Shown here: positions 1 to 64,000 of the stretch, piece after piece
How the letters are laid out: every line of letters begins with the position of its first letter
Position numbering within the stretch: the stretch's first letter is position 1
From: Isoalcanivorax pacificus W11-5
Lineage (GTDB): Bacteria > Pseudomonadota > Gammaproteobacteria > Pseudomonadales > Alcanivoracaceae
DNA: 64,000 nt
Assembly: GCF_000299335.2 (NCBI RefSeq)
Contig: NZ_CP004387.1
Location: forward strand, 2,046,001-2,110,000
Direction: 5' to 3'
Made by a program: the position numbers and the translations under genes
Notes under the pieces: model-generated
What the model saw: only the letters and a program-made list of their open reading frames with translations
Told to the model about the DNA's origin: nothing
The model's database searches: none

Positions 1-465
1 CGGCTGCGGCCAGTGAACTACGGACCACTGCTGCGTTTTGCCCTGTACGGGCGTGATATCTATGCGCGCGAACACACCATTCTGCGGCTGACCACCAATA
101 TGGTGCCCTCAGCGGAGATGTCCGCCGTGGCCAGCCGCTGGGCCGCCTATGCCGCAAGCCACCCGACCAGCCGCCGGAATGCGCTGCGCCAGCTCTGGGC
201 AGCGATCCGCTTCCGTGCACCGACGCAGTTGCCGGCCACCACGCCCGTGCTGCTGGTCAACGGTGCCGCCGACACGCTGGTGCATCCGCTGTGCTCCGTG
301 ACCCTGGCCGGCGCCTGGCGATGTCCGCTGCGGGTGCACCCGCATGCCGGGCATGACCTGCCGCTGGATGCACCCCGCTGGCTGGCAGAAACCGCGCTGA
401 ACTGGGTGGATAGCCTGGCCAGCAGTCGCAGTGCCGTTGCTGCCGACCCCGTGCCGGCGAACTGA
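1..465 (+). CDS. Alpha/beta hydrolase, 3' part only
   Basis: This is the C-terminal part of a serine hydrolase; the frame is open to the first base, so the start lies outside the window. The strand PVLLVNGAADTLVHP carries the usual acid residue of the triad (Asp), and HPHAGHDLPLDAP holds the catalytic His. The nucleophile elbow is missing because it lies upstream. The substrate cannot be told. It ends about 130 bases before the DUF2236 gene on the same strand. Confidence 0.75.
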   Translation, partial: RLRPVNYGPLLRFALYGRDIYAREHTILRLTTNMVPSAEMSAVASRWAAYAASHPTSRRNALRQLWAAIRFRAPTQLPATTPVLLVNGAADTLVHPLCSVTLAGAWRCPLRVHPHAGHDLPLDAPRWLAETALNWVDSLASSRSAVAADPVPAN

Positions 466-592
466 GCCTGTCACCACCCCTCGCTATACAACCTGCAGAT
501 ATCCGTTACTCTGCGCGCCGGTGTCCTTGACCGGTTGCCGGGCGCTGTTTAGATTCGTCAGAACTCATGGGTTCTGAACGAGGAAGCGGGGC

Positions 593-1735
593 ATGGCAAC
601 GCCAGCGGAACTGAAACGACATCTCGCGGGGCCAGCGTCCCCGAGCGAAGCGATCTGGTTTGATCGCTATTCCCACGAACGCCTGCAGGCCTGGCGGCAG
701 GTACAGGACCCGGAAGCCGATGCCTGCACCGCGCTAATGCGCTACCAGCGGCCTACCGGGTTGCTGGAAGAGGTGGAGCAGCGCGCTCGCAGCGAGGGCG
801 GGGTGTTCCGCGATTTCATTGAGCATTGCTATCGAGTGCCCGACTGGGTGGATTTTGAGCAGATGGAGCTTGGGCGCCGGGTCTATCGCCGCTATGCCTC
901 GCTGCAGGGGCTGGTGTTGATGTGCTCCAGCCTGGTGGAAGGCTACGCCCACAACAAGCCGGCCCAGGTGCTGGTGGCCACCGGCCGGCTGCAGAAGGAT
1001 GTCTCGCGGCGTATCTACGAAACCGGGCAGATGCTGCACAATCTGGTCGGTGAGGACGGGCTGCGGCCCGGCGGTGTTGGCCATCGCACTTTGTTGGAAG
1101 TCAGGCTGCTGCACTCCGCGGTGCGCCAGTTTCTGCAGAACAATCCGCGTTTTGATGCACAGCGCTATGATCTGCCGATCAATCAGGAAGACATGGCTGG
1201 CACCATCCTGGAATTCGATTTCATGGTGGTACGCGGGCTGAAACGCCTGGGCCTGAGAATTTCCCGCCGCGAACATGCCTCGATGCATTATATGTGGCGC
1301 TACGCCGGGCACGTGCTGGGCGTGCGGGAGGCACTGCTGACCACGACGGTGGAGGAGCAGGAAATTCTCGCGCTGCAACTCACGTCACACCTGTACGACC
1401 CCACACCGGACAGCGAGCGGCTGGCCAAGGCGTTGCTGCGCGACATGGCCGGCAAACCGCCATTCAATCTGTCCTACGATGTGCTGCTCGCGTTCAGCCG
1501 TTACCTGATCGGCGATGCGGTGGCGGATGACCTGAATATTCACAGCAGCGTGCCGGCCGCGATGGCGGTCAGGCTGGTGCGCACGGCTGTCAGCGCGGTG
1601 AGTGCCAGTCACCGGTTTGTACCGGATACCTTGCTGCGCCGCATCGAGGACATGAACTTTGCGCTCGGCCGGCGTACGCTGAAGGCGGGGCTGGGAGGTG
1701 ACCCGGCACGCTGGGGGTTCAAGGCCATGGCCTGA
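593..1735 (+). CDS. Oxygenase MpaB-like / DUF2236 family protein
   Basis: A 380-residue all-helical protein of the DUF2236 (ER-bound oxygenase MpaB / latex-clearing-protein-like) family. Members that have been studied bind haem and act as oxygenases or oxidases; the substrate here is unknown. Family-like features are an N-terminal tryptophan-rich start, a conserved helix with RRIYETGQMLHNL, and the segment HRTLLEVRLLHSAVR, whose His may be a haem ligand. The ATG has an AGGA-type ribosome site about ten bases upstream. A two-way terminator follows, so it is probably transcribed alone. Confidence 0.75.
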   Translation: MATPAELKRHLAGPASPSEAIWFDRYSHERLQAWRQVQDPEADACTALMRYQRPTGLLEEVEQRARSEGGVFRDFIEHCYRVPDWVDFEQMELGRRVYRRYASLQGLVLMCSSLVEGYAHNKPAQVLVATGRLQKDVSRRIYETGQMLHNLVGEDGLRPGGVGHRTLLEVRLLHSAVRQFLQNNPRFDAQRYDLPINQEDMAGTILEFDFMVVRGLKRLGLRISRREHASMHYMWRYAGHVLGVREALLTTTVEEQEILALQLTSHLYDPTPDSERLAKALLRDMAGKPPFNLSYDVLLAFSRYLIGDAVADDLNIHSSVPAAMAVRLVRTAVSAVSASHRFVPDTLLRRIEDMNFALGRRTLKAGLGGDPARWGFKAMA

Positions 1736-1749
1736 CGACAAACACGACA

Positions 1750-1776
1750 AAAAAAACGGGCCGAAGCCCGTTTTTC
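1750..1776. terminator. Bidirectional Rho-independent terminator
   Basis: Stem ACGGGC / GCCCGT with a CGAA loop, an A-run on the left and five T on the right. It sits between the convergent DUF2236 gene and prc and can serve both strands. Confidence 0.85.
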
Positions 1777-1790
1777 TTGTGCGTACGACA

Positions 1791-3941
1791 TTATTCCTGA
1801 GCGGTCTTGCCTTCGCTGTTGGCCACCTGCCGGTTTTGCAGCAGCCGCACCAGATCGGCCAGTACTGCGCCGGTTTCCTGCAGATAGGGGTCTGGCTTGT
1901 CGCTGTCACCCATTTCATTTTCCGGATCAAGGGAACGCTGCTCGTCCAGAGCCCTCAAGGCTGCCATGTCTTTCAGGGGCTCTTCACCGACCGCCTTGCG
2001 GCGGGTGTTCTCGATCGCCAGCCGGCGCACTTCGAATGCCTCCTGCTCGCTGCGGCGTTCCTCTTCGTTCAGTGATACGCTTTCTTTCTGACGCTGCTCT
2101 TCCAGCAGCACCAGTTGTTCGCGCACATAGATGAACTCCGGATTCACCGCCAGACGCTGGTCGTGCAACTCGCGCAACGAGGGCAGGTACGGCGTCAGGT
2201 TGAACTGTGGCGTGTAGGCGGTCGCGTCGATCTTGTCCCAGGGCAGGGCGTTCGGCAGCGCGCTTTCGCCGATGTCTTCCTTGTCGATCAGGTAGGGCAT
2301 CTCGATGTCCGGCACAATGCCCAGGTTCTGGTTGCTGGAGCCGGATACGCGATAGAACTTGGCCTGGGTCAGCTTGAGCTGGCCATGGCCCAGCGGCAGC
2401 AGCGTCTGGACCGTGCCCTTGCCGAAGGTGTGATCGCCGATAATGATGGCGCGGCCGTAATCCTGCATGGCACCCGCGAAAATTTCCGACGCTGAGGCGG
2501 AGAAACGGTTCACCAGTACGGCCATCGGACCGCTGTACAAAGTGCCCGGCACCTTGTCGCGCTCCACCTGCACACGGCCACGGGCATCACGCACCTGTAC
2601 GGTGGGGCCGCCGCCGATAAACAGCGACACCAGTTGCGTGGCTTCATGCAGCGAGCCACCGCCGTTGTTGCGCAGGTCGATCACCAGGCCGTCAATGGCC
2701 GGTTCCTCGTCGTTAAGTTCCTGCAGCAGCCTGGCCACGTCACGGGTGGTGCTGGTGTAATCCGGCTCGCCACGGTTGTAGGCATCGAAATCCAGATAGA
2801 AGGCCGGAATGCGGATCACGCCGATGCGTTCCACGCTGTCGTTGGTGCCCGGAATTTCGATGATCTGCTTCTTGGCCGCCTGTTCTTCCAGCATGACCTT
2901 GTTGCGCTCGATGGTGATCTCACGCGTGCTGTGCTCGCTGGCGCTGCCGGCGGGGATGATCTCCAGCCGTACCTCGGTGCCTTTCGGGCCACGGATCAGG
3001 TTCACGACTTCGTCCAGGCGCCAGCCGATCACGTTGACCATCTCGTCGTCTTCCTGGCCGACGCCGACGATGCGGTCGGCAGACTTCAACTGGCCTGCCT
3101 TGGCGGCCGGCCCGCCCGGCACCAGGCGCACCACCTTGGTGTACTCGTCCTCGGCCTGCAGCACGGCACCGATGCCTTCCAGCGAACGGCTCATGCTGAT
3201 ATTGAAGTTTTCCGAGGTATGCGGGGTGAAATAGGACGTGTGCGGATCAAATGTCTGTGTCAGGGCATTGATGTAGATCTGGAACACGTCCTCCGAGGCA
3301 TTCTGCTGCACCCGGTTGAGCTGGCTGCTGTAACGGCGCTCCAGGCGGGTGAGGATTTCCTCGTCCTTGACGCCGTCCAGGCGCATGGTCAGCACCGCGT
3401 TCTTCAGGCGCCGTTCCCAGATATCATCCATGTCCTCTTCGCTGCTGGCCCAGGGCTGCTCGGAGCGGTCCAGCAGCACGCTGTCGCTGCCATCGAAACT
3501 GAGCGAGTCAAGGCCTTCGTCCAGACGTGCCAGCAGGTATTCCAGCCGCTCGCCGACGCGCTGCTGGTAGAGGTTGAAGATATCGAACCCGGCGCTCAGG
3601 TCGCCGCGACGCAGCTGATCATCCAGCAACAGGCGATAGCGGTCGAAGGCTGCCACATCGCTGGCAAGGAAATAGACCCGGTTCGGGTCCAGATCTCGCA
3701 GGTAGCGGTTGAACACTTTTTCCGACAGGCTGTCATCAAAGCGCATCTGCCGGTAGTGCCCCTGCAGGCGATCCACAATGCCGCGCGCGGCACCGGCATG
3801 GACTTCTTCGGGCGCCAGGCCACCGGCGGAGACGGGCTCGGGGCGTGGGCTGACGGTGAGGGCGCCGCAGACTTGCAACAGGGCGGCAATCAGCAGGGCA
3901 ACAATGCTGAGGTTGCGGAGTAACGTGGTGCGTCGTGTCAT
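1791..3941 (-). CDS. prc: Tail-specific (C-terminal processing) protease Prc
   Basis: Periplasmic Ser/Lys protease that degrades or trims proteins from their C-terminus, acting on envelope proteins and peptidoglycan hydrolases. It has an N-terminal hydrophobic signal, a TSP_NTERM helical region, a PDZ domain (around residues 240-330 with LEGIGAVLQAEDEYTKV), the S41 core with the nucleophile in NRFSASASEIFAGAMQDY and the Lys in GDHTFGKGTVQTLL, and a C-terminal DUF3340 tail. The length of about 716 residues is slightly more than E. coli Prc. I chose the ATG at 3941; a TTG 18 bases further upstream is possible, and neither has a strong ribosome site. The divergent spmAB gene begins about 70 bases away. 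Confidence 0.93.
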   Translation of the reverse strand: MTRRTTLLRNLSIVALLIAALLQVCGALTVSPRPEPVSAGGLAPEEVHAGAARGIVDRLQGHYRQMRFDDSLSEKVFNRYLRDLDPNRVYFLASDVAAFDRYRLLLDDQLRRGDLSAGFDIFNLYQQRVGERLEYLLARLDEGLDSLSFDGSDSVLLDRSEQPWASSEEDMDDIWERRLKNAVLTMRLDGVKDEEILTRLERRYSSQLNRVQQNASEDVFQIYINALTQTFDPHTSYFTPHTSENFNISMSRSLEGIGAVLQAEDEYTKVVRLVPGGPAAKAGQLKSADRIVGVGQEDDEMVNVIGWRLDEVVNLIRGPKGTEVRLEIIPAGSASEHSTREITIERNKVMLEEQAAKKQIIEIPGTNDSVERIGVIRIPAFYLDFDAYNRGEPDYTSTTRDVARLLQELNDEEPAIDGLVIDLRNNGGGSLHEATQLVSLFIGGGPTVQVRDARGRVQVERDKVPGTLYSGPMAVLVNRFSASASEIFAGAMQDYGRAIIIGDHTFGKGTVQTLLPLGHGQLKLTQAKFYRVSGSSNQNLGIVPDIEMPYLIDKEDIGESALPNALPWDKIDATAYTPQFNLTPYLPSLRELHDQRLAVNPEFIYVREQLVLLEEQRQKESVSLNEEERRSEQEAFEVRRLAIENTRRKAVGEEPLKDMAALRALDEQRSLDPENEMGDSDKPDPYLQETGAVLADLVRLLQNRQVANSEGKTAQE

Positions 3942-4013
3942 TATCAGGACCGTTCGCAATGCATGAATGACCGAGTATAAGGTAATGGCCCAGCGTACGA
4001 CACGGGGTTATGA

Positions 4014-5237
4014 ATGCACTACTTGTTTATCGGTTTCCTGCTGTTTGGCATCCTCGCCGCCCTGATCCGTGCCCTCAGCGGCGATCCGGGTGCCCTGGCG
4101 GATACCATGCAGGCGATGTTCAGTGCCGCCAATCTGGCGGTGCAGGTGAGTATCGGTCTGATTGGCGTGCTGACATTGTGGACCGGGCTGTTCCGGCTGG
4201 CCGAGCAGAGCGGCCTGGCGGACTGGCTGGCCCGGCGTGTGGCACCACTGCTGGGCCGGCTGATGCCGGACAGCCGCGGCAACAGCCAGGCGATGGCGCC
4301 GGTCACCCTGAATCTGTCCGCCAACATGCTCGGGCTTGATAACGCGGCCACGCCGCTGGGCCTGAAGGCGATGCAGGCGCTGCAGGTGGAGAACCACCAT
4401 CCGGCCAGCGCAACCAACAGCCAGATCATGTTCCTGGTGCTGAATACCTCCTCGGTGACGCTGGTGCCGGTCACGGTGCTGATGTACCGCGCCCAGCAGG
4501 GGGCGGCCGACCCCGCCGACGTGTACCTGCCGATGCTGATGGCCACCACGATGTCGACGTTCGTGGGGGTCTGGCTGACCGCCCGTATCCAGAAAATCCG
4601 CCTGCTCGACCCGGTGATTCTCGCCGCCGCCGGGCTCTGGCTGCTGCTCCTGTGCGCACTGGGTGCGCTGGCACTGACGCTGCCTGCCCAGGCGGCGGCG
4701 ACGCTCTCCAGCAGCGTCGGCAATGGCATTCTGCTGGCAGTGGTGGCGCTGTTCCTGCTGATGGCGCACCGGGCCAGGCTGGACGCCTACAGCACCTTCA
4801 TCGAAGGGGCCAGGGAGGGGTTCGAACTGGCGGTCAGGCTGATCCCGTTCCTGGTGGCGATGCTGGTGGCGATCGCGGTACTGCGCGAAGGCGGTGTCCT
4901 CGAATGGCTGCTCGACGGCCTGCGCTGGCTGGCCATGTTGTGCGGCCTGGACACGCGCTTTGTCGACGCACTGCCGGTGGCCCTGCTGAAGCCTTTGTCC
5001 GGCAGTGGCGCGCGCGCCATGATGCTGGAAGTGATGCAGACCCACGGTGTGGATTCGCTGGCCGGGCGTATGGCGGCGGTGATGCAGGGCAGCACGGAAA
5101 CCACCTTTTATGTGCTGGCCGTGTATTTCGGCAGTGTCGGCGTGGTGCGCCTGCGGCATGCCCTGGTGTGCGGACTGGTCGCGGATTTCGCCGGTCTGTT
5201 GACGGCGATCCTGGCTACCTATCTGTTTTTCGGTTGA
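4014..5237 (+). CDS. SpmA/SpmB-type nucleoside-recognition (Gate domain) membrane protein
   Basis: A 407-residue inner-membrane protein that joins the two spore-maturation-like halves (SpmA then SpmB), a fusion common in non-sporulating Gram-negatives. Each half carries a Gate/nucleoside-recognition domain: ANMLGLDNAATPLGLKAM with NSQIMFLVLNTSS in the first, and LKPLSGSGARAMMLE with MQGSTETTFYVLAVYFGS in the second. At least eight hydrophobic segments are visible. Its cargo is not known in bacteria of this kind. The 3' end overlaps the convergent alkB gene by 23 bases. Confidence 0.85.
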   Translation: MHYLFIGFLLFGILAALIRALSGDPGALADTMQAMFSAANLAVQVSIGLIGVLTLWTGLFRLAEQSGLADWLARRVAPLLGRLMPDSRGNSQAMAPVTLNLSANMLGLDNAATPLGLKAMQALQVENHHPASATNSQIMFLVLNTSSVTLVPVTVLMYRAQQGAADPADVYLPMLMATTMSTFVGVWLTARIQKIRLLDPVILAAAGLWLLLLCALGALALTLPAQAAATLSSSVGNGILLAVVALFLLMAHRARLDAYSTFIEGAREGFELAVRLIPFLVAMLVAIAVLREGGVLEWLLDGLRWLAMLCGLDTRFVDALPVALLKPLSGSGARAMMLEVMQTHGVDSLAGRMAAVMQGSTETTFYVLAVYFGSVGVVRLRHALVCGLVADFAGLLTAILATYLFFG

Positions 5238-5835
5238 TCAGCCGAAAAGTCAGATTAAGGCGTGGCTGCTCAACACGCAGACGTCTGGGCAGGGCGTGTT
5301 GCCAGTGCTGCTGCATGGCGGGCGGCATCAGCAGCAGTTGGTTGTGGCGCAGTGGCAGCGTCAGCGCAGTGCGGCGGGCACCTTTGCGGCGCAGCGCGAA
5401 GTCGCGGGTGGCGCCCAGCGACAGCGAGGCAATCCAGGGCTGCGGGCCCAGCTCCGGCTCATCGTCTGCGTGCCAGCCCATGCTGTCGCGGCCATCACGG
5501 TAGAGGTTGGCCAGCACGCTGTTGAAACGGTGGCCGCAGGCCGCCGCGACCTGGTCACGCAGCCGTGCCAGCGCGGGCGTCCACGGCTGCGGAGTCATCG
5601 CCAGCCCGGAGTAGCGGTAGCCGGCGTCAGCATCCCCGTGCCAGCTTTGCAGGCGTGGCACAGGGTGGCTGCGGCCGTACAGGGTAATGCGCGGTTGCTG
5701 CCAGGGCAGGGTGGCCGTGAGTTCGGCCAGCAGCGCATCGGCATCGATTGCCGGCAGCAGCGGCTCCCACAGGGCGAGGCCCGGCGTGCCAGGCAGCGTC
5801 TGAAAAGCCGGCTTACAACCCGGCGTGCTGGACAT
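5215..5835 (-). CDS. alkB: AlkB-family alpha-ketoglutarate-dependent DNA repair dioxygenase
   Basis: Fe(II)/2-oxoglutarate dioxygenase that removes alkyl groups from DNA bases by oxidation. The metal triad is visible: HxD in GWHADDEPELG and the distal His in QQHWQHALPRR; the oxoglutarate Arg lies in RLNLTFRLI. The active-site lid NLYRDGRDSMGWH is typical of the shorter AlkB homologues (about 206 residues). I chose the ATG at 5835 because GAGG lies nine bases upstream; the longer frame to 5922 adds non-conserved sequence. Its 3' end overlaps the convergent spmAB gene. Confidence 0.9.
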   Translation of the reverse strand: MSSTPGCKPAFQTLPGTPGLALWEPLLPAIDADALLAELTATLPWQQPRITLYGRSHPVPRLQSWHGDADAGYRYSGLAMTPQPWTPALARLRDQVAAACGHRFNSVLANLYRDGRDSMGWHADDEPELGPQPWIASLSLGATRDFALRRKGARRTALTLPLRHNQLLLMPPAMQQHWQHALPRRLRVEQPRLNLTFRLINRKTDR

Positions 5836-5954
5836 GGTGTTTTTGCCTCCGTCGCCGTGCACAATGAGCGGCGCGACGGTGGTGCTCAGGCTGTCACACT
5901 CCGCTGCCAGCATCGGCGGCAATGGGATCAGTATTTCGGTGGTGGAAGCATAGC

Positions 5955-6905
5955 ATGCTGTATGTGTTTGATATCGAAAGCGGTGTACTGCGCGAACGGG
6001 GCGATCAGCCGAACGAGGTAAAGCAGCTCGAGTCTGCGCGCTGGATTGATCTGGTGGCCCCCGAGGACGATGAAGTCGCGTTGCTCAATGCCATGCGCCG
6101 CGGCTCGCTGCCGGATATTGATGATGTCGAGGAGATTGAGTCCTCGGCCCGTTTCTTCACCGACGAGCAGGGCATTCACGTCCACTCGCTGTTCCTGTAC
6201 CAGAGCGAGGGCCGGCACCGCACGACCACCGTGGCGTTTGTGCTCTCCAATGACCAGTTGCTGACGCTGCGCGACAGTGAGGTGGCGGATTTTCGTCTGA
6301 TGCGCATGCGCGCCCGGCGCGGCTGGGTGAAGGTGGACGATCCGTTCGACATTCTGCTCAGCGTGCTGGAGCAGAAGGTGGAAAACATGGCCGACAACCT
6401 TGAGGACATGCATCGCCAACTCGAGAACGTCAGCCAGATCGTGCTGGAAGACGAGAATTCCGTGATGGAGGATGCCATTGACCGGCTGGCCAAGCTGGAG
6501 GACAGCAACGGGAAGACCCGTCTGTGCCTGATGGATACCCAGCGCTCGATCTCGTTTCTGCAGCGTCACTTGCGCAATGATGTGGAGCGCCGCGCCACCT
6601 GCCTGGAAATCCAGCATGACCTGGATACGCTGATGACGCACACCAATTTCCTGTTCGAGAAAATCAACTTTCTGATGGATACCGCGCAGGGTTTCATCAA
6701 TATCGAACAGTCCCAGATCATCAAGACCTTCTCCATCGCCGCAGTGGTGTTCCTGCCGCCGACCATGGTGGCCAGCGTATACGGCATGAACTTCCGCATC
6801 ATGCCAGAGCTGGACTGGACACTGGGCTACCCGTTCGCGCTGCTACTGATGTTCCTGTCCGGGCTGGCGCCGTATCTGTACTTTAAATACAAGGGCTGGT
6901 TCTAG
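5955..6905 (+). CDS. CorA-family divalent cation transporter
   Basis: A Mg2+/Co2+ (or Zn2+, ZntB-like) channel of the 2-TM-GxN family, forming pentamers in the inner membrane. It has a long N-terminal cytoplasmic domain, a coiled-coil stalk helix (around residues 135-260) and two C-terminal membrane helices; the signature YGMNF follows the first helix, and the protein ends in a basic KYKGWF. About 316 residues, the normal size. The ATG at 5955 was chosen over 5922 because GTGGAAG precedes it and homologues start with a similar MLYVFDIE. Confidence 0.87.
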   Translation: MLYVFDIESGVLRERGDQPNEVKQLESARWIDLVAPEDDEVALLNAMRRGSLPDIDDVEEIESSARFFTDEQGIHVHSLFLYQSEGRHRTTTVAFVLSNDQLLTLRDSEVADFRLMRMRARRGWVKVDDPFDILLSVLEQKVENMADNLEDMHRQLENVSQIVLEDENSVMEDAIDRLAKLEDSNGKTRLCLMDTQRSISFLQRHLRNDVERRATCLEIQHDLDTLMTHTNFLFEKINFLMDTAQGFINIEQSQIIKTFSIAAVVFLPPTMVASVYGMNFRIMPELDWTLGYPFALLLMFLSGLAPYLYFKYKGWF

Positions 6906-6930
6906 CGCGGCAGGGTGCAGGGTGGGTAGC

Positions 6931-7770
6931 CTACAACAGCACCCACCGTTCCTCCGCGTCGCGACGGGCGCGCTGTTCCTGCTCCAGCTTGAGCAGATGC
7001 GCGAGGAGTGACATGGTGGCCACACCGTGCAAAAACACCGGCACATCATCGTAGACACCTGGCACCAGTTCACTGACCTGGCTGTCCGGATGCTGTGTCA
7101 GGGCACGTATCACTTTTTCTTCGCGGCGCAGACGGTGGCCGATGGTGTGGCTGATGTAATCCATCGGTTCGATGATCAGGTCACCGTGGCCGGGCGCCAT
7201 CACCTGGATGCTTTCATGTTCGAGCTTGCGCAGTGAGGCAAGATAATCGGCCATGGAACCGGAGGGTGGGGCAATCACCACGGTGGAGCCCTGTATCAGG
7301 TGATCACCGCTGAACAGCACCCCTTCCTCTTCCAGCAGATAACACAGGTGATTGGAGACATGGCCCGGCGTGGCGATCACACGCAGTGTGCGGCCTTCAC
7401 CCAGTGACAGGCAGTCGCCGTCGGCCAGTATCTGATCCGGTTGCCACGCCTCGTCCTGCAAGCCGTCATCCGGCGGCAGGGGGCCCAGGCGTCGCACGGC
7501 GCCGAACAAGGCTGCATTCGGGGAATGGTCCCGGTGCGTGTGCGTCACCAGTACACAGGTGATGGGCTGGCCGATCTCGGTCGCCGCGGCACGCAGGTTG
7601 TCGGCATGGTGGGCATCTTCCGGCCCCGGGTCCAGCAGCACCAGGCCCTGGTCCGATGCCAGCAGATAACTGTTGGTGCCGGGGCCGGTCATCATGCCGG
7701 GATTGAGGGCCAGGATACGCCACACGCCGGGCGCGACCAGGCTGGGCTGGCCAGGAATCAGACTGCTCAT
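6931..7770 (-). CDS. Metallo-beta-lactamase fold hydrolase (LACTB2/GloB-like)
   Basis: A soluble binuclear-zinc hydrolase. The HxHxDH motif is present as THTHRDH, followed by the TPGH histidine (ATPGHVSNHLCY), the bridging Asp in FSGDHL and the last His in MAPGHGD. The C-terminal helical region resembles the LACTB2 winged domain (RREEKVIRALTQHPDS). Possible substrates are thioesters, glyoxylate adducts or nucleic acid; none can be picked from sequence. The start at 7770 (MSSLIPGQ) fits family length of about 280 residues. Confidence 0.85.
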   Translation of the reverse strand: MSSLIPGQPSLVAPGVWRILALNPGMMTGPGTNSYLLASDQGLVLLDPGPEDAHHADNLRAAATEIGQPITCVLVTHTHRDHSPNAALFGAVRRLGPLPPDDGLQDEAWQPDQILADGDCLSLGEGRTLRVIATPGHVSNHLCYLLEEEGVLFSGDHLIQGSTVVIAPPSGSMADYLASLRKLEHESIQVMAPGHGDLIIEPMDYISHTIGHRLRREEKVIRALTQHPDSQVSELVPGVYDDVPVFLHGVATMSLLAHLLKLEQEQRARRDAEERWVLL

Positions 7771-7854
7771 CGTGAACTCAGGCTGCACAGTGACGGCGGC
7801 ATTGTGAACCTTTCGGCGATGCTGAGCAAAGCAGGTCACATCCATCAGGTCACA

Positions 7855-8379
7855 TCAGTGGCCGTCCCGCGTATTGGACGCATATCCGCTCACGGACAGC
7901 ACCTCGATATGCCAGCGCCGATTGCTGTCGGGAGTGGCAGGGTCGGCCAGCAGGCTGTCCGACAGGCGCACCACCTGCGAGTAGGGATAGCTGCCGCCCA
8001 CAGGCACGTGTTGGCGTACACGGAAGGCCGCACTGCCGATTTCGCGGCATGCGTCCTGGCCGGGAGCGGTGCATTCCTGCAGCACCGCGCGACCCTGGAT
8101 CAGCGCCACCGGCCAGGCACTCTGGTTGTACACACGGCCGCTGAGACGAATGCCGGTCTCCATGCCACGGGCCTGTTCCACACTCAGGCGCACCTGGTCC
8201 GGCGCAATGACGACCATGGCCTGATCGGCCGTGCGCCAGTAGCCCACCCCGAACAGCAGCGCCCCGATCACCACCACGGCCAGCACAAAGGCAAACAGCC
8301 GGCGATCCACACGCCAACTGCTCCAGAGCACCACCGCAATGGCGACCAGGCCTGCACACACCAGTAATACACGCAGCAT
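7855..8379 (-). CDS. Membrane protein of unknown function, two N-terminal helices
   Basis: 174 residues. Two hydrophobic helices at about 1-17 and 29-48, then a soluble domain with a predicted beta-sandwich look (GIRLSGRVYNQSAWPVALIQ) and four cysteines in the segment ECTAPGQDACREIG region. I do not recognise the family. It lies about 85 bases upstream of the MBL gene on the same strand and may be co-transcribed; yaaA is divergent. Confidence 0.65.
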   Translation of the reverse strand: MLRVLLVCAGLVAIAVVLWSSWRVDRRLFAFVLAVVVIGALLFGVGYWRTADQAMVVIAPDQVRLSVEQARGMETGIRLSGRVYNQSAWPVALIQGRAVLQECTAPGQDACREIGSAAFRVRQHVPVGGSYPYSQVVRLSDSLLADPATPDSNRRWHIEVLSVSGYASNTRDGH

Positions 8380-8508
8380 AGTTCCATCCTGTCTGGCCAC
8401 CGGCCACAGCGCCGATGGGTTGTACCTGTCGCAGTGAAAGGCCGGGCGGGCGAGGCGCCCGCCCGTGGGCCTGATATACTCCCGCGCCAGTATCGCAAGA
8501 GGTTGATC

Positions 8509-9288
8509 ATGCTGATTGTAGTTTCGCCTGCCAAGACACTGGATTACCAATCCGATATTCCGCGCCTGCGCACCACCCGGCCCCGTATGCTCGAACAGAG
8601 CAGTGAACTGGTCGCCCAGCTCCGTCATCTCGACCCGCCGGCGCTGGCCAGCCTGATGCATGTCAGCGATGCCATCGCGTCATTGAACGTCGCGCGCTTT
8701 GCCGAATGGAGTGCGGAGATGCCCCCGGAGCAAGCACGCCCGGCGTTGTTTGCCTTCAAGGGCGATGTCTATACCGGCCTGGATGTGTCGCGCTTCAGCC
8801 GTGATGATCTGCAGCAGGCGCAGCAACGGTTGCGCATTCTTTCCGGGCTGTATGGGCTGCTGCGTCCGCTGGACATGATGCGACCTTACCGGCTGGAAAT
8901 GGGCACACGGTTTGCCAACCATGCCGGTCCGGACCTGTACAGTTTCTGGGATGAGCGCATTACCGCGCTGTTGAACAAGGATTTGCGTGCCGCCGGCACC
9001 GATGTGCTGGTGAACCTGGCGTCGAATGAATATTTTCGTGCGGTGCGGCAGAAGGTATTGCAGGCCCGCGTTGTCACGCCGGTCTTTCAGGACGAGAAGA
9101 GTGGGCAGTACAAGGTGATCAGCTTCTACGCCAAGAAGGCACGCGGGCTGATGGCAGCCTGGATTCTGCAGCAGCAGATACAGCAGCCGGAACAATTACG
9201 TGAGTTCAAGGTGGCAGGTTACCGCTTTCATGCCGCCGCGTCCGACGGGGATACACTGGTGTTCCGTCGCCGGGAAGCGGATCAGTGA
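8509..9288 (+). CDS. yaaA: Peroxide stress protein YaaA
   Basis: DUF328/UPF0246 protein of 259 residues. In E. coli, YaaA lowers free iron and protects against hydrogen peroxide and has a DNA-binding fold. Typical start MLIVVSPAKTLDY, then the FKGDVYTGLD and LSGLYGLLRPLD blocks and LVNLASNEYF, all family hallmarks, and the C-terminal KARGLMAAWIL. AGAGG lies seven bases before the ATG. A hairpin overlapping the stop ends the transcript. Confidence 0.95.
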   Translation: MLIVVSPAKTLDYQSDIPRLRTTRPRMLEQSSELVAQLRHLDPPALASLMHVSDAIASLNVARFAEWSAEMPPEQARPALFAFKGDVYTGLDVSRFSRDDLQQAQQRLRILSGLYGLLRPLDMMRPYRLEMGTRFANHAGPDLYSFWDERITALLNKDLRAAGTDVLVNLASNEYFRAVRQKVLQARVVTPVFQDEKSGQYKVISFYAKKARGLMAAWILQQQIQQPEQLREFKVAGYRFHAAASDGDTLVFRRREADQ

Positions 9289-9294
9289 CTGGCA

Positions 9295-9323
9295 GGACAG
9301 GGTGCTCAGTCAGCACCCTGTCC
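9295..9323. terminator. Perfect 12-bp stem between convergent genes
   Basis: Arms GGACAGGGTGCT and AGCACCCTGTCC with a 5-base loop. There is no T-run, so termination is inferred from position between the 3' ends of yaaA and the coiled-coil gene, whose stop codon lies inside the stem. Confidence 0.55.
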
Positions 9324-9605
9324 GAACTCGCCCCGGGCAGACAGCAGGCCCAGGCGCAGGCCATCCCAGGCCAGGTCCAGACCATCACGGATATCTTCCA
9401 GCGCCAGCTCGCTCTGGCTTTCCAGATCGGCGATCTTCGCGCGCAGTGTGTCGCTGCGTTGCTTCAGTTCGGCCAGCCGCTCACGGGCCTGGTCACGCAG
9501 TTCTTCATTGATGTCTTCCATGCGGTGCTGGAAACGATCGAACTGGTACTCCCAGTCCTCCAGCCGTTGACGCAGATGTTGCAGATAATCGCTGAGGCGG
9601 TTCAT
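9306..9605 (-). CDS. Small coiled-coil protein of unknown function
   Basis: 99 residues, almost wholly heptad-like and charged: MNRLSDYLQHLRQRLEDWEY then RDQARERLAELKQRSDTLRA. No signal peptide or membrane segment. Probably a soluble helical rod. It follows the usp-anr-hemN series on the same strand with a gap of about 85 bases. Function unknown. Confidence 0.65.
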   Translation of the reverse strand: MNRLSDYLQHLRQRLEDWEYQFDRFQHRMEDINEELRDQARERLAELKQRSDTLRAKIADLESQSELALEDIRDGLDLAWDGLRLGLLSARGEFGQGAD

Positions 9606-9691
9606 GCGGTTGTGCTCCTTGCCGTGTTGTCGTTCCCTGAGTATGTGCCGTTCCCCGGCACGCCGTGTTGATACAGATCAGCCCGCCGCGT

Positions 9692-10624
9692 TCAGTCCTG
9701 CCATGGCGAGCTGAAATGTTCATCCTTGACTACCAGCAGGTCGCCACTGGCCTGCTGGGCAATTTTTTCCGCCGTGCTGCCGAGCAGCAAACGGCGCAAC
9801 GGGCCGCGGTGCACGGTGCCGAGCACCAGCAGTAGCGGCATGTGCATGCTCTGGTATTCGGCCAGCGCGGCGGCGGGGCTGCCTTCCAGCAGCACATGGC
9901 GCTCCGCTCCCAGCCCGGCCTGCTCGGCCAGCGCGCTCAGGCGATTCTGGTAGTAGTCGCGCAGATTGCCGGAGGTGTCCACGTAGCTGGGAATGGCTTC
10001 GCCGGCGATCAGGATCAGTGCCTCGTCCGGGTGCTCGATCACATGTGCCAGATCCAGCGAGCTGTCGAGTACATCGCTCATTTCGCGCGCGGCACGTACG
10101 ATGGCAGCATTGAGGCCTTCCAGCCGGCCTTCATCGTGATCCGGGTCGACAGCGGCCAGCACCGGCACGTCGCCCACCCAGGGCGCGTCATTGACGCACA
10201 GAACAGAACAGGGTGCCTTGCGCAGCAATTGCCAGTGGCGCGGTGTCAGCAGCAGGCGCTTGAGCGGATGGCTGTCGTCGCCGGCATGCACCACCACCAG
10301 CGCCGGACGAGTGTCGAGCACGGCGTCGCGCAATGCTTCGTCATCGTCTTTGACCCATTCGATACGGATATCCACATCAAGGTCCTGGGCGCCGCACTCA
10401 TCCAGCAAGGCCTCAATGCGCGCCTGCCAACCGTGGTTGACGGCTTTGCGGGCCTGAATCAATGGCGAGGACTCATCGCCGGCGGCACGCACCAGCGCAG
10501 CAGAATAGGCATTGACGAACACCACCAGTGGAGCGCGCATGCCTCTGGCCAGGCGAACTCCCTTGATCAGCGCCACCTGCGGCGCCTTGAGCTGGCTGTC
10601 GAGAACGACGAATACCGGTTGCAT
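9692..10624 (-). CDS. Tandem universal stress protein
   Basis: 310 residues made of two UspA domains. The N-terminal domain is degenerate; the second keeps the ATP-binding pattern GTVHRGPLRRLLLGSTAE (G-2x-G-9x-G-S/T). Such UspE-like proteins in pseudomonads are under Anr control and help survival without oxygen. I chose ATG 10624 because AAGGAG lies six bases upstream. It follows anr by about 20 bases, so hemN-anr-usp looks like one operon. Confidence 0.88.
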   Translation of the reverse strand: MQPVFVVLDSQLKAPQVALIKGVRLARGMRAPLVVFVNAYSAALVRAAGDESSPLIQARKAVNHGWQARIEALLDECGAQDLDVDIRIEWVKDDDEALRDAVLDTRPALVVVHAGDDSHPLKRLLLTPRHWQLLRKAPCSVLCVNDAPWVGDVPVLAAVDPDHDEGRLEGLNAAIVRAAREMSDVLDSSLDLAHVIEHPDEALILIAGEAIPSYVDTSGNLRDYYQNRLSALAEQAGLGAERHVLLEGSPAAALAEYQSMHMPLLLVLGTVHRGPLRRLLLGSTAEKIAQQASGDLLVVKDEHFSSPWQD

Positions 10625-10645
10625 GAGCACTCCTTGTTGTCCCGG

Positions 10646-11398
10646 TCAACCTGCGTGCAGACGACCCTCGCCACACAGGCGTGGGCGGTCGAGGATTTCC
10701 ACCTCGCGACCCTCTACCCGAATCAATCCCTGCTGCTGGAACCGGGTAAATATGCGGCTGACCGTTTCGACGGCGAGACCGAGATAATTGGCGATGTCGT
10801 AGCGTGACATGGGCAGCCGGAAAATGCGATTGGACAATCCGCGGCGCTGCTGCCGTGCCGCAATGGTGGTCAGCAAGGAGGCAATGCGGTCGTCGGCGGA
10901 TTTCTTGCTCAACAGCATGTGCAGCGCACGGTCTTCCTGGATCTCGCGGCTCATCAGGCTGAAAAAGTGATGCTGCAGGCTGGGAATGCGGCTGGAAAGT
11001 GTTTCCAGGTGGGTAAAGGGAATCTCGCACACGGTCGATGTCTCCAGCGCCTTGGCGGAGGAGATGTGATAGGCGGTGCTGATGCCGTCCATGCCGACAA
11101 TTTCACCCGGCAGATAGAACCCCGTCACCTGTTCCTCGCCATCTTCCGACATGGCGTAGGTTTTCAGCGCGCCGCTGCGCACGGCGTACACTGCCTCGAA
11201 CGAGTCCGCAGCCCGGTACAGGTGCTCGCCACGTTTGAGCGCACGTCCCCGGCGGATGATGCGGTCCAGCTCATCCAGCTGCGCCGGCTCCACGGCCAGT
11301 GGCAGGCAAATCTGACTGAGACTGCAGTCGTTACAGGATACTCGGGCAGCCAAGGGGGTCTCCCTGTGTTGGTGCGCTATCGCCATGCGGATGTTCAT
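10646..11398 (-). CDS. anr: Anr/FNR oxygen-sensing transcription regulator
   Basis: Crp/FNR family activator with an oxygen-labile [4Fe-4S] cluster. The cluster cysteines are visible: three in SCNDCSLSQICLP (residues 22, 25, 31) and a fourth in STVCEIPFTH. The C-terminal helix-turn-helix has VETVSRIFTRFQ with the E..SR recognition residues that read TTGAT. AGGAG lies eight bases before the ATG. It sits 31 bases after hemN, and a perfect target box stands ahead of hemN, which suggests feedback control. Confidence 0.93.
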   Translation of the reverse strand: MNIRMAIAHQHRETPLAARVSCNDCSLSQICLPLAVEPAQLDELDRIIRRGRALKRGEHLYRAADSFEAVYAVRSGALKTYAMSEDGEEQVTGFYLPGEIVGMDGISTAYHISSAKALETSTVCEIPFTHLETLSSRIPSLQHHFFSLMSREIQEDRALHMLLSKKSADDRIASLLTTIAARQQRRGLSNRIFRLPMSRYDIANYLGLAVETVSRIFTRFQQQGLIRVEGREVEILDRPRLCGEGRLHAG

Positions 11399-11428
11399 TA
11401 TACGGCTCCTGTGTCCGGCCTGCAGGTC

Positions 11429-12802
11429 TCAAATGATGCGGCTGAAGCGCACTGTGTCGGCCGGGCTGTGATAACGGTCAAAACACATCGCCACGGCGCG
11501 GGCGGCGAGCCGTCCGCTGTCGGTCAGGTGCAGCCGCCGGCCATCGCGCCGTACCAGCCCGTCTCGTTCGAACGCCGCCAGCGCGGCCAGTTCATCGGCA
11601 AAGTAGTGTGTTGTCTGGATGGCCCAGCGGTCATCGAAGGCTGCCAGGTCCACTTCCAGGTGGCAGAGCAGTGACATGATCATGTCGCGCCGGATCTGGT
11701 CATCCCGGTCCAGGACATAGCCCTGCGCGACCGGCATTTCGTCGTTCTGCACCGCCGACTGCCAGGTATCGATCTGGCGGTGGTTCTGGGCATACAGGGC
11801 ACCGATCTGGCTGATTGCCGAGATACCCATGCCGAGCAGGTCTGCATCGCCGTACAGGCTGTAGCCCTGGAAATTGCGATGCAGTGTGCCCGAGCTCTGC
11901 GCCATGGCCATGGCGTCGGAGGGCAGGGCGAAATGATCCATGCCGATAAACACGTAGCCGGCGTCGGCGAACAGGTCGCCGGCACGCACCAGCATGCGCA
12001 GCTTCTCCATCGGCGCGGGCAGGGCGGCTTCGGAGATCTGCCGCTGGACCTTGAAGCGGGCGGGCAGGTGAGCGTAGTTGTACAGGGAAATACGGTCCGG
12101 GCGCAGCGCCAGCAACTGCTCCACGGTGCGCGCCAGGCTCGATTCCGATTGCCATGGCAGGCCGTAGATCAGGTCCACGCTGGTCGAGCGGAAGCCGAAG
12201 TCACGCGCCGCGTCGACCACCTCGCGCACGCTGTCATAGGGCTGTACGCGGTTGACGGCCTGCTGCACCCGGGCATCCAGGTCCTGCACACCGATGCTGA
12301 CACGATTGAAACCCAGGCCGCGCAACAGGCTGATACGGCTGCGCGTGACGGTGCGCGGGTCCAGCTCAATGCCGTAATCACCACGGTCGTTGTCCAGCAA
12401 GCGGAAATGGCGTCCGGTCTGGTGCATCAGGCGGGTCAACTGGCCGTCGTCGAGGAAGGTGGGGGTGCCACCGCCCCAATGGATCTGCACTACCGGACGC
12501 TGACTGTCCACGAGCGCGCTTTTCTGCGCCATCTCGGCCAGCAGCGTGTCCAGATAAGGCGTTGCGAGACGTTTGTCCCCGGTCACGATGCGATTGCAGG
12601 CACAGTAGTAGCAGACGTGCTCACAGAACGGCAGGTGCATGTACAGTGACAGTGGGCGGCGTTCGGCATTGCCCGCGCTCAGGGCATCAAGGTAGTCCTG
12701 GTGGGTTACTTCCTCATGGAAGCAATGGGCGGGTGGATAGGACGTGTAGCGGGGCCCCGGCCCGCCATAGCGTTGAATGATGTCAGTACTCCAGGCGCTC
12801 AT
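11429..12802 (-). CDS. hemN: Oxygen-independent coproporphyrinogen III dehydrogenase
   Basis: Radical SAM enzyme that converts coproporphyrinogen III to protoporphyrinogen IX when oxygen is low, in the cytoplasm. The cluster motif CxxxCxxC is in CEHVCYYCACN; the SAM-binding GGGTPTF and the second-SAM region FNRVSIGVQDLD are present, as is the C-terminal HemN domain. 457 residues, the normal length. Start at 12802 is set by GGAGG four bases upstream. The Anr box at 12890-12903 lies 88 bases ahead. Confidence 0.95.
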   Translation of the reverse strand: MSAWSTDIIQRYGGPGPRYTSYPPAHCFHEEVTHQDYLDALSAGNAERRPLSLYMHLPFCEHVCYYCACNRIVTGDKRLATPYLDTLLAEMAQKSALVDSQRPVVQIHWGGGTPTFLDDGQLTRLMHQTGRHFRLLDNDRGDYGIELDPRTVTRSRISLLRGLGFNRVSIGVQDLDARVQQAVNRVQPYDSVREVVDAARDFGFRSTSVDLIYGLPWQSESSLARTVEQLLALRPDRISLYNYAHLPARFKVQRQISEAALPAPMEKLRMLVRAGDLFADAGYVFIGMDHFALPSDAMAMAQSSGTLHRNFQGYSLYGDADLLGMGISAISQIGALYAQNHRQIDTWQSAVQNDEMPVAQGYVLDRDDQIRRDMIMSLLCHLEVDLAAFDDRWAIQTTHYFADELAALAAFERDGLVRRDGRRLHLTDSGRLAARAVAMCFDRYHSPADTVRFSRII

Positions 12803-12889
12803 GCAGCCTCCACACCGGGCATTGCCATGAAAAGAGATCCCCCGATCACCGTATACCGGCGCATCATGGCACGTCGGGGCAGGCATCTA

Positions 12890-12903
12890 TTGATCCATAT
12901 CAA
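12890..12903. promoter_or_regulatory. Perfect Anr/FNR box
   Basis: TTGAT-CCAT-ATCAA, matching the FNR consensus in all ten defined bases. It lies between hemN and the divergent usp gene at 13057, so it can act on both. The regulator gene anr is two genes downstream in the hemN direction. Confidence 0.85.
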
Positions 12904-13056
12904 TAAACTGGCCGACGGTTCTGTACCGAATAAATCACTTTATGTTTTACAGATAACCTATTGATTGAAATAGCGACATGATGGCCAATTGACCGCAACC
13001 AACCCGCCGACAACAATGGGAGCATCAGGCAAGCGGGCGGGTAACAGGGGGTGGCC

Positions 13057-14013
13057 ATGTTCTCACGATTGCTGGTAGTGCTTTCCGGCGACGGGCAGGC
13101 AGATCAGGTCTTGCTGCGCCGCGCCGCCGCGCTGCGCCAGGCAGACACCCGGCTGTGTCTCTGGCGTCCGGTACGCAGCCCGCTCGGTGGCCTGGACTAT
13201 CGCTTCCTGACCCCGGAACTGCGCCAGCAGGTCCGTCACCGCAGCCTGGCCACCGCCCGTGCCGGGCTGGATGAACTCACGGCGGTCCTGCGTGCCGAGG
13301 GTTGGCCGGTAAACTACACGCTGACCTGGCTTGAAAAAGACGCTGCGGCATTACTGCACGACACCGTCTGCCAGCAGCAGGCCTCCCTGATACTGATGCG
13401 TCGCGATCCCGGCACACTCTCGAGCGACCTGCGGCACTTCCTGCGGCTGGAACAACAGGCCTGCCTCTGGCTGGTGGATACCGACAACAGCCTGCCACCC
13501 CAGCGGCTGATCGCCGCGCTGGACACCGGCGCCCACGCTGCCGGCTGCGTCCCGGCCGAGCGTCTGGCCCGACACGCTGCAACGCTGGCCATGCGCCTGT
13601 CCATTCCGCTGGAATTGCTGACCGTGGTGCCACAACTGGGCTGGCTGGGAGAATTCGGCGATCTCACCCACGCCCAGGACGATGTGCTCGCCACTCACAG
13701 CCAGCGCCTCCAGGTCTTGCGTGGTCTGGCTGCGGAGCAGGGCAGTGGGGTGCCACCAGAAGCGCATCTGTGCGAAGGCGACGCCGGGCCGGCGCTGGTG
13801 ACCTGGATGAACGACCTGCAGCGGGCCGGTTACAACCGTGTGATGCTGATGATGGGGTGCGGCCAATTGGCCGGCGGCCTGAGCAGTTTCTGGCGCAGTA
13901 CCATTCCGGAGAAGGTGATGGCCCGGGTCAGCGGGGATTTGTGCATCCTGCCAACCCCGGCTGCGGATGCCGATGACAGCCTGGCTGCCGCTGGTCTGTC
14001 ACAGGCGGAATAG
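13057..14013 (+). CDS. Tandem universal stress protein, divergent copy
   Basis: 318 residues with two Usp-like halves (MFSRLLVVLSGDGQ and, later, the second half ending SGDLCILPTP). The ATP loop is poorly kept (MGCGQLAGGLSSFWRSTIPE), so it may bind another ligand. It is divergent from hemN across the Anr box, which suggests low-oxygen induction. I chose ATG 13057 with a GGGGTGG site just ahead rather than the GTG at 13051. Two hairpins follow the stop. Confidence 0.8.
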   Translation: MFSRLLVVLSGDGQADQVLLRRAAALRQADTRLCLWRPVRSPLGGLDYRFLTPELRQQVRHRSLATARAGLDELTAVLRAEGWPVNYTLTWLEKDAAALLHDTVCQQQASLILMRRDPGTLSSDLRHFLRLEQQACLWLVDTDNSLPPQRLIAALDTGAHAAGCVPAERLARHAATLAMRLSIPLELLTVVPQLGWLGEFGDLTHAQDDVLATHSQRLQVLRGLAAEQGSGVPPEAHLCEGDAGPALVTWMNDLQRAGYNRVMLMMGCGQLAGGLSSFWRSTIPEKVMARVSGDLCILPTPAADADDSLAAAGLSQAE

Positions 14014-14035
14014 CCGGTTGTTGAAGAGCAGCCTG

Positions 14036-14105
14036 TGCTGACGGCTTGATCTGGCCGTCAGCACATCGCAAGGGTGGCTTGCAACAGCCTCAAAAGAGGC
14101 TTTTT
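14036..14105 (+). terminator. Two successive hairpins, the second Rho-independent
   Basis: A first inverted repeat TGCTGACGGC / GGCCGTCAGCA is followed by AGCCTC-AAAA-GAGGCT with a T-run (14086-14105). It ends the usp transcript and faces the stop of the convergent hydrolase gene. Confidence 0.8.
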
Positions 14106-14115
14106 CAACGCCCCG

Positions 14116-15087
14116 TCAGGGAACCGACTGCTCTGCCAGGAAGGTCTGCACCGCCTCGACCGTGCCGGACGGATCTTCTTCCTGCGGCACGTGTCCCAGG
14201 CCGGGGAACAGGCGCAGCGTGTTATTCGGCAGGTCCTGATGGAAGCGGGTGGCGCTGTCCGGCGGAATAAGCCGGTCCTGGTCGCCCCAGATGATCAGCG
14301 CCGGCATGTTCAGTGTGGCCAGCCGCGCCGGCGCGTCCTCGGTGCCGCGCGCCTCGCGGAAACGCGCCGCCAGGGCGGCACGGTTGCCTTCACGCAGGGT
14401 CAGATCGTAGTAACGGTCGACCAGTGCTGGCGTTACACGATCCGGGTTGCCGTACACACTGCGCACGCTGGATTCGACCATGCCGCGCGGCAGCACCCGG
14501 TTCATCAACTCATTCAGGCCGGGAATCTGCGCAATACGGAAACCGATCGGCATCGACTGGGTTTCAAACAGATAACCGGCTGCATCCACCAGCACCAGCG
14601 CAGCAACACGCTCCGGGGCTGCATAGGCGGTTTCCCAGGCCAGCTGGCCACCAAAGGAGTTGCCCGCCACGATGGCGCGCGGCACGTCGAGTTCATCCAG
14701 CATGGCCAGCACGAACTGCGTGTAATGCGCCATGCGATAGTCGCCTGCAGGGAACGGGCCGGTGAGGCCAAAGCCGGGCAGATCAAAACGGATGACCCGA
14801 CGCTGCTGGCTGAGCACGTCGGTCCAGCCCTGCCAGGTGTGCAGGCTGTCCGAGGTCCCGTGCAACAGTACGACCGGCAGGGCCTCCGGGTCTGCGCCCT
14901 CGGCCATCTCATCACGCAGATGCACCTGCATGCCCATGACCTCGACAAACTGCGAAGGCGGCTGTGCCCAGCGCCCGGCCAGTTCATCCACGGATTTATC
15001 CGGCGCCCAGTTCACGCCGATATAAGCGGCGATAACGATCACCAGGGCCAGCAACAGCACACCGAGAAATTTGAGCAGTCGTAACAT
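14116..15087 (-). CDS. Membrane-anchored alpha/beta hydrolase
   Basis: 323 residues. An N-terminal helix (LLKFLGVLLLALVIVIAAYI) anchors it to the membrane or exports it. The oxyanion segment HGTSDSLHTWQGW, nucleophile elbow GNSFGGQL, acid in WGDQDRLIP and His in GLGHVPQEE make a full Ser-Asp-His triad of the haloperoxidase/lipase-like class. The start at 15087 has AAAGGAA eight bases upstream. Substrate unknown. Confidence 0.87.
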   Translation of the reverse strand: MLRLLKFLGVLLLALVIVIAAYIGVNWAPDKSVDELAGRWAQPPSQFVEVMGMQVHLRDEMAEGADPEALPVVLLHGTSDSLHTWQGWTDVLSQQRRVIRFDLPGFGLTGPFPAGDYRMAHYTQFVLAMLDELDVPRAIVAGNSFGGQLAWETAYAAPERVAALVLVDAAGYLFETQSMPIGFRIAQIPGLNELMNRVLPRGMVESSVRSVYGNPDRVTPALVDRYYDLTLREGNRAALAARFREARGTEDAPARLATLNMPALIIWGDQDRLIPPDSATRFHQDLPNNTLRLFPGLGHVPQEEDPSGTVEAVQTFLAEQSVP

Positions 15088-15297
15088 AAATGCGGTTCCT
15101 TTGCGGAAGCGTGACTTCCGTGATCCAGAGAAACAAACGAAGGCAGCAGGGCGGTCGCCCCGGGTGCTCGCCAGCGGCTCAAGACGATAGCGCCAATTCA
15201 CGCCACAGACCATGCACGCGGAGCCATAATTCACTGTGCAACACGCTGGCGATGGGTTTACCTTTGCCAGACCCCGCCATGCTGACAGGAGAGATCC

Positions 15298-16350
15298 ATG
15301 ACCACCAGAGCCTACGGCGCCCACGCTGCGGACAAGCCTCTTGAAGCCATCGATATCGAACGCCGCCCGCCTGGCGCCCACGACATCCAGATCGACATTG
15401 CCTATTGCGGCGTCTGCCATTCCGACCTGCATCAGGTCCGCTCAGAATGGGAGGGCACTTTATACCCCTGCGTTCCGGGCCATGAAATTGTCGGTGAAGT
15501 GACCGCCGTCGGGAATGCAGTGCAAGGATTCAAGGTCGGCGATACCGTCGGCGTTGGCTGCATGGTCGACAGCTGCCAGCATTGCGCGGCGTGTGACGAC
15601 GGACTGGAACAGTACTGTGAGAACGGCTTTGTGCCGACCTACAACGGTCGTGTGCAGGACCCGCCGGGGCACACCCTCGGCGGCTACTCGCAACGCATCG
15701 TGGTCGACGAAAAATTCGTACTGCGCATCAACCACCCCAAAGAACAGCTCGCCGCCGTGGCGCCGTTGCTCTGTGCCGGCATCACCACGTACTCGCCGCT
15801 GCGGCACTGGGGCACAGGCCCAGGCAAAAAGGTCGGCATCGTCGGCATTGGCGGCCTGGGTCACATGGGCATCAAACTGGCCCACGCCATGGGCGCACAT
15901 GTCGTGGCCTTTACCACGTCGGAAAGCAAGCGCGAAGATGCCCACACGCTCGGTGCGGATGAAGTGGTCGTGACCCGCAATGCGGCTGAAATGAAGGCGC
16001 ACCGCAGCAGCTTCGATTTCATCCTCAACACGGTGGCGGCCAGCCACAACCTGGATGCCTACACCCAGTTGCTCAAGCGTGACGGCACCCTGACGCTGGT
16101 CGGCGTGCCAGAACATCCGCATCCGTCACCAAACATCGGCGCCTTGATCTTCCAGCGCCGTGCAATTGCAGGCTCGCTGATCGGTGGCATCAGGGAAACA
16201 CAGGAGATGCTGGATTTCTGTGCCGAGAAAGGCATCGTGGCGGACATCGAGATGATCCGCATCCAGGACATCGAGACGGCGTATGACCGGATGCAGAAAA
16301 GTGATGTGAAGTACCGGTTTGTGATCGACAGCGCCACGCTGGCGGGCTGA
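15298..16350 (+). CDS. Zinc-dependent NAD(P) alcohol dehydrogenase (YahK/cinnamyl type)
   Basis: 350-residue medium-chain dehydrogenase reducing aldehydes or oxidising primary alcohols. Catalytic zinc ligands: Cys in CGVCHSDLHQ, His-Glu in GHEIVGEV and the later Cys in PLLCAGITTYSP; structural zinc cysteines in DSCQHCAACDDGLEQYC. The nucleotide fold is GIGGLGHMGIK. AGGAGAG lies just ahead of the ATG. It is the last chromosomal gene before the left dif-type site, 72 bases away. Confidence 0.92.
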   Translation: MTTRAYGAHAADKPLEAIDIERRPPGAHDIQIDIAYCGVCHSDLHQVRSEWEGTLYPCVPGHEIVGEVTAVGNAVQGFKVGDTVGVGCMVDSCQHCAACDDGLEQYCENGFVPTYNGRVQDPPGHTLGGYSQRIVVDEKFVLRINHPKEQLAAVAPLLCAGITTYSPLRHWGTGPGKKVGIVGIGGLGHMGIKLAHAMGAHVVAFTTSESKREDAHTLGADEVVVTRNAAEMKAHRSSFDFILNTVAASHNLDAYTQLLKRDGTLTLVGVPEHPHPSPNIGALIFQRRAIAGSLIGGIRETQEMLDFCAEKGIVADIEMIRIQDIETAYDRMQKSDVKYRFVIDSATLAG

Positions 16351-16421
16351 GGCAGAGGACGGTGTGCCGCGTGAGCAACGGCACGCTGTCTAACCAGCAG
16401 AGCCTAGGGAATATTATTCAA

Positions 16422-16449
16422 AGTTCGCATAATGTATAGGAATTGAAAT
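16422..16449 (+). other. attL: left dif-type site of the prophage
   Basis: XerC arm AGTTCGCATAA (16422-16432), central TGTATA (16433-16438), then a poor XerD arm GGAATTGAAAT. The XerC arm and centre match the right site and known dif sites; the XerD arm keeps mainly the AAAT end. This is the pattern left by a Xer-dependent element: host XerC arm joined to the element's XerD arm. Confidence 0.85.
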
Positions 16450-16490
16450 GCGTTACACACCAGTCCATGGCGTGCAACGCATTGATTACA

Positions 16491-16778
16491 TTATGAAATC
16501 TGAGATGCTATCTTTCGCCATGTTTTTGTCAGATTGGCGTTTCCACGCCTAGTAATTCGCTCAAGTTGCAGGCTCATCAGCACCGTTTCGCGGGGGATTT
16601 TGAGGGCGTCTGCAACCCGTATTCCCGTCTCGTCATCCATCACTGTCCCCAGCTTGTACCAGTTGGCTACAGCCTGTTGGGACACTCCAAGAAGCTTGCT
16701 GACAGCATAAACTGATTCTTTGCCAATCAATGACTTGCATTGGTCTGCAAGCTCCATAGTCGAGTAAGTTCTGACCAT
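16491..16778 (-). CDS. Cro/CI-like helix-turn-helix phage repressor
   Basis: 95 residues with a helix-turn-helix in YAVSKLLGVSQQAVANWYKL, the form seen in small DUF3693-like phage regulators. The start at 16778 is fixed by GAGGTG six bases upstream; the longer frame to 16799 has no site. It is divergent from all early genes, the usual place for the lysogeny repressor. The stop lies about 40 bases inside attL. Confidence 0.8.
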   Translation of the reverse strand: MVRTYSTMELADQCKSLIGKESVYAVSKLLGVSQQAVANWYKLGTVMDDETGIRVADALKIPRETVLMSLQLERITRRGNANLTKTWRKIASQIS

Positions 16779-16892
16779 CACACGCACCTCAGCACACACA
16801 CGGAACGGAGAGCCGGCGTTCTGTCAAGCCCTCCGATTGCACACTGAATAGCCTACAGCCTGTTTTGTACTTTCTCCACGCCCTACTGACAC

Positions 16893-16921
16893 TTGAGTAA
16901 CGATAGGTAAGTGGGTATTCA
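16893..16921 (+). promoter_or_regulatory. Candidate early promoter
   Basis: TTGAGT and TATTCA separated by 17 bases, in the 229-base gap between the divergent repressor and the first early gene. The gap also holds a CA-repeat (16972-16993). No operator pair could be fixed by eye. Confidence 0.45.
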
Positions 16922-17007
16922 TATTGGCGCCAACCGGGGACGGGCCTTATGGCCCTGAACCCCGGCGGCCACACACACAAAAACACACACACATGAGGTT
17001 GGCGCCC

Positions 17008-17235
17008 ATGGGTACTAACGCGATGACAGCGGGGGCGGTCGCGCTCCCGCAATCTGAAATCCTTCCGATGAAAATTACCGCCGACACGGTGCGCGCATGG
17101 CGCGAGGCTGGCCGGTGGGGCATGGCCGGTACTGACATGCAGGTGTTGCTGCGCCTGCTCGCCGTAGTCGAGGCAGACGGGCCGCTGACGGTGATGGCTC
17201 CGGCGTTGCCGTGCCTGCAAGGGGGTGCAGCATGA
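17008..17235 (+). CDS. Small early phage protein, unknown
   Basis: About 75 residues with a helix-turn-helix-like stretch ITADTVRAWREAGRWG. I chose ATG 17008 because GAGG lies nine bases upstream; 16993 and 17023 are alternatives. The stop overlaps the start of the next gene (ATGA), showing translational coupling. It could be an early regulator; no family recognised. Confidence 0.6.
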   Translation: MGTNAMTAGAVALPQSEILPMKITADTVRAWREAGRWGMAGTDMQVLLRLLAVVEADGPLTVMAPALPCLQGGAA

Positions 17236-17861
17236 CTGTGTGCTTCAACTGTCGCGGCAAAGGCCGCGAACCGCTGAACGGGGCTATGACGTGCAGAGAG
17301 TGCAGAGGGACCGGGGTTTGGCCGATCCCTCTGGAAGATCAGTCAAGCAGCGCTGATGAGGGATGCCGGACCGAAAACGGTGTCAACGCCGGGCGGCAGG
17401 TCGGTAATGGATGCGGAGACATCGCGCATGCCGGCAAGGCTGGTGACGAACAGGCCGAATTCGTACAGGTCGCGGGAACTGGCGTTCATCAGGGTGACAC
17501 CCCTGTACACCTTCCCCCGCTTGTTGGCGATGCCGAAGGTTTGAGTGTGCATGCCATTGATCCAGCGTCGGCTGGTCAGCCATCCAGTGATCTGCCTGTC
17601 GATGAGCGGCTGCCGGTGGACGCTGCCGCCGATGTAGCGGGTAGTGAAGAAATCCATGGTGGTATTGGCTCCTTACCGGGTGTTGTGGATGAGCTATTAG
17701 AACATCGTCGGCGCCTCCAATGGCACCGGGTTGATGCGTTGGCCGACATACTGCGCGTAGAACTGGATAAGGCGCTGACCATGGACGGCCAGGATTTGGC
17801 CGTAGGTCGGAAGTCGATGGAGAAATACCTCGGAAAATTCATCTTTGGGGGTGGCGTATGA
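17232..17861 (+). CDS. Small Zn-finger protein, doubtful C-terminal extension
   Basis: The first 35 residues hold two DnaJ-type half-fingers, CFNCRGKG and CRECRGTG, which would bind one zinc; PM2 uses small Zn-finger proteins as transcription factors, so a regulatory role is possible. After about residue 38 the frame stays open to 17861, but its composition (Gly/Ala/Asp rich) is not protein-like and the other strand reads better there. The stop overlaps the start of the next gene by ATGA. Possibly a small gene into which an inverted cassette was inserted. Confidence 0.5.
   Translation: MTVCFNCRGKGREPLNGAMTCRECRGTGVWPIPLEDQSSSADEGCRTENGVNAGRQVGNGCGDIAHAGKAGDEQAEFVQVAGTGVHQGDTPVHLPPLVGDAEGLSVHAIDPASAGQPSSDLPVDERLPVDAAADVAGSEEIHGGIGSLPGVVDELLEHRRRLQWHRVDALADILRVELDKALTMDGQDLAVGRKSMEKYLGKFIFGGGV
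17343..17657 (-). CDS. Antisense phage protein, unknown
   Basis: 104 residues read against the early operon. Composition is natural (RYIGGSVHRQPLIDRQITGW, DLYEFGLFVTSLAGM), unlike the plus-strand frame it overlaps, and AAGGAG precedes the ATG by about ten bases. No family recognised; it may be a cargo gene. A second minus frame lies just upstream. Confidence 0.5.
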   Translation of the reverse strand: MDFFTTRYIGGSVHRQPLIDRQITGWLTSRRWINGMHTQTFGIANKRGKVYRGVTLMNASSRDLYEFGLFVTSLAGMRDVSASITDLPPGVDTVFGPASLISAA

Positions 17862-17879
17862 ACCCCGATCTAATCGCAC
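17697..17879 (-). CDS. Possible small antisense protein upstream of the 104-residue frame
   Basis: 60 residues from a GTG with AAGGTG ahead: begins MRLDRGSYATPKDEFSEVFL. Composition is plausible, and it would form a two-gene unit with the frame at 17343-17657. It overlaps the end of the Zn-finger frame and the start of the next plus-strand gene, so both strands cannot be equally real here. Confidence 0.3.
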   Translation of the reverse strand: MRLDRGSYATPKDEFSEVFLHRLPTYGQILAVHGQRLIQFYAQYVGQRINPVPLEAPTMF

Positions 17880-18166
17880 AGCAGCACCTTGACGGCATCC
17901 GTCGCGCTCTCGGCGTCACGCCGCCGGAGCTAACCCCAGAACAGGCCGCATGGGATGCGCTGACAAAACAGCAGCGCGCCTTCGTGCTGCGTGGCCTTGG
18001 CCTTGATCCTCACACACTCACATATCGCACGCTGACACTGCGCCAGCGGCAGGCATTCCGGCAGGCCGTGGAAGGCTGGGCGCAAAGTGCGGCGCGCCTT
18101 AATGGCATTATCGCCAGCGCCAACGCGGAGCAACTGCGGCGGCATCAATCAGTGGTGGCCGCATGA
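17858..18166 (+). CDS. Early phage protein, unknown
   Basis: 102 residues, helical and charged, with LTKQQRAFVLRGLGLDPH and LTLRQRQAFRQAVEGWAQ forming two similar basic helices; it may bind nucleic acid. Starts in an ATGA overlap with the gene before and ends in one with the gene after, so it belongs to the early operon. Confidence 0.6.
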   Translation: MNPDLIAQQHLDGIRRALGVTPPELTPEQAAWDALTKQQRAFVLRGLGLDPHTLTYRTLTLRQRQAFRQAVEGWAQSAARLNGIIASANAEQLRRHQSVVAA

Positions 18167-18348
18167 CGGAAGATGAGCTGATTTACGCGCTGGCGATGGA
18201 TGTACCGGCGATGTATCAGGGTTTCAGCATTGAAACTTCCTATGGGGAAATGCGCTTCAAAGGCGAAGATGCCGAGCGGGTTGCCATGCTGGTGGAAGTG
18301 CTGTTGCGGCTCCGGCTTGATGCCCTGCGCTCTGGGGGTGCTGCATGA
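18163..18348 (+). CDS. Small phage protein, unknown
   Basis: 61 residues, acidic N-terminus MTEDELIYALAMDVPAMYQG. Overlaps both neighbours by ATGA. No family recognised. Confidence 0.55.
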   Translation: MTEDELIYALAMDVPAMYQGFSIETSYGEMRFKGEDAERVAMLVEVLLRLRLDALRSGGAA

Positions 18349-18440
18349 AGCGATTTTCACGGGATGACGTGCGCGGCGTAGTTGAGGGTTTTGTTGTGCT
18401 GCTGATCATTGCGGCGCTGACATGGCAGGGGACTATCTGA
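18345..18440 (+). CDS. 31-residue single-helix peptide
   Basis: MKRFSRDDVRGVVEG then a hydrophobic FVVLLIIAALTW and a short end. GGGGGTG lies just before the ATG, and the frame overlaps the gene before by ATGA and touches the rep start (TGATG). A small membrane peptide, perhaps a virion or lysis peptide; inference. Confidence 0.5.
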   Translation: MKRFSRDDVRGVVEGFVVLLIIAALTWQGTI

Positions 18441-19549
18441 TGAATGGTGTGGTTGGCAACCAGACACCGATTGCAGGCAGCGAATTGGTGAAACTGGCCG
18501 CGCTCGCCGGCTACGTTGGCGACACGCTGCCGGGTGGTCGCATTGAGCAGCACGAAAACCTGCGCTGGGCGGCGAAGGCCGCTGGCCCGGCATGGGGCGA
18601 CGTGGGCGGGGAATACATCCGCACGGCAATGCGCGTCGGCTATTACAAGGCAAACGTCAAACTGCGCGAGCACCAGCCACTGGTGCGCGGCGACCTGTAT
18701 CTGGCCGCCGATGATGCCGATATCCGTTCATTCTGCGACCGCCGGGCAAAAGAGTGTGGCCGGGTGCTGGCTGTGGCCATGGGCAACAGTGCAAACCTGC
18801 GGGCGCCGCTGATTGATCCGGTGATAGAGGGGCTGCGCGAGTGCATGCCTGTGCTGGATCGCTACGGCTTGGACTGGCCGGCACCGAGTAGCCGCATCAC
18901 CGGGCCGGGCGCGGACCTGATGCCGTTGGTGCGCCGTTTGTGCTGCCATATCTGGTGGCGCCGGCAGGTGCGCCGGTTGCAAGCGCGTGAGGTGGACCAG
19001 TTGGCGCGGCAGCGCGAGCGGGTGGCGAAGTACCGGGAGTGTTATTGCTCGGATTTTGTCGTGCAGAACCGCCGGGCGGCGCAGCGCCGCAATCTGGAAA
19101 CACTGTCGCAGACCGTCGCGGTGAATGACGCCGGTCAAGAATACACACTCGCCGAACTGTCCGAGCTGGGTGTCAGCAACCTTGAAAACCGCCGCGCTGA
19201 ACTGATGACGCGCATCTCCGGTTTTGAAAAAGTGGCTGAGCAACGGGGTCACGTTGGTGAATTCTGGACGTTCACCACGGCCAGCCGCTGGCACCGCATG
19301 CGCTGGTTGAGCAAGGCGCGCCGGGCCGTGCCCGTGAGCCGCTGGAACGGCAGCACGCCGCGTCAGGTGCAGGACTGGCTGTGCATCCTCTGGGCACGTA
19401 TCCGCGCTGATCTGGACCGGCTGGGTATCCGTGTTTACGGCTTCCGGGTGGTCGAGCCGCACCATGACGGCACACCACACTGGCACCTTTTGGTTTTCAT
19501 GCGCGAGGCAGACCGCCGGGCAGCAAGGTGTGCCGCAAGCATCTGCTGA
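18440..19549 (+). CDS. Rolling-circle Rep (gpA family), N-terminal half with HUH motif
   Basis: About 369 residues. The metal-binding HUH motif of superfamily-I rolling-circle initiators is near the end ([13 protein letters not shown]); a basic region and [15 protein letters not shown] precede it. The frame stops just after the HUH motif at 19549, while the catalytic tyrosines are in another frame from 19528. The two parts together make about 632 residues, near the size of the PM2 P12 initiator. AGGGGA precedes ATG 18440 by seven bases. A one-base loss in the overlap (or a sequence error) would explain the split. Confidence 0.82.
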
Positions 19550-20337
19550 GTGATGACGGCGCGGAACGGGGTGCGTGGCGTGCACGCTTCGTTGCAAAGG
19601 CGATGGACCCGGCCAAAGGCACCGCGTCGGGCTATATCGCCAAGTACATAGCGAAAAACATTGATGGCCGTGGCGTGCGTGGTGCGCTGCAGTTGCAGGA
19701 TGACGACAGCGGGCTGGCGATGGAGGCCGGGGCGGAGCGTGTGCGCGCCTGGGCGAGTGCGTGGGGCATCCGGCAGTTCCAGCAGATCGGCGGGCCGAGT
19801 GTCACGGTGTGGCGCGAATTACGGCGCCTGATGAGTGAGTGCGAGCCGGGCACTGATGACCTGTTCGGGAATGTTGCCGTTGAAGCAGCGGGCGATGCGG
19901 CAGATTGCGGTGATTGGGCCGCCTTCGTTGAGTACATGGGTGGGCCGTGCCTGCCGCGCTGTGAGCGGCCAGCGTTGCCGGCGTACTGGATCGAGAATAC
20001 CCCTATAGGTACACCGGGCCGCGATGTCACTAGGTACGGTGACGATGCGAAGGGGGCCGTATTCGGTGTGTGGGTCAGGCGTTGCGAGGTCGTGGACGGT
20101 GAGTTTTATGGTCCGGTGCTGACACGGTTCTACCGCTGGGAAATCGAGCACCGCCCGCCTGCGCGTCAGGCGCTGCCGGACGGGCCGGGCGTGGATGCCC
20201 TGTTGGGCGCTGGTCTGATGTCAGAAATGTCAGGGCAGCGCCTGATGGCGCTGGTTGATGGGATTTTCGGTGCCGGTGCGCAGCACCGGGACCGTAATGC
20301 GGCGCCGGCAGGCGGCGCCTTGGAGTTCTGTCAGTAA
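19528..20337 (+). CDS. Rolling-circle Rep (gpA family), C-terminal half with YxxxY
   Basis: 269 residues from an in-frame GTG, continuing the gpA alignment: [17 protein letters not shown], then the two-tyrosine catalytic motif [12 protein letters not shown] that nicks and rejoins DNA. The GTG at 19528 is simply the first start-like codon; no ribosome site is visible, so separate translation is doubtful. Read with the half before it, the frame must step back one base. One CCTATAGG palindrome lies inside it at 20002. Confidence 0.8.
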
Positions 20338-20657
20338 CTGTACGGGTGAGATTCACCGGGGGATATCGAGATGGCAAGAAAGAACGGCGCCGTGACCGTG
20401 GCGCGAATGGACTGCATGTCACCGGACTGTGGCGAGCGTGTGGCGGTGTTTCAGAACGCGCTGGGGTATCTGTACACCCGGTGCCCGGAGTGCGCCTGTG
20501 ACCAGCGCAAGGGCGCCGGGCATCAGGCATACATCTGGCGCCATATGGAGCCGGTGGCGGGCGTGGAAATTGTGCGCCCGCCGAATTTGCCGGACGGGTA
20601 CGGGGAGCCGGGGCAGCCGCCGCAGTCCGCGCCGCCCGTGCCGGCGGAACCTATAGG
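20002..20657. repeat. CCTATAGG palindromes, copies 1 and 2
   Basis: Copy 1 at 20002-20009 and copy 2 at 20650-20657. Copy 2 runs into a perfect odd palindrome TAGGTAC-A-GTACCTA (20654-20668). Both lie inside coding sequence. Copy 3 is at 22004-22011. Confidence 0.7.
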
Positions 20658-20778
20658 TACAGTACCTACGGTGCAGAGTGAAAAGCGGGGTGGTGGTCTG
20701 GTCTGGTTGGCGCTGGGCCTGTTGGGTGTCGGCGTGGCCACGGTGGCCAGCGCCGCAGGTGCGGGGAGTCAGGTATGA
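20371..20778 (+). CDS. Zn-ribbon protein with C-terminal membrane helix
   Basis: 135 residues. Cysteine pairs in CMSPDCGERV and RCPECACDQ suggest a zinc ribbon; a proline-rich linker follows, then a hydrophobic LVWLALGLLGVGVATVASAA. Such small one-helix proteins surround the capsid gene in membrane-containing phages, so a virion or packaging role is inferred. Ends in ATGA with the next gene. Confidence 0.6.
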   Translation: MARKNGAVTVARMDCMSPDCGERVAVFQNALGYLYTRCPECACDQRKGAGHQAYIWRHMEPVAGVEIVRPPNLPDGYGEPGQPPQSAPPVPAEPIGTVPTVQSEKRGGGLVWLALGLLGVGVATVASAAGAGSQV

Positions 20779-21347
20779 GCAAGGGCAAGGTGGAAGGTAT
20801 GGACGCTGAACAGATCGACGGTGCCGAGTTGGTGCAGGAGCCGGGGCAGGGGCCTGCGCAGCAGTCGCTGGACAATCTGGACGCGCTGGACGCTGCCGAG
20901 CAGGCGGCGGCAACGCCGGAGGCCAGTGCGGAGTATGAGGAACAGCGGCAACAGAACGAACAGGCGGCGCAGTTGGGCGCGCATATGGCAGTAGGTTTTA
21001 CCGCGAAGATGCTGGAAATGCGGCTGCCCTACCTGCGGATCAGTGAGGGCGACAAGCGCGAGCTGGCCGAGTCGTTGGCGCCGGTGCTGGCCAAGCACGG
21101 CGGGGGTGGTGAGGTGCCGGCGTGGCTGGTGCCCTATCTGGATGAAATACGCTTCGGCATGAAACTGGCCGGCGTTGGCTTCGGATTGTGGTTGCAACAT
21201 CAGGCGCACGTCGCGCAGCAAGCGATAGAGCGTGCGCGGCAGGAGAGCCGGGAGCCACTGCGCCGGGTGGTTGAGCAGCCGCCGGCAATGGTGATCAGCG
21301 CGCCGGCTGTGGTGGCTGATCCGCTGGACCCCAGCGCGCAGGAGTGA
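20775..21347 (+). CDS. Phage protein of unknown function upstream of the ATPase
   Basis: 190 residues. An acidic, Gln/Ala-rich N-terminal half (predicted helical) is followed by RLPYLRISEGDKRELAESLA and a weakly hydrophobic helix GMKLAGVGFGLWLQH. Position directly before the packaging ATPase, two bases apart, suggests a partner in packaging or a membrane protein of the virion; inference only. Confidence 0.55.
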   Translation: MSKGKVEGMDAEQIDGAELVQEPGQGPAQQSLDNLDALDAAEQAAATPEASAEYEEQRQQNEQAAQLGAHMAVGFTAKMLEMRLPYLRISEGDKRELAESLAPVLAKHGGGGEVPAWLVPYLDEIRFGMKLAGVGFGLWLQHQAHVAQQAIERARQESREPLRRVVEQPPAMVISAPAVVADPLDPSAQE

Positions 21348-21349
21348 CC

Positions 21350-22030
21350 ATGCGATATCAACCCGTCAACCCGGACCCGTCGAAGCGAGCGCGGCACACG
21401 CTGTACCTCGCCACCACGGGCGGCGGCAAGTCTCAGGCCGTGAGGCAGAACCCGGTGATCCCGTGGGCGGACAAGTCAAGCCGGATCATCATGTGGGATC
21501 AGGCTGGGGATTACCCCGGCCTGCATTGCGACACCCGGCAGGGCTTCGTGCGAGCGCTGAAAAAGGGGCTGGCCAGCGGCGGCGGCGTGCAGGTTGCCTT
21601 TGCGGGCGTTGCCACGGTGGAAAATTGGGAATGGTGGTGTGAAGTGTGCTGGTCGGTGCTGGATGGCCGCTATGACACGCACATGATCGCGGAAGAGCTG
21701 TCAGCGGTTTGCGCGGGCGCAGGCAAGGCAACGCCGAATGCGGCGGTGCTGCTGAACCAGTCGCGGAAGTACGGTGGCATTTTCCACGGTGTCAGCCAGA
21801 AGCCGCAGGAGGTGGCCAAGACCTTCTATGATCAGGCGGCATTCAAGTGGATCGGCCAGCAGAAAGGGGTGGCAATGCAGCGCCGGATGGCGGCGGAAAT
21901 CGGTGTCACGCAACAGGACATTGCCGGGCTGGAGGAGTTGCAGTTTTTCGTGGATGACGGCAGCGCCCGGCGGCCTGAGCTGGTCAAGTTGAAGTACCGG
22001 AAACCTATAGGGGTGAGGTGGGCGGCCTGA
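21350..22030 (+). CDS. Genome-packaging ATPase, HerA/FtsK superfamily (PM2 P9-like)
   Basis: 226 residues, the size of the PM2 P9 ATPase. Walker A is ATTGGGKSQ near the N-terminus, Walker B-like IIMWDQAGDYPG, and a later sensor region VLLNQSRKYGGIFHGVSQKP. It would pump the genome into the membrane vesicle of preformed capsids. Start at ATG 21350 is set by AGGAG five bases ahead, overlapping the stop of the preceding gene region. Zot of filamentous phages is related but longer and has a membrane helix, absent here. Confidence 0.85.
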   Translation: MRYQPVNPDPSKRARHTLYLATTGGGKSQAVRQNPVIPWADKSSRIIMWDQAGDYPGLHCDTRQGFVRALKKGLASGGGVQVAFAGVATVENWEWWCEVCWSVLDGRYDTHMIAEELSAVCAGAGKATPNAAVLLNQSRKYGGIFHGVSQKPQEVAKTFYDQAAFKWIGQQKGVAMQRRMAAEIGVTQQDIAGLEELQFFVDDGSARRPELVKLKYRKPIGVRWAA

Positions 22031-22049
22031 CCGCCCCGTACCTAACGGG

Positions 22050-22064
22050 TGTTGTACCTATAGG
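22050..22064 (+). repeat. 15-bp direct repeat, left copy, around the VapBC cassette
   Basis: TGTTGTACCTATAGG, identical to 22822-22836. It contains CCTATAGG copy 4. It lies just after the ATPase gene, whose last codons hold copy 3 (22004-22011). Confidence 0.75.
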
Positions 22065-22068
22065 GCTG

Positions 22069-22086
22069 TGGTAAGCTGTCTTACCA
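22069..22086. promoter_or_regulatory. Operator-like inverted repeat before vapB
   Basis: TGGTAAG-CTGT-CTTACCA, 7-base arms with a 4-base spacer, 22 bases before the antitoxin start. AbrB-type antitoxins usually bind such palindromes in their own promoter. Confidence 0.6.
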
Positions 22087-22107
22087 GACTTACAGGAGGG
22101 CCGCCCA

Positions 22108-22386
22108 ATGGCAGAAACAGAGGTCAGCATTTCCACGAAAGGGCAGGTAGTGATCCCCAAGGCGCTGCGGGATGCCATGCATTGGAAGGCCGGGCAAAAG
22201 CTGGTGATTGAGCAGGTCGGTAGCCGGGTGGTCATCCGGGAAAAGCCGACAGCCAAAAAGCATAGCATCCGTGAGGTGGCTGGCATGTTGAGCGAGTACG
22301 CGAAGGGCAGGCCACCAACAGAGTCGGAAATGAGCGAGGCCATAGGGCGGGGCATCGCTGACGAATACAGGAAAAGCATGAAATGA
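22108..22386 (+). CDS. vapB: AbrB/VapB-type antitoxin
   Basis: 92 residues with a swapped-hairpin AbrB DNA-binding domain: STKGQVVIPKALRDAM and VIEQVGSRVVIREKP. The C-terminal part wraps the toxin in this family. AGGAGG eight bases ahead. Overlaps the PIN toxin gene by ATGA, the standard arrangement. Likely keeps the prophage in the cell or blocks other phages; inference. Confidence 0.9.
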   Translation: MAETEVSISTKGQVVIPKALRDAMHWKAGQKLVIEQVGSRVVIREKPTAKKHSIREVAGMLSEYAKGRPPTESEMSEAIGRGIADEYRKSMK

Positions 22387-22775
22387 TCGTGGCGGACACC
22401 AATGTTGTTTTGCGCGTGCTGGTGCGAGATGACGAAAAACAAGAGGCGCAGGTGCTGGACGTGATAGCGCGTGAGGGTGTGCTGGTCCTTGATTCTGTGC
22501 TGCTGGAAGCCCGGTGGGTAATGGAGGGCTTCTATGGTATGTCGCGTGAGAAGATCGCGGCGGGGCTGGTGGCGCTGTTGACCTCGGCAGAGGTCGAAGC
22601 GGAGTCACCTTACATGGTCAAGGCGATACAGTGGTATGGCGCTGGAATGGATTTCGGGGATGCAGTGATATTGGCCGGCGCGAACCGTCACGGCGCGGAC
22701 ACGCTGGTCACCTTCGACAAGGCGTTTATCAAAAAGGCCAAGGGTAAAACCTCATGCGCTGTGCGTCAGCCATGA
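22383..22775 (+). CDS. vapC: PIN-domain VapC-type toxin ribonuclease
   Basis: 130 residues. Acidic residues of the PIN active site: Asp5 in VADTNVVLRVL, Glu in LLEARWVMEGFY, and the pair in GMDFGDAVILAGAN / LVTFDKAF. Mg-dependent RNase, held by the antitoxin encoded in front. No membrane or signal sequence. A terminator follows. Confidence 0.9.
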   Translation: MIVADTNVVLRVLVRDDEKQEAQVLDVIAREGVLVLDSVLLEARWVMEGFYGMSREKIAAGLVALLTSAEVEAESPYMVKAIQWYGAGMDFGDAVILAGANRHGADTLVTFDKAFIKKAKGKTSCAVRQP

Positions 22776-22793
22776 CCTCAAAACAGACATGAC

Positions 22794-22817
22794 AACCCGC
22801 TCCGGCGGGTTTTTTTA
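22794..22817 (+). terminator. Rho-independent terminator after vapBC
   Basis: AACCCGC-TCCG-GCGGGTT followed by seven T. It separates the toxin-antitoxin cassette from the late genes. Confidence 0.88.
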
Positions 22818-22821
22818 TGCC

Positions 22822-22839
22822 TGTTGTACCTATAGGTAC
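22822..22839. repeat. 15-bp direct repeat, right copy, with 14-bp palindrome
   Basis: TGTTGTACCTATAGG again (22822-22836), extended here to a perfect palindrome GTACCTATAGGTAC (22826-22839). Fifth copy of CCTATAGG. With the copy at 22050 it brackets exactly the operator, vapBC and terminator. Confidence 0.75.
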
Positions 22840-22942
22840 GGTACATCTTTTCGCTTCCATCCTGACCACCCGCCGCGCTTTCCTGAATAGGCACACCGGG
22901 ATGCACACCCGGAAGAACCGGGCCACCCGCCCGGCACACACG

Positions 22943-22973
22943 ACACGGCGCCCGCTCCGGCGGGCCGTGTTTT
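22943..22973 (+). terminator. Long GC-rich terminator hairpin before the late genes
   Basis: ACACGGCGCCCGC and GCGGGCCGTGT arms with a TCCG loop, then four T. Together with the terminator at 22794 it isolates the late genes, so a late promoter should lie between 22840 and 22999 or read-through must occur; I could not fix one. Confidence 0.7.
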
Positions 22974-22998
22974 CGGCTATCAGGAAAAGGGGCAACAA

Positions 22999-23097
22999 AT
23001 GGGCATTCTCAAGAATATTGGTCTGGGCGCGCTGGGCGCTGCGGGTCTGATGCTGCTGGCAAAGCATGTTCAGCCGGTCGGCAAAATCCTGCGCTGA
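22999..23097 (+). CDS. 32-residue one-helix virion-type peptide
   Basis: MGILKNIGLGALGAAGLMLL followed by a basic end (KHVQPVGKILR). AAGGGG precedes the ATG. Directly upstream of the capsid gene, where PM2-like phages carry tiny membrane proteins. Confidence 0.6.
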   Translation: MGILKNIGLGALGAAGLMLLAKHVQPVGKILR

Positions 23098-23132
23098 TCG
23101 CGGGATAACGGGGCAAAGGGGAAGGGAAAAAG

Positions 23133-23951
23133 ATGCTGCGTGTACCGCGTGAAGTGAAATCGTTTGATGGTGTGGGCTGGGGCCAGAAACCGCAGGTCAA
23201 GCTGGCCGGTGGCCCCACCTATCATGAAATCGTGTTCGAAACCAATCTGCTTCCGGAGCAGATCGTGATGGCCACGCTGTGGCTGAACGGTGATCCGATT
23301 GTGCAGATGACTGGCCAGCAGATGGTCATGCTCGAACGCTACAAAAAACACTGGGAAGAACCGGGCCGGTTCGTTATGCCGCTGGCTGATATCTCGGGCG
23401 CGAGCCTCGAAGGTCAAAGCCTGTCAGCGCTGCCGACCTTCCCGGCGGATAACCTGATTTTGCAAGTCCAGGTCGCACAGGAGCCGGCGCCGAACACGCA
23501 GGGCAGTGTTGCTCTGAAAGCTGATGCGTGGGTGTCTCGCCATGTGGGCGTGCGGTCGCATATCAGCCGGATCACTACCACCACGTTCAACGCGGGCGCC
23601 AATGGCCGGAACATTCTGGACACCCTGCCGAACAACGGGCAACTGATCCGCCGTATGCACCTGCTGGGCGATATCGCGAACCTGCGTATCCGCAAGGATA
23701 AAAACGTGGTGTACGAGCAGGACGCCGGCAAGAACGTCTACCACCTGAAACGCCGCAAGCTGGCGCCGCAGGCGGGTTATTACCATTTCGATCCTGTGCA
23801 GTCGCACTTCATCCGGGCGGAGCAATTCGATACGCGGGTAGTCGAGTCGCTGGAATTTGAGATGGACGTGAGCACGCCGGGGAACATTGCGATTTTTAGC
23901 GAAGTGCTGGAACCGCTGAAAAATCCGGTAGGCGTGCAGGCGGCAGCCTGA
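23133..23951 (+). CDS. Major capsid protein, PM2 P2-like double jelly roll
   Basis: 272 residues, close to PM2 P2 (269). Its N-terminal course (a hydrophilic start, TYHEIVFETNLLPEQI, LWLNGDPIVQMTGQQMVML) follows the order of P2: a strand, a SQIKNV-like turn, the DG-containing strand and a helix ending in basic residues. Two similar beta-rich halves can be seen, the second starting near the RRMHLLGDIANLRIRKD strand. Trimers would form the capsid shell around the inner membrane. AAGGG lies seven bases before the ATG. Confidence 0.85.
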   Translation: MLRVPREVKSFDGVGWGQKPQVKLAGGPTYHEIVFETNLLPEQIVMATLWLNGDPIVQMTGQQMVMLERYKKHWEEPGRFVMPLADISGASLEGQSLSALPTFPADNLILQVQVAQEPAPNTQGSVALKADAWVSRHVGVRSHISRITTTTFNAGANGRNILDTLPNNGQLIRRMHLLGDIANLRIRKDKNVVYEQDAGKNVYHLKRRKLAPQAGYYHFDPVQSHFIRAEQFDTRVVESLEFEMDVSTPGNIAIFSEVLEPLKNPVGVQAAA

Positions 23952-24012
23952 TATCGGAACGGGGGACACTGGCCGGCTAAGTCCGGCCAGTTATTTCTGC
24001 AAGGGGGAGAAC

Positions 24013-24336
24013 GTGCTCGGTTGGCTTGAAAAAACCGCAAAGCAGGTGCGTGACGCTGCCAGCGAAACGCTGGAAGGCATCGGCGAAGACGTGGCCGGCG
24101 CGCTGGTGGGGGCCGTATCTATTCCACCGAAAACCACTACCGACAACGGCAAAACGCAGGTGGACGTGGGCGACAACGGGACCGGGGGCACCGTGGTGCA
24201 GCCGACGCCGACCGGCGTTGTGGGCGGGATGACCGCCGGGCTGCCGTCATGGGCGGTGCCGGTGTCGTTGACGGTGGCCGGGCTGACGGTGGCCACTGTG
24301 GTGGTGGGGCTGGTCATTGGGGGGCGTAAGAAGTGA
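24013..24336 (+). CDS. Virion membrane protein, C-terminal helix
   Basis: 107 residues from GTG with GGGGGAG four bases ahead. An amphipathic N-terminus (MLGWLEKTAKQVRDAASETL), a Thr/Gly linker and a C-terminal helix (AVPVSLTVAGLTVATVVVGL) ending in basic residues. The layout repeats in the next two genes, as if the three are assembly relatives. ATGA-type overlap (GTGA) with the next gene. Confidence 0.6.
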   Translation: MLGWLEKTAKQVRDAASETLEGIGEDVAGALVGAVSIPPKTTTDNGKTQVDVGDNGTGGTVVQPTPTGVVGGMTAGLPSWAVPVSLTVAGLTVATVVVGLVIGGRKK

Positions 24337-24557
24337 TTGGCGTGCCGGGTATTTCAACGGGGGGCGGGGGCATCTCCGGGGGCATGGCGCAGTCGGGTGC
24401 GCAAGCCTCCGGCGGTACTCGTGGAAGTTCCAGTGTCGACCTGTCCTATAACCCCAGCGGCAAAGTGCCGGGCTGGGTGACACCGGTCGGCATCGGCTTG
24501 GCGATCCTGGCCGCCGGCACGCTGGTAACGGTCGCTGTGCGCGGCAGGGGGCGATGA
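24333..24557 (+). CDS. Virion membrane protein, glycine-rich
   Basis: 74 residues from GTG. Gly/Ser-rich head (STGGGGISGGMAQSG), then a helix VTPVGIGLAILAAGTLVTVA and a basic tail RGRGR. Same plan as its neighbours: soluble head, one helix near the C-terminus. Confidence 0.55.
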   Translation: MIGVPGISTGGGGISGGMAQSGAQASGGTRGSSSVDLSYNPSGKVPGWVTPVGIGLAILAAGTLVTVAVRGRGR

Positions 24558-25045
24558 TGTTCGGGGGGAGCAGTAGCAGTAACACCACGCTGGACACGGG
24601 CGATAAAAATTACCAACAGGCTGGAAACCAAGGGCTGAACCTCGCCGGTATGGATGTGCGCCGGAACAGCAGCGTCAACGCCACGGACAATTCCGGCAAT
24701 CAAGGCTTTGTGGTGGGCAATATCACTGCGCAGCGCAACAGCACCACGAATGTGAATCTGACACAAACGGATCATGGTGCGGTGGCCGGCGGCTTGGCGC
24801 TGGGAAGTCAGGCGCTCACAGAAATGAGCGATTTTGGCAGCGAGGCGTTGTTCAGCATGCAGATGCTGGCGCAGCAACAACAGGCAGCAAGCCGTGATCA
24901 GGTGAGCGAAATTGGCCGGTTGGCCGAGACGTTCCGCTCTGACGGCGCGAGCACCACGCAGCGCAACATGCTGTATCTGGGTGGCGGCCTGCTGGTGTTC
25001 AGTGCGGTGGCCATTATCGCGGTGACGTGGAAGGGGAAAAAGTAA
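24554..25045 (+). CDS. Virion membrane protein, Asn/Ser/Thr-rich head
   Basis: 163 residues. The head is rich in Asn, Thr and Gly (NNSTTNVNLTQTDHG-like), as in beta-helical or fibre-like shafts; a Gln-rich helical part follows, then LLVFSAVAIIAVTW and a lysine end. May be the internal-membrane protein linked to the vertex. Start 24554 or 24557. Confidence 0.55.
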   Translation: MMFGGSSSSNTTLDTGDKNYQQAGNQGLNLAGMDVRRNSSVNATDNSGNQGFVVGNITAQRNSTTNVNLTQTDHGAVAGGLALGSQALTEMSDFGSEALFSMQMLAQQQQAASRDQVSEIGRLAETFRSDGASTTQRNMLYLGGGLLVFSAVAIIAVTWKGKK

Positions 25046-25705
25046 ATGCGTGAAGTGCTGCAAGTAGGCGAACACGTCACCCGCGCTGCGCAGGGCGTCT
25101 ATGTGTTCATCCGGCAGGCTGACGGGCCGGTGTATATCACGGCGCTGATGCAGGATGGCCGGCAGTCCGGGCATGAGCTGTACCACGGGCAACAGGTGGA
25201 GCTTGTTGGTGAGATCCGCGAGCTGAAAATCCAGAACCTGCATGCTGCCGTGAACACGGTGGTGATCGGTACAGGATATGGCCGTTTCCACCCGCGTCAG
25301 GACGGGCAGGAAATGACCATCGTCGGCCAGTCCGATCCGCTGACAGTTGGTAACGATGATCAGCACCCGCTGCATGTCATCAATGAGTATGAACAAACGG
25401 TCGTCACTGACCCGGCGCAGCCGCTGGATGTGAAGCACCAGCCGCCGGCAGGCCAGGTCAACGCGCTGCCGGAAATTGTGCCGGACGTGACCGGCGCGGT
25501 GGTGCCGGCCAGCGCCGGGCGTCGGGCGCTGCTGCTGCGTGCTGCGCCGGACAATACAGGTCTGATCTGGCTATCCGGCGCCGCAGGTGTGGGGCTGCCA
25601 CTGGCGGCCACTGACGGCCTGTTGAAACTGGAAACCACGGCAGCGGTTGATCTGTTGGCCACCAATGCCACCGATAAAATCTTTGTGATGGAGTTGATCG
25701 CATGA
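25046..25705 (+). CDS. Late structural protein, possible vertex/penton protein
   Basis: 219 residues, beta-rich, no membrane segment. It falls in two parts: an N-terminal domain (REVLQVGEHVTRAAQGVYVF ... ELKIQNLHAAVNTVVIGTG) and a C-terminal domain with RRALLLRAAPDNTGLIWLS, which looks like the DUF-type beta-sandwich common in phage vertex and head-decoration proteins. Directly upstream of the spike module genes. Penton role is inference. Confidence 0.5.
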   Translation: MREVLQVGEHVTRAAQGVYVFIRQADGPVYITALMQDGRQSGHELYHGQQVELVGEIRELKIQNLHAAVNTVVIGTGYGRFHPRQDGQEMTIVGQSDPLTVGNDDQHPLHVINEYEQTVVTDPAQPLDVKHQPPAGQVNALPEIVPDVTGAVVPASAGRRALLLRAAPDNTGLIWLSGAAGVGLPLAATDGLLKLETTAAVDLLATNATDKIFVMELIA

Positions 25706-25884
25706 ATGTAGCGAATCGCATTTCAACGCTGGCCGAGCAGAACGATGTGGAGTTTGAGGCACGCGGCAATGATGCAAACGATATTGCAGCGCTGGCCGAG
25801 GCACTGGAAATCGAACTGGATTATGCCGGCAGCGATGATAACGCGCTGGACTTCTTGGAAGCTGAGTTGGCAGAGGCCGCATAA
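25702..25884 (+). CDS. 60-residue stand-alone spike-module protein
   Basis: It carries two copies of a motif with the core YAGSDDNALDFLEAEL (second copy) and ARGNDANDIAALAEALEIEL (first copy). The same module opens the next gene. ATGA overlap with the gene before. It may be a plug or an assembly partner for the spike base; inference. Confidence 0.6.
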   Translation: MNVANRISTLAEQNDVEFEARGNDANDIAALAEALEIELDYAGSDDNALDFLEAELAEAA

Positions 25885-25886
25885 CA

Positions 25887-26750
25887 GTGCCGGCTATTGT
25901 GGTGCCGGCTGCGGCTGATCTGGTGGCGCTGAACGCGGTGGCAGGTCAGGCGGGGCTGCCTGTCGAGTATAACGGCAGCGTACGCAACGCCATTGAAGCG
26001 GTGGCCGCTGCTGGGGGCGTCTCCCTGAACTATTCAGGCAGCGACAGGAATGCAATAGAAGTTCTAGCCAGGCTTCTTGGCGAGAAAAATATCGTTTGCG
26101 CGTGGCCACTGTCGGCAGACCAGAACGAAATATCAGTTGTGGCACCGGGAGCGATTCGTCCGACCTTAGAAAATAATGATATGACGATTGTGCATACACT
26201 GAAATCTCAGTTGGTTGAATGGGAGCAGTATTACGCAATGTCAGCAGGTATGGCTACGGGAGAAGCGCCATTCGCAGACCTTTCCGATGGCGTGGTGGCA
26301 ATGCAAATTAGCTTTGATGAACTGCCGCAAGTATCCAGCAATGCCGGTGTTTTAACTGGGATTGCATTGCTTGGTGGGGGCGGGGAAGTGCTTGCTGTTC
26401 AAGTTAGTATCTCGGCGGAATACGAGAGCGGATATCAGTTGATTGTGGGCGGTATGGATAGTGAACCACCGCAGCAAATAGAGCTTTCTGGTAGGCCCTT
26501 TGCGATGGGGATTTCTCTCGACAATGCAGCCAAGACTGCGACGGTAAAAATTGACGGTCAACAGATTGCAGTAGTTTCTTGGGGCGGAGGAAATAGCGCC
26601 CAGCCCATTATGATAATTAATGAATTTTCAGGGGTATCTAGCGAGCACGCCGGACAAATTTATCGCATCACATTGAATACAGATGCGGCACATATAGATG
26701 CCGCTAACGTGCTTCCCGGTGCGCTCGATTTCTGCGGCAATACGATATGA
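25887..26750 (+). CDS. Spike/receptor-binding protein with repeated N-terminal module
   Basis: 287 residues from GTG. Residues about 20-65 hold two motif copies (VEYNGSVRNAIEAVAAAGG and NYSGSDRNAIEVLARLL) shared with the 60-residue protein before it. The rest is a beta-sandwich with LamG/ConA-lectin look (FAMGISLDNAAKTATVKIDG then QQIAVVSW). Base composition falls clearly from about 26040 on, in the receptor-binding part. PM2's spike P1 is of similar size and sits at the same genome region. Calcium or sugar binding cannot be shown. Confidence 0.65.
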   Translation: MPAIVVPAAADLVALNAVAGQAGLPVEYNGSVRNAIEAVAAAGGVSLNYSGSDRNAIEVLARLLGEKNIVCAWPLSADQNEISVVAPGAIRPTLENNDMTIVHTLKSQLVEWEQYYAMSAGMATGEAPFADLSDGVVAMQISFDELPQVSSNAGVLTGIALLGGGGEVLAVQVSISAEYESGYQLIVGGMDSEPPQQIELSGRPFAMGISLDNAAKTATVKIDGQQIAVVSWGGGNSAQPIMIINEFSGVSSEHAGQIYRITLNTDAAHIDAANVLPGALDFCGNTI

Positions 26751-27313
26751 GGAAGAGGGCAATAATGAGCGTTGTGGCTATTACTGGCGTACTGCTTCTG
26801 TTGTACGCACATCGCGGCAAGCGCCGTGATGACCTGAATCTGAAATATTTTTCACAGGCAGAGTTCGGCGCATATTGGCCGATGATGAATATTGGCCTGC
26901 TGAAAAAGCTGGATGCATTCCGCGCTGCGCTCGGCTACCCGGTGGCGATATCGCCGGCAGCCGGCGCGATAGGCCGCCCGATTATTGGCAGCGACGGTCA
27001 ACTCGGTGAGGCGGAGTCAAGCGCGGAAAAATCGTGGCACAACTACCTGCTGCACGGCGAGATTATGGCCATTGATGTGATGCCGGTGCCGCCGGGCGGT
27101 GCCACACCGGCAGAACGGCAGCGCTGGGTGGACGTGGCGCGACAAGTGGGCTTCACCGGCATTGGTGTGTATCCGCACTGGCGGCCACGTCCGGGCCTGC
27201 ATCTGGACGTTCGCACGGATCGCACGCCGGATAACCCGGCGACGTGGGCCGGTGTGCGTAATGATCAGGGCAAGCAGGTGTATGTGGGAATTCAGCAGGG
27301 AGTGCTTGCCTGA
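26747..27313 (+). CDS. Membrane-anchored M15-like peptidase (lysin)
   Basis: 188 residues. An N-terminal helix (VVAITGVLLLLYAH) could be a signal anchor. The zinc-peptidase pattern of the M15/VanY-like fold is visible: SWHNYLLHGEIMAIDVMP (His ... Asp) and PGLHLDVR (HxD). It would cut peptidoglycan peptides at entry or release. ATGA overlap with the spike gene; ATG 26765 is an alternative start. Both sites read in the same frame. Confidence 0.7.
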   Translation: MRKRAIMSVVAITGVLLLLYAHRGKRRDDLNLKYFSQAEFGAYWPMMNIGLLKKLDAFRAALGYPVAISPAAGAIGRPIIGSDGQLGEAESSAEKSWHNYLLHGEIMAIDVMPVPPGGATPAERQRWVDVARQVGFTGIGVYPHWRPRPGLHLDVRTDRTPDNPATWAGVRNDQGKQVYVGIQQGVLA

Positions 27314-27612
27314 TGGCTATTCTGACGGATCGTCAGGCGCTGGGCGTGGCCGTGGGCGGCACGGTGCTGGTGGTGGGCGGCATCTGGTATGCCCGCCGGA
27401 AAATGGCCGCTGTGGCCGATGCGGTGCAGGCAGGGGTCGGGGCTGTAGCAGAGGCAGTGAACCCGGCTGACTCGGGCAATCTGGTCAACCGGGTACATGA
27501 ATGGTGGTGGCAGAACACGGTAGGCCGGGTGACTGGCCAGAAAGAGGGCGGCATCGGCATCTGGCTTGCTGATGTGCTGAATCCGGCGCCGAACGATGAG
27601 GGGGTATTGTGA
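27313..27612 (+). CDS. Small membrane protein of the virion
   Basis: 99 residues. One helix (LGVAVGGTVLVVGGIWYA) followed by RRK, then a long tail with ADSGNLVNRVHEWWWQNTVG and GIWLADVLNP. This tail layout is seen in small proteins of tailless and other membrane-associated phages. It follows the lysin without a gap, so an entry or lysis-related role is possible. Confidence 0.6.
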   Translation: MAILTDRQALGVAVGGTVLVVGGIWYARRKMAAVADAVQAGVGAVAEAVNPADSGNLVNRVHEWWWQNTVGRVTGQKEGGIGIWLADVLNPAPNDEGVL

Positions 27613-27794
27613 AAAAGTTTCTGGAAAAACTGAAAGGGCTGAACGGCAAGATGGTAGGCGTGCTGCTGACCTGCGTGCTGATGGGCGCGGGCGTGCCGGT
27701 ACATCAGGCGGTGACGGCGGGCAATGCAGCCGGCGATATCGTGGACACAATGAAAGGGGGAGTGCGAGAGCATGGCGAAGAAAAAGCGGAGTAA
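27609..27794 (+). CDS. Small protein with N-terminal hydrophobic helix
   Basis: 61 residues from GTG, overlapping the gene before. Basic start MKKFLEKLKGLNGKM then VGVLLTCVLMGAGVPV: a signal-like or membrane helix. A cysteine inside the helix is not in a lipobox context I trust. Late gene, function unknown. Confidence 0.5.
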   Translation: MKKFLEKLKGLNGKMVGVLLTCVLMGAGVPVHQAVTAGNAAGDIVDTMKGGVREHGEEKAE

Positions 27795-27888
27795 TGCCAC
27801 GGCGGCCAAACGGGCAGACGGCACGCTTAAAAAGGGCTGGAAATACGCCAAGGGTGGCCGCCCGGTGCGTGCGAAGGCAAAACGCTGA
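27772..27888 (+). CDS. 38-residue highly basic peptide
   Basis: MAKKKRSNATAAKRADGTLK then GWKYAKGGRPVRAKAKR. About a third of residues are Lys or Arg, so it should bind DNA or the capsid interior; similar tiny basic proteins occur in PM2-like and microvirus virions. Overlaps its neighbours on both sides. Confidence 0.6.
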   Translation: MAKKKRSNATAAKRADGTLKKGWKYAKGGRPVRAKAKR

Positions 27889-28064
27889 TGGAAGCGGGCA
27901 TGACAGAATGGGGCAATCTGGGCCTGAATGGCGCGGCGGTGCTTTTTCTGTACGGGATGAGCCGCGATATCCGCGAGTTGGCCGGCAAGCAGGTCGATAT
28001 GTGGCGCTGGATTGAGAGAATCCGGCGCCACATGTGGCCGAGTGTTTTCTCCAAATCGGAATGA
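27888..28064 (+). CDS. 58-residue phage protein with one weak helix
   Basis: MEAGMTEWGNLGLNGAAVLF and then a charged end DMWRWIERIRRHMWPSV. Starts in a TGATG overlap (ATG 27888, or 27900). A strong terminator follows five bases after the stop, so this is the last late gene. Function unknown. Confidence 0.5.
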   Translation: MEAGMTEWGNLGLNGAAVLFLYGMSRDIRELAGKQVDMWRWIERIRRHMWPSVFSKSE

Positions 28065-28069
28065 CAGTG

Positions 28070-28092
28070 GCCCGCTATCTGCGGGCTTTTTT
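28070..28092 (+). terminator. Rho-independent terminator ending the late operon
   Basis: GCCCGC-TATCT-GCGGGC followed by six T. It overlaps the 3' end of the convergent DUF3653-like gene. Confidence 0.88.
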
Positions 28093-28605
28093 CTGGATGG
28101 CGGATGGTTGCGGATTCAGGGGCATGGTGTTGTCAACATGCAGGAAGTCCGCATCTATAGAAAGCCGGTCAAGCAGGCGTTCCTGTATCACGGTGTTCTG
28201 TCGTTCCAGCCGGTGCTGCTGGTCTATGCTTCCATTCGGTGACCAGTAGTCAATATGGCGCCCTGTGATCCGCTGTAGTTCTCGGCGCCAGTCATCGGCG
28301 AACTGGCGCAGGAACCACCAGCCTTCCAGCCGTGAGCGGTCCCACCAGTAGCTGTGGTGTGCCCGGTGTTCAAAAAGGGTATCGCCATTAATTCGCCAGC
28401 CGTCCCATTCTGGAAACGGCAGCCAGCCAAAAACATGCATTTCCAGCAGGCGCAAAGATGGCGGTTCAATGTTCCCGGTATCGGCCCAGCGGTGCGCGGT
28501 GCGCACCGATCTGCCGGTTACTTCTGCTGCTTTCCTGATGCTGATAGACCCGTAAAGTCCAGTTTTCTGGCATTCGAGCCTTATTCTTTTATACTCAATT
28601 TTCAT
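28075..28605 (-). CDS. DUF3653-like phage regulator
   Basis: 176 residues. A helix-turn-helix SIRKAAEVTGRSVRTAHRWA is followed by MHVFGWLPFPEWDGWRINGD and a Trp/Tyr-rich region (SYWWDRSRLEGWWFLRQFAD), the layout of DUF3653 phage proteins. Converges on the late operon and lies next to the right attachment site, so it can control the late genes or excision. It is the only other minus-strand gene with clear phage features. Confidence 0.7.
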   Translation of the reverse strand: MKIEYKRIRLECQKTGLYGSISIRKAAEVTGRSVRTAHRWADTGNIEPPSLRLLEMHVFGWLPFPEWDGWRINGDTLFEHRAHHSYWWDRSRLEGWWFLRQFADDWRRELQRITGRHIDYWSPNGSIDQQHRLERQNTVIQERLLDRLSIDADFLHVDNTMPLNPQPSAIQKKARR

Positions 28606-28710
28606 ATGAACAATATCTTTAATGGCTAAATATTCTGAAATGGCAGGAATCCACCATTTCTATTTGACGTGCGCCCGTGTGTGTGCATCCGGCGCCTTGC
28701 CATTATATCA

Positions 28711-28738
28711 ACTGCGCATAATGTATATTATGTTAAAT
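28711..28738 (+). other. dif: dif site (attR), complete
   Basis: XerC arm ACTGCGCATAA (28711-28721), centre TGTATA (28722-28727), XerD arm TTATGTTAAAT (28728-28738). The centre and XerD arm equal the E. coli dif sequence as I know it; the XerC arm differs in the first two bases only. This should be the working chromosome-dimer resolution site now. It lies 28 bases from the stop of the LVGG protein gene. Confidence 0.93.
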
Positions 28739-28765
28739 AAAGCTGGAGGCCGCCTCTGGATGCCG

Positions 28766-29143
28766 TTAGCCTCCTACTAAAGCCACCAGCCTGACAAAGC
28801 TCACTTTCGTGTTGGGTGTTACCAGAACGGTCTGATCCAGACTGGTCATCTGTTCCTGATTCACGAAAAGGAAAAAACCACTACTTGAGAAGGCCTCAAG
28901 GGCAATGCTGCATTGAATCTCGGGATCCACCGGCCGCTGTTGCGCATTGCCACCCCCCTGTCTTACCAGGCCTGTCCGCGCCTCGGTGCTGTCAGCATCT
29001 TCGTTCAGCTTCTGGACTTCCTGGATAACGCGAGTCCTTATAAGCTCCCTGACGCTGATTGCCTGAGATGGAAAAATGAAGACGCTCTCGGCAACGACTG
29101 CGCCAGAGGAAGATTCATCCACTACCTTTACCTTGACGGACAT
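28766..29143 (-). CDS. Small protein with ubiquitin-like C-terminus (LVGG)
   Basis: 125 residues, no signal or membrane helix. Strand MSVKVKVVDE, the segment AISVRELIRTRVIQEVQKLN (a helix), a loop of about 30 polar residues, then FFLFVNQEQMTSLDQTVLV and VSFVRLVALVGG at the very end before the stop. The strand-strand-helix-strand order and the terminal Gly-Gly fit a beta-grasp (ubiquitin/MoaD-like) protein. It followed the DUF4132 gene with a 16-base gap and AAGGGAG site before the IS insertion. Conjugation or sulfur-carrier role is inference; no E1, E2 or JAB protein is visible nearby. Confidence 0.65.
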   Translation of the reverse strand: MSVKVKVVDESSSGAVVAESVFIFPSQAISVRELIRTRVIQEVQKLNEDADSTEARTGLVRQGGGNAQQRPVDPEIQCSIALEAFSSSGFFLFVNQEQMTSLDQTVLVTPNTKVSFVRLVALVGG

Positions 29144-29242
29144 ATTGCTCCCTTGGCGCTCAAGCCTGCTCAGGCACCATCCCCATCTGCGAGAGGATGC
29201 TATGAACCTGTCCCGCGAAAACGTACGCCAAGAAGCCGTGAA

Positions 29243-30109
29243 TCAAGCTGCGTGTTTCAGTCTGCTTGCATAGTCATTGGGTGACACGTATCCGAGGGCT
29301 GAGTGCAACCTTGTGGGGTTGTAAAAGCCGTGGATGTAGCTGGCAATAGCGTTATGTGCCTCCGCTTTGCTGGCATACGCGCCCGTGACTTCCTCGTTTT
29401 TGAGCGTCGCGAAGAAGCTCTCAGCCACGGCGTTATCCCAGCAATTACCTTTGCGACTCATGCTCGGCACGAAGCCCAGCGCAGCGATCATCGCACGGAA
29501 GTCACCGCTCGCATATTGGCTGCCACGATCGGAGTGGAACAGCACGCCCTCACCGACCGGCGAAGCGGTCCAGGCATTGAGGAATGCCTGCTGCACCAAG
29601 TCGTCAGGCATGCGCTCGGACAGGCTGTAGCCGAGCACCTGCCGGGTTTGCAGGCTGAGTACCACAGCCAGATACAGCCAACCCTCCCTGGTGGGAATGT
29701 AGGTAATATCTCCCACCCAGGCCGGCACAGGACTGTCTACGGCGAACTGGCGATCCAGCAGGTTCTGAGCCACCTGCCGCCTGTGCTGGCTATCGGTAGT
29801 GCGGGGCTTGAAGCCGCCCTTCACCTTGCCCTGAAGCGCCTCCTCGCGCATCAGGCGGGCAACACGCTTGTGGCCGACAACATGAGCACGGGCTCGCAAC
29901 GCCCTGACCAGACGTGGACGGCCGTAGGTCCGGCGGCTGACCGCATGGATGGCATGAAGGTCCGCCCGAAGCATCGCGTCTGAATCCCGGCGCGGTGCTG
30001 ACTGCCGACGCAGGTAGTCATAGAAACCGGACACCGAGACTGCCAGCACTCGGCATAGCAACCTGACCGGAAACAGAGCCCGTTCACGAGCGACGAAGGC
30101 GTATTTCAC
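29243..30109 (-). CDS. IS3-family transposase OrfB (DDE integrase domain)
   Basis: 288 residues. Catalytic acids: Asp in VGDITYIPTR, Asp in FHSDRGSQYA, Glu in VAESFFATLKNEE. HTH_21 region near the start (SRRTYGRPRLVRALRARA). Made mainly as a fusion with OrfA through a -1 frameshift at the A7G run (30137-30146 complement). Transcription from the IS points toward the LVGG gene 100 bases on. Confidence 0.95.
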   Translation of the reverse strand: MKYAFVARERALFPVRLLCRVLAVSVSGFYDYLRRQSAPRRDSDAMLRADLHAIHAVSRRTYGRPRLVRALRARAHVVGHKRVARLMREEALQGKVKGGFKPRTTDSQHRRQVAQNLLDRQFAVDSPVPAWVGDITYIPTREGWLYLAVVLSLQTRQVLGYSLSERMPDDLVQQAFLNAWTASPVGEGVLFHSDRGSQYASGDFRAMIAALGFVPSMSRKGNCWDNAVAESFFATLKNEEVTGAYASKAEAHNAIASYIHGFYNPTRLHSALGYVSPNDYASRLKHAA

Positions 30110-30399
30110 TTGGACTCCTTGGCGAAGAACGCCGTCGCTTTTTTTAAGATTTCACGCTCGATCTTGAGCGTGGCATTCTCGGCTCGGAGCCGCTCCAGCT
30201 CACTTTCCAGGTCGCTAACCGGTGCACGCGAGGGTGAGCTCACGGGCCGCTCGGCCCGTGATGCATCCAGCCAGTTGGCCAGTGTTTTGACGGATATATC
30301 CAGCTGTCGTGCCGCTTGAGCACGACCGATTGAGCCGGCCAGCGTGACCGCCTGAGCCTTGAAATCGTCTGTGTAGCGACGACGGGGTATACGTTGCAT
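30106..30399 (-). CDS. IS3-family OrfA (helix-turn-helix, leucine zipper)
   Basis: 97 residues: HTH in ARQLDISVKTLANWLDA and a leucine-zipper-like coiled coil LESELERLRAENATLKIER for multimers. Binds the terminal repeats. Its 3' end overlaps orfB by four bases, with the slip run TAAAAAAAG 30 bases earlier. Confidence 0.93.
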   Translation of the reverse strand: MQRIPRRRYTDDFKAQAVTLAGSIGRAQAARQLDISVKTLANWLDASRAERPVSSPSRAPVSDLESELERLRAENATLKIEREILKKATAFFAKESK

Positions 30400-33300
30400 G
30401 AGAACCTCCAGGTGCGATGAGAATATCGCTTCCTGGCGTCCGTTTCAGCGGGGCAGGTTCACTATGGTCTGTAATCTTGTCGTCGCTTGCCAACAGAGCT
30501 GCCTTGGAAAGAATCAAGGACAATATATGGTCACCTTCGAAAGGTAGCATGACGTTGTCCTGGGGAGAGCCTTGAACAATGCAAAGATACTGGTCCCCAG
30601 GCTCCATAAGCACGTTGGCTGAGCCGAGATGGATCTTGTATGCTCCCAGGTTGCCTTGAACCCGCAAGAATCTGTCGTCCATTTTGAGGCGGTCTTTAAA
30701 GGCCAGCCGCGGCACAAGAGCCTGAAGCACGTCCCGGCGTGTTCTGCCGAACTCGGATAGCTTTCCGAAGCTGACTTTTTGCCATTCAGCGTCCCGGTTA
30801 TACCAGTTTGGATCATTACCTATTCCCGCTACGCCCACAAACAGATCGGCATCGCGCATAATCTCTGACAAAACGAGAGGATCAACATCCTTCAAGTCTA
30901 CGCTGACTTGATCATCGTCATCTTCTGTAAAGAATTTCAGCGCGTTTATCGCCACGCAGGCGTACATACCGCTATCGCTCTGGCCATACGCGTCGGCACC
31001 AAAAGCCTCAAGTTCTGCAATCAGGCCGTGCTCCTTCAACTTTCTTGTCGCTGAGTTTTCAGCGCCACCGCACCACATCCCTCCCCGGGTCTGGCTCCAG
31101 CCCCGTTGCTCTGCCAGCGCATGAAATTGGCTCTGCTTGAGTATGTGATGGGCAAACCGAAAGCTGTTATACCGCTCTTTACGTTCGGCGTCAGTAAGCA
31201 GGTAGACCTCGCGATGTGCCTGCTTGAATGGCTGGGAAAACCCGGCATGGGAAATATACGCTCGCCAGGCCAGTATCTCTCCGCCATCAGCCATTGCGGG
31301 ATGCCACAAACAAACCGTGGCCCCCTTCTTCGGAGAAAAAATTTGTCCGTCGTGGGTCACAAGGCTGGCATCGCGATATATAACATCATATGCGACTCCC
31401 TGCTGCACAATGCGCCAGACAAGATGTCTTGCCATAAAGCCAATAAGCTTGTGGTTGAGGTATCGACTCTCCCAATCCTCGAAATCAATTGCTGAAGGCC
31501 GAAAGTACAATCCTTCGAGTCGGGCTGCGTGAGCAATGCTCGCGCTCTTCAATTCTTTAATCATTGTCTTTATTTCTTTGATTCTTTCCGCGTTATCCTT
31601 GGCAATTTCCGCAGGCGGCGACTTTCTTTTCTTTCCTTTATACTCCCATGAAACTTCGCATTGGCCGATCGATGTCATGCGAACCCTGGCCACACATGCA
31701 TCGATGGAGGTCGTCAGTTCTCCGACATCAGACAGACCATAATCAGGAATCATGGAGTCTTCGAGGCTCTCAAGAGTTGCGCCTCGATTCTTTGCCGCTT
31801 GCTCCAGAATGCGGTTTATGTTTATCCGTGCCGCGTTGTACTTGATTTTTGACCTTAGGGTGACCACTTCCTTAATGCCTGTCATTCCGGGCATGCTGGC
31901 CAGGGTGTGCGCTGCCGCATTGGCAATCTTTACGTTGCGCATCCCCACCCATCGGATCTTTTTGTACATCTGCTCGGCGAGTTCGCGCAGAACAACAGCC
32001 ATCTCATCGTCGTTATGACGAAGGGTGCTCCATATGATCCCCCTGAGAAGCCTGGTGTTATTTTCGCTTATTTGATACGATGGCAGGTTGTTGTGAGGAT
32101 GTATTTCTCGAAACTTGTCATCGGTGAGTCGATCCTGCTTGAGCAAGGGAAGCCATTCCAGAAGCAGCTTCCGATGCACTGACGGCCCAATAATGTCAAT
32201 TAAACCGTTCGCTTCTTTCAGCCATTTTGACGACGGCTTGGAGCCATTGTTGTCAAGGCAGTGCCGAATCAGTTTTCGCCATCCGTCCAACTGATCGGCA
32301 AGCAGATTATCCATATCAGAAAAGGCCTGCCTGACCCATGGCTCGCCTACGTCCATGGATCGGCGAATTTCTTCACGATATAGGTGCTCGCCCTCCACCG
32401 GATTCAGCATTTGAAGCTTGGTTCGTGCGCCGAGCTTCTTTAATTGTGTGGCAATCTTCTTTGCACCCGCCAGGGAAAGTGCCAGCTCAAGTGGCATCTT
32501 GCCGTTGTTGTCAGACAGGTTGACGTCTGCTCCAAGCTCGATAAGCAGCGATATCGCCTCGCGAAACTTCCGGCTTACTGCATACGACAGCGGCGTTTCT
32601 TCGGATGATGAGTGATTGACACTCGCCCCCTTTTCCTTGACCAGATATTCAATAAATGCCAGGTTTCTGCGGCGCAATGCGATAAGCATGGACGCCACAT
32701 AGTCTTTGCCCGGCAAAGCAGCAAAGTCTTCCTTCGCCAGTAGCTCATCCAGGAGCTCTTTGGGAGCTGTCGAGCATCCCGCTAACTGATCGAGCAGCTG
32801 CTCTCCATGCCCGACAGTGGCCCCTTTCCTGAATAATTGAAGAGCCAGCGGGCAATATCCCGCCTTCAATGATTCTGCGAGTGGCGACCCCATTCCATTG
32901 GGGGATATCGAATTGATACTACACCCTTTTTGAAGAAGAAATTCCACCATGCTGTCGAGAGACCGTGTCCGACTGGCCTGCTCTTCCGGCGCGGGGAAAG
33001 CCATCATTCGGGAATATCTTTCATCAGTGGCCGATATTGTGAAACTGATGATGGAATACTGCGCGGCGTGCTCTACCTTCAACAGGTCAAGACCCATAAT
33101 GCATAAATTTTCAATATACTGAGTGTCACCTGAGACCAGAGCCTCTTTCAGCCCTGATTGCATCAGCCCCTTTACGGCTCGGGAGTCTTCTTCAGGAAAA
33201 GCAATACCGTTGTCCAAAAGTATCCTGATCATTTGCAAGGACAAGTCGGGAGCTTTACGGTAGCCGCCTGCGGCCAGACTAATAATGCTGCGATATGAAC

Positions 33301-33511
33301 GGCTGTCTTCGGTCAGCCTTAACCCCCTGCTGAAAAGCAGGGCAAGCAAATCGGGTCTGCAGAAGATTACAGCCAGTTCAAATATACTCTCACTGGCCAA
33401 GGGATTGCTCTTCTGATCAATTATTTCAGGATCATTGTCCAGCAGATCTGTCAAATCATCACAGGAGGGATTGCTAAAGAAAAATTTCCGAACGTCGTGA
33501 TTAATACCCAT
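30215..33511 (-). CDS. Ankyrin-DUF4132 protein, C-terminus replaced by IS sequence
   Basis: The present frame codes for 1098 residues, of which the first 1016 are native. N-terminal third: ankyrin-like repeats (ETPLSYAVSRKFREAISLLI, ELGADVNLSDNNGKMPLELA). C-terminal half: DUF4132 (WESRYLNHKLIGFMARHLVW) and the closing block DRFLRVQGNLGAYKIHLGSA with DQYLCIVQGSPQ. The IS3 element cut the gene 13 codons before its native stop; removing it and one CTA restores an in-frame gene of 1029 residues ending ...SQMGMVPEQA at 29160. The present tail of about 80 residues comes from the IS. DUF4132 activity is unknown. Base composition is more AT-rich than the neighbours. Confidence 0.83.
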   Translation of the reverse strand: MGINHDVRKFFFSNPSCDDLTDLLDNDPEIIDQKSNPLASESIFELAVIFCRPDLLALLFSRGLRLTEDSRSYRSIISLAAGGYRKAPDLSLQMIRILLDNGIAFPEEDSRAVKGLMQSGLKEALVSGDTQYIENLCIMGLDLLKVEHAAQYSIISFTISATDERYSRMMAFPAPEEQASRTRSLDSMVEFLLQKGCSINSISPNGMGSPLAESLKAGYCPLALQLFRKGATVGHGEQLLDQLAGCSTAPKELLDELLAKEDFAALPGKDYVASMLIALRRRNLAFIEYLVKEKGASVNHSSSEETPLSYAVSRKFREAISLLIELGADVNLSDNNGKMPLELALSLAGAKKIATQLKKLGARTKLQMLNPVEGEHLYREEIRRSMDVGEPWVRQAFSDMDNLLADQLDGWRKLIRHCLDNNGSKPSSKWLKEANGLIDIIGPSVHRKLLLEWLPLLKQDRLTDDKFREIHPHNNLPSYQISENNTRLLRGIIWSTLRHNDDEMAVVLRELAEQMYKKIRWVGMRNVKIANAAAHTLASMPGMTGIKEVVTLRSKIKYNAARININRILEQAAKNRGATLESLEDSMIPDYGLSDVGELTTSIDACVARVRMTSIGQCEVSWEYKGKKRKSPPAEIAKDNAERIKEIKTMIKELKSASIAHAARLEGLYFRPSAIDFEDWESRYLNHKLIGFMARHLVWRIVQQGVAYDVIYRDASLVTHDGQIFSPKKGATVCLWHPAMADGGEILAWRAYISHAGFSQPFKQAHREVYLLTDAERKERYNSFRFAHHILKQSQFHALAEQRGWSQTRGGMWCGGAENSATRKLKEHGLIAELEAFGADAYGQSDSGMYACVAINALKFFTEDDDDQVSVDLKDVDPLVLSEIMRDADLFVGVAGIGNDPNWYNRDAEWQKVSFGKLSEFGRTRRDVLQALVPRLAFKDRLKMDDRFLRVQGNLGAYKIHLGSANVLMEPGDQYLCIVQGSPQDNVMLPFEGDHILSLILSKAALLASDDKITDHSEPAPLKRTPGSDILIAPGGSHATYTPSSLHRRFQGSGGHAGRLNRSCSSGTTAGYIRQNTGQLAGCITGRAARELTLACTG

Positions 33512-33727
33512 CTTCCCTGGCCCCCAGCAGCCTTTAGAGTCAGAAACAATCCATTCTTTTTTAGTGATTTCAGCCTAGATGTGATTTCAGAGCAAGGCAA
33601 GCCCCGCTGAGCTCAATTTTCTACAAATCCTGTACTTCATGATCAGCCCTGCTATCCATATGTTATCAGGAATGCACTCGTCTCCTGACACGTATTCCAC
33701 TACCTCTCCCGCACGCAGCTTTACCCG

Positions 33728-34405
33728 TTGACCGAAGAGTCACTATGGAAGCACCCTGCCCGCCCGCGCAGCCATGTGGGCAACAATAATAAGACGCTAC
33801 GGGAGCCCGCAAGATGTACACAACCGCCCCTGGCATGGTCCCTGCTGCTGGTGTTTCTGACCGCCAATCAGACGGACTGTGACGAAAAGAACCGGGTGAT
33901 CCAGCCACCGCTGATCGAGGATGGCCTTATTTACACTCCCCCGCTTGATGGCACGGTAGATCTGCCGCTGGGCAGCAAGGCACTGTTTGTGTTTTCGCAT
34001 CAGGTAGACGCTGGGGCGCTGACGCAGGATTGCACCGGTGCGCCGGAAGCGCCAGTTGGGGCGTTCTGTTACAGACCCCGACGGGTTGATGGCTACTGCG
34101 CCGGATACGGAGGTGATCAACGGCGGTTGCGGGCGAGCGCTGCGCCGGGGGCGGTGAATTTGCCCGAGACGGCTCCCCTGTTCTCTTTCCGAACGCGGCA
34201 GGCGGATCAGGCGCCGAGGGTCATCGCCATCAATCAGGAAGACCCGCTGGCTTTTGGAAGGCAGTGGTATTGCACCGTCATGGAAGGCATCTTCATCCGT
34301 GCGCCGAGATTGCCGCAATATCAGCTCGTGGAAGTCGGCGATGCAAAGTGTGTGGCCGACCTAAACAATATCATCGTCCAGGTCGGCGTCGGCTTCACAT
34401 TCTGA
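33728..34405 (+). pseudogene. Decayed Ig-like (SbsA-type) lipoprotein gene
   Basis: The frame starts with a lipoprotein-like signal (PLAWSLLLVFLTANQTDCD) and an Ig-like piece (TPPLDGTVDLPLGSKALFVF). After GAFC the reading leaves the family pattern; a one-base shift gives TDPDGLMATAPDTEVINGG, and the first frame returns at NLPETAPLFSFRTRQADQ. A further break is likely after QEDPLAF. So at least two or three indels have destroyed the gene. Alcanivorax-like bacteria carry large proteins of this kind. The 216 bases before it are AT-rich and show no gene. Confidence 0.6.
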
Positions 34406-34406
34406 A

Positions 34407-35597
34407 TCAGGCCGTGCGTGCGGGGAGTTGGCCGCGTGCCAGCCCGATAAAGGCCAGCGTGGCAATAAGGCTGCAGGCAAACATCATCGCCGCCATCGGC
34501 AATACCGAGCCGGTATGGAAGACCGTTACCAGCGCGCCAACGGTACCGGCCAGCAGGAATTGCAGTGCGCCGTTCAGGCCGGTGGCAGCCCCTGCATCCG
34601 CATCGAAAAAGGACAGGAAACTGGCCAGTGCATTCGGCACGACCAATGCCACGGCACCGACACTGAGCATGATCAGCGGAATCGTCAGGCCCAGGGTCAG
34701 TTGATCCAGCAACACCAGTGTCACCAAGACCAGTGTGCTGGCGCATTGCAGCAATAACCCGGCACGCAGCATGCGTGGGCTGTCGAAGTGGCGCAGCAGC
34801 ACGATATTGAGCCGGTTCAGGGTGATCATCACCACCACGTTGGCGCCGAACAGCAACGGGAACAGTTTGCTGGAAGCGCCGAAGTGCTCCATGTACAAGA
34901 AGGCTGAATCGGTAATGAATACGAACATGGTCGCGAACGCAAACGCATTGGCGAGGATATATCCCATCGCCGCACGATGACGCAGCACGCGCCCATAGGC
35001 CGACAGGATGCCGCCCCGAGGTTTGGCGTGCCGGCGCTCTGCGTGCGGCAGCGCGTGCCAGAGCACCAGAATCATCAGTAGCGCGTACAGCCCCAGCATG
35101 ACGAAGATGCCATACCAACTGGCACTGTGCAGGATCAGTGCCCCCAGTGCCGGCGCCAGCAGCGGGGCCACCAGCATCACCAGACCAATGGTGGTCAGGA
35201 CACGGGCGGCCTCGCGGCCGGTATAAAAATCCCGCACAGAGGCCGCAGCGATCACGACGGTCGCCCCACCCCCGAATGCCTGCAGCAGCCGCAGTGCAAA
35301 CAGCTGCGACAGCTCTGTGACAAAGCAGATGCCGAAGCTGGCCGCCGCAAACAGTGCCAGGCCGGCGTAGGCGACGCGATGGCGACCAAAACGGTCAGAT
35401 AACTGGCCACCGAACAACTGGCCGAGCGCGGCGCCGATCAGGTACAGCGCAACGGAGGTTTCCACGCGTTCGACTGACACGGAGAGGGTCTCGGCCATGG
35501 CCGGCAAGGCGGGAAGGTAGGTATCGATCGCCAGCGGGCCGATGGCCACCAGCGTGCCCAGAATAACGGCCAGACGGCCGGGTGAAACTGCCTGCAT
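34407..35597 (-). CDS. Bcr/CflA-family multidrug MFS transporter
   Basis: 396 residues, 12 membrane helices, drug:H+ antiporter-1 family. Typical blocks: LVAIGPLAIDTYLPALPAMA at the start, GQLFGGQLSDRFGRHRV (motif A) and the motif C region near LAPALGALILHSASWYG. The start at 35597 has AGGGGA seven bases ahead; the longer frame adds 15 odd residues. Exports bicyclomycin or chloramphenicol-like compounds in relatives. Its stop almost touches the end of the convergent pseudogene. Confidence 0.9.
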   Translation of the reverse strand: MQAVSPGRLAVILGTLVAIGPLAIDTYLPALPAMAETLSVSVERVETSVALYLIGAALGQLFGGQLSDRFGRHRVAYAGLALFAAASFGICFVTELSQLFALRLLQAFGGGATVVIAAASVRDFYTGREAARVLTTIGLVMLVAPLLAPALGALILHSASWYGIFVMLGLYALLMILVLWHALPHAERRHAKPRGGILSAYGRVLRHRAAMGYILANAFAFATMFVFITDSAFLYMEHFGASSKLFPLLFGANVVVMITLNRLNIVLLRHFDSPRMLRAGLLLQCASTLVLVTLVLLDQLTLGLTIPLIMLSVGAVALVVPNALASFLSFFDADAGAATGLNGALQFLLAGTVGALVTVFHTGSVLPMAAMMFACSLIATLAFIGLARGQLPARTA

Positions 35598-35688
35598 AGA
35601 ATGGGTCCCCTGTGAGGACCCAAGGATACCCTGCTTTGGCACACTTCAGGCATGCGTGGATGAAAAGGAATGCAAAAACGCCCGTTGC

Positions 35689-36873
35689 TCAGACGTATTG
35701 CCAGCCCTCGCCACGGTAGGTCGGCACGCGCTCGACAATGGCGCCGTCACGCCACAGCAGCAGCTCATTGAATCGCTCGCACAGTTCACCGGCCTTCGCG
35801 TGACGAAACAGTACCGGTTCACCGATCGCGGGCAGCACATCGCCGGTGACGGGCGTCTGCACCTCCCCTGCCCCTTCATTCGCGATCAGCGACAGCCCCG
35901 GTGGCCAAACCGGTTGCGGCAGCCGGTCCGGGCCTGGCGCGCCGGAGGCGATATAACCGCCCCCCAGACAGGTGGCGATAGCCGATTGCGGATGGCGCAC
36001 GACTTCCAGCGCGAACAGCATCGCGGGGGCATGGCGAAATTGCCGGTAGTGATCAAACAGCAATGGCGCGTAGAGACCGCTGCCGGCGGTGACTTCCGTG
36101 ACGCTCGGATCATGGCGGGTACTCTCGAGGCTGCCCGTGCCGCCACCGTTGACAAACCGCAGCTCTGCGCCATCGTCACGCAACGCGCGCACTACCTCAC
36201 CGCGCAGGTGTTGCAGCCGTGGGATGGCGCCTGCCTTGAGCCGGCGGACCACCGCATTGCGCAGTGCCTGCCCCGGTTGCGCATCGCCCAGCCCGGCGAT
36301 CTGCGCTTCATAACCCATGACGCCTTCCAGGCGCACACCTTCACTGCGGCGGATCAGCGCATGGCATGCCAGCGCGGCGTCGACACCCCGCACCGGCGAG
36401 CGGTACACGCCGAAATTCAGCCCCGGCAAATGCCAGGACATGTCCACGTCCAGGCACAACGGCACACAAACCCCTTCGCGACGGGCCACTTCGTCAATGC
36501 GTTCAATCTGTGCCGGGCTGTCAATCATCAGCGTAATGCGCCGCCCCGCGCGCAGCTGTTCGCACACTTCACGGATCAACGCTGGCTGTACGGTCGGATA
36601 GGCCACCAGCAGATCATCAAAACCGAGTGCCGCCAGACGGCTGGCTTCCCCTGCATGAAAACACATCAGCCCCTGGCAGCGCGTATCGAAGTCGAGCACA
36701 TGCCGCAGCAGCGATACACACCGCACGGACTTGCTGGCCACACGCAGCGGCAACTGGCCGGCGCGACGCAGCAATGCGGCGAGGTTATCGTCAAAGCGGC
36801 GCATGTCTACCAGTACGGCGGGCAGTGTCTGGCGGCGCAGGGCCTCGGCGTACACGGCATAGGAATGTGACAT
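35689..36873 (-). CDS. PLP-dependent D-threonine aldolase/D-serine dehydratase-like protein
   Basis: 394 residues, alanine-racemase fold III. The PLP lysine lies in RVASKSVRC; GGGTGSLEST binds phosphate; the C-terminal D-Ser dehydratase-like beta domain starts near ALEVVRHPQS, and a metal site with His and Cys near FRHAKAGELCERFNELLL. Likely acts on D-threonine or D-amino-acid analogues. Twelve bases after it on the same strand comes the aldehyde dehydrogenase stop, so the two are in one unit with the GMC oxidase. Confidence 0.8.
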   Translation of the reverse strand: MSHSYAVYAEALRRQTLPAVLVDMRRFDDNLAALLRRAGQLPLRVASKSVRCVSLLRHVLDFDTRCQGLMCFHAGEASRLAALGFDDLLVAYPTVQPALIREVCEQLRAGRRITLMIDSPAQIERIDEVARREGVCVPLCLDVDMSWHLPGLNFGVYRSPVRGVDAALACHALIRRSEGVRLEGVMGYEAQIAGLGDAQPGQALRNAVVRRLKAGAIPRLQHLRGEVVRALRDDGAELRFVNGGGTGSLESTRHDPSVTEVTAGSGLYAPLLFDHYRQFRHAPAMLFALEVVRHPQSAIATCLGGGYIASGAPGPDRLPQPVWPPGLSLIANEGAGEVQTPVTGDVLPAIGEPVLFRHAKAGELCERFNELLLWRDGAIVERVPTYRGEGWQYV

Positions 36874-36885
36874 GGGCAGGTCCTG

Positions 36886-38379
36886 TCAGGCGTCCGGGTG
36901 ACGCGGTTTCTGCGCCAGGTTTTCCAGCTTCAGGCCGGCGCGGGCAAAACGCAGCAGCGCACCCAGGCCACGTCCGAACAGGCCGCCAATCAATTCGCCG
37001 AACAGACGATATTTGGCACGGGTATAGGGATACCAGTTGGCCTCGATTTTCTTGCTCTGGCTGTCGATCAGCACAGCTTTCGAGCGGGTCATGGCACGCA
37101 GGCCCTCGATGCCCTTGACGCGACCATAGCCGGACTGGCCAGTCCCCCCGAATGGCAATGCCGGGTTGCCTTCGGTCAGCATGACGTTGTTGATGGAGAC
37201 AGCACCGACACGCAGCGCCGCAGCGACACGACGGGCACGCTCGATGTCCTTGCTCCAGACACTCGCACTCAAACCGAACACGCTGTCATTCGCCTGGGCA
37301 ATGGCGTCCTGTTCGTCGCGGAAAGGCAGCACTGGCAACACCGGGCCGAACGTTTCTTCCTGCATCAGCAGCATGTCCGCTGTCACACCGGTGACCAGGG
37401 CCGGACGCAGCAGGCGCGTGCCTGCAACCCGGCCACCGCCGTGCACGATGGCCCCTTTCGCACGGGCATCGGCCAGCTGACGCTCGACGATGTCGCACTG
37501 GAAATCCGTGGTCATGGCGCCGAGATCGGCATCACCGTCGTCGCCATCGTTGACCACCAGGGCATCGATGCCGGCGCGCAGCCGTGCCACCACTTCATCG
37601 TAAATCGAGTCCTGCACATACAGTCTTTCCACCGCCGTACAGGATTGTCCGGCGTTGGTGAACGCGCCCCAGAGCGCACCGGCACAGGTGCGTGCCAGGT
37701 TGACGTCATCGAACACCAGCATGGCATCCTTGCCGCCCAGCTCCAGTTCCACCGGCACCAGCAACGGGGCTGCCTGGGCCAGGATGCGCTGGCCGGTGCG
37801 TGTGCTGCCGGTAAAACAGATCTTGTCCGGTCGCGCGGCAATCAGCGATTCTGCGCGTGCGCCATCGCCCTGCTCTACCAGCAACGCGCGCGACAGCCAT
37901 GGCAATCCGTCGACCAGTTCTTCGAACAACCCTGTCAGCGGCGTGTGTTCGGACGGTTTCAATATGACTGCATTACCGGCGGCAAATGCTGGCGCAATCG
38001 CCGTCATCGCGATATGAAACGGATAGTTCCACGGCGTAATGACCAGCACCACACCCAGGGGCTCATACCAGATACGTGATTTCTTGCCCATCAGGGCCAA
38101 CGGGGTGGCGGCTTTTTCCTCACCGAGCGCGCCGGGCGCCGCCTTGACCAGCCAGTGCAGGTAATCCAGCACGCCCATGATTTCCGACACCAGAGCATCG
38201 GTGCGGCTCTTGCAGGTATCGGCCATGATGCGCGTGACGATGTCTTCCTGGCGGTCGCGAATACGGGTCATCAGCACGTGCAGTTCGTTCAGTCGTTCCT
38301 GCAGTGGCGCGCCGCGCAATGCGTCGGCGGCGGCGCGGGCACGGATCAGTGCAGGGTCCATTTCCAGTGGCATATTCAT
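36886..38379 (-). CDS. Aldehyde dehydrogenase (coniferyl-aldehyde type)
   Basis: 497 residues, NAD(P)-dependent oxidation of aldehydes to acids. Catalytic Glu in VELELGGKD, Cys in NAGQSCTAVERLY; cofactor site FTGSTRTGQRI. A C-terminal tail with RAKYRLFGELIGGLFGRGLG suggests contact with the membrane, as in fatty-aldehyde enzymes. The start MNMPLEMD at 38379 overlaps the upstream gene stop by one base (TGATG); the longer frame to 38751 is not coding. Pairs with the GMC oxidase that makes the aldehyde. Confidence 0.9.
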   Translation of the reverse strand: MNMPLEMDPALIRARAAADALRGAPLQERLNELHVLMTRIRDRQEDIVTRIMADTCKSRTDALVSEIMGVLDYLHWLVKAAPGALGEEKAATPLALMGKKSRIWYEPLGVVLVITPWNYPFHIAMTAIAPAFAAGNAVILKPSEHTPLTGLFEELVDGLPWLSRALLVEQGDGARAESLIAARPDKICFTGSTRTGQRILAQAAPLLVPVELELGGKDAMLVFDDVNLARTCAGALWGAFTNAGQSCTAVERLYVQDSIYDEVVARLRAGIDALVVNDGDDGDADLGAMTTDFQCDIVERQLADARAKGAIVHGGGRVAGTRLLRPALVTGVTADMLLMQEETFGPVLPVLPFRDEQDAIAQANDSVFGLSASVWSKDIERARRVAAALRVGAVSINNVMLTEGNPALPFGGTGQSGYGRVKGIEGLRAMTRSKAVLIDSQSKKIEANWYPYTRAKYRLFGELIGGLFGRGLGALLRFARAGLKLENLAQKPRHPDA

Positions 38380-38780
38380 CAGGCGCTCGTGTCCGTTCCG
38401 GTGTGGCAGGAGATGTGATAGCCGATATGGCCATGTATGCGGGATTCGCCGTTGTCGCCGTCCAGGCCGGCGTAGTAACTGCTGAGGATGACACCGCGCA
38501 GCCCCAGCTCCAGCAGCCGGAACGGGCCGCCGGGGGCACCACGCAACCGGCCGGCGGCGGCCACCAGGTGCAGCAGCGCGGCAAGCAGCGGTTTCGGTAC
38601 AAAGCGCAGCCCCTGCACCACCAGGATAATGGCCGAGGCATCGTCCGGGTGGCCGGCGGCGAGCAGGCGCGGGATCAGTTCGACGGCGCGCGTGTCGGAA
38701 TATCGCGGCAGGTTGGCGTGACCCGGCACCAGCACGTCTCCGATGTGACACCAGGCGCGTTGTTGTCTCGCATTCATCAT
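38379..38780 (-). CDS. Small partner protein of the GMC oxidoreductase (subunit-3-like)
   Basis: 133 residues between the oxidase and the aldehyde dehydrogenase, with overlaps on both sides. Helical; MMNARQQRAWCHIGDVLVPG and a C-terminal cysteine and His-rich end (IGYHISCHTGT). Position and size resemble gluconate-2-dehydrogenase subunit-3-like proteins that help GMC enzymes, but similarity is weak and there is no Tat signal. Confidence 0.55.
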   Translation of the reverse strand: MMNARQQRAWCHIGDVLVPGHANLPRYSDTRAVELIPRLLAAGHPDDASAIILVVQGLRFVPKPLLAALLHLVAAAGRLRGAPGGPFRLLELGLRGVILSSYYAGLDGDNGESRIHGHIGYHISCHTGTDTSA

Positions 38781-40225
38781 GCTGTCTCCTGCATGCGCGG
38801 CGCTGTGGCCACCACGGGGGCCACGTCGCCTCCCAGCAGGGCTTCCGCTGCGCGGTGCGCCAGCGCCATGATGGTCAGTGACGGATTAATGCCCGGCGCA
38901 TCCGGGAACAGGCTGCCGTCCACGACGTGCAGGCGCGGCATGCCATGGACGGCAAACTCCGGATTGACGACAGACTGCGCGCGCTGCGTGCCCAGCGCAC
39001 AGCCGCCCATCAGATGCAGGCCAATGTGCACTGGTGATTCGATCACGCGACGTGCACCGGTCGCCCGGTAGATATCCTGTATCACATTCAGGCCGGCGCG
39101 GGCGCGACGGCGTTCTTCGGCGCTGAGTCGCTTGTCCACCTTCAGGCGGCCGTTTTTCTGCACACTGATACGCCCCGGTGTCACATCACGCACTGCCACC
39201 TCGATACAGGCCAGATGACGGTACTCCGCCATCGCAGCAAGATGCTGACGGCCAAACCCGGGCACCAGGTACGCGGCCCCCATCGGGCCGACAAATACGT
39301 TCTCCAGTTTGAACCCGGCGGCGCGGAAACGCGGATCGTCAGATTTCACAGCCTGAAAACTGCCACGGTGCGCATCAATAATGCGGTCATAGACACCAAA
39401 AGTGACGAACTGCGGATGGCAGTAAAACCCCTGCCCCAGTGCCGGCAACGCATCGCCCAGACCGGAATTGAGCAGGATGCGCGTGCTGCCGAGGCTGCCG
39501 GCGGCCAGCACGGCATGCGCGCCGTGGTATTGCACGCGCTCGCCCTGGCGCCGGCCATACAGCGTGACGCCCTGCGCCCCGTGGACGAGGCCATCAATTT
39601 CGCATTCGGTGATGATCTCGACACCATGCTGGCGCGCGAGCGGCAGAAACGTCACCGGCATGCTCTGCTTGGCGTCACGGGGGCAGCCGCCCAGGCAACG
39701 GATGCAGTCGTTGCCACGATGCACATCGCAGGCACGCTGGCCACGGCGCAGCGGCGCCCAGCCGTAACCCAGTTTTTCAAAACCGTCCACATACAGGCGC
39801 GCGTTTCCGTTCCAGTCCTGTTCGCGGATCATTTCCAGTGAAAGATGCTGTTCGGTGATGTCGTAATGGCGTTGCATACCGGACAGGGAAAACGCGTCGA
39901 TGCCGCTGCGTTGCGCCCAGCTTTGCAGCGCCACCTCATCGAAACGGTCGAGCAGGCACTGATTCACCACGGTGCCGCCGCCGAGGGCGCGCCCGCGCAA
40001 CAGCGCCAGTGCCCCGTCACTGCTCGGCTCCACGCCGCCGTTCCACATCAATTGCAGGCTGGCATCGAATTCGTTGTCCGGGTATTGCTCACTCTGCCAG
40101 GCACGGCCGGCCTCGATCAGCAGAACCCGTTTGCCTGCAGCGGCCAGATAGCAGGCCAGCGGACTGCCTCCGGCCCCACTGCCGACGATCAGATAGTCAT
40201 AACGGGGAATACGGCTTGGTTGCAA
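38777..40225 (-). CDS. GMC-family FAD alcohol oxidoreductase
   Basis: 482 residues, oxidising an alcohol (long-chain or sterol-like) with FAD. Rossmann motif VGSGAGGSPLACYLA and EAG at the ribose; GMC signature near RALGGGTVVNQC; iron-sulfur-like cysteines CDVHRGNDCIRCLGGCPRD may hold a cluster or zinc. C-terminal His/Asn region: HLMGGCALG and NPSLTIMALAHRAAEAL. Operon with a small protein, ALDH and a PLP protein downstream. Confidence 0.87.
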   Translation of the reverse strand: MQPSRIPRYDYLIVGSGAGGSPLACYLAAAGKRVLLIEAGRAWQSEQYPDNEFDASLQLMWNGGVEPSSDGALALLRGRALGGGTVVNQCLLDRFDEVALQSWAQRSGIDAFSLSGMQRHYDITEQHLSLEMIREQDWNGNARLYVDGFEKLGYGWAPLRRGQRACDVHRGNDCIRCLGGCPRDAKQSMPVTFLPLARQHGVEIITECEIDGLVHGAQGVTLYGRRQGERVQYHGAHAVLAAGSLGSTRILLNSGLGDALPALGQGFYCHPQFVTFGVYDRIIDAHRGSFQAVKSDDPRFRAAGFKLENVFVGPMGAAYLVPGFGRQHLAAMAEYRHLACIEVAVRDVTPGRISVQKNGRLKVDKRLSAEERRRARAGLNVIQDIYRATGARRVIESPVHIGLHLMGGCALGTQRAQSVVNPEFAVHGMPRLHVVDGSLFPDAPGINPSLTIMALAHRAAEALLGGDVAPVVATAPRMQETA

Positions 40226-40317
40226 AGCGACATCCTTCTGTTAGCGGTCGGACCGCCACTCCTGTGACGGCTGCGGCGCACAGGCGCCTTGATCGGCCAT
40301 GCTGATGCGCCGATAAG

Positions 40318-40333
40318 TTGCACTATAGTACAA
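40318..40333. promoter_or_regulatory. Palindrome near the GMC operon promoter
   Basis: TTGCACTATAGTACAA: 8-base arms with one mismatch, 93 bases ahead of the GMC start. On the minus strand it overlaps a TTGTAC/TATAGT stretch. Could be the site of a TetR-type regulator; such a gene lies 1.1 kb away. The 215-base gap here has no gene. Confidence 0.4.
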
Positions 40334-40440
40334 GATAATGCGCGCGCCAATGTTACGTTGATACTGAACGCAATTCAGGTAACGACAGGTCCCGGTCAGT
40401 ATACAGAAGCACTCTGGCCGTTAGGCATGAAAGAAGGGTG

Positions 40441-41448
40441 TCAGCGCGTGGCACGCCAGTGGCGGAAAGCCGGGGAATTGACGAACGGCATGTAGACGGG
40501 GTCGCTGGCCAGCGCCTGCCAGTCCAGTTGCAGGCCAAAGCGGGTTTCCATGTGGCCAAACCAGACGGTGGCGTCTTCAAAACGCTCACTCATGACCAGG
40601 CATTGGGTAATCAGCGGGTACAGCGGCAGATAGCCCGGCCAGCGCTCGGCGGCTGGCAGCGCTTGTGCCAGCGCGCCGGCACAGTCGCCGCGCTGCAGAC
40701 GGGCGTTGCCGCTGAGCCAGACCAGGCCCGGGTCAGGGCCCAGCGTGTTGTTCAGGTGCGCCATGACGCGGTCGAAACGGCGCCAGTCGCGCCCGAGCAC
40801 GGCAATATCCAGTTGCCAGAGGCCTTCCGTCGACTCGGCGGCAAGCTGATCCAGCAGGATCAGCGCATCGGCATGGCAGGCATTGCCGGCGCAGGCACTC
40901 AGCAGCAGACGTGCGCTGTCGGCGCTGCGCAAGGCGGCCGGCAAGGCACGAAATGACGCCAGGGCTGTGCCGGGATCGCCCAGTGCAGCAAGGAATGCAC
41001 GCCCTGCCCGGTCGTCTGCCAGGGCCACCATGCTACGGGCCAGATCTGACAGCGAAGCCCCCAGGGCATGGTCGTACCAGTCACGCACCGGTTTCGGGCT
41101 TTGTCCGTGGTAGGCCAGCGTCAGCCAGTTCAGGCCCTGCGGTGCCAGGTCGAGCCGCAACAGCAACTGGCCGCTGTCAGGCTGCTCGTAGAGCCGATGC
41201 CCCTGCAGGCGCTGGCTGCCGAACCGGCGCAGCAGCGCCTCGGGCACCGGCCGCTCTGCCAGCCCCGCATCACGTGCCAGGGCCGCCGTATCCAGCAGGC
41301 CCATCAAGGGGCCCAACGTGGTGCCGTCGAGGGCATGCTCCAGTGCGGCGTAAGGTGCCGGTTCCGCCCTGGCCTGAGGCAGGCTGGCGAGCAACAGCGC
41401 CGCCAGCACCAGCCTCAGGAGGCCGCGGCAAGCGGTTTCGATGACCAA
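40441..41448 (-). CDS. Exported helical-repeat protein, unknown
   Basis: 335 residues with a signal peptide (LVLAALLLASLPQARAEP). The rest is helical, Ala/Leu-rich, TPR-like (LWQLDIAVLGRDWRRFDRVM, AQALPAAERWPGYLPLYPLI). Two cysteines (SACAGNACHADA) may form a bridge. Its start overlaps the end of the TetR gene by 34 bases, so they are co-transcribed. Function unknown; not seen as any well-known family. Confidence 0.6.
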   Translation of the reverse strand: MVIETACRGLLRLVLAALLLASLPQARAEPAPYAALEHALDGTTLGPLMGLLDTAALARDAGLAERPVPEALLRRFGSQRLQGHRLYEQPDSGQLLLRLDLAPQGLNWLTLAYHGQSPKPVRDWYDHALGASLSDLARSMVALADDRAGRAFLAALGDPGTALASFRALPAALRSADSARLLLSACAGNACHADALILLDQLAAESTEGLWQLDIAVLGRDWRRFDRVMAHLNNTLGPDPGLVWLSGNARLQRGDCAGALAQALPAAERWPGYLPLYPLITQCLVMSERFEDATVWFGHMETRFGLQLDWQALASDPVYMPFVNSPAFRHWRATR

Positions 41449-42050
41449 TTCAGCACCCCGATCACGACCAGCCGCATCTGCTGGGCGGTGCGATGGCGCA
41501 GGGTGTCCAGCGCAACCTTGTTGTTACGCACCGCAAGCAGATCCTGGGAAGTGGTCAGCACGGCCCGTACCAGCAGGTCGGCCACCATGAAGCGTTCCTG
41601 GTCGTTCAGGTGGTTGGCGTAGCCAATCCGCGCCAGGTCATCCGCCAGGTCGTAACTGAATCGCACCACATGCAGGCGCAGCGTGTTGCGCAGCACGGAG
41701 CTGCCGCCGGTGATTTCTCGGCCGAAGAACAGGAATTCCTGGGCATGCTGGAGAACGAACTCGAAGAACACGTTGATCGAGGCGACCAGCAGTTCTTCCA
41801 TGTTCGACGCATCCTGGCGCAGTTCGCGCATGCGCGTGCGCAGGTCCGGCAGGGCTTCCTCGACGATCGCCATGCCGAGGGCATCCATGGTCGGGAAATG
41901 CCGGTAAAAGGCGGTTGGCACGACGCCGGCGGCGCGGGTCACTTCACGCAGGCTGAGGCTGCTGAAGGCGCGCCCGTCGGCGACCATTTCCAGCGCGGCG
42001 GCAATCAGCGCCGCGCGTGTACGTTGTTTCTGTTCCGCTCGTATGCCCAT
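41415..42050 (-). CDS. TetR-family regulator, FabR/DesT-like
   Basis: 211 residues. HTH in FSSLSLREVTRAAGVVPTAFYRHFP, with PTAFYRHF as in FabR; starts MGIRAEQKQRTRAALI, very like FabR (which controls unsaturated fatty acid genes by sensing acyl-CoA). C-terminal part lacks clear ligand residues. Its own target could be its promoter in the 262-base gap upstream (42051-42312), which holds no gene. Confidence 0.8.
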   Translation of the reverse strand: MGIRAEQKQRTRAALIAAALEMVADGRAFSSLSLREVTRAAGVVPTAFYRHFPTMDALGMAIVEEALPDLRTRMRELRQDASNMEELLVASINVFFEFVLQHAQEFLFFGREITGGSSVLRNTLRLHVVRFSYDLADDLARIGYANHLNDQERFMVADLLVRAVLTTSQDLLAVRNNKVALDTLRHRTAQQMRLVVIGVLNWSSKPLAAAS

Positions 42051-42312
42051 TGGACTCTCTCTCCCGGTTGTTATTTACCCTGCCCACCGGGCGGGTGTGC
42101 GGGTGTTTTTATGGCGTGCAGAGGGAGGCGTCCTGCCGTTGGCCGGGGGTTGTAGCGCCCAGCTCCTGGATAAAAGCTCATGCACAGGGTTTCTCAGGAC
42201 GCCAGTACAAGCTTTTCTGACAGCCCCCCACCGGCCTCAAAGACAACCGGGGTGTTCACTGAATACGCTGACTCGCGGATAACGTCAATGCGCATGCTGC
42301 CAAAGTGCTACC

Positions 42313-43143
42313 TCAGAAATGTTCTGACACGAAAATTTCGAGGCTGGCCGCTGCGCCCTGCCCCAGCGGTGCGAACCAGCCGGCCAGGTTGCGCAGCTGC
42401 TCCGGGAGCAGATAGGGAGGGTTCAGCAGCAGCAGGCCCGAGCCATTCATGCCCATGCCGGCCGGGCGCACACGCAATTCACTGCGCAGCCAGGGCAGCC
42501 CGGCATCGCACAGCCGGCGCAGCATTTTCTGGTGACGGCCGTCGGCCAGCAGCGGATACCAGAGCAGGTAGACCCCCGTGGGCCAGCGTTGCGTCCCGCG
42601 CAGCACCGCACTGGTGACGGCATCGTAGTCACCGGCGCGCTCGTAGCTTGGATCGATCAACACCAGGCCACGGCGGCTCGCCGGGGGCAGCAAGGCATGG
42701 GCGGCTTCCAGCGCGTCGCGCCGGTGCAGGTGGACGCGGGCATGATTGGCAAAGGTCTGTTGCAGCGCGGCGAATTCCTGCGGATGCAGTTCGCACAACA
42801 CCAGGTCTGTACCGTCGCGGGTCAGGAGTTCCGTGATCAGTGGCGAGCCCGGATACCAGCGCAGGGTCTCGCTCTGCGGATTCAGTGCGCGCAGGGCGTG
42901 GCGATAATCGCCCAGCAGCTCCGGCCAGGGTTGTTGCCACTGGCGCAGAATGCCCAGTGTCGCTTCGCCGGTCTTTTGCGCTTCAACCGCCTGCAGGTCA
43001 TAGCGTCCCCGGCCGGCGTAAAGATCAAACACGGTGAAGGGTTTCGGTTTGCGGCGCAGGTAGTTGAGCACCAGCGACAGGACCGCGTGCTTGTGCACAT
43101 CGGCGAAATTGCCGGCGTGATAGCCGTGCTGGTAACTGAGCAT
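42313..43143 (-). CDS. rlmJ: 23S rRNA (adenine2030-N6)-methyltransferase
   Basis: 276 residues. SAM site VFDLYAGRGRYDLQA and catalytic motif LVLIDPSYERAGDY (DPxY-like) for N6-adenine transfer. Family-specific start MLSYQHGYHAGNFADVHKH. Acts on naked 23S rRNA during ribosome build-up. Stands alone: the next minus gene is a small membrane protein upstream. Confidence 0.95.
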   Translation of the reverse strand: MLSYQHGYHAGNFADVHKHAVLSLVLNYLRRKPKPFTVFDLYAGRGRYDLQAVEAQKTGEATLGILRQWQQPWPELLGDYRHALRALNPQSETLRWYPGSPLITELLTRDGTDLVLCELHPQEFAALQQTFANHARVHLHRRDALEAAHALLPPASRRGLVLIDPSYERAGDYDAVTSAVLRGTQRWPTGVYLLWYPLLADGRHQKMLRRLCDAGLPWLRSELRVRPAGMGMNGSGLLLLNPPYLLPEQLRNLAGWFAPLGQGAAASLEIFVSEHF

Positions 43144-43235
43144 GAAGACCTGCCTGCGGGAGAGCGAGGAGAAAGGCGGGCTATTCTAGGGGCAAAGCCC
43201 CGCACCGGCCAGCGAATGGCCGGTGCGGTGATCGT

Positions 43236-43373
43236 TCAGAGCCGGTCGGCAATGCTGATCGCCAGCAGGCCGCAACCGATACCGGTCAGTGTGATGCGCA
43301 ATAACCATTCTCGTAGCGTAGGGCCGTCCACCAGCAGCAGCCAGTGATCCAGCTTGCGTTGCCAATTATTCAT
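43236..43373 (-). CDS. 45-residue membrane peptide
   Basis: MNNWQRKLDHWLLLVDGPTL then REWLLRITLTGIGCG and LLAISIADRL. A single helix at the C-terminal half. Predicted from the frame and composition; ribosome site is not clear. A stem loop GCACCGGCCA / TGGCCGGTGC follows its stop (43202-43226). The 233 bases upstream to 43607 hold no gene I trust. Confidence 0.45.
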   Translation of the reverse strand: MNNWQRKLDHWLLLVDGPTLREWLLRITLTGIGCGLLAISIADRL

Positions 43374-43606
43374 TTTCAGGTCCCCCCAGACCTAATTCCC
43401 TGAATAGACAGCCGTTATGCCGGCTGCGATTCATCCCTGCGGGCGACAACCCGACTGCTCGCAGAGAAGACGACGGGCCGCAGGACACACGCATGTCCCC
43501 GTACATCTTCACGCGCCGAATGTGACACGCCTCACAACTCTTGCACAATAGGGGTGCACGCCGGGTTAAAACTTTCGGACGCCGGGTCCACGTTTGCCAT
43601 CCCGGT

Positions 43607-45184
43607 TCAGGGGGTGCGGGGATAACCTGTAATGGTGCGGATACGGCGATAGAGCGGCGACAGCCGTCCATAGAGGGCGCGGTAAACCTCCCGGTAAAGC
43701 CGCTCATACAGGGCGTGTTGCTGAGGATCAGGCTGGAACACCTGCCCGACCCGCGTCATGGCCGCCACGGCGGCGACATGGTCCGGATACAGGCCTGCCC
43801 CCACCGCAGCGTTGATCGCTGCCCCCAGACCGGAGGTTTCACTGGTGTGCGGGCGTTCGGCCGGCAGGCCAAAGATATCGGCGGTGATCTGCATGATCAG
43901 GTCGCTCTGCGAGCCGCCGCCGGATACGCGGAGCCTTTTCACCGGCACGCGGTTGCGTCGTGCCAGCCGCTCCTTGCCGTCGCGCAGCGCGTAGCCGATA
44001 CCTTCGATAATGGCGCGGTACAGGTGCGCGCGGGTGTGTACATCACCGAAGCCGATGATGGCGCCCTTCGCTTCCGGGCCGGGGAAACGCACTCCCGGGT
44101 TCCAGAAGGGTTGCAGCATCAGCCCCATGGCGCCCGGTGGTGATTGCGCCAGCAGGCTGTCGAACAGAATTTCCGGCTCAATGCCCTGCCGCGCGGCCTC
44201 CAGCACTTCAGCCTGGGCAAATTCGCGCTTGAACCAGTTCACCATCCAGTAGCCGCGCTGGACGATGATCTCCGAGTTGTAGTGTCCGGGCACGGCAGCC
44301 TGATACGGCGGCACAAACGGCTGCGGCTCGACGTAACGGGTATTGCAGGTGTTGTAGGTGGCGGTGGTGCCGTAGCTGAGGCTGCCGGTGTCCGGCGTCA
44401 ATGCACCGGCGCCGAGCACTTCGCAGGCTTTGTCGGCACCGGCGGCGTAGAACAGGGTTCCGGCCGGGATGCCGGTGGCGGCGGCAGCCTCGTCACTGAT
44501 CGGCCCGATCAGTTCACCGGCCTCCAGCAATGGCGGCAGTTGCTCTCGCTTCACGCGCAGTGCCCGCCATTTCAGGTCATGCCGCCCGGCCCAGTCCCCC
44601 CGCCGGAAATCGAACGGCAAGTACCCCACCTGGGAAGCCCGTGCATCACATAGCCGGCCGGTCAGCCGATGTGTCAGATAACCGGACAGCAGCAGGAAGT
44701 GCCGGGTGCGGGCCCAGATATCCGGTTCATCGGCGGCCAGCCAGTTGCATTCGGCCTTGGACTGAAACTGACGCAGGGTCTGCCGCTGGCCGAGCAGCGC
44801 CACGGGCGCGGCCAGCCACCAGGGTAACCGGGGGAAGTCGGAGGTGCGGCGCTGATCCAGCCAGATAACCGCTGGCCGCAATGGTTGGTAGTGCTCATCA
44901 AGACACACCACCGAGGCCCGTTGTGTGGTCAGGGCGGCACCGCGTATCCGCTCGCGCAGTGCGCTGTGCGTGTCCCAGAGTTGCTGGCAGGCGCGGCACA
45001 GGCTGTCCCAGAAATACGCGCAGTGCTGTTCGGCGTAGCCAGGCCGCGCGGAAAAATACGCGTCGATGTGCACCTGCGAACGCGCCACCAGTGTGCCGTT
45101 CAGGTCGAACAGCATGGCGCGCACGCTCTGCGTCCCCTGATCAATGGCCAGCAGCAGCGGCCCCTTGTCGAGCGGCTCGTTCAT
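43607..45184 (-). CDS. FGGY-family carbohydrate/glycerol kinase-like protein
   Basis: 525 residues, ATP-dependent phosphorylation of a polyol or sugar. N-terminal phosphate site LLAIDQGTQSVRAMLFD, catalytic Asp in YAAGADKACEVLGAG, adenosine site RVSGGGSQSDLIMQ and ETSGLGAAINA. Longer than GlpK and without its glycerol residues in the obvious places, so it may act on dihydroxyacetone or another polyol. Starts by ATGA overlap inside glpD. Confidence 0.85.
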   Translation of the reverse strand: MNEPLDKGPLLLAIDQGTQSVRAMLFDLNGTLVARSQVHIDAYFSARPGYAEQHCAYFWDSLCRACQQLWDTHSALRERIRGAALTTQRASVVCLDEHYQPLRPAVIWLDQRRTSDFPRLPWWLAAPVALLGQRQTLRQFQSKAECNWLAADEPDIWARTRHFLLLSGYLTHRLTGRLCDARASQVGYLPFDFRRGDWAGRHDLKWRALRVKREQLPPLLEAGELIGPISDEAAAATGIPAGTLFYAAGADKACEVLGAGALTPDTGSLSYGTTATYNTCNTRYVEPQPFVPPYQAAVPGHYNSEIIVQRGYWMVNWFKREFAQAEVLEAARQGIEPEILFDSLLAQSPPGAMGLMLQPFWNPGVRFPGPEAKGAIIGFGDVHTRAHLYRAIIEGIGYALRDGKERLARRNRVPVKRLRVSGGGSQSDLIMQITADIFGLPAERPHTSETSGLGAAINAAVGAGLYPDHVAAVAAMTRVGQVFQPDPQQHALYERLYREVYRALYGRLSPLYRRIRTITGYPRTP

Positions 45185-46683
45185 GCGGCTTCGATTGCCG
45201 GGGCCGGCAGGCTGTAGAAGCGCTGCACAATGCGCTGGTAGCGCGTCAGTTCGGTCGCCCAGCGCGCCTCGTCCCAGCCGAGCTGCGCGCAAATCTGCGC
45301 ACGCAGGCCCGCCAGTGTGGTGGCGCCGCCATCGGGCAGCAGGTTGCCGAGACGGGTCCGGCGCAACATCAGGTCGTCCAGGTGCTGCACCATTTCGTTG
45401 TCCAGCACCCAGCGCACCTGCTCGCTCAGTGCTTCGCCCTGTGGCCAGGCATGCAGCGGATGTCCCAGCCCGGCCGGCAGGGACGGCGCCTGGCGGAACA
45501 GTCGCGGTGTATTGAGCAGGCGGCGATGGGTCTGGCGGTCAATCAATGTGGCGGCCAGCAACGCATCCAGGGCAATGACACGGAACGTTGTCAGCTTGCC
45601 GCCGCTGACGGTAATCACGCCATCCTGGGTCCAGACGGCATGGTCACGGCGTTCTTTCGACGGATCCAGCCCTTTGCCGGAGGAAATCACCGGGCGCACC
45701 CCGGCCATGGTCGAGACGATGTCCTCTTCAGTGAGATGGATATCCGGAAACTGGGTGTTGACCAGCCGCAGCAGGTAATCGATCTCGCGCTGGCTGACAC
45801 GCGGCTCCAGGTCCAGGTCGTCGCCATGATCCAGATCGGTGGTGCCGATGCAGGTCAGTCCTTCCCAGGGGAAGACGAACACCGGCCGGCCGTCGTCCGG
45901 GTGCATCACGGTCAGGCAGTCCTTCACGGGCAGGCGTGCGGAGGCCACGAACAGATGACTGCCACGCAGTGGCCTGACCCGTGCGCTGGCGCCGGACAGC
46001 CTGTCGGCCCAGGCGCCGGTGGCATTGATCACATGGCGGCTGCGCAGGGTATGGCGTGCGCCGGTCACGCTGTCCTTCAGCACCAGTTGCATGTCGCCTG
46101 GTGTACCACTGACGGACTCTGCACCGGCATAATTGATCATTGCCCCGCCCTCGGCGGCGGCCTCATGCAACACGCGCAATACCAGGCGGCTGTCATCGGT
46201 CAGCGCGTCAGTGTAGCTCATGGCACCTTCCACCTGATCGTGGCGCAGCGCCGGCACCCGCTCGGCCAGTTCTTTCGCCGACACCCAGCGATGGTCGCGG
46301 ATGCGCGCCAGACGATCATACAGCCACAACACCAGGGTCATGGCCCAGCGACCGGGGAACTGGCCACGGCGGATCGGAAACAGGTAGGTCTGGCGCACCA
46401 CCAGCCCCGGCAACTCGCACAGCAGCCGTTCGCGCTCGCGTAGTGCTTCACGGGTCAGGCGGATATCGCCCTGGGCGATATAGCGCAAACCACCGTGGAC
46501 CATCTTCGAGGAACGGCTTGAAGTTCCCCATGCAAAATCATGTTTTTCAAGCAAAAGAACCTTCAGTCCGAGTTGCGCTGCTTGCAGCAGCACCCCGGCG
46601 CCGGTAATCCCTCCGCCAATCACCACCAGATCCCACTGGCTGTCCGCCAGCGACGCCGGGTCGGGTCGCTTGCCAGGCATCAC
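45181..46683 (-). CDS. Aerobic glycerol-3-phosphate dehydrogenase (GlpD-like)
   Basis: 500 residues, FAD enzyme feeding the quinone pool while turning glycerol-3-phosphate into dihydroxyacetone phosphate at the inner membrane. FAD motif VVIGGGITGAGVLLQAA, the GTSSRSSKMVHGGLRYI block, and PLRGSHLFV for substrate. Placed after the AGPS-like gene and before the kinase. In this setting it can supply DHAP for an acyl-DHAP branch instead of simple glycerol use. Confidence 0.9.
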   Translation of the reverse strand: MMPGKRPDPASLADSQWDLVVIGGGITGAGVLLQAAQLGLKVLLLEKHDFAWGTSSRSSKMVHGGLRYIAQGDIRLTREALRERERLLCELPGLVVRQTYLFPIRRGQFPGRWAMTLVLWLYDRLARIRDHRWVSAKELAERVPALRHDQVEGAMSYTDALTDDSRLVLRVLHEAAAEGGAMINYAGAESVSGTPGDMQLVLKDSVTGARHTLRSRHVINATGAWADRLSGASARVRPLRGSHLFVASARLPVKDCLTVMHPDDGRPVFVFPWEGLTCIGTTDLDHGDDLDLEPRVSQREIDYLLRLVNTQFPDIHLTEEDIVSTMAGVRPVISSGKGLDPSKERRDHAVWTQDGVITVSGGKLTTFRVIALDALLAATLIDRQTHRRLLNTPRLFRQAPSLPAGLGHPLHAWPQGEALSEQVRWVLDNEMVQHLDDLMLRRTRLGNLLPDGGATTLAGLRAQICAQLGWDEARWATELTRYQRIVQRFYSLPAPAIEAA

Positions 46684-46684
46684 G

Positions 46685-48280
46685 TCACTTCTCCTGTAAC
46701 AGGCAGCCCGGGTTCAACCGGGCTTGCGGATCAAAATGCGTCGCCAGCGCCTGCAACGCTGACATCCCCCGTGCGCCTTTTTCGGCGGCCAGCCAAGGGG
46801 CATGGTCTCGCCCTACTCCGTGCTGGTGACTGATGGTCCCGCCGTGGGCGACGATTGCCTCCGAGGCGGCGGTTTTCATCTTGCGCCACTGGGCCAGCGT
46901 GGTGGCGTAGTCGTCCGCGCACCGGAACACGTAGGTGGTATAGATACTCGAGCCTTGCGGATAAAGGTGTGACAGATGGGTGAAAACATGCGTTTTCTCA
47001 CCCTCACCTGACGCGCCGTGCAAGGCGGTTTCGATGGCGTCGACCATGGTCGGGACGCGTGCCCAGTCGACACTGGTTTCCAGCGTGTCCACCACGTAGC
47101 CATGCTCCCACAGACCGTGCCGCAGGTACGGGGAGCGGAACCGCGCGTCCTCCCATTTGCGTCCCAGCAGGCGGCCGGTGTTGACGCCGCCGGCGCGGCG
47201 GATGCGCCGCAGCACATCGGCCAGCAGGCGGCGCGACGGCGCCCGTTCGCCAGTGACGCCGAAGGTGACCATGCACTTGCCCTCGCCACAGCCACGCAGG
47301 GACAGATAGCGCTCCAGCCAGGCCACCAGTTGTTCATGGCCGGCCAGTGTCAGTTGGGTCCGTGTTTCCTCAGCGTTGGACAGGCGCAGCATCGACAGTG
47401 GCACCCGCGCCTGCACCAGGCTGCGCACCAGTGCCACGGCGCCCGGCCAGTCCGGCATAAAGGCGACATGGAAGGATTCGTGCTCCGGCAGCGGTGTTAC
47501 GCGCAGGGCGACTTCACTGATGATGCCGAACCGCCCTTCGCTGCCGAGCACGACTTCGCGCAGGTCCGGTCCGGCAGACGACGCCGGCAGAGTCGGTATA
47601 TCCAGTGTGCCGTCCAGGGTTTCCATGCTGCCGCCGGCAAACAGTTGCTCGATGCGGCCATAGCGCAGTGACTGCTGGCCGCTGGAGCGGCTGGCCACCC
47701 AGCCGCCCACGGTGGACAGTTCCCAGGATTGCGGGAAGTGACCTAACACGTAACCGTGCTCGCGCAACTGCTGTTCGACGGCCGGACCATTGGTGCCTGG
47801 CCCGAAGCGGGCGATCTGGCTTTCACGGTCCAGCGACAACAGGCGATTCATGCGCGCCAGGCTCAGCGTCAGCACAGGCTTTTCCTGCGCTGGCGGATTG
47901 ATGTGGCCGGCCACGGAGGTGCCGCCCCCGTAGGGCACCAGCAACACATCCTGCTCGGCAGCCCAGGCCAGCAGCGCGCGGATATCGTCGGCACTTTCCG
48001 GCTCGGCCACGCCGTCGGGAAAGACGCCAAACTCCCCGGAGCGCATCGCCAGCCAGTCTGGCAGGCTCTGGCCACGGGCATGGCGGACACGGATATCGGC
48101 AGCCGTGTTGACCAGTGGGTGAGCCGGCAACCGGGACGCCGGCACACGTGCCAGCACCTGCTCCCAGGTGGCATCGGGCAGCGGCCGGCCAGGTCCGAGG
48201 GTGTCCCTGAGAAACGCCAGCCCGGAGGCTTTCAGCGGAAAATCGTTGGCGTCATCGCCCCAGCCGTTCCAGCGTCGCAT
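46685..48280 (-). CDS. FAD-binding oxidase, alkyl-DHAP synthase-like (AGPS)
   Basis: 531 residues. FAD-binding PCMH part: LVPYGGGTSVAGHI, IARFGPGTNGPAVEQQL and GSEGRFGIISEVALRV. C-terminal part resembles alkylglycerone-phosphate synthase: AHGGTISHQHGVGRDHAPWL (the HxHGVG tract). AGPS swaps the acyl group of acyl-DHAP for an alkyl group to make ether lipids. Start at 48280 with AAGGAG ten bases ahead; the longer frame is non-coding. First gene of the operon with GlpD and FGGY kinase. Confidence 0.85.
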   Translation of the reverse strand: MRRWNGWGDDANDFPLKASGLAFLRDTLGPGRPLPDATWEQVLARVPASRLPAHPLVNTAADIRVRHARGQSLPDWLAMRSGEFGVFPDGVAEPESADDIRALLAWAAEQDVLLVPYGGGTSVAGHINPPAQEKPVLTLSLARMNRLLSLDRESQIARFGPGTNGPAVEQQLREHGYVLGHFPQSWELSTVGGWVASRSSGQQSLRYGRIEQLFAGGSMETLDGTLDIPTLPASSAGPDLREVVLGSEGRFGIISEVALRVTPLPEHESFHVAFMPDWPGAVALVRSLVQARVPLSMLRLSNAEETRTQLTLAGHEQLVAWLERYLSLRGCGEGKCMVTFGVTGERAPSRRLLADVLRRIRRAGGVNTGRLLGRKWEDARFRSPYLRHGLWEHGYVVDTLETSVDWARVPTMVDAIETALHGASGEGEKTHVFTHLSHLYPQGSSIYTTYVFRCADDYATTLAQWRKMKTAASEAIVAHGGTISHQHGVGRDHAPWLAAEKGARGMSALQALATHFDPQARLNPGCLLQEK

Positions 48281-48400
48281 CGGTGAATAGTCTCCTTCAT
48301 GGCACAGACCGCTATCAGGGTGCAGTATGCTAACGACAGCCCGCCCCCCTTTCACTGGCGCGACCGGCCAGCACATGGACATTTCAGGACAGGGATTTTT

Positions 48401-49084
48401 ATGCGCACACCGCCGGATTCCTCCGAACCTGCCGGCAGTATTGACCAGTTGCCGGACCAGCACCACGGGCTGCGACGGGCGGTGGCAGCAGATATCCCGG
48501 CGTTGTCGGCGATGCTGGCGCGGGCGTTCTCGGATGATCCGTTCTGGCGCTGGATGGCACCATCGGGGCCAGGCTACAGCACGCGGCTGGAGCGGGCCTT
48601 CAACGCGCAACTGAAGCATCTGGCGATGCCTGGCGGGCTGGTGCACTGCCTGCCGGATCATCAGGGCGCGGCACTCTGGTCGCCGCCGGGCACCTGGAAT
48701 ACCAGCCTGCTTGGCCACCTGCGCTACATGCCCGATCTGGTGCGCCTGTGCGGCGCGCACCGTTTACCGCAGCGTCTGTACGGCATCCAGCAGGTACAGC
48801 ACTTTCATCCGTCCGCGCCGCATTTTTACCTGCAGGTGCTGGCCGTGGACCCGGCCAGTCAGGGGAAGGGATTGTCGAGGCAATTACTCGAACCTGTGCT
48901 CACACACTGCGACCAGGCGCAGCTGCCGGCCTATCTGGAAACCTGCAACCCGGACAATATCGGCGTGTATCAGCATTTTGGTTTTCGCGTCTGCCAGCAG
49001 CTGCGACTACCCGCCGGCGGCCCCACCGCCTGGTGCCTGTGGCGCAGCGGGACATCCGGGCAACGCTGGCAACCCGGTTACTGA
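48401..49084 (+). CDS. GNAT-family N-acetyltransferase
   Basis: 227 residues. GNAT fold with acetyl-CoA motif VDPASQGKGLSRQLLEPVLT (Q/RxxGxG/A as QGKGL) and the end TCNPDNIGVYQHFGFRVCQQ. The N-terminal half is less usual and may set the substrate, unknown. Start at ATG 48401 (MRTPPD) with AGGG ahead. Overlaps the convergent acyltransferase gene by a few bases. Confidence 0.8.
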   Translation: MRTPPDSSEPAGSIDQLPDQHHGLRRAVAADIPALSAMLARAFSDDPFWRWMAPSGPGYSTRLERAFNAQLKHLAMPGGLVHCLPDHQGAALWSPPGTWNTSLLGHLRYMPDLVRLCGAHRLPQRLYGIQQVQHFHPSAPHFYLQVLAVDPASQGKGLSRQLLEPVLTHCDQAQLPAYLETCNPDNIGVYQHFGFRVCQQLRLPAGGPTAWCLWRSGTSGQRWQPGY

Positions 49085-49926
49085 TCCCGCAGCAGCCAGC
49101 GACGCCACCGGCTCAGGGACGGCCGCTCTGCCGCGCGCGCCTGTTCCAGTGCCGCGATCATGCCGTTGATGCTGTCCGCCACCTGCTCACGCACCTGCCA
49201 CTGCACGGCCGGGTCCTGTTCCTGCCCTTGCAGTGCGGACGTGCTGATCGGCGCACCAATGCGAAAATGAAACGGTTCCGGACGCGGCATCAGCGTGGGG
49301 CCGATCCCCTTCGCCAACGGCATGAACAGATCCCCGTCACGCAGCTTTTTTGCCACGGCATCACGCGACAGCAGCCAGCGGCCAAGCCGTGACGCACGGA
49401 AATCATGGCCGTCATACAGAATGCGCCAGCTTTCATCGCAGCCCACCGAGGCAAACGGAATAATGTCGTAGCCATGGGCAATGGCCATGCGGGCAAAGCC
49501 GGTACGCTTTTTCCACACCAGCCGGTTGATCTCGTCGCGGCGTTTGGCCACCTCGCGCGCACCACCGGGGAACACCAGAATGTGCTGCCCCTGGTCCATC
49601 AGCGCGCGGCAGTTTTCCGGCGTGCCGGGCACGGCGCCGAAATGTTCCAGCAGGCGCCCCCAGCCGGGCGTGACGAAATGGAAATGATCACCAAGGCTGC
49701 GCGGAAAAACACCGGTGCGACGGTATAGTTCGCTGACGAACAGCGGCGAATCGACAATGCCGTACATGGCGTGATTGCCGACAAACAATGCCGGGCGCGC
49801 GGGATTGACGTGCTCTTCACCACTCAGCGTCGGCGCAAAGTACCAACGCTGGAACGCCAGTACTGACTGCAACAGGCGCAATGATGGTGGCCGGAAGTCG
49901 GTCAGTGACGCAGCCTGTCGGCTCAT
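49078..49926 (-). CDS. Lysophospholipid/glycerol-phosphate acyltransferase
   Basis: 282 residues. PlsC motifs: NHAMYGIVDSPLF (HxxxxD), PRSLGDHFHFVT, and FPGGAREVAKRRDE in place of FPEGTR. A cytoplasmic-face membrane enzyme moving acyl chains to a lipid acceptor. I chose ATG 49926 (MSRQAASL) with AGGAA nine bases ahead; an earlier start at 50043 adds a non-homologous tail. Next to the ether-lipid-like operon, so it may complete the same lipids; inference. Confidence 0.85.
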   Translation of the reverse strand: MSRQAASLTDFRPPSLRLLQSVLAFQRWYFAPTLSGEEHVNPARPALFVGNHAMYGIVDSPLFVSELYRRTGVFPRSLGDHFHFVTPGWGRLLEHFGAVPGTPENCRALMDQGQHILVFPGGAREVAKRRDEINRLVWKKRTGFARMAIAHGYDIIPFASVGCDESWRILYDGHDFRASRLGRWLLSRDAVAKKLRDGDLFMPLAKGIGPTLMPRPEPFHFRIGAPISTSALQGQEQDPAVQWQVREQVADSINGMIAALEQARAAERPSLSRWRRWLLRDQ

Positions 49927-50045
49927 GCAGTAAATTCCTGTCAATTTTGCGGTCGCGGAGCTTACCACATGACAGACGCGCTTTCGCCAACCTGTCATTT
50001 CCCGTAATGTCACCGTAAAGTCAAACCACCCACTCAGGAGCAACT

Positions 50046-50711
50046 ATGAGAATAATTGCGGGAAGCGCTTTTCTGGTAGGGATGCTGGCCCTGCAGGGTT
50101 GCCAGACAATCAATCCCTATACCGGCGAGCAACAGACCAGCAAGGCGACCAGCGGTGCAGCCATCGGCGCGGCTGTTGGCGCACTGGTCGGCATCGCCAC
50201 CTCCGACAGTGCCAAGGAACGCAAGGAGCGTGCGCTGGCCGGAGCCGGCATCGGTGCGGTCGCTGGTGGTGGCGTGGGCTACTACATGGATGTGCAGGAA
50301 GCCAAGCTGCGTGAAAAGCTCCAGGGCACCGGCGTTTCCGTGACCCGTGATGGCGAGAACATCATCCTCAATATGCCCGGCAGCATTACCTTCGATACCG
50401 ATTCCTACCAGCTCAAGTCACAGTTTTCGCCAGTGCTGGAATCCGTTGCCGAAGTGCTGAAAGAGTATAAATCCACCATGATTCAGGTCGGCGGCCACAC
50501 TGACAGCACGGGCAGCGTGCAGTACAACATGCTGCTGTCGCAGCAACGCGCCCAGTCAGTGGCCAATGCCCTTGGCCGCGCCGGTGTCGAGCAGGTGCGC
50601 ATGGATATCGTCGGCTTTGGTCCGCACCAGCCGGTGGCCAGCAACGATTCCGCCAGCGGGCGTTCACAGAACCGCCGTGTGGAACTGACCCTGTTGCCTT
50701 ACACGAAGTAA
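50046..50711 (+). CDS. OmpA-family lipoprotein with glycine-zipper domain
   Basis: 221 residues. Lipobox LALQGC, then a glycine-zipper (GAAIGAAVGALVGIATSDS and GAGIGAVAGGGVGYYMD), then an OmpA C-domain with peptidoglycan-binding VGGHTDSTGSVQYNMLLSQQ and SQNRRVELTL. It links the outer membrane to the wall, like YiaD/PA0833-type proteins. GGAG lies just ahead of the ATG. Ends at a strong terminator. Confidence 0.93.
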   Translation: MRIIAGSAFLVGMLALQGCQTINPYTGEQQTSKATSGAAIGAAVGALVGIATSDSAKERKERALAGAGIGAVAGGGVGYYMDVQEAKLREKLQGTGVSVTRDGENIILNMPGSITFDTDSYQLKSQFSPVLESVAEVLKEYKSTMIQVGGHTDSTGSVQYNMLLSQQRAQSVANALGRAGVEQVRMDIVGFGPHQPVASNDSASGRSQNRRVELTLLPYTK

Positions 50712-50740
50712 CGGCAACGCAGGACTGCTGTTATGTAAAG

Positions 50741-50762
50741 CCCCGGCTCAGCCGGGGTTTTT
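50741..50762 (+). terminator. Rho-independent terminator
   Basis: CCCCGGC-TCA-GCCGGGG and five T, 30 bases after the OmpA lipoprotein stop. Confidence 0.9.
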
Positions 50763-50780
50763 ACGTTGTGGCCAGGGTGG

Positions 50781-50810
50781 AAAAGACCAGGCCCTTTACG
50801 AAGGGCCTGG
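50781..50810 (-). terminator. Terminator for the ferritin-like gene
   Basis: CCAGGCCCTT-TACG-AAGGGCCTGG with four T on the minus strand. It lies 15 bases beyond the stop of the gene at 50826. Confidence 0.8.
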
Positions 50811-50825
50811 CAACACAAGGCCGTA

Positions 50826-51938
50826 TCAGGACACCTTTTCGTACAGTGGCCGCGACAGTTCGGCCCAGTCGATCTGGCCATCGTCCAGCAGGTTTTCGAA
50901 TTGCAGGATGCCCAGCTCCTCGAACTTCGGCCGCACCTTGTCGGTCAGCAGGCCGATCCGCTTGAGATTCGGAATGATGCGGGTGAACAGCAAATTGCGG
51001 AACTGCGCCATGATGTGCGACTCCAGTACCTGCTTCCGCGCTTTCTCGCCATCCCAGCCGAATTCGGCAAACACTTCGGTGGCAATCAGCCGCTCGCGCA
51101 TCACCACGCAGGCCTCAAAGGCAAACTGCGCCCGATCCTCTCGCTCTTCATCCGTCAGGGTGCTGACGAAATCCTCCAGATAGTTGACCCCGAAGGTCAC
51201 ATGCCGCGCCTCGTCGCGAATCACCAGGGTGATCAGTTGCGTCAGCAACGGGTCCTTGGCCGTCAGCTTGAGGGTGTTGAAGGCGGCCAGGGCCAGCCCC
51301 TCGATGATGATCTGCATGCCGATGAACTTCAGGTCCCAGCGCGGATCGGACAGGATCTTGTCCAGCAGCACTTTCAGGTTCGGGTTGATCGGGTACAGGA
51401 TGCCGATCTTTTCCTGCAGGTAACGGGTAAAGGCCTCGACGTGGCGTGCTTCGTCGAAGGTCTGCGACGCGGCATAGAGCTTGGCATCGTAGGTCGGTGC
51501 GCAGGAGGCCAGCTGTGACGCCACCAGCAACGCACCCTGCTCGCCGTGCATGAACTGCGCCAGCATCCAGGCGAGGTTGTGCCAGCCGAAGCGCAGTTTT
51601 TCCTCGTCGGAAAGCGTTTCGAACGGTTCCCAGCCACTGAACGGATTGAAGTTCTGGTCGAGCGGGATTTCGGATTTCGGGTAAGTCTGGCTCCAGTCCA
51701 GGTCCATGTCCGCGTTCCAGTTCAGCTCTTTGCCCAGTCGGTAGAGCTTACGGATACGACCGTCGGCGGAGCTGTAGTCCCAGTTGTAGTGGCCGGTCAG
51801 TGGCGTCTGGAAGATCTCCACCACATCCTGCACATGGCCGGGTTGCAGGCGCTGTTCGATATCGTCCGCGCCGGGACCGTCCCAGTTGTCGTAGTAGGTG
51901 ATGGTGTCCGGCGGCGATTCAATCCGCTTGATGTCCAT
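50826..51938 (-). CDS. Ferritin-like diiron protein, oxygenase-like
   Basis: 370 residues of helices. Two EARH-type metal motifs, FDEARHVEAFTRYL and IRDEARHVTFGVNYLED, plus the Glu of MHGEQGALL and IIEGLALAAF give a four-helix diiron site as in ferritin-like oxygenases and ribonucleotide reductase R2-type proteins. Relatives in hydrocarbon-degraders are of unknown substrate. Start at 51938 with GAGGTG eight bases ahead. Monocistronic; about 190 bases upstream have no gene. Confidence 0.8.
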   Translation of the reverse strand: MDIKRIESPPDTITYYDNWDGPGADDIEQRLQPGHVQDVVEIFQTPLTGHYNWDYSSADGRIRKLYRLGKELNWNADMDLDWSQTYPKSEIPLDQNFNPFSGWEPFETLSDEEKLRFGWHNLAWMLAQFMHGEQGALLVASQLASCAPTYDAKLYAASQTFDEARHVEAFTRYLQEKIGILYPINPNLKVLLDKILSDPRWDLKFIGMQIIIEGLALAAFNTLKLTAKDPLLTQLITLVIRDEARHVTFGVNYLEDFVSTLTDEEREDRAQFAFEACVVMRERLIATEVFAEFGWDGEKARKQVLESHIMAQFRNLLFTRIIPNLKRIGLLTDKVRPKFEELGILQFENLLDDGQIDWAELSRPLYEKVS

Positions 51939-52132
51939 GGGTAGCGCACCTCTGTCTTGTTGTTGGCGTTTCAGGCCCTCGGGGCCAGGGGCAGTGTCCT
52001 CAAAGCTAGCCCTCCAGGTGGCCGACAACAATGTCGCGCAATGACAATAAACACCCTGTCTGGCGCGAAATCACAATCACACCAGCGGAATGTCAAACTG
52101 ATATACCCGATGTGAAACAAAGAGATATACAA

Positions 52133-52588
52133 CTAATCTGAGGCTGTTTCTTCAGACAATAGAAAGTGAGCCCGGGCAATGGCGATAGGCTCTGCTCGGC
52201 GCACCTGCCAGGCACTGATATGGACATTGGCCACTCGCCGGCCAAGGCGCGTCACCCGACACTCGGCAAAGGTGTCACGAAAATGCCCGGCGCGCAGATA
52301 GTCCATGGTGAAGTCGATGGTCTTCGGCACGCGCGGCTCGCCCATCTCCAGCAGCAGAAAGATGATCGCCGCCTGCTCCAGAAAGCCGGCCACGGCGCCG
52401 CCATGCAGGGCCGGCAGGGTCGGGTTGCCCAGATTGGTGTCTGATTTCGGCAGGATGAACAACAGCTCTTCGCCGCGCGCCACGGCCTCAATACCGAGAA
52501 AGCGGGCATAGGGTACGCGCTCGATCAGCATCTGGTACGGGGTTTCGCCGCGGCGGCAGCTTTCCACCAGGGTTTTCAGGGCATCCAT
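52133..52588 (-). CDS. PaaI-like hotdog thioesterase
   Basis: 151 residues. Hotdog fold with LPALHGGAVAGFLEQAAIIF, where HGG is the usual loop, and the partner strands TIDFTMDYLRAG. Hydrolyses acyl-CoA thioesters of unknown length. Starts in a one-base overlap (TGATG) with the thioesterase gene before it, so the pair is co-transcribed and may form a hetero-oligomer. Confidence 0.85.
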   Translation of the reverse strand: MDALKTLVESCRRGETPYQMLIERVPYARFLGIEAVARGEELLFILPKSDTNLGNPTLPALHGGAVAGFLEQAAIIFLLLEMGEPRVPKTIDFTMDYLRAGHFRDTFAECRVTRLGRRVANVHISAWQVRRAEPIAIARAHFLLSEETASD

Positions 52589-53073
52589 CAATTCACCACC
52601 TTGCTGGCACCGGGAAGTTTCATGCGCATGTAGGTGGCCAGGCCCGTGGCCAGCAGGTCGTCGCTGGCCGGCTCCTGGTCGGTACTCTCCTCGAACACTG
52701 ACATGCGCACGAAGGCCACATGCTGGCTGAGCCGGTAGCACTGCGCTTCGCACACCACCGCGTGGCCCGGGCGCGGTGCCCGCAGGTGGTCCACGCGCAT
52801 GTCGATGGTCGGGGTGATCTCAAAGTCGGGGAAGATCAGACAGGCATTGGCCAGGCCACCGGCCTGGTCCATCAGGGCGAAGATGGCGCCACCATGGGTG
52901 ACGCCGGTGTCCGGGTTGCCAACCAGCTTGTCCTGGTATGGCATGCGCACGCGCACGTTGTCCTCGCCCGCCTCGAGCACATCGAGGCCAAGCAGCGTGG
53001 AGTGTTTGACGGAGGCGACAAAGCGCTTGCAGATATCCAGGCGGGTGTACCCGGGGGCGTCCGGTGAAGTCAC
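52588..53073 (-). CDS. PaaI/FcbC-like hotdog thioesterase
   Basis: About 161 residues. DTGVTHGGAIFALMDQAGGLAN gives the HGG loop with Asp (catalytic) in the helix; PTIDMRVDHLRAPRPG is the second strand. No ATG is present; GTG 53073 with AGGAA nine bases ahead is used, TTG 53082 is the other option. Overlaps the next thioesterase gene and is close to the divergent PhaC-like gene. Confidence 0.82.
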   Translation of the reverse strand: MTSPDAPGYTRLDICKRFVASVKHSTLLGLDVLEAGEDNVRVRMPYQDKLVGNPDTGVTHGGAIFALMDQAGGLANACLIFPDFEITPTIDMRVDHLRAPRPGHAVVCEAQCYRLSQHVAFVRMSVFEESTDQEPASDDLLATGLATYMRMKLPGASKVVN

Positions 53074-53170
53074 GGCGGTCAATTCCTGTGTGGCGTCATG
53101 CGGGCATTATGCGCGCCGCAACGTACCATGGAAACGTCAGACATCAACGGCGTGTTGCCGAGGGCCCTCC

Positions 53171-54328
53171 ATGTCACAGCCAGGCTTGCTGAAATCCGGT
53201 TTGCGTGCCCTCCGGCACGCGGTCGAGCGGCGGCGTCATCCACAGCGTTTTATCCTGGTGGACCAGACGCCGTGGGAAGAGATCTTCCGCGACGACATCA
53301 TGTCGGTGCGCCGCTACCGCCTGCCGGCCATGGACCAGATCACTGTGGACGGTGAGCCGGTCCCGGTGGCCGGCGCCTCGGCACGCACGCCCCTGCTGCT
53401 GGTACCGGCACTGGGTATCCATGCCTGGACCTTCGACATCATGCCCAATCGCAGCATGGTGCGTTACCTGATGGCACGCGGCTTTGACGTCTATCTGCTC
53501 GACTGGGGCCGCCCGTCCGCCTCGCAGCGCGACCTGCACCTGGATACCTACGTCAATGACTGGATGCCGGCCGCCGTGCGCGCGGTCGTGCAGGACAGCG
53601 GTGCCAGCGAGATCAGCCTGCTCGGTTACTGCATGGGTGGCCTGCTGTGCATGATGTACCTGGGCGGCCACAAGGACGCACCGGTAGCCAATCTGGTCAC
53701 CATCGCCAGCCCGGTGGATTTCCACAAGAGCGGTGCCTACGGCCGTCTGTTCAGCCTGGTCAGTGTGCCGGCGCTGAAAGCGCACGCCTGGTTCAGGCTG
53801 CGTCTGGAACCGCTGGACGACAGCCTGTTCCACATTCCTGCCAACCTGCTCTCCCTCGGCTTCAAGCTGACCAACCCGCCCGGTGTGGTGGCCTCGTACC
53901 TGGACCTGGTGCGCAATATCAGTGATCGCGATTACGTCACTGAGTACATGACCATGGGCCAGTGGTTCAACGATATGGTGGATTACCCCGGCGCCATCGT
54001 GCGCGAGGTGATCGAGAAGATGATCATCGGCAACGATATTGCCGGCGGCCACATCCGGATCGGCCAGCGCACCGCCCGGCTCGCCGATGTGCGCTGCAAC
54101 CTGCTGGCACTGGCCGGCAGTACTGACAGCATCGTCACCATCCGGGCAGCGCGGGCGGTAATGGGCCTGGTGGGTGCACAGGACAAGCGCTTTGAGGTGG
54201 TGCCCGGCGGGCATGCCGGCGTGTTTGCCGGCAGCAAGGCGCCGGATCATACCTGGCGCCTGATCGCTGACTGGTTGCTGCCGCGCTCCGGGCGGATGCG
54301 GCAGCGCAGGCCTCAGCCGGCAGCCTGA
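53171..54328 (+). CDS. PhaC-like alpha/beta hydrolase (PHA synthase family)
   Basis: 385 residues. The nucleophile elbow is GYCMGG with Cys in place of Ser, as in PHA synthases; Asp in LAGSTDSIVT and His in PGGHAGVFAG complete a Cys-Asp-His triad. Domain start VPALGIHAWTFDIMPNRSM and YLLDWGRPS are family features. Size fits a class III-like PhaC without a PhaE partner nearby, so polymer making is not sure; acyl-transfer or depolymerase-like use is possible. Start with GAGGG five bases ahead. Confidence 0.82.
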   Translation: MSQPGLLKSGLRALRHAVERRRHPQRFILVDQTPWEEIFRDDIMSVRRYRLPAMDQITVDGEPVPVAGASARTPLLLVPALGIHAWTFDIMPNRSMVRYLMARGFDVYLLDWGRPSASQRDLHLDTYVNDWMPAAVRAVVQDSGASEISLLGYCMGGLLCMMYLGGHKDAPVANLVTIASPVDFHKSGAYGRLFSLVSVPALKAHAWFRLRLEPLDDSLFHIPANLLSLGFKLTNPPGVVASYLDLVRNISDRDYVTEYMTMGQWFNDMVDYPGAIVREVIEKMIIGNDIAGGHIRIGQRTARLADVRCNLLALAGSTDSIVTIRAARAVMGLVGAQDKRFEVVPGGHAGVFAGSKAPDHTWRLIADWLLPRSGRMRQRRPQPAA

Positions 54329-55125
54329 GCCGGTGCCGGCATACTGGTGGCCTGGTCCAGCGTGTTGATGATCTGTTCGGTGTAGCGGTGCACCAGGAAG
54401 GGTACCGAGTCCTCGTAGAACTTCACCAGTGACTCGCGGATGAATGACCATTTGCTTGCCACCTGTTCAAGCGCGCGGTTGACGGCTTCATCGTCGCGAT
54501 ACTTGCGCCGGGTGTCCTGCAGCAGGGTATCAAACGCCGGCACGGCGTCGCGGAATTCCAGCCGCCCTTCCCCGGTATCTACCGCCATGCCCCCGGCGGG
54601 ATCGGCAGCCAGTGCCAGGTATTCCGAGGCCATGCGCTGCATGTAGGCTGCCATCTGCCAGAGATCGGCGTGCTCCGCCTCGGCCGCGCCGAAATTGTCC
54701 AGCCGGGAACTCATTACCGCCGCCAGGCGGTTCACATCCTGGGCCGCGTAGGTATCGGTGTAGCCCAGTTCGGCAACGGTGTTCCTGTTGGCCGCCTTCA
54801 GAAACTCCTCCCACGAGGGCGTCAGGTTGTTCAGCAATGCTTCTTCCTGCTCGCTTTCTGCCTCCCGGGCCAGCGCCTGGAAGGTGGTGCGGCCCTGCTG
54901 CATGCTGCTTTCAAGCTGGTCATGGTAGGCACTGTCACCCCCCATCACGGTGTACATATGGAAATCGGCACGGATGCGCCAGATATCCAGCTGCAACTGC
55001 TCCACCGCAACGCGATCAATCGCGGCACTGGCCAGTGAGGGAATCAGCAGTATCAGAGCGAGGACAAGGCGGTACACAGCACGCAACGGCAAAGCCCCCC
55101 GGTGACGGGTGGAATGATCTGTCAT
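54313..55125 (-). CDS. Exported helical protein, sensor-domain-like, unknown
   Basis: 270 residues with a signal helix (LVLALILLIPSLASAAI) and then a long helical bundle (IRADFHMYTVMGGDSAYHDQ, ALAREAESEQEEALLNNLTP), like the periplasmic four-helix ligand domains of chemoreceptors but with no membrane or signalling part after it. Overlaps the PhaC-like gene 3' end by 16 bases on the other strand. Function unknown. Confidence 0.65.
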   Translation of the reverse strand: MTDHSTRHRGALPLRAVYRLVLALILLIPSLASAAIDRVAVEQLQLDIWRIRADFHMYTVMGGDSAYHDQLESSMQQGRTTFQALAREAESEQEEALLNNLTPSWEEFLKAANRNTVAELGYTDTYAAQDVNRLAAVMSSRLDNFGAAEAEHADLWQMAAYMQRMASEYLALAADPAGGMAVDTGEGRLEFRDAVPAFDTLLQDTRRKYRDDEAVNRALEQVASKWSFIRESLVKFYEDSVPFLVHRYTEQIINTLDQATSMPAPAQAAG

Positions 55126-55179
55126 GGTGTTCTCCCGAAATATTATTGTTCTGCCTTTGCCGGGAGATTAAACCTTGTA

Positions 55180-55213
55180 CAAAAATATGTCACGCCGCCG
55201 CCCGGGCGGCGTG
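55180..55213 (-). terminator. GC-rich hairpin with T-run
   Basis: Arms CACGCCGCC and GGCGGCGTG around a GCCCG-type loop, followed on the minus strand by ATATTTTTG. It lies just past the stop of the parA gene. Confidence 0.75.
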
Positions 55214-55224
55214 GGGATGACCCG

Positions 55225-56007
55225 TCAGACGCGCGCCAGGGCGTTGTGCAACGCAGTGAATTCTTCCGTCAGCTTGTGCCGGGGAGCGAGGTGTACCAGC
55301 GGCTTGCACTGGTCATGGGATTCACGCATCACCACGCTGGCGGACAGATAGCTGCCGATGATCGGCAGGCCTTCTTCGGTCAGGCTGTCGACCAGCTGCT
55401 GCGGCAACCGCGCGCGCGGCTGGAACTGGTTCACCACAATGCCTTCTACTTCCAGGCTGTCGTTGTGGTCGTCACGGGCTTCGCGGATGTTATCCAGCAG
55501 CGTATACAGCGCCTTCCGCGAGAAGGCATCGCAGTCGAACGGAATCAGCACCCGTTCGGCGGCAATCAGGGCTGACAGCGTGTAGAAGTTATAGGCTGGC
55601 GGTGTGTCGATATAGATGACATCGAACTCGCGCTCCAGCGCCTTGACCAATGAACGCAGCTTGTAGATCTTGTGCTTGCTTTCCAGCATGTGCTCGATCT
55701 CGCCCAACTCGGGATTCGAGGGCAGCACGAACAGGTTCTCGAAGGCCGTGGCGTGCACATATTCCTGCGGATCCTTTTCCTTCAGGCGGAAGGAAAGCGT
55801 TTGCGCAAAGAAAGTGCCCACATTCGGGGTCGGCCCGTCGCCGTCATGGTAGGCCGCCATGCCAAGCAGGTACTGGCTGGCGTTGCATTGCGGGTCCAGA
55901 TCAAGCACCAGGGTACGCAGCCCCTGGCTGGCACTGATCGCGGCCAGATTGACCGTAATGCTGGACTTCCCCACCCCGCCCTTCTGGTTGAACACCACTC
56001 GACGCAT
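55225..56007 (-). CDS. ParA-family ATPase
   Basis: 260 residues. Deviant Walker A KGGVGKSSITVN, Walker A' LDLDPQCNAS, Walker B-like DVIYIDTPPAYN. A cytoplasmic dimerising ATPase that places cargo on the nucleoid. There is no parB gene nearby, so it may move something other than DNA, such as a chemotaxis array or carrier; unknown. ATG 56007 with AAGGAG eight bases ahead; ATG 56016 is too close to the site. Confidence 0.88.
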   Translation of the reverse strand: MRRVVFNQKGGVGKSSITVNLAAISASQGLRTLVLDLDPQCNASQYLLGMAAYHDGDGPTPNVGTFFAQTLSFRLKEKDPQEYVHATAFENLFVLPSNPELGEIEHMLESKHKIYKLRSLVKALEREFDVIYIDTPPAYNFYTLSALIAAERVLIPFDCDAFSRKALYTLLDNIREARDDHNDSLEVEGIVVNQFQPRARLPQQLVDSLTEEGLPIIGSYLSASVVMRESHDQCKPLVHLAPRHKLTEEFTALHNALARV

Positions 56008-56389
56008 CCCATGCACTCCTTAAGGGTCTGTTGATGTTTCGTTCACCGCCGCGCCGGCGCCATGATACAGAGCCGCGCCGCGCGCCGCGAGAAACAGGCG
56101 TGCCATAACAGGCGCTGTCAGACAAACATCAGGTTATGCACAGATCCGGTGGATCACCCTGTGAATAAACCTGGCACAACCCGCCGTTGCGCCCACGGTA
56201 CGGGCCCCGCAGCGGTCGCGTACAAGAACTGAGCACCCGTCGTAGCCAGCCTGGAAAAAGCTGTTTACCTGCAACCGGAATCGCTTGCCAAGTGGCCAGC
56301 GCGGCCTATCATGAGGAAAAGAATACACGGCGTATACCCTGCTCGCAGACCTCTGAGCGGCGCCACGCCCGACTATCAGGAGAACTTTC
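56008..56389. promoter_or_regulatory. 382-bp gap with candidate P450 promoter
   Basis: No gene is seen. TTGCCA (56285-56290) and TATCAT (56307-56312), 16 bases apart, lie 78 bases before the P450 start and can be its promoter. Two other short frames here are not protein-like. Confidence 0.4.
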
Positions 56390-57742
56390 ATGAGCAGCAG
56401 TGTGCCGTTCTCGCCGATTCCCGTCGGCAGTGACCTCAAACCCATTCCCGGCGACCCCGGCTGGCCACTGGTGGGTCTCACGCTGCACCTGATGCGCAAT
56501 CCGCTCGGCATCGCCCGCGAGCGTTACGACCGTTACGGTGCGGCATCCTGGACCAACGCGTTCGGCCTGCGCATGGTCAGCCTGATCGGCCCGGACGCAA
56601 ACGAATTCGTGCTGTTGAACAAAGGCGACCTGTTCTCCAATCACCAGGGCTGGGATTACTTCATTGGCCGCTTTTTCCATCGCGGCATCATGCTGCTGGA
56701 TTTCGAAGAGCATCGCTGGCACCGGAAGATCATGCAGCAGGCGTTCAAGACCGACGTGCTGCGCGAGTACATCACCCGCATGGGGCCAGGCATTCATAAA
56801 GGCCTTGACGCCTGGCAACCGGCATCCGGCTTCCTGATGCTGCCAGCGATCAAGCAACTGACGCTGGACCTGGCCACGGATGTCTTCATGGGGCACAGCC
56901 TTGGCGACGAAGCTGATCAGGTAAACCAGGCCTTCGTCGACACCGTGCGGGCTGGCACGGCGATACTGCGCTTCAATGTGCCCGGCGGCCGCTGGTGGCG
57001 CGGCCTGAGAGGCCGTCGTGTGCTGGAGGCGTTCTTTCGCCGTGAGTTGCCGGCCAAGCGCCGCAGTCAGGGCCACGACCTGTTCAGTGCCCTGTGCCGG
57101 GCAGAAACTGAGGATGGCGAACGTTTCAGTGATGAAGACGTGGTCAACCACATGATCTTCCTGATGATGGCAGCCCACGACACGACCACCATCACCCTGT
57201 GCAACATGGTCTACTGGCTGGCGCGCCATCCCGAGTGGCAGCAACGCCTGCGCGCAGAAAGCCTGGCGCTGGGCAAGCAGGCCCTGGAATACGACGATCT
57301 GGCGCAACTGGAAGGGGCGTCGCTGGTGATGAAGGAAGCGCTGCGGCTGTGCGCACCGGTGCCGAGCATTCCGCGCAAGACCGTGCGCGACGCAGAATTC
57401 CGGGGCTACCACCTCCCGGCCGGCACACTGGTGTCGATCAGCCCGTTCTTCACCCACCACATGCACGAGTACTGGCCGGAGCCAGAACGGTTCGACCCGG
57501 AACGGTTCGCGCCGGACCGCCGGGAAGACAAAGTACATCCCTACGCCTGGGTGCCATTCGGCGGTGGTGCGCACAAGTGCATCGGGCTGCATTTCGCCGA
57601 GTTGCAGGTGAAGGCGGTGTTGCACCAGTTGCTGCAGCAATTTGAGTGGTCGGTGGCACCGGATTATGAGATGCCACTGGACATGACCAGCCTGCCGGTG
57701 CCGAGTGACGGTTTGCCTGTCGTCCTGAAACGCCGTGCCTGA
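56390..57742 (+). CDS. Cytochrome P450
   Basis: 450 residues, soluble. I-helix oxygen site MMAAHDTTT, K-helix EALRLCAP, and haem loop FGGGAHKCIGLHFAELQVK with the Cys ligand. Tyr/Trp-rich start and no membrane anchor. The CYP51/CYP26-like form of the haem loop differs from alkane-hydroxylating CYP153, so the substrate is open (sterol-, terpene- or fatty-acid-like). No ferredoxin gene next to it. GGAG lies just before the ATG. Confidence 0.93.
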   Translation: MSSSVPFSPIPVGSDLKPIPGDPGWPLVGLTLHLMRNPLGIARERYDRYGAASWTNAFGLRMVSLIGPDANEFVLLNKGDLFSNHQGWDYFIGRFFHRGIMLLDFEEHRWHRKIMQQAFKTDVLREYITRMGPGIHKGLDAWQPASGFLMLPAIKQLTLDLATDVFMGHSLGDEADQVNQAFVDTVRAGTAILRFNVPGGRWWRGLRGRRVLEAFFRRELPAKRRSQGHDLFSALCRAETEDGERFSDEDVVNHMIFLMMAAHDTTTITLCNMVYWLARHPEWQQRLRAESLALGKQALEYDDLAQLEGASLVMKEALRLCAPVPSIPRKTVRDAEFRGYHLPAGTLVSISPFFTHHMHEYWPEPERFDPERFAPDRREDKVHPYAWVPFGGGAHKCIGLHFAELQVKAVLHQLLQQFEWSVAPDYEMPLDMTSLPVPSDGLPVVLKRRA

Positions 57743-57763
57743 CCGCCCCGGTGAGGCCGCGCC

Positions 57764-59113
57764 TCACCGCATGGTCACAAACTCTTCCGCCGCCGTCGGG
57801 TGAATGCCCAGCGTGCGGTCGAAGTCTGCCTTGGTGGCGCCCAGGGTGATCGCCACAGCAAAGCCCTGCACGATCTCGCCGGCTTCGTCGCCGGCCATGT
57901 GCAGGCCCACCACTTTATCGCTGGCGTCATCCACGATCAGTTTCATCAGGGTCCGCGCGCCGCTGTCACCCAGCGTGTAGCGCAGTGGCCGAAAATCGCT
58001 GCGGTAGATGCGCAACTTCCCGTAGCGTTCACTGGCCTGTTGCTCGGTCAGGCCGATGGTACCGATGTTCGGGTGGCAGAACACCGCCGTGGCAATATTC
58101 TCATAGTTGAGATACGCCGCCGGTTTGTCGTCGGCAAACAGTGTTCGCGCCAGCCACATGCCCTCGGCCAGCGCCACGGGCGTCAGTTGCACGCGGTCGG
58201 TCACGTCTCCCAGCGCATACAGGCCCGGTACCGAGGTACGGTAACCATTATCCACCTCAATGGCCCCGTTATCGCGCTGCCGCACAGACACACCTTCTGC
58301 AAACAGCCCTTCGGTATTTGGCACCCGGCCGGTGGCGTAGAATACGGCGTCGACATCGAGTGTCTCGCCGTTGTCCAGATGCAGCCTGCGGCTATCGCCC
58401 ATCGCTTCAATGCGGCGGACACCGGTATTGAAGTGCAGTGCCACACCCTGTGCCTGCATCTGCCGGGCGACAAACTGGCGAATATCGTCATCGAAGCCAC
58501 GCAGGAACAGCTCGCCACGATAGAACTGGTGCACCGTCACACCCAGGCCATGCAGGATCGAGGCAAACTCGGTCGCGATATAACCGCCACCCACCACCGC
58601 CACCGTGCGCGGCAGCGCGGGCAACGAGAACAGGTCGTCGGAGACCAGCGCCAGTTCACGCCCCGGCACGTCCGGCACAAATGGCCGCCCGCCCGTGGCA
58701 ATCAGGATATGGCGCGCATACAGCACCCGCTCGCCGGCGCGCACCTGGTCCGGTGCAATGATCTGGCCATGGGCTTCAATAATTTCCACGCCCGCATTGA
58801 CCAGCAGGCGACGGTAGATATCGTTCAGACGCGTAATTTCGCGCGTCTTGTTGTCACGCAGAGTCGCCCAGTCGAACGACGGGCTGGCCACGCTGAAGCC
58901 ATAATCCTTTGCCAGCGCGAACAGCTCGCCGAATTCACTGGCATAGGCAAACATCTTCTTCGGCACGCAGCCCACGTTAACGCAGGTTCCGCCCAGGAAG
59001 CGTGACTCCAGGATCGCCACGCGGGCACCGAAGCCGGCGGCCATCCGCGCTGCGCGCACGCCGCCGGAACCGGCGCCAATCACGACCAGATCATAGGGGG
59101 GTTGCTGAGACAT
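57764..59113 (-). CDS. gor: Glutathione-disulfide reductase
   Basis: 449 residues, FAD/NADPH enzyme keeping glutathione reduced. FAD motif VIGAGSGGVRAARMA, redox pair CVNVGCVPKK, NADPH motif VVGGGYIATEFA, C-terminal LGIHPTAAEEFVTMR with the proton-relay His-Glu. Cytoplasmic. Convergent to the P450 gene with a 22-base gap, no shared operon. Confidence 0.95.
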   Translation of the reverse strand: MSQQPPYDLVVIGAGSGGVRAARMAAGFGARVAILESRFLGGTCVNVGCVPKKMFAYASEFGELFALAKDYGFSVASPSFDWATLRDNKTREITRLNDIYRRLLVNAGVEIIEAHGQIIAPDQVRAGERVLYARHILIATGGRPFVPDVPGRELALVSDDLFSLPALPRTVAVVGGGYIATEFASILHGLGVTVHQFYRGELFLRGFDDDIRQFVARQMQAQGVALHFNTGVRRIEAMGDSRRLHLDNGETLDVDAVFYATGRVPNTEGLFAEGVSVRQRDNGAIEVDNGYRTSVPGLYALGDVTDRVQLTPVALAEGMWLARTLFADDKPAAYLNYENIATAVFCHPNIGTIGLTEQQASERYGKLRIYRSDFRPLRYTLGDSGARTLMKLIVDDASDKVVGLHMAGDEAGEIVQGFAVAITLGATKADFDRTLGIHPTAAEEFVTMR

Positions 59114-59220
59114 CTGTGCTCCTTAACAGGGGATGGCCCGGACCAGGGGCACATCGTGCCGCGCCCGGTCAGGGCTGGCAATGTATCAAACACATAGCGG
59201 CAGGCTATTTCACCCCTACT

Positions 59221-60810
59221 TCACTCCGGCGGCGGCAGGGACGCTTCTTCCACCAGCGGAATACGGTGACGCTTTTCCAGTTCCGCGCGCCGGCCGTGGG
59301 CAAGGTAGTGCCCGGACGGGACATTCGGCCAGACCTGATCCAGCGCCACGGTCCCGGCCCCCATCACGACCCGCGCATGGTGCCGGCGCAGCTGGCGCGG
59401 CTCGCTGACACCACAGGCATGGGCGATCACTTCCACTTCCTTGACCAGATTATTGTGGTACTGCGCGACACGGCGCGCCTTGTCCGCCGGCACCAGCCCC
59501 CGCTGCAATGCCGGGTCATGGGTGGTGACGCCAGTGGGACAGGTATTGCGATGGCACTGCATCGCCTGGATGCAACCCAGTGCAAACATATAGCCGCGCG
59601 CCGAGGTGCAAATATCTGCGCCCAGGGCAATCGCCCAGGCGACCATGTTTGGCGTGATCAGTTTGCCCGAGGCAATAATGCGGATACGGTCATGCAGGCC
59701 GTAGCCATCCCGGAGATCGACCAGCAGCGGCAGCGCCTCCGCCAGATGCAGCCCGACGTCGTCCATCAGCGCCATCGGCGCGGCGCCTGTTCCCCCGTCG
59801 CCACTGTCCACCGTAATGAAATCCGGTGCCGACTGGGGGCCACGCTGGCTGATCATCAGGAACAGGTCCTCAAGCCAGTCCCAGGTGCCGACCACTGTCT
59901 TGATACCCACCGGCTTGCCCGTCACACGACGCACACGCTCAATCAGATCCAGCAACTGTTCCCCGTTGGCCACGTCCGGATGGCGGTTCGGGCTGATCGA
60001 CGCCTTCCCCACCGGGATACCCCGAATGGCGGCGATCTCCGGCGTCACTTTCGCGCCGGGCAAAATCCCCCCCTTGCCCGGTTTGGCGCCCTGACTGAGC
60101 TTGATCTCGAACATCTTCACCTGCTGGTGGCCGGCGATGTCGCGCAGGCGCTGGTCGCTGAGTTCGCCTTCCGCATCGCGCACACCGTAGCGTGCCGTGC
60201 CGATCTGGAATACCAGGTCGGCACCGCCTTCCAGATGCCAGGGCGAGAGGCCACCCTCGCCGGTGTTGAGCCAGCAACCCGCCTGGCTTGCACCACGCGA
60301 CAGCGCACGCACGGCGGGTTTGGACAGCGCGCCAAAGCTCATGCCGGAAATATTGTGCAGCGAACGCGCTACATAGGGTTTATCGCAATAAGGCCCGATC
60401 ATCAGCGGCAGGGTTTCCGCCACGTCCTTGTCCAGCGTGGGGTACGGCGCATTCAGGAACACCACGCGGCCAGGCACCAGGATGTGTTTGGTGGACCCGA
60501 ACGGCACCATGGTCGAGAGGTTCTTGGCCGCCCGGTACACCCAGGCGCGCTGTGCTCTGTTGAACGGCAGTTCCTCGCGGTCCATCGCGAAGAAATACTG
60601 GCGGAAGAACTCGCCCAGGTGCTCCAGGACATAGCGAAAGCGTCCGATCAGCGGATAGTTGCGGCGCAGGGTGTGCTGGGTCTGGAAAAAGCGGTCCTGT
60701 AACCACATGCCGACCGCAATCAGCGTGAGAATAAGCAGCGTGGCAAAGAACAGCAGCATGGCCAGCGAGGCCAGACTTTCGACGATCCCCTGCAGCTCCG
60801 GTGACAACAT
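59221..60810 (-). CDS. Membrane-anchored FMN-binding glutamate synthase-like protein
   Basis: 529 residues. N-terminal helix (ESLASLAMLLFFATLLILTL), then a GltB central FMN-binding barrel (NISGMSFGALSKPAVRALSR, TVDSGDGGTGAAPMALMDDV) and the FeS cysteines in CTSARGYMFALGCIQAMQCH. It lacks the glutaminase part, so it is not full glutamate synthase; function in redox unknown. ATG 60810 is fixed by AGGAGG four bases ahead. The following 389 bases up to 61199 have no gene I can support. Confidence 0.88.
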   Translation of the reverse strand: MLSPELQGIVESLASLAMLLFFATLLILTLIAVGMWLQDRFFQTQHTLRRNYPLIGRFRYVLEHLGEFFRQYFFAMDREELPFNRAQRAWVYRAAKNLSTMVPFGSTKHILVPGRVVFLNAPYPTLDKDVAETLPLMIGPYCDKPYVARSLHNISGMSFGALSKPAVRALSRGASQAGCWLNTGEGGLSPWHLEGGADLVFQIGTARYGVRDAEGELSDQRLRDIAGHQQVKMFEIKLSQGAKPGKGGILPGAKVTPEIAAIRGIPVGKASISPNRHPDVANGEQLLDLIERVRRVTGKPVGIKTVVGTWDWLEDLFLMISQRGPQSAPDFITVDSGDGGTGAAPMALMDDVGLHLAEALPLLVDLRDGYGLHDRIRIIASGKLITPNMVAWAIALGADICTSARGYMFALGCIQAMQCHRNTCPTGVTTHDPALQRGLVPADKARRVAQYHNNLVKEVEVIAHACGVSEPRQLRRHHARVVMGAGTVALDQVWPNVPSGHYLAHGRRAELEKRHRIPLVEEASLPPPE

Positions 60811-61199
60811 ATTTCCTCCTGTCACGTAGGCCATTGATGCAACGGTGTGCTCCCGTTCGAGGCTGAACGGCCGTCTCACAGACGCGAAGCCCCTCCTGTC
60901 ATCTTGCCATGCATATTCAGGTATCGGATGCCCCGCGGCATTCTGCGATGGCTATTCTGGCATCCGGGTCGGTCAGCGTCGTGAAAGCACGGCGCTGTGC
61001 CAGGCAAGGTAATGGCATCAGGAACTGTGATCTTGTCCGCAAAGCGACACACTGCCGGCCGCCGCCGCCCCCTGCAACCCGTCGCAAAGGCTGGGCGGGG
61101 ACAGGGACTTGCGGCATACTGACCGGCCGGCACTCAGAATAAAGCACCAGAACAGACCTTAACGGCGCCCACTACGAAGCGCCGCCAGGTGGGGGAAAA
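60811..61199. other. 389-bp gap without a gene
   Basis: Between the divergent GltB-like and lytic transglycosylase genes. It should hold both promoters; I saw no good -35/-10 pair. Short frames here read as shadows. Confidence 0.4.
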
Positions 61200-61832
61200 A
61201 TGGGGATGGCACACTTCAGACTGACCGCGCTGATCACCGGACTGCTTGCAGTCTCGCTGCCCGGCTATGCCGAGGCCGACACCATCTACAAGTTCCGCAG
61301 CCCCGACGGCACCATGCTGTTCACCGACCGCCAGGAAATGCCGTCCGGCTATGAGTTGCTCAGCGTCCGCAAGGGCTGGAGCTACACACCACGTGCGCTG
61401 TCCGCCGACCTGCGCGACCTGTACGACCCGGAAATCCGCCTGGCCTCGCACAGCTACGGTGTGGAACCTGGCCTGATCAAGGCGGTGATCCATGCAGAGT
61501 CCCTGTTCGACCGCAACGCCACCTCCCGTGTCGGTGCCCAGGGCCTGATGCAGCTGATGCCGCAGACCGCCTCTTTTCTGGAAGTCTCCAATTCCTTTGA
61601 CCCACGCCAGAACATCGCCGGCGGCACCCGTTTCCTCAGCTACCTGATGGAACGCTTCGACAACATCGAGCACGTGCTGGCAGCCTACAACGCCGGTGAA
61701 GGCAACGTACGCCGTTATGGCGGGATACCGCCGTTCGATGAAACCCGTCGCTATGTGAAAAAGGTGCTGGAGCTGCTGCCGCGCTACCGCGAGCATTTCT
61801 CCGGTGTCGAACAGACCCTGGCCGTGCGCTGA
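61200..61832 (+). CDS. Exported lytic transglycosylase (SLT domain)
   Basis: 210 residues. Signal peptide (LITGLLAVSLPGYAEA), a short DUF4124-like strand region (TIYKFRSPDGTMLFTD), then the SLT fold with catalytic Glu in AVIHAESLFDRNATS, GLMQLMPQTA and AAYNAGEGNVRRYGG. Cleaves peptidoglycan glycan with 1,6-anhydro ends in the periplasm. Start at 61200 or 61206. Confidence 0.92.
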   Translation: MGMAHFRLTALITGLLAVSLPGYAEADTIYKFRSPDGTMLFTDRQEMPSGYELLSVRKGWSYTPRALSADLRDLYDPEIRLASHSYGVEPGLIKAVIHAESLFDRNATSRVGAQGLMQLMPQTASFLEVSNSFDPRQNIAGGTRFLSYLMERFDNIEHVLAAYNAGEGNVRRYGGIPPFDETRRYVKKVLELLPRYREHFSGVEQTLAVR

Positions 61833-61844
61833 CGCGCGACAGGC

Positions 61845-62150
61845 TCACAGCTCAACCCCCAGCCATTGCCCGTCATAAACCACCGGGTAGCGCGCCGGTT
61901 GCCCGGCCCGGCCACCCGCGCGCACATCAAATGTTTGCCCGTGCCCGGGACAGCGCAACTGATAGCCGCTTAATGAACCACGCCCGAGATCGGCACCCGC
62001 ATGGGGGCAACGCGCATCCAGGATGAACACCTCCGTGCCCACGCAGACCAGCAGCAGCTCATGCCGTCCCAGCCGAAAGCGGGCCTTGAGGCCGTCGTGG
62101 AGTTGATCAAGCCGCAGCAAGCGCTGAAACAAAAACGCCCCCCGTGTCAT
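61845..62150 (-). CDS. Rieske [2Fe-2S] ferredoxin-like protein
   Basis: About 101 residues. Cluster motif CPHAGADLGRG and CPGHGQTFD (CxH and CxxH) in the usual order. Small, soluble, likely electron carrier for an oxygenase. The ATG at 62150 lies inside the long terminator hairpin of ppsA and has no clear ribosome site, so it depends on read-through or a start a little further in. Confidence 0.82.
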   Translation of the reverse strand: MTRGAFLFQRLLRLDQLHDGLKARFRLGRHELLLVCVGTEVFILDARCPHAGADLGRGSLSGYQLRCPGHGQTFDVRAGGRAGQPARYPVVYDGQWLGVEL

Positions 62151-62190
62151 GTACCAGGCAGTTGCCCGGAGCATGTCACGGAGGGCGTTT
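62132..62190 (-). terminator. Long-stem terminator after ppsA
   Basis: Arms AAACGCCCTCCGTGACATG and CATGACACGGGGGGCGTTT on the minus strand, about 19 bases each with a 20-base loop, followed by TTTTG. It covers the 5' end of the Rieske gene. Confidence 0.8.
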
Positions 62191-62218
62191 AAAGGCCAGT
62201 GCTGGCCAGGTATGTCGC

Positions 62219-64000
62219 TTACTTGCCGTGTTTCTCGGCCAGATAGAACCAGGTGCCCAACACCGAATCCGGGTTCAGGGACACGCTGGAAATGCCCTGC
62301 TCCATCAGCCATTTGGCCAGGTCCGGATGGTCAGACGGCCCCTGACCGCAGATGCCAATGTATTTGCCGGCCTTGTTGCAGGCTTCGATGGCCATGCTCA
62401 GCAGCTTCTTCACCGCCGGGTCACGTTCATCGAACAAATGGCTGACGATGCCCGAGTCACGGTCCAGGCCCAGGGTAAGCTGGGTCAGATCATTGGAGCC
62501 AATCGAATAGCCGTCGAAGTGCTTCAGGAAGTCATCAGCCAGCAGCGCATTGGTCGGCAACTCGCACATCATGATGATGCGCAGGCCGTCTTCGCCACGC
62601 TTGAGGCCATTTTTGGCCAGCAGCTCGATCGCGTGCTCGGCCTCGCCCACAGTGCGTACGAACGGCACCATCACTTCCACATTGGTGAAGCCCATTTGCT
62701 CGCGCACTTTCTTCAGCGCGCGGCATTCCAGCTCGAAGCAGTCGCGGAAGTTTTCGCTGATGTAACGGGACGCACCACGGAAGCCCAGCATCGGGTTTTC
62801 TTCTTCCGGCTCGTACAGCTTGCCGCCGATCAGGTTCGCGTACTCGTTGGACTTGAAGTCCGACAGCCGCACGATCACCTTCTCCGGGTGGAACGCCGCC
62901 GCCAGGGTGCTGATGCCCTCGACCAGTTTCTCGACATAGAAGTCCACCGGGCTGGTGTAGCCGGCAATACGCTTGTCGACGGTCTGCTGCAGTTCGCGCG
63001 GCAGGCTGTCGTAGTTGAGCAGTGCTTTCGGGTGCACGCCGATCATGCGATTGATGATGAATTCCAGGCGTGCCAGGCCGACGCCCTGGTTCGGCAGTGT
63101 GGCGAAGTCAAACGCGCGGTCCGGGTTGCCGACGTTCATCATGATCTTGAACGGCAGTTTCGGCATCGACTCGATGGAGTTGCGCTGGATCTCGAATTCC
63201 AGCCGACCTTCGTAGATCTTGCCGGTATCACCCTCGGCACAGGAAGCGGTGACCATCTGACCGTCGCTCAGCAGTTCCGTGGCATCGCCACAGCCGACGA
63301 TGGCCGGCACACCCAGCTCGCGGGCGATAATGGCCGCGTGGCAGGTACGGCCGCCGCGGTTGGTGATGATCGCAGAGGCGCGCTTCATGACCGGCTCCCA
63401 ATCCGGGTCGGTCATGTCGGTGACCAGCACATCGCCGTCCTGAACCCGCTCCATCTCCTTGATATTGTTCACAATACGAACCGGACCTGCGCCAATGCGC
63501 TGGCCAATGGCGCGGCCTTCGACCAGCACCTTGCCTTTCTGCTTGAGCAGGTAACGCTCCATGACCGACACGTCAGAGCGGCTCTTTACCGTCTCCGGAC
63601 GCGCCTGCACGATGTACATCTTGTTGTCGTCACCGTCCAGCGCCCACTCGATGTCCATCGGGTGGCCGTAGTGTTTCTCGATCTCGATGGCCTGGCGGGA
63701 CAGGTCTTCCACCTGGGCATCCGTCAGCGCAAAGCGCATGCGGTCTTCGCGGCTGACGTCGACGATCTGCACCGACTTGCCGGCACTGGCTTCGCTGCCG
63801 TAGATCATCTTCTGCAGCTTGGAGCCCAGATTGCGGCGCAGGATAGACGGCCGCTTGTTCAGCAGGGTCTTTTTGTGGACGTAGAACTCGTCCGGGTTCA
63901 CCGCGCCCTGCACGACCATTTCGCCGAGGCCATAGGAGGCAGTGATGAACACCACATCACGGAAACCCGACTCGGTATCCAGGGTGAACATCACGCCGGC
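62219..64000 (-). CDS. ppsA: Phosphoenolpyruvate synthase, C-terminal part
   Basis: The reading frame runs beyond the window; about 594 of some 790 residues are seen. Phosphohistidine domain with the swivelling His in [20 protein letters not shown], the C-terminal TIM barrel with [26 protein letters not shown] and [16 protein letters not shown], and the closing Cys in [12 protein letters not shown]. Makes PEP from pyruvate and ATP for gluconeogenesis when growing on alkanes or fatty acids. A long-stem terminator follows. Confidence 0.95.

Follow-up and report, generated by a model that had tools for sequence, protein, structure and literature searches.

Phage PM2, the type virus to which the element described here is compared, has been described as strictly lytic (PMC1950889), and a presumptive dif site has been published for it (PMC9966536). 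Krupovic and Bamford (2007) reported 13 putative PM2-like prophages in aquatic bacteria, named integrases in three of them, and cited CTXphi-type Xer use for comparison (PMC1950889); the accessible text of that paper gives no dif site for a PM2-like element and does not name Alcanivorax. NO16, for which the family Asemoviridae has been proposed, is temperate and spontaneously induced, and its gene 7 was published as a signature gene whose product BLAST predicted to be an S-adenosylhomocysteine (SAH) hydrolase that also has a DNA-binding domain; the accessible parts of the account do not connect it with Xer activation (PMC9966536). A 2024 study of tailless prophages in V. cyclitrophicus left undecided whether host XerCD or an own integrase is used (PMC11630473). 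The satellite phage TLCphi has an attachment (att) site in which the XerC arm and centre are dif-like and the XerD arm is divergent (PMC4246890, PMC5357621).

Since tailless prophages at dif have been published (NO16, Jorvik, and those of Vibrio), the kind of element is already known. A preliminary description of the present locus stated that such phages had been reported in Vibrio, which is right but too narrow, as dif-like att sites have also been published for Jorvik, from Alphaproteobacteria (PMC10589892), and for a Flavobacterium ssDNA phage. We found no open-access paper that joins Alcanivorax with tailless phages. Here we analyse a window of 64,000 nucleotides from the chromosome of Isoalcanivorax pacificus W11-5, together with related loci.

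Results

Attachment sites and chromosome context

A PM2-like prophage of 12.3 kb occupies positions 16422-28738 of the window and is flanked by two dif-type sites. When up to 2 mismatches were allowed, a relaxed dif pattern had two matches in the complete 4.17-Mb genome of this Alcanivoracaceae strain, at window positions 16422-16449 and 28711-28738, whereas the reversed control pattern had none in the whole genome. With up to 3 mismatches, a scan of the window gave one match, the right site, against 0.01 expected. A chance origin of both sites is ruled out by these counts, and the preliminary description, which had placed the ends in two dif-type sites at the chromosome dif, is borne out genome-wide; its bounds, 16433 and 28727, coincide with edges of the central hexamers in the two sites.

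The left site, attL (16422-16449, forward strand), reads AGTTCGCATAA-TGTATA-GGAATTGAAAT, that is, a host XerC arm, the centre, and a phage arm corresponding to a degenerate XerD arm. Its XerC arm and centre have the same sequence as the dif of a congener. The right site, attR (28711-28738, forward strand), reads ACTGCGCATAA-TGTATA-TTATGTTAAAT, with a phage XerC arm and the host XerD arm, and is a full gammaproteobacterial dif, rebuilt in canonical form. The left site was rejected as the true dif, the right one being canonical and the left retaining one arm. The predicted attP, ACTGCGCATAA-TGTATA-GGAATTGAAAT, is identical to the one proposed in the preliminary description and fits the TLCphi type, with an XerC arm and centre like dif and a divergent XerD arm.

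Rejoining the ends predicts an attB that equals the dif of the congener G035 at 28/28 bases. The site is uninterrupted in G035, with flanks 82-88% identical, and thus provides the empty site that had been suggested as a check. By sequence, both ends trace back to one crossover within TGTATA. In the 4.168-Mb chromosome the dif of the window is found at 2.0747 Mb and dnaA at 1.2 kb, and GGGNAGGG 8-mers, which we take to be the FtsK-orienting motif of E. coli, flip strand at dif (7 forward and 0 reverse on the left, 1 and 8 on the right).

Capsid, ATPase and other genes

The major capsid protein (23133-23951, forward) matches P2_N (1.5e-43) and P2_C (1.9e-31) and is 20% identical to the PM2 capsid protein. 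Because a sequence search against the PDB gave no match, folds were compared instead. The predicted structure (pLDDT 85.7) is a double jelly roll with PM2 P2 as its nearest structure (2vvf; Z 26.4, rmsd 2.7, 256 residues), the outcome anticipated from the letters alone. The packaging ATPase (21344-22030, forward; PHROG 2666, 6e-19) resembles PM2 P9 (29% identity, 2e-9) and precedes the capsid gene as in PM2; here the two are separated by a toxin-antitoxin-type cargo pair, a MazE-like antitoxin and a PIN-domain protein (22108-22775, forward; PF04014 7e-9, PF01850 9e-11). PHROGs names the ATPase 'terminase large subunit', a label also found on a PM2 record, and the right-end gene at 28075-28605 'tail assembly protein' (5e-6). 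Judged by sequence and modelled fold, the element has the P2-type capsid and P9-type ATPase that define Vinavirales or PM2-like phages (Corticoviridae in the wide sense). In an unrooted capsid tree, NO16 forms a supported clade with PM2, Cr39582 (a near copy of PM2), GXT1010, G750 and G145. The window capsid is outside that clade, near G093, G009 and G374 (82-89% support); it is not monophyletic with NO16 and so not in the proposed Asemoviridae.

The early end begins with a repressor-like HTH regulator that adjoins the degenerate arm (16491-16799, reverse; PHROG 4441 2e-15, PHROG 638 7e-11), and homologues of it sit at the early end of other elements. Small early ORFs at 17211-17861, 17858-18166 and 18163-18348 (forward) match no family above the cut-off, and two ORFs at 20371-21347 (forward) are placed by position where PM2 has P13/P14/gp h. 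Small ORFs of a putative structural region (24013-26750, forward) were assigned by position and gene order relative to PM2 and two Vibrio phage records; they include a proposed spike at 25887-26750, for which no homology support was found. The next ORF (26747-27313, forward) is probably a cell-wall peptidase: the lysin call made earlier draws on the place of the ORF, a weak PHROG peptidase match (0.037) and an M15-like pattern noticed on visual inspection, and an annotated L-Ala-D-Glu peptidase occupies a similar place in Vibrio phage PE003. Small late ORFs follow (27313-28064, forward). No integrase family was found by Pfam in 26 ORFs of the element, 20 of which were also searched with PHROGs, in agreement with the preliminary description.

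The HUH rep gene lies in two frames. Its N-terminal piece (18422-19549, forward; Phage_GPA 5e-56, PHROG 91 8e-80) carries the HWH motif, and its C-terminal piece (19528-20337, forward; Phage_GPA 2e-10, PHROG 91 4e-64) the YIAKYIAK tyrosine motif in another frame, the frame change falling between these motifs, whose roles are presumed here. As read from the sequence, rep is broken or recoded. The prophage had been called complete, a description that the split in rep makes only partly right; because of this split, the copy may not replicate. The frame change also speaks for a decayed remnant, an old dif integration that is now fixed, although recoding or an error in the sequencing could account for the lone change, the other genes of the parts list are open frames, the capsid model is regular, and the centre and host arms are retained in both att sites. 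Decay of this kind is a real possibility that we hold somewhat doubtful, and it is compatible with the explanation preferred below, so that the two are not exclusive.

The gene beside the rebuilt dif

The gene at 28075-28605 (reverse) adjoins the rebuilt dif at the late end and encodes an HTH followed by a conserved W-x-G-[FW] region. Its product scores 22.8 bits (7e-5) on NF040522, the VC1465 Xer recombination activation factor family, for which the curated cut-off is 70. We dropped this match as proof of kinship with XafT, the activation factor of TLCphi, since a NadS-type HTH protein obtains 24.3 bits through its HTH; the link therefore leans on relatives. Among these, NF040522 matches G750 (3.6e-15), NO16 (1.6e-12), PE003 (2.6e-12), L103 (5e-12), PE002B (5.7e-11), G093 (3.9e-9) and PM2 orf a (1.9e-7), the best of them at 56 bits and thus under the cut-off; G193 reached only 0.0044, and G371 and G107 had no direct match. 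For several relatives the match to the activation-factor family extends outside the HTH.

A family profile was built from ORFs chosen by position in dif-type elements and from Vibrio phage PE002B. In its leave-one-out form it recovers the window protein at 2.8e-17, and at 2e-8 with the part after the HTH alone; without the HTH, 4 of 11 members (G371, G193, G145 and G107) are not clearly recovered. The predicted structure (pLDDT 74, pTM 0.53) gave a best E of 1.3, with low probabilities, in a PDB fold search. By its sequence, the window protein is a distant relative of the XafT/VC1465 family and, scoring under 70 bits, not a member.

Relatives with dif sites and relatives with integrases

Twenty loci of the order were fetched: six lie between two dif-type sites, with no integrase in the ORFs scanned; twelve lack a dif pair and carry an early-end integrase ORF; in two neither was found. 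Searching IMG/VR with the single capsid protein gave no relatives, and with the capsid alignment two loci. Capsid places on other contigs (G183, G252, G102:C133) and a 9.8-kb contig (L085) were left out, as was L082, a second copy in G352, from the tree and the XafT counts. Three of 13 named loci (L092-L094) repeat G009, G093 and G052. A dif pair is present in L101 and an XafT-like gene in L096, and L095 and L099 were assigned an integrase by blastp only. L103, with an XafT-like gene and one half site, is not counted; L031, L033 and L096 are unlabelled because both ends were not established; and L097, L098, L100, L102, L104, L105, L108, L109 and L076 were assigned to neither class. Two integrase-type loci, L070 and L087, have loose lone dif-like matches without a partner; the background of the half-site scan was 10 loose matches in 383,328 shuffled bases.

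The family profile picks out an XafT-like gene in all dif-type elements but one (14 of 15; 4 of the matches are weak, and L106 has none between its sites) and in 0 of 13 integrase-type elements, an absence that is partly a self-chosen test because the profile ORFs had themselves been selected by position from elements of the dif type. Fisher values for such counts do not correct for relatedness among the elements. NF040522 itself, at E up to 0.1, matches directly within the element beside the rebuilt dif in 7 of 9 dif-type genomes and inside the element in 0 of 10 genomes of the integrase type; the count was confined to elements, as 12 of 14 control genomes also matched at this threshold in whole-genome searches. 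On the unrooted capsid tree the dif/integrase state switches at least 5 times. The better attP arm is on the late-gene side in 15 of 15 elements.

These counts bear on a simpler explanation, in which the phage has only a dif-like attP, host XerCD acts unaided, and the HTH gene at the late end serves ordinary transcription control. The authors of the NO16 and Jorvik studies propose plain XerCD use, the essentials in Table 2 of PMC4246890 for three vibriophage classes are only XerC, XerD, the att site and dif, and the window protein is weak on the XafT family, an HTH-driven match of similar score being known. We nevertheless consider unaided use unlikely, because the gene and the dif state switch together on the tree, the gene is found in 14/15 against 0/13 elements, and several relatives match the family past the HTH.

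A dif-targeting tyrosine integrase encoded elsewhere might also act instead of XerCD. In G009 a tyrosine recombinase is encoded outside the element, about 110 bp from the early-end site, in which two XerD-arm bases differ from dif, and the Vibrio tailless prophages at dif are said regularly to carry integrases (PMC11630473), contrary to the split seen here. The crossover in the window, however, lies in the 6-bp XerC/D central region with the Xer arms retained, no integrase was found in the element, and none of 99 ORFs of at least 150 aa from ten relatives belongs to an integrase family (an overlap filter dropped some L034 and L074 ORFs, which were partly inspected). This makes an external integrase highly improbable.

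Discussion

The reading that we regard as probable is that a PM2-like (Vinavirales) prophage entered by XerCD recombination between attP and the host dif and is kept by its degenerate arm, with the XafT-like protein activating XerCD. Host XerCD use, also proposed in the preliminary description, fits the evidence and is inferred. That description holds for the prophage and its dif site; it does not mention that rep changes frame, that the right end holds an XafT-like gene or that the attachment site has a polarity.

Entry by XerCD would have consequences at both junctions. The intact phage XerC arm would rebuild a canonical dif at the late end, so that dimer resolution could continue. At the other junction, to judge from the analogous cases of TLCphi and the gonococcal island, the degenerate XerD arm would hinder recombination by FtsK-driven XerCD, and the prophage would therefore not be lost at each generation. 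The XafT-like protein may activate XerCD without FtsK for integration and excision, and so fill the role that integrases have in sister phages; we base this on where the gene lies, on its distant homology, and on its occurring together with dif sites and not with integrases. The late genes would point at the rebuilt dif because the better attP arm is on the late side.

NO16 shares with the window element a PM2-like capsid and ATPase, a dif-type attP (3280-3307) whose XerC arm is the good one and faces the late side, and an XafT-like gene 7 that adjoins attP; it differs in capsid clade and host. PM2 shares the capsid fold, the P9 ATPase, the ATPase-capsid order and an XafT-like gene, orf a. Its presumptive dif at 747-774, above orf a and below orf c, has the good arm toward orf a, but this arm is of the XerD type instead of the XerC type, and the PM2 half site alone, at one mismatch, is within chance (2 found, 0.65 expected). 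Jorvik is likewise a member of Vinavirales with no predicted integrase and proposed XerCD use, but its att is in the RuBisCO operon (PMC10589892). Of the V. cyclitrophicus tailless prophages, also Vinavirales, a few are inserted at dif (PMC11630473). TLCphi has its own activation factor, XafT, the namesake of the family that the window gene resembles (PMC4246890, PMC5357621, PMC9765430), but is without structural virion genes, whereas the window holds a double-jelly-roll phage whose factor is a distant relative of XafT below the family cut-off.

Three points appear to be new. As judged from sequence, a probable XafT-like gene sits beside the rebuilt dif and would have the NO16 'SAH hydrolase' gene and PM2 orf a as relatives; we found no link between XafT and tailless dif phages in the open-access literature. 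The XafT-like gene tracks dif-type elements and was found in none of the 13 integrase-type ones. The better attP arm always faces the late genes, which fixes the orientation. We lean towards a wider proposal, that integrase-less PM2-like phages, PM2 included, carry a dedicated Xer activation module that consists of the XafT-like protein and an asymmetric attP, its better arm being XerC-type in some and XerD-type in others. This module would be swapped with an integrase module, would set the late genes toward the rebuilt dif, and would make PM2 temperate-type by design.

A helper-like gene beside dif points to a way in which such phages could use the Xer enzymes of their host and perhaps also activate them. 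A phage-encoded activator, if true, would explain both entry and exit without an integrase and the escape from FtsK at each division. An unexplained gene of PM2, the type virus, would gain a function, as would the published 'SAH hydrolase' family marker, and an XerD-type attP would represent a mirror-image class beside the three classes tabulated in PMC4246890. Xer activation factors would then extend to double-jelly-roll viruses.

Gene content of the prophage

The window spans bases 2046001-2110000 of a complete genome of 4,168,427 bases, and the preliminary description of its host as Alcanivorax-like was right at the family level. The prophage (16422-28738) carries a PM2 P2-type capsid gene, a P9-type ATPase gene, and a Phage_GPA-type HUH Rep gene, with a divergent repressor-like gene on its left side and a series of small late genes. 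Among solved structures, the capsid model matched PM2 P2 best (2vvf, Z 26.4, rmsd 2.7, 256 residues), with lower fold matches to STIV (Z 20.8) and PRD1-type proteins (Z 18.5-19.8). Rep is split over two frames, one holding the HWH motif and the other the YIAKYIAK motif; a single ORF matches both pieces in the relative G152 and others like it. The split may stop replication of this prophage copy. A MazE/PIN toxin-antitoxin-type pair (22108-22775) is carried as cargo, flanked by the packaging ATPase gene on one side and capsid genes on the other.

Prophage ends and the empty site

A relaxed dif pattern matched the whole genome twice, once at each end of the element, and the reversed pattern, used as a control, gave no match in the whole genome. 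The dif position is about mid-chromosome, opposite dnaA, and GGGNAGGG 8-mers change strand there (from 7:0 to 1:8). The congener G035 aligns with both flanks at 82-88% identity, on the left as far as 16369 and on the right starting at 28715, and has an intact dif and ∼40 less conserved bases in between. Taking the XerC arm and centre from the left site (16422-16449) and the XerD arm from the right site (28711-28738) gives a sequence identical to the G035 dif at every base. This match indicates that the left site combines the host XerC arm with a phage arm, that the right site combines a phage XerC arm with the host XerD arm, and that the phage restored a canonical dif. An IS3-type insertion (29205-30464, two ORFs), missing in G035, lies immediately right of dif and adjoins the end of a large ORF judged by eye to be ankyrin-like.

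Survey of relatives

The P2_N family was found in 21 of the 390 genomes searched from the order, against none of 14 controls, and in 4 of 369 genomes of the class (including that of the window). Loci were fetched for 20 of the 23 places besides the window's own. Six are flanked by two dif-type sites 10.5-14.3 kb apart (p 6e-10 if 0.5% of places have a full dif within 20 kb, which assumes one full dif per ∼4 Mb). In twelve others, the early end carries a tyrosine integrase ORF and there is no dif pair (Pfam for 11, blastp only for L082); neither feature was found in the remaining two, one of which is a short contig. Four further dif-flanked cases are G009, from the same family, Enterovibrio calviensis (L101), G750, and an IMG/VR contig (L106).

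The left flank of G009 resembles that of G006, in which no P2-type capsid gene was found, up to the final dif base (98% identity). On the far side, G009 has 4.1 kb of additional private DNA, unmatched in G006, with a tyrosine recombinase gene (L034, 16925-18127) ∼110 bp beyond the early-end site of the prophage; this segment may be another element stacked at dif. Two PM2-like prophages in the complete genome G352 (C1:165666 and C1:4092548; L081 and L082) have equal capsid scores, and both have an integrase-like ORF. A 9943-base contig of a Lentisphaerae MAG (L103, JAIVGW010000255.1) holds a PM2-like capsid fragment, a XafT-like gene, and a dif-like half site at 4668, and may be a phage genome in the wrong bin.

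A XafT-like gene beside the rebuilt dif

A minus-strand gene at 28075-28605, between the late genes and dif and on the opposite strand to the former, weakly matches the NCBIfam 'VC1465 family Xer recombination activation factor' (7e-5). XafT of this family is reported to let one V. cholerae IMEX escape FtsK dependence (PMC9765430). Relatives also matched: G750 (3.6e-15), NO16 gene 7 (1.6e-12), PE003 (2.6e-12), L103 (5e-12), PE002B (5.7e-11), G093 (3.9e-9), and PM2 gp a (1.9e-7). The 70-bit family cut-off was reached by neither the window protein nor any of these relatives; G371 and G107 gave no direct match to the family, and G193 just 0.0044. In a genome-wide scan (E up to 0.1), an in-element match adjoined the rebuilt dif in 7 of 9 dif-type genomes, and none of 10 integrase-type genomes had an in-element match.

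A profile of 11 XafT-like proteins recovered every omitted member in leave-one-out searches (2e-7 to 1e-17); the post-HTH part alone recovered 7 at ∼5e-4 or better, and not the other 4. With the full profile, 14 of 15 dif-type elements had the gene and none of the 13 integrase-type elements did (p 7e-7, with no correction for relatedness).

Several points weigh against a role for XafT-like proteins and XerCD. Direct sequence homology of the window protein to the activation-factor family is weak, and the profile counts rest on members picked from positions that we chose. The profile found no XafT-like gene in dif-type L106, and a tyrosine recombinase lies near the G009 element. Tailless V. cyclitrophicus prophages at dif are described as regularly carrying integrases (PMC11630473), a pattern that differs from the dif-flanked elements sampled here.

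The NO16 gene at 3558-3989 (L122, MH730557) has been published and annotated as encoding S-adenosylhomocysteine hydrolase, but its match is to the Xer activation factor family; Vibrio phage PG21 (OM867525) bears the same annotation. In PM2 (L032), orf a (77-550) is XafT-like, and the published presumptive dif site (747-774), overlapped by the small annotated orf b, lies between orf a and orf c.

Module exchange and attP arm polarity

The capsid tree requires six changes between dif-type and integrase-type states, five of them forced by well-supported branches. Sister pairs differing in state are G009/G374 (83% capsid identity), G107/G407 and, less firmly, G193/G322; in the first two, structural genes are collinear and the ends unlike. 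The co-occurrence and the state changes are what one expects if a XafT-like gene and attP together replace the integrase.

In a hand-compiled table of dif-type sites and gene direction, all 11 integrated elements have a complete or near-complete dif at the late-gene end and a degenerate-arm junction at the repressor end. L106 shows little contrast (2 mismatches versus 0 in the XerC part), and the degenerate arm is partly kept in L074 and L073. Four circular or phage records, NO16 (3280-3307), PM2, Cr39582, and GXT1010, have the same polarity, giving 15/15; two of these records, PM2 and Cr39582, are near copies. Of the 15, eight have a XerC-type better arm, as in TLCphi, and seven a XerD-type one, including PM2, G009, and Endozoicomonas G052. 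The four integrated elements among these seven lie the other way round with respect to dif; late genes point toward the rebuilt dif whichever the arm type. The XerD-type mirror form was not found among the three vibriophage classes of Table 2 in PMC4246890.

Proposed mechanism

The incoming circle would recombine with dif via XerCD. Because one attP arm is degenerate, the crossover would yield one canonical dif and one crippled site, and the cell would retain dimer resolution. The crippled site should offer FtsK-activated XerCD little grip, by analogy with one gonococcal island site at which E. coli FtsK is reported to behave this way in vitro (PMC5357621). Once the repressor beside the crippled site is lifted, excision would begin, with XerCD activated by the XafT-like protein, and rolling-circle replication from Rep would follow. 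This is the most likely course, its first half drawn from sequence and its second from analogy.

Our searches of open-access papers gave no report of the XafT-like gene, its kinship with the NO16 'SAH hydrolase' and PM2 orf a, attP arm polarity, or a swap of XafT-like and integrase modules. Published accounts already describe PM2-like prophages (PMC1950889), dif-like att sites of NO16 (PMC9966536) and Jorvik (PMC10589892), and dif insertion in Vibrio (PMC11630473). The Alcanivoracaceae case adds a new member to the PM2-like prophages at dif.

Follow-up and report, generated by a model that had tools for sequence, protein, structure and literature searches.

In Isoalcanivorax pacificus W11-5, a gene for a small ubiquitin-like protein (Ubl) with a beta-grasp fold and a free C-terminal Gly-Gly is paired with a gene for a large ankyrin-DUF4132-DUF7737 protein. 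The pair is conserved across phyla, the single invariant Cys of the partner has been lost together with the Gly-Gly in one clade, and an E1 gene is linked to the pair in some relatives. The pairing of an LVGG-tailed Ubl with an ankyrin-DUF4132 protein, first reported in a preliminary description of this window (the whole 64,000-nucleotide stretch analysed), is thereby confirmed; the interpretation given there is partly supported overall, with the Gly-Gly end suggestive, at the level of sequence, of attachment or sulfur transfer. The linked E1, the joint loss of Gly-Gly and Cys, and a homologous pair in Deinococcus go beyond that description. The locus comprises the following features.

28713 to 28738, plus strand: dif core adjoining the Ubl gene (exact match).
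28766 to 29143, minus strand: Ubl, beta-grasp, with free C-terminal LVGG (ORF, AF2 model, VIA-align, invariant GG in alignments A1 and A2, dN/dS 0.24).
29160 to 29202, minus strand: 3' remnant cut off from the DUF4132 gene, with the conserved ILSQ motif and original stop (near-invariant Ile and Gln).
29203 to 30461, minus strand: IS3-family element between the two genes, with orfA at 30106-30399, orfB at 29243-30109 and target duplication CTA (Pfam HTH_Tnp_1 and rve; ends; duplication).
30215 to 33511, minus strand: ankyrin-DUF4132-DUF7737 protein, IS-derived read-through past residue ~1018 (Pfam, comparison with intact relative L011).
30461 to 30745, minus strand: DUF7737 domain PF24879, residues 923-1017, truncated at its 3' end by the IS (E 5.8e-34).
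30581 to 30583, minus strand: codon of Cys977, the proposed Ubl acceptor and the one Cys that is invariant in the Ubl-linked DUF4132 clade (C606 in A3; sequence conservation).
31097 to 31636, minus strand: DUF4132 domain PF13569, residues 626-805 (E 1.6e-42).
32420 to 32683, minus strand: ankyrin repeats, residues 277-364 (PF12796, E 3.1e-11).

The Ubl ORF encodes 125 residues ending in VRLVALVGG and then the stop codon, and with its Gly-Gly directly at the stop the protein is predicted to be made mature, without need of processing. The beta-grasp order and free Gly-Gly proposed from the letters agree with the AF2 model (pLDDT 78), which has the order bb-alpha-alpha-bbbb. Its closest PDB match by VIA-align is MoaD/MOCS2A (Z 8.0 over 74 residues), followed by the HOIL-1L UBL, ISG15 and ubiquitin (Z ~7); these scores lie near the level of common arrangements, and the listed matches are nearly all Ub-fold proteins. 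Searches of Pfam, NCBIfam and PHROG placed the Ubl in no known family, the Pfam ThiS/MoaD models matched 0/30 members at E 1, and hhalign with MoaD gave a probability of 1%. Both genes are under purifying selection (dN/dS 0.24 for the Ubl and 0.19 for DUF4132), which together with the conservation of the Ubl rules out a chance ORF or artefact as its source. No solved relatives of either protein were found.

The partner ORF (1098 aa) carries ankyrin, DUF4132 and DUF7737 domains in Pfam, and its last ~80 residues derive from the IS3-type element, which cut the gene 13 codons before its end. The element has inverted ends TGAACCTG[CT]CCC and is flanked by a 3 bp duplication of CTA (29200-29202 and 30462-30464). 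Beyond it, the remnant stop (29160-29162) is followed by 16 bases and then the Ubl ATG, which bears out the earlier view that the Ubl gene followed the DUF4132 gene by 16 bases before an IS came between them; in the intact relative L011, which lacks the IS, the two genes are 18 bp apart. Because the IS removed conserved last residues of DUF4132, including an ILSQ motif whose Ile and Gln are near-invariant among relatives, the local pair is probably impaired. The placement of the island at dif and its AT-richness were also described correctly: the dif core is perfect, with 0 expected in shuffles, and regional GC is 50-55% versus 60-66%. A dif site adjoins the Ubl gene in L011 as well.

Among relatives, the N-terminal part of DUF4132 is variable, with ankyrin repeats here and HEAT-like or long unrelated regions elsewhere. 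The DUF4132 model (pLDDT 87) has no clear PDB match by Foldseek or VIA-align. As candidates for fold identity, the N-terminal part gave only HEAT-like matches, and a YugN-like match at model residues 409-531 (Z 8.6, 108 residues) was too weak to accept.

A first homologue scan with the single Ubl sequence gave no match, and a scan with the Ubl alignment gave more than 500, with relatives in at least ten phyla. A DUF4132 gene with the DUF7737 domain adjoins the Ubl gene at 99/108 loci, usually within a few bases, and five genuine orphan Ubls have DUF4132 elsewhere in the same genome. Across 391 genomes of the order, the Ubl gene is patchy (8/391), and all 8 Ubl genomes fall among the 13 with DUF4132 (hypergeometric p 1e-13). 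The GG is invariant in alignments A1 and A2. Since the search pattern itself contained GG, its presence in the 80 alignment-scan loci is not independent evidence; what counts is the stop codon directly after GG, seen in every canonical homologue, and the loci found without the GG pattern, where the stop likewise follows. Small Gly-Gly proteins thus sit beside DUF4132 widely, with both the GG and the gene pair conserved across phyla. No E2, JAB, RING or rhodanese neighbour recurs in ~90 clustered loci, nor does any biosynthetic, desulfurase or tRNA-modifying gene. In a defence-system library, the Ubl had no match, DUF4132 matched through its ankyrin repeats only, and the E1 domain matched E1-E2 models. 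A viral origin of the pair was considered and rejected, with no Ubl in IMG/VR and no phage match to DUF4132.

By profile and tblastn, DR_A0165 (SEP068184) and DR_A0166 of Deinococcus radiodurans are a homologous pair, in which the Ubl ends in LTALAGG and the partner DUF7737 keeps the Cys. The drA0165-drA0166 genes are published as DNA-damage-induced, and drA0165 is tied to oxidative stress. In published work DR_A0165 was called Deinococcus-only, and neither its GG end nor the link to DUF4132 was noted (PMC9650054, PMC8533742).

DUF7737 holds the sole invariant Cys of the partner protein (Cys977), and a GG Ubl is always found with this Cys, including in the divergent L123, Deinococcus and G1346. 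Non-GG Ubls (ending in GSYW or GRLW) always occur with Ser, Asn or Ala at that position. The pair persists without either GG or Cys at 13 loci in Flavobacteriales and at one in Bacteroides. Because the tree places the 13 in one clade, we count the co-loss as one event and reject their use as independent support. Other columns changed on the same branch: in this clade, 24/72 near-invariant columns differ, though few of them are also kept by L123, a divergent member with GG. The proposal that DUF4132 itself is the partner enzyme or the target gains support from the co-loss of GG with the sole invariant Cys.

The absence of an E1 gene nearby, noted earlier, holds for this locus but not for eight Bacteroidota loci, where the same operon holds a ThiF/MoeB-type E1 gene that abuts or overlaps the stop of DUF4132. 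These linked E1s match PF00899 (about 200-243 bits), are closest in the PDB to MoeB/ThiF, and keep the GGLG nucleotide loop, the NxxRQ Arg and a catalytic-type Cys. Among seven genomes checked, the linked E1 is the sole ThiF protein in three (L056, L059 and L074) and the sole intact one in a fourth (L090); genomes that carry a linked E1 more often lack any other (Fisher p 0.018; 0.003 if L090 is included). A ThiF-family gene is present in 35/36 Ubl genomes, although such genes are common anyway; the metagenome-assembled Ubl genome G773 gave no E1 match. A single ThiF-family gene occurs in the window genome; it is MoeB-like and lies away from the locus. Linkage of the E1 is seen in Bacteroidota only.

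We tentatively favour, at somewhat less than an even chance, a stress-linked system of two and sometimes three genes in which an E1 activates the Ubl and passes it to the DUF7737 Cys, with DUF4132 as acceptor. A MoeB/ThiF-type E1 would adenylate the Gly-Gly end; some Bacteroidota encode this enzyme in the operon, and in the window genome it is most likely the lone chromosomal MoeB. Once activated, the Ubl would join the invariant Cys as a thioester or acyl-persulfide, making DUF4132 either a transferase without a known E2/E3 fold or a protein switched by loading, and its variable N-terminal part may pick the partner or target. Such a system would probably help the cell respond to stress or DNA damage, as its counterpart does in Deinococcus. 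Against transfer to the Cys, the gene pair persists in the non-GG clade, and the partnership must therefore have a use without GG chemistry. The lack of recurring E2, JAB, RING or rhodanese neighbours, the single co-loss accompanied by changes in other columns, the restriction of E1 linkage to Bacteroidota, the missing E1 match in G773 and the lack of a convincing fold match for DUF4132 also count against it. It is doubtful, though conceivable, that DUF4132-DUF7737 is a new class of Ubl transferase, carrying the E1-loaded Ubl as a thioester on the DUF7737 Cys, with no E2 or E3 that has a known fold, and moving it during stress to targets selected by exchangeable N-terminal repeats.

We give a similarly guarded hearing to a sulfur carrier, in which the E1 would make a GG thiocarboxylate and DUF4132 would thiolate RNA, a cofactor or a protein with the Cys as persulfide. 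SAMP, TtuB and Urm1 combine sulfur carriage and conjugation with an E1 alone, with no need of E2 or E3, and are stress-linked. The closest Ubl fold is MoaD, the linked E1s belong to the sulfur-carrier class MoeB/ThiF, the window genome has MoeB only, and no E2 or deconjugase recurs among the neighbours in the clustered loci; the published prediction for DR_A0165 likewise gave MoaD/SAMP1-like folds (PMC9650054). However, the lack of recurring biosynthetic, rhodanese, desulfurase or tRNA-modifying neighbours and of Pfam ThiS/MoaD matches argues against it, as does a distribution in the order too patchy for a housekeeping sulfur carrier. Rather unlikely, in our view, but a live rival like the sulfur carrier, is a non-covalent subunit whose tail docks in a DUF7737 pocket, with GG and Cys as packing residues jointly replaced by SYW and Ser. 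The loci that keep the pair without GG or Cys fit such docking, as does the fact that the majority of the residues invariant in DUF7737 (Y, H, G, S, K, D) are retained in the non-GG clade, but it leaves unexplained both the operon-linked E1 beside GG-type Ubls and the exact end of the tail at GG in every canonical member across phyla. Ligation of the Ubl to a DUF4132 Lys, switching its activity with no onward transfer, would suit the one-to-one pairing, the absence of E2/E3, conjugation by E1 alone as in SAMP and Urm1, and an invariant Lys within DUF7737 (K632 in A3 numbering, window K1003), but is very improbable: the non-GG clade retains this Lys, which thus does not follow GG in the way that the Cys does.

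DUF4132 is widespread and was previously without known function; one large clade is now tied to a Gly-Gly Ubl, an E1 and a single Cys, making it possible to test whether these proteins partner a new ubiquitin-like system in bacteria and raising the concrete question of a covalent bond between the Ubl and the DUF7737 Cys. Such a bond, if real, would define a minimal ubiquitin-like cascade in bacteria that differs from Bil/Bub, spans many phyla and belongs to the response of D. radiodurans to DNA damage, and might also account for the published oxidative-stress phenotype of DR_A0165.

When compared to known systems, the E. coli yehI/molR-type DUF4132 proteins, found with MoxR, SWIM and DUF5682 genes, have PF13569 in common with the partner here but lack DUF7737 and a Ubl. 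Bil/Bub and other E1-E2-JAB operons likewise pair an E1 with a bacterial Ubl whose C-terminus ends in Gly, whereas the present system has no E2 or JAB peptidase, needs no Ubl processing and has a minimal MoeB-type E1. Archaeal SAMPs, Thermus TtuB and eukaryotic Urm1 share the use of a Ubl with a single E1, and we know of no dedicated large partner with an invariant Cys among them. The MoaD/MoeB and ThiS/ThiF sulfur-carrier pairs likewise consist of a beta-grasp protein whose GG is free and an E1 of the MoeB/ThiF type, with MoeB the best E1 match. The Ubl described here differs in its length (about 125-145 aa), its long helical insert and its lack of a ThiS/MoaD Pfam match, and its partner is DUF4132-DUF7737 rather than MoaE or ThiG.

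As the preliminary description had it, the 125-residue ubiquitin-like protein (Ubl) ends in Gly-Gly and followed the gene of an ankyrin-DUF4132 protein by 16 bases until an IS element separated the two:

28713-28738, dif core, adjoining the Ubl gene
28766-29143 (-), Ubl ORF, 125 aa, LVGG then stop
29203-30461, IS3-family element, ends TGAACCTG[CT]CCC, 3-bp duplication CTA
30215-33511 (-), gene upstream of Ubl on the same strand with domain matches to ankyrin repeats, PF13569 (DUF4132) and PF24879 (DUF7737)

The IS3 insertion point lies 13 codons short of the ancestral DUF4132 gene end, which gives the annotated 1098-aa frame an IS-derived tail. The old stop survives in the detached remnant, with the Ubl start 16 bases further on. 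In L011, from another species of the genus, the pair is intact, with 18 bp between the genes. Near-invariant Ile and Gln residues lie in the lost DUF4132 end, and therefore the local pair is probably impaired. The dN/dS values between the two species (0.24 for Ubl, 0.19 for DUF4132) indicate past purifying selection on both genes. The composition shift of this AT-richer region and its position at dif also bear out the first account, and dif lies next to Ubl in the related genome of the other species as well.

Only one dif copy occurs in the window, and beside it lies a PM2-like (corticovirus-type) prophage (16800-28700) with strong positive GC skew:

18422-19549, GPA-type replication protein
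21344-22030, P-loop ATPase-like ORF
23133-23951, P2 coat protein (PF18628/PF25513)

A PIN-domain protein inside the prophage (22383-22775) is possibly the toxin of a toxin-antitoxin pair.

The Ubl has no match among the Pfam, NCBIfam, PHROG and PADLOC models. Its AlphaFold2 model (30-row alignment, pLDDT 78) starts with two strands and a long helix, followed by an inserted second helix and then four strands. The top VIA-align match is MoaD (5mpo_A; Z 8.0, 2.5 A over 74 residues), with HOIL-1L UBL, ISG15, Hub1 and ubiquitin at Z near 7; Foldseek alone gives weak E-values. The model supports the beta-grasp fold that had been proposed.

Within the order, Ubl is found in 8 and DUF4132 in 13 of 391 genomes, and all eight Ubl genomes are among those 13 (p 1e-13). 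Five DUF4132 genomes gave no Ubl hit. One of them, G163, has a divergent LIGG-ending Ubl six bases upstream; the other four carry a different DUF4132 type without DUF7737, near SWIM, MoxR AAA or DUF5682 genes in three of them. An alignment-based scan of named genomes gave >500 Ubl relatives, of which 80 were retained; these represent Bacteroidota, Actinomycetota, Planctomycetota, Cyanobacteriota, Acidobacteriota, Armatimonadota, Chloroflexota, Gemmatimonadota, Verrucomicrobiota, Myxococcota, Calditrichota and Pseudomonadota. After removal of duplicates, a same-strand DUF7737-type DUF4132 gene lies within 3 kb of Ubl in 99/108 loci, and small Gly-Gly proteins sit beside DUF4132 in many phyla. 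The spacing is -40 to +60 bp in 79 of those 99, and Ubl precedes DUF4132 in 88 loci. Four of the nine remaining loci are truncated by contig ends, including L071 with a partial DUF4132 after Ubl; in the others (L027, L028, L036, L054, L062), DUF4132 is encoded at another place in the genome. A verrucomicrobial locus has three tandem Ubl copies preceding one DUF4132 (L078, 6471-9320), and the placement of a Moraxella pair (L014) inside Bacteroidota in the DUF4132 tree suggests horizontal transfer.

Among 75 Ubl-linked DUF4132 proteins, a single Cys is invariant: Cys977 of the window protein, in the DUF7737 motif YKIHxGSxNxxMxPNDQYLCIVP. Thirteen Flavobacteriales loci (L143-L155) have a divergent Ubl beside DUF4132 (mostly larger, about 1670 aa) that ends in LAGSYW, LSGTYW or similar, without Gly-Gly, and a Bacteroides plasmid Ubl ends in LSGRLW. 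All of these have Ser, Asn or Ala at the Cys977 position (Ser or Asn in the Flavobacteriales variant), and their nearest Gly-Gly-tailed relatives in the tree (two Deinococcus, an actinomycete and G163) keep the Cys; there is no Gly-Gly locus without the Cys and no non-Gly-Gly locus with it. Because the non-Gly-Gly loci form a single clade, the losses count as one joint event. In this clade 24/72 near-invariant columns differ, of which only about eight, Cys977 included, are also conserved in the divergent Gly-Gly member G163. The association is therefore suggestive, not proof. Since this clade retains the pair, Ubl and DUF4132 must also have a joint role without Gly-Gly chemistry. On an Acetobacter plasmid (L160), a DUF4132 protein (3861-6659) with a DUF7737-like end lacks Cys at the key position, and no Ubl was found within the L160 stretch.

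The earlier statement that no E1 gene is nearby holds for the window but not in general: eight Bacteroidota loci have a ThiF-family gene that overlaps the DUF4132 stop or comes immediately after it. No E2, JAB, rhodanese or RING gene recurs in the neighborhoods of the Ubl loci. The four E1s scanned score 202-243 bits against PF00899, and the closest PDB matches of the one compared are MoeB and ThiF. Seven aligned linked E1s retain the GGLG loop, the NxxRQ Arg and a Cys aligned with the catalytic Cys, and lack the zinc-binding CxxC pairs of MoeB. A ThiF-family gene is present in 35/36 Ubl genomes (a single MoeB-like gene in the window genome); the operon E1 is the only one in L056, L059 and L074 and the only intact one in L090. 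No other ThiF gene occurs in 4/7 genomes with a linked E1 versus 1/29 without (Fisher p 0.003; p 0.018 at 3/7). An E1-dependent Ubl would need an E1 of its own in genomes that offer no other. The evidence fits a mechanism in which E1-activated Ubl would meet the DUF7737 Cys; the encounter could give a thioester en route to a target, belong to sulfur transfer as a persulfide step, or involve no bond at all. The DUF4132 model (pLDDT 87) has no clear match in fold comparison.

By tblastn and profile, we find a pair in D. radiodurans, a 134-aa protein ending LTALAGG encoded two bases before a DUF4132 protein, which we take to be drA0165-drA0166. According to published work, these genes are up on DdrO depletion, and mitomycin C raises DRA0166 protein in an IrrE-dependent manner (PMC8533742). 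A second group found that gamma rays and H2O2 induce DR_A0165 (SEP068184), that deleting it gives higher H2O2 survival, and that it binds thioredoxin; its structure was predicted to be MoaD/SAMP1-like, it was considered Deinococcus-only, and the damage-response motif was not found there (PMC9650054). The searched text of the two papers mentions neither the Gly-Gly end nor a functional link to DUF4132. The pair ties the family to a stress response in one organism, and such a role may extend to others.

In the open-licence PMC literature searched (no preprints, few subscription journals), DUF7737 is not mentioned and DUF4132 occurs in three papers; the searched passages of three prokaryotic Ubl surveys (PMC1779556, PMC7159879, PMC11354881) do not mention this pair. 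What is new is the ubiquitin-like family and its partner; the E1 is of a type already known.
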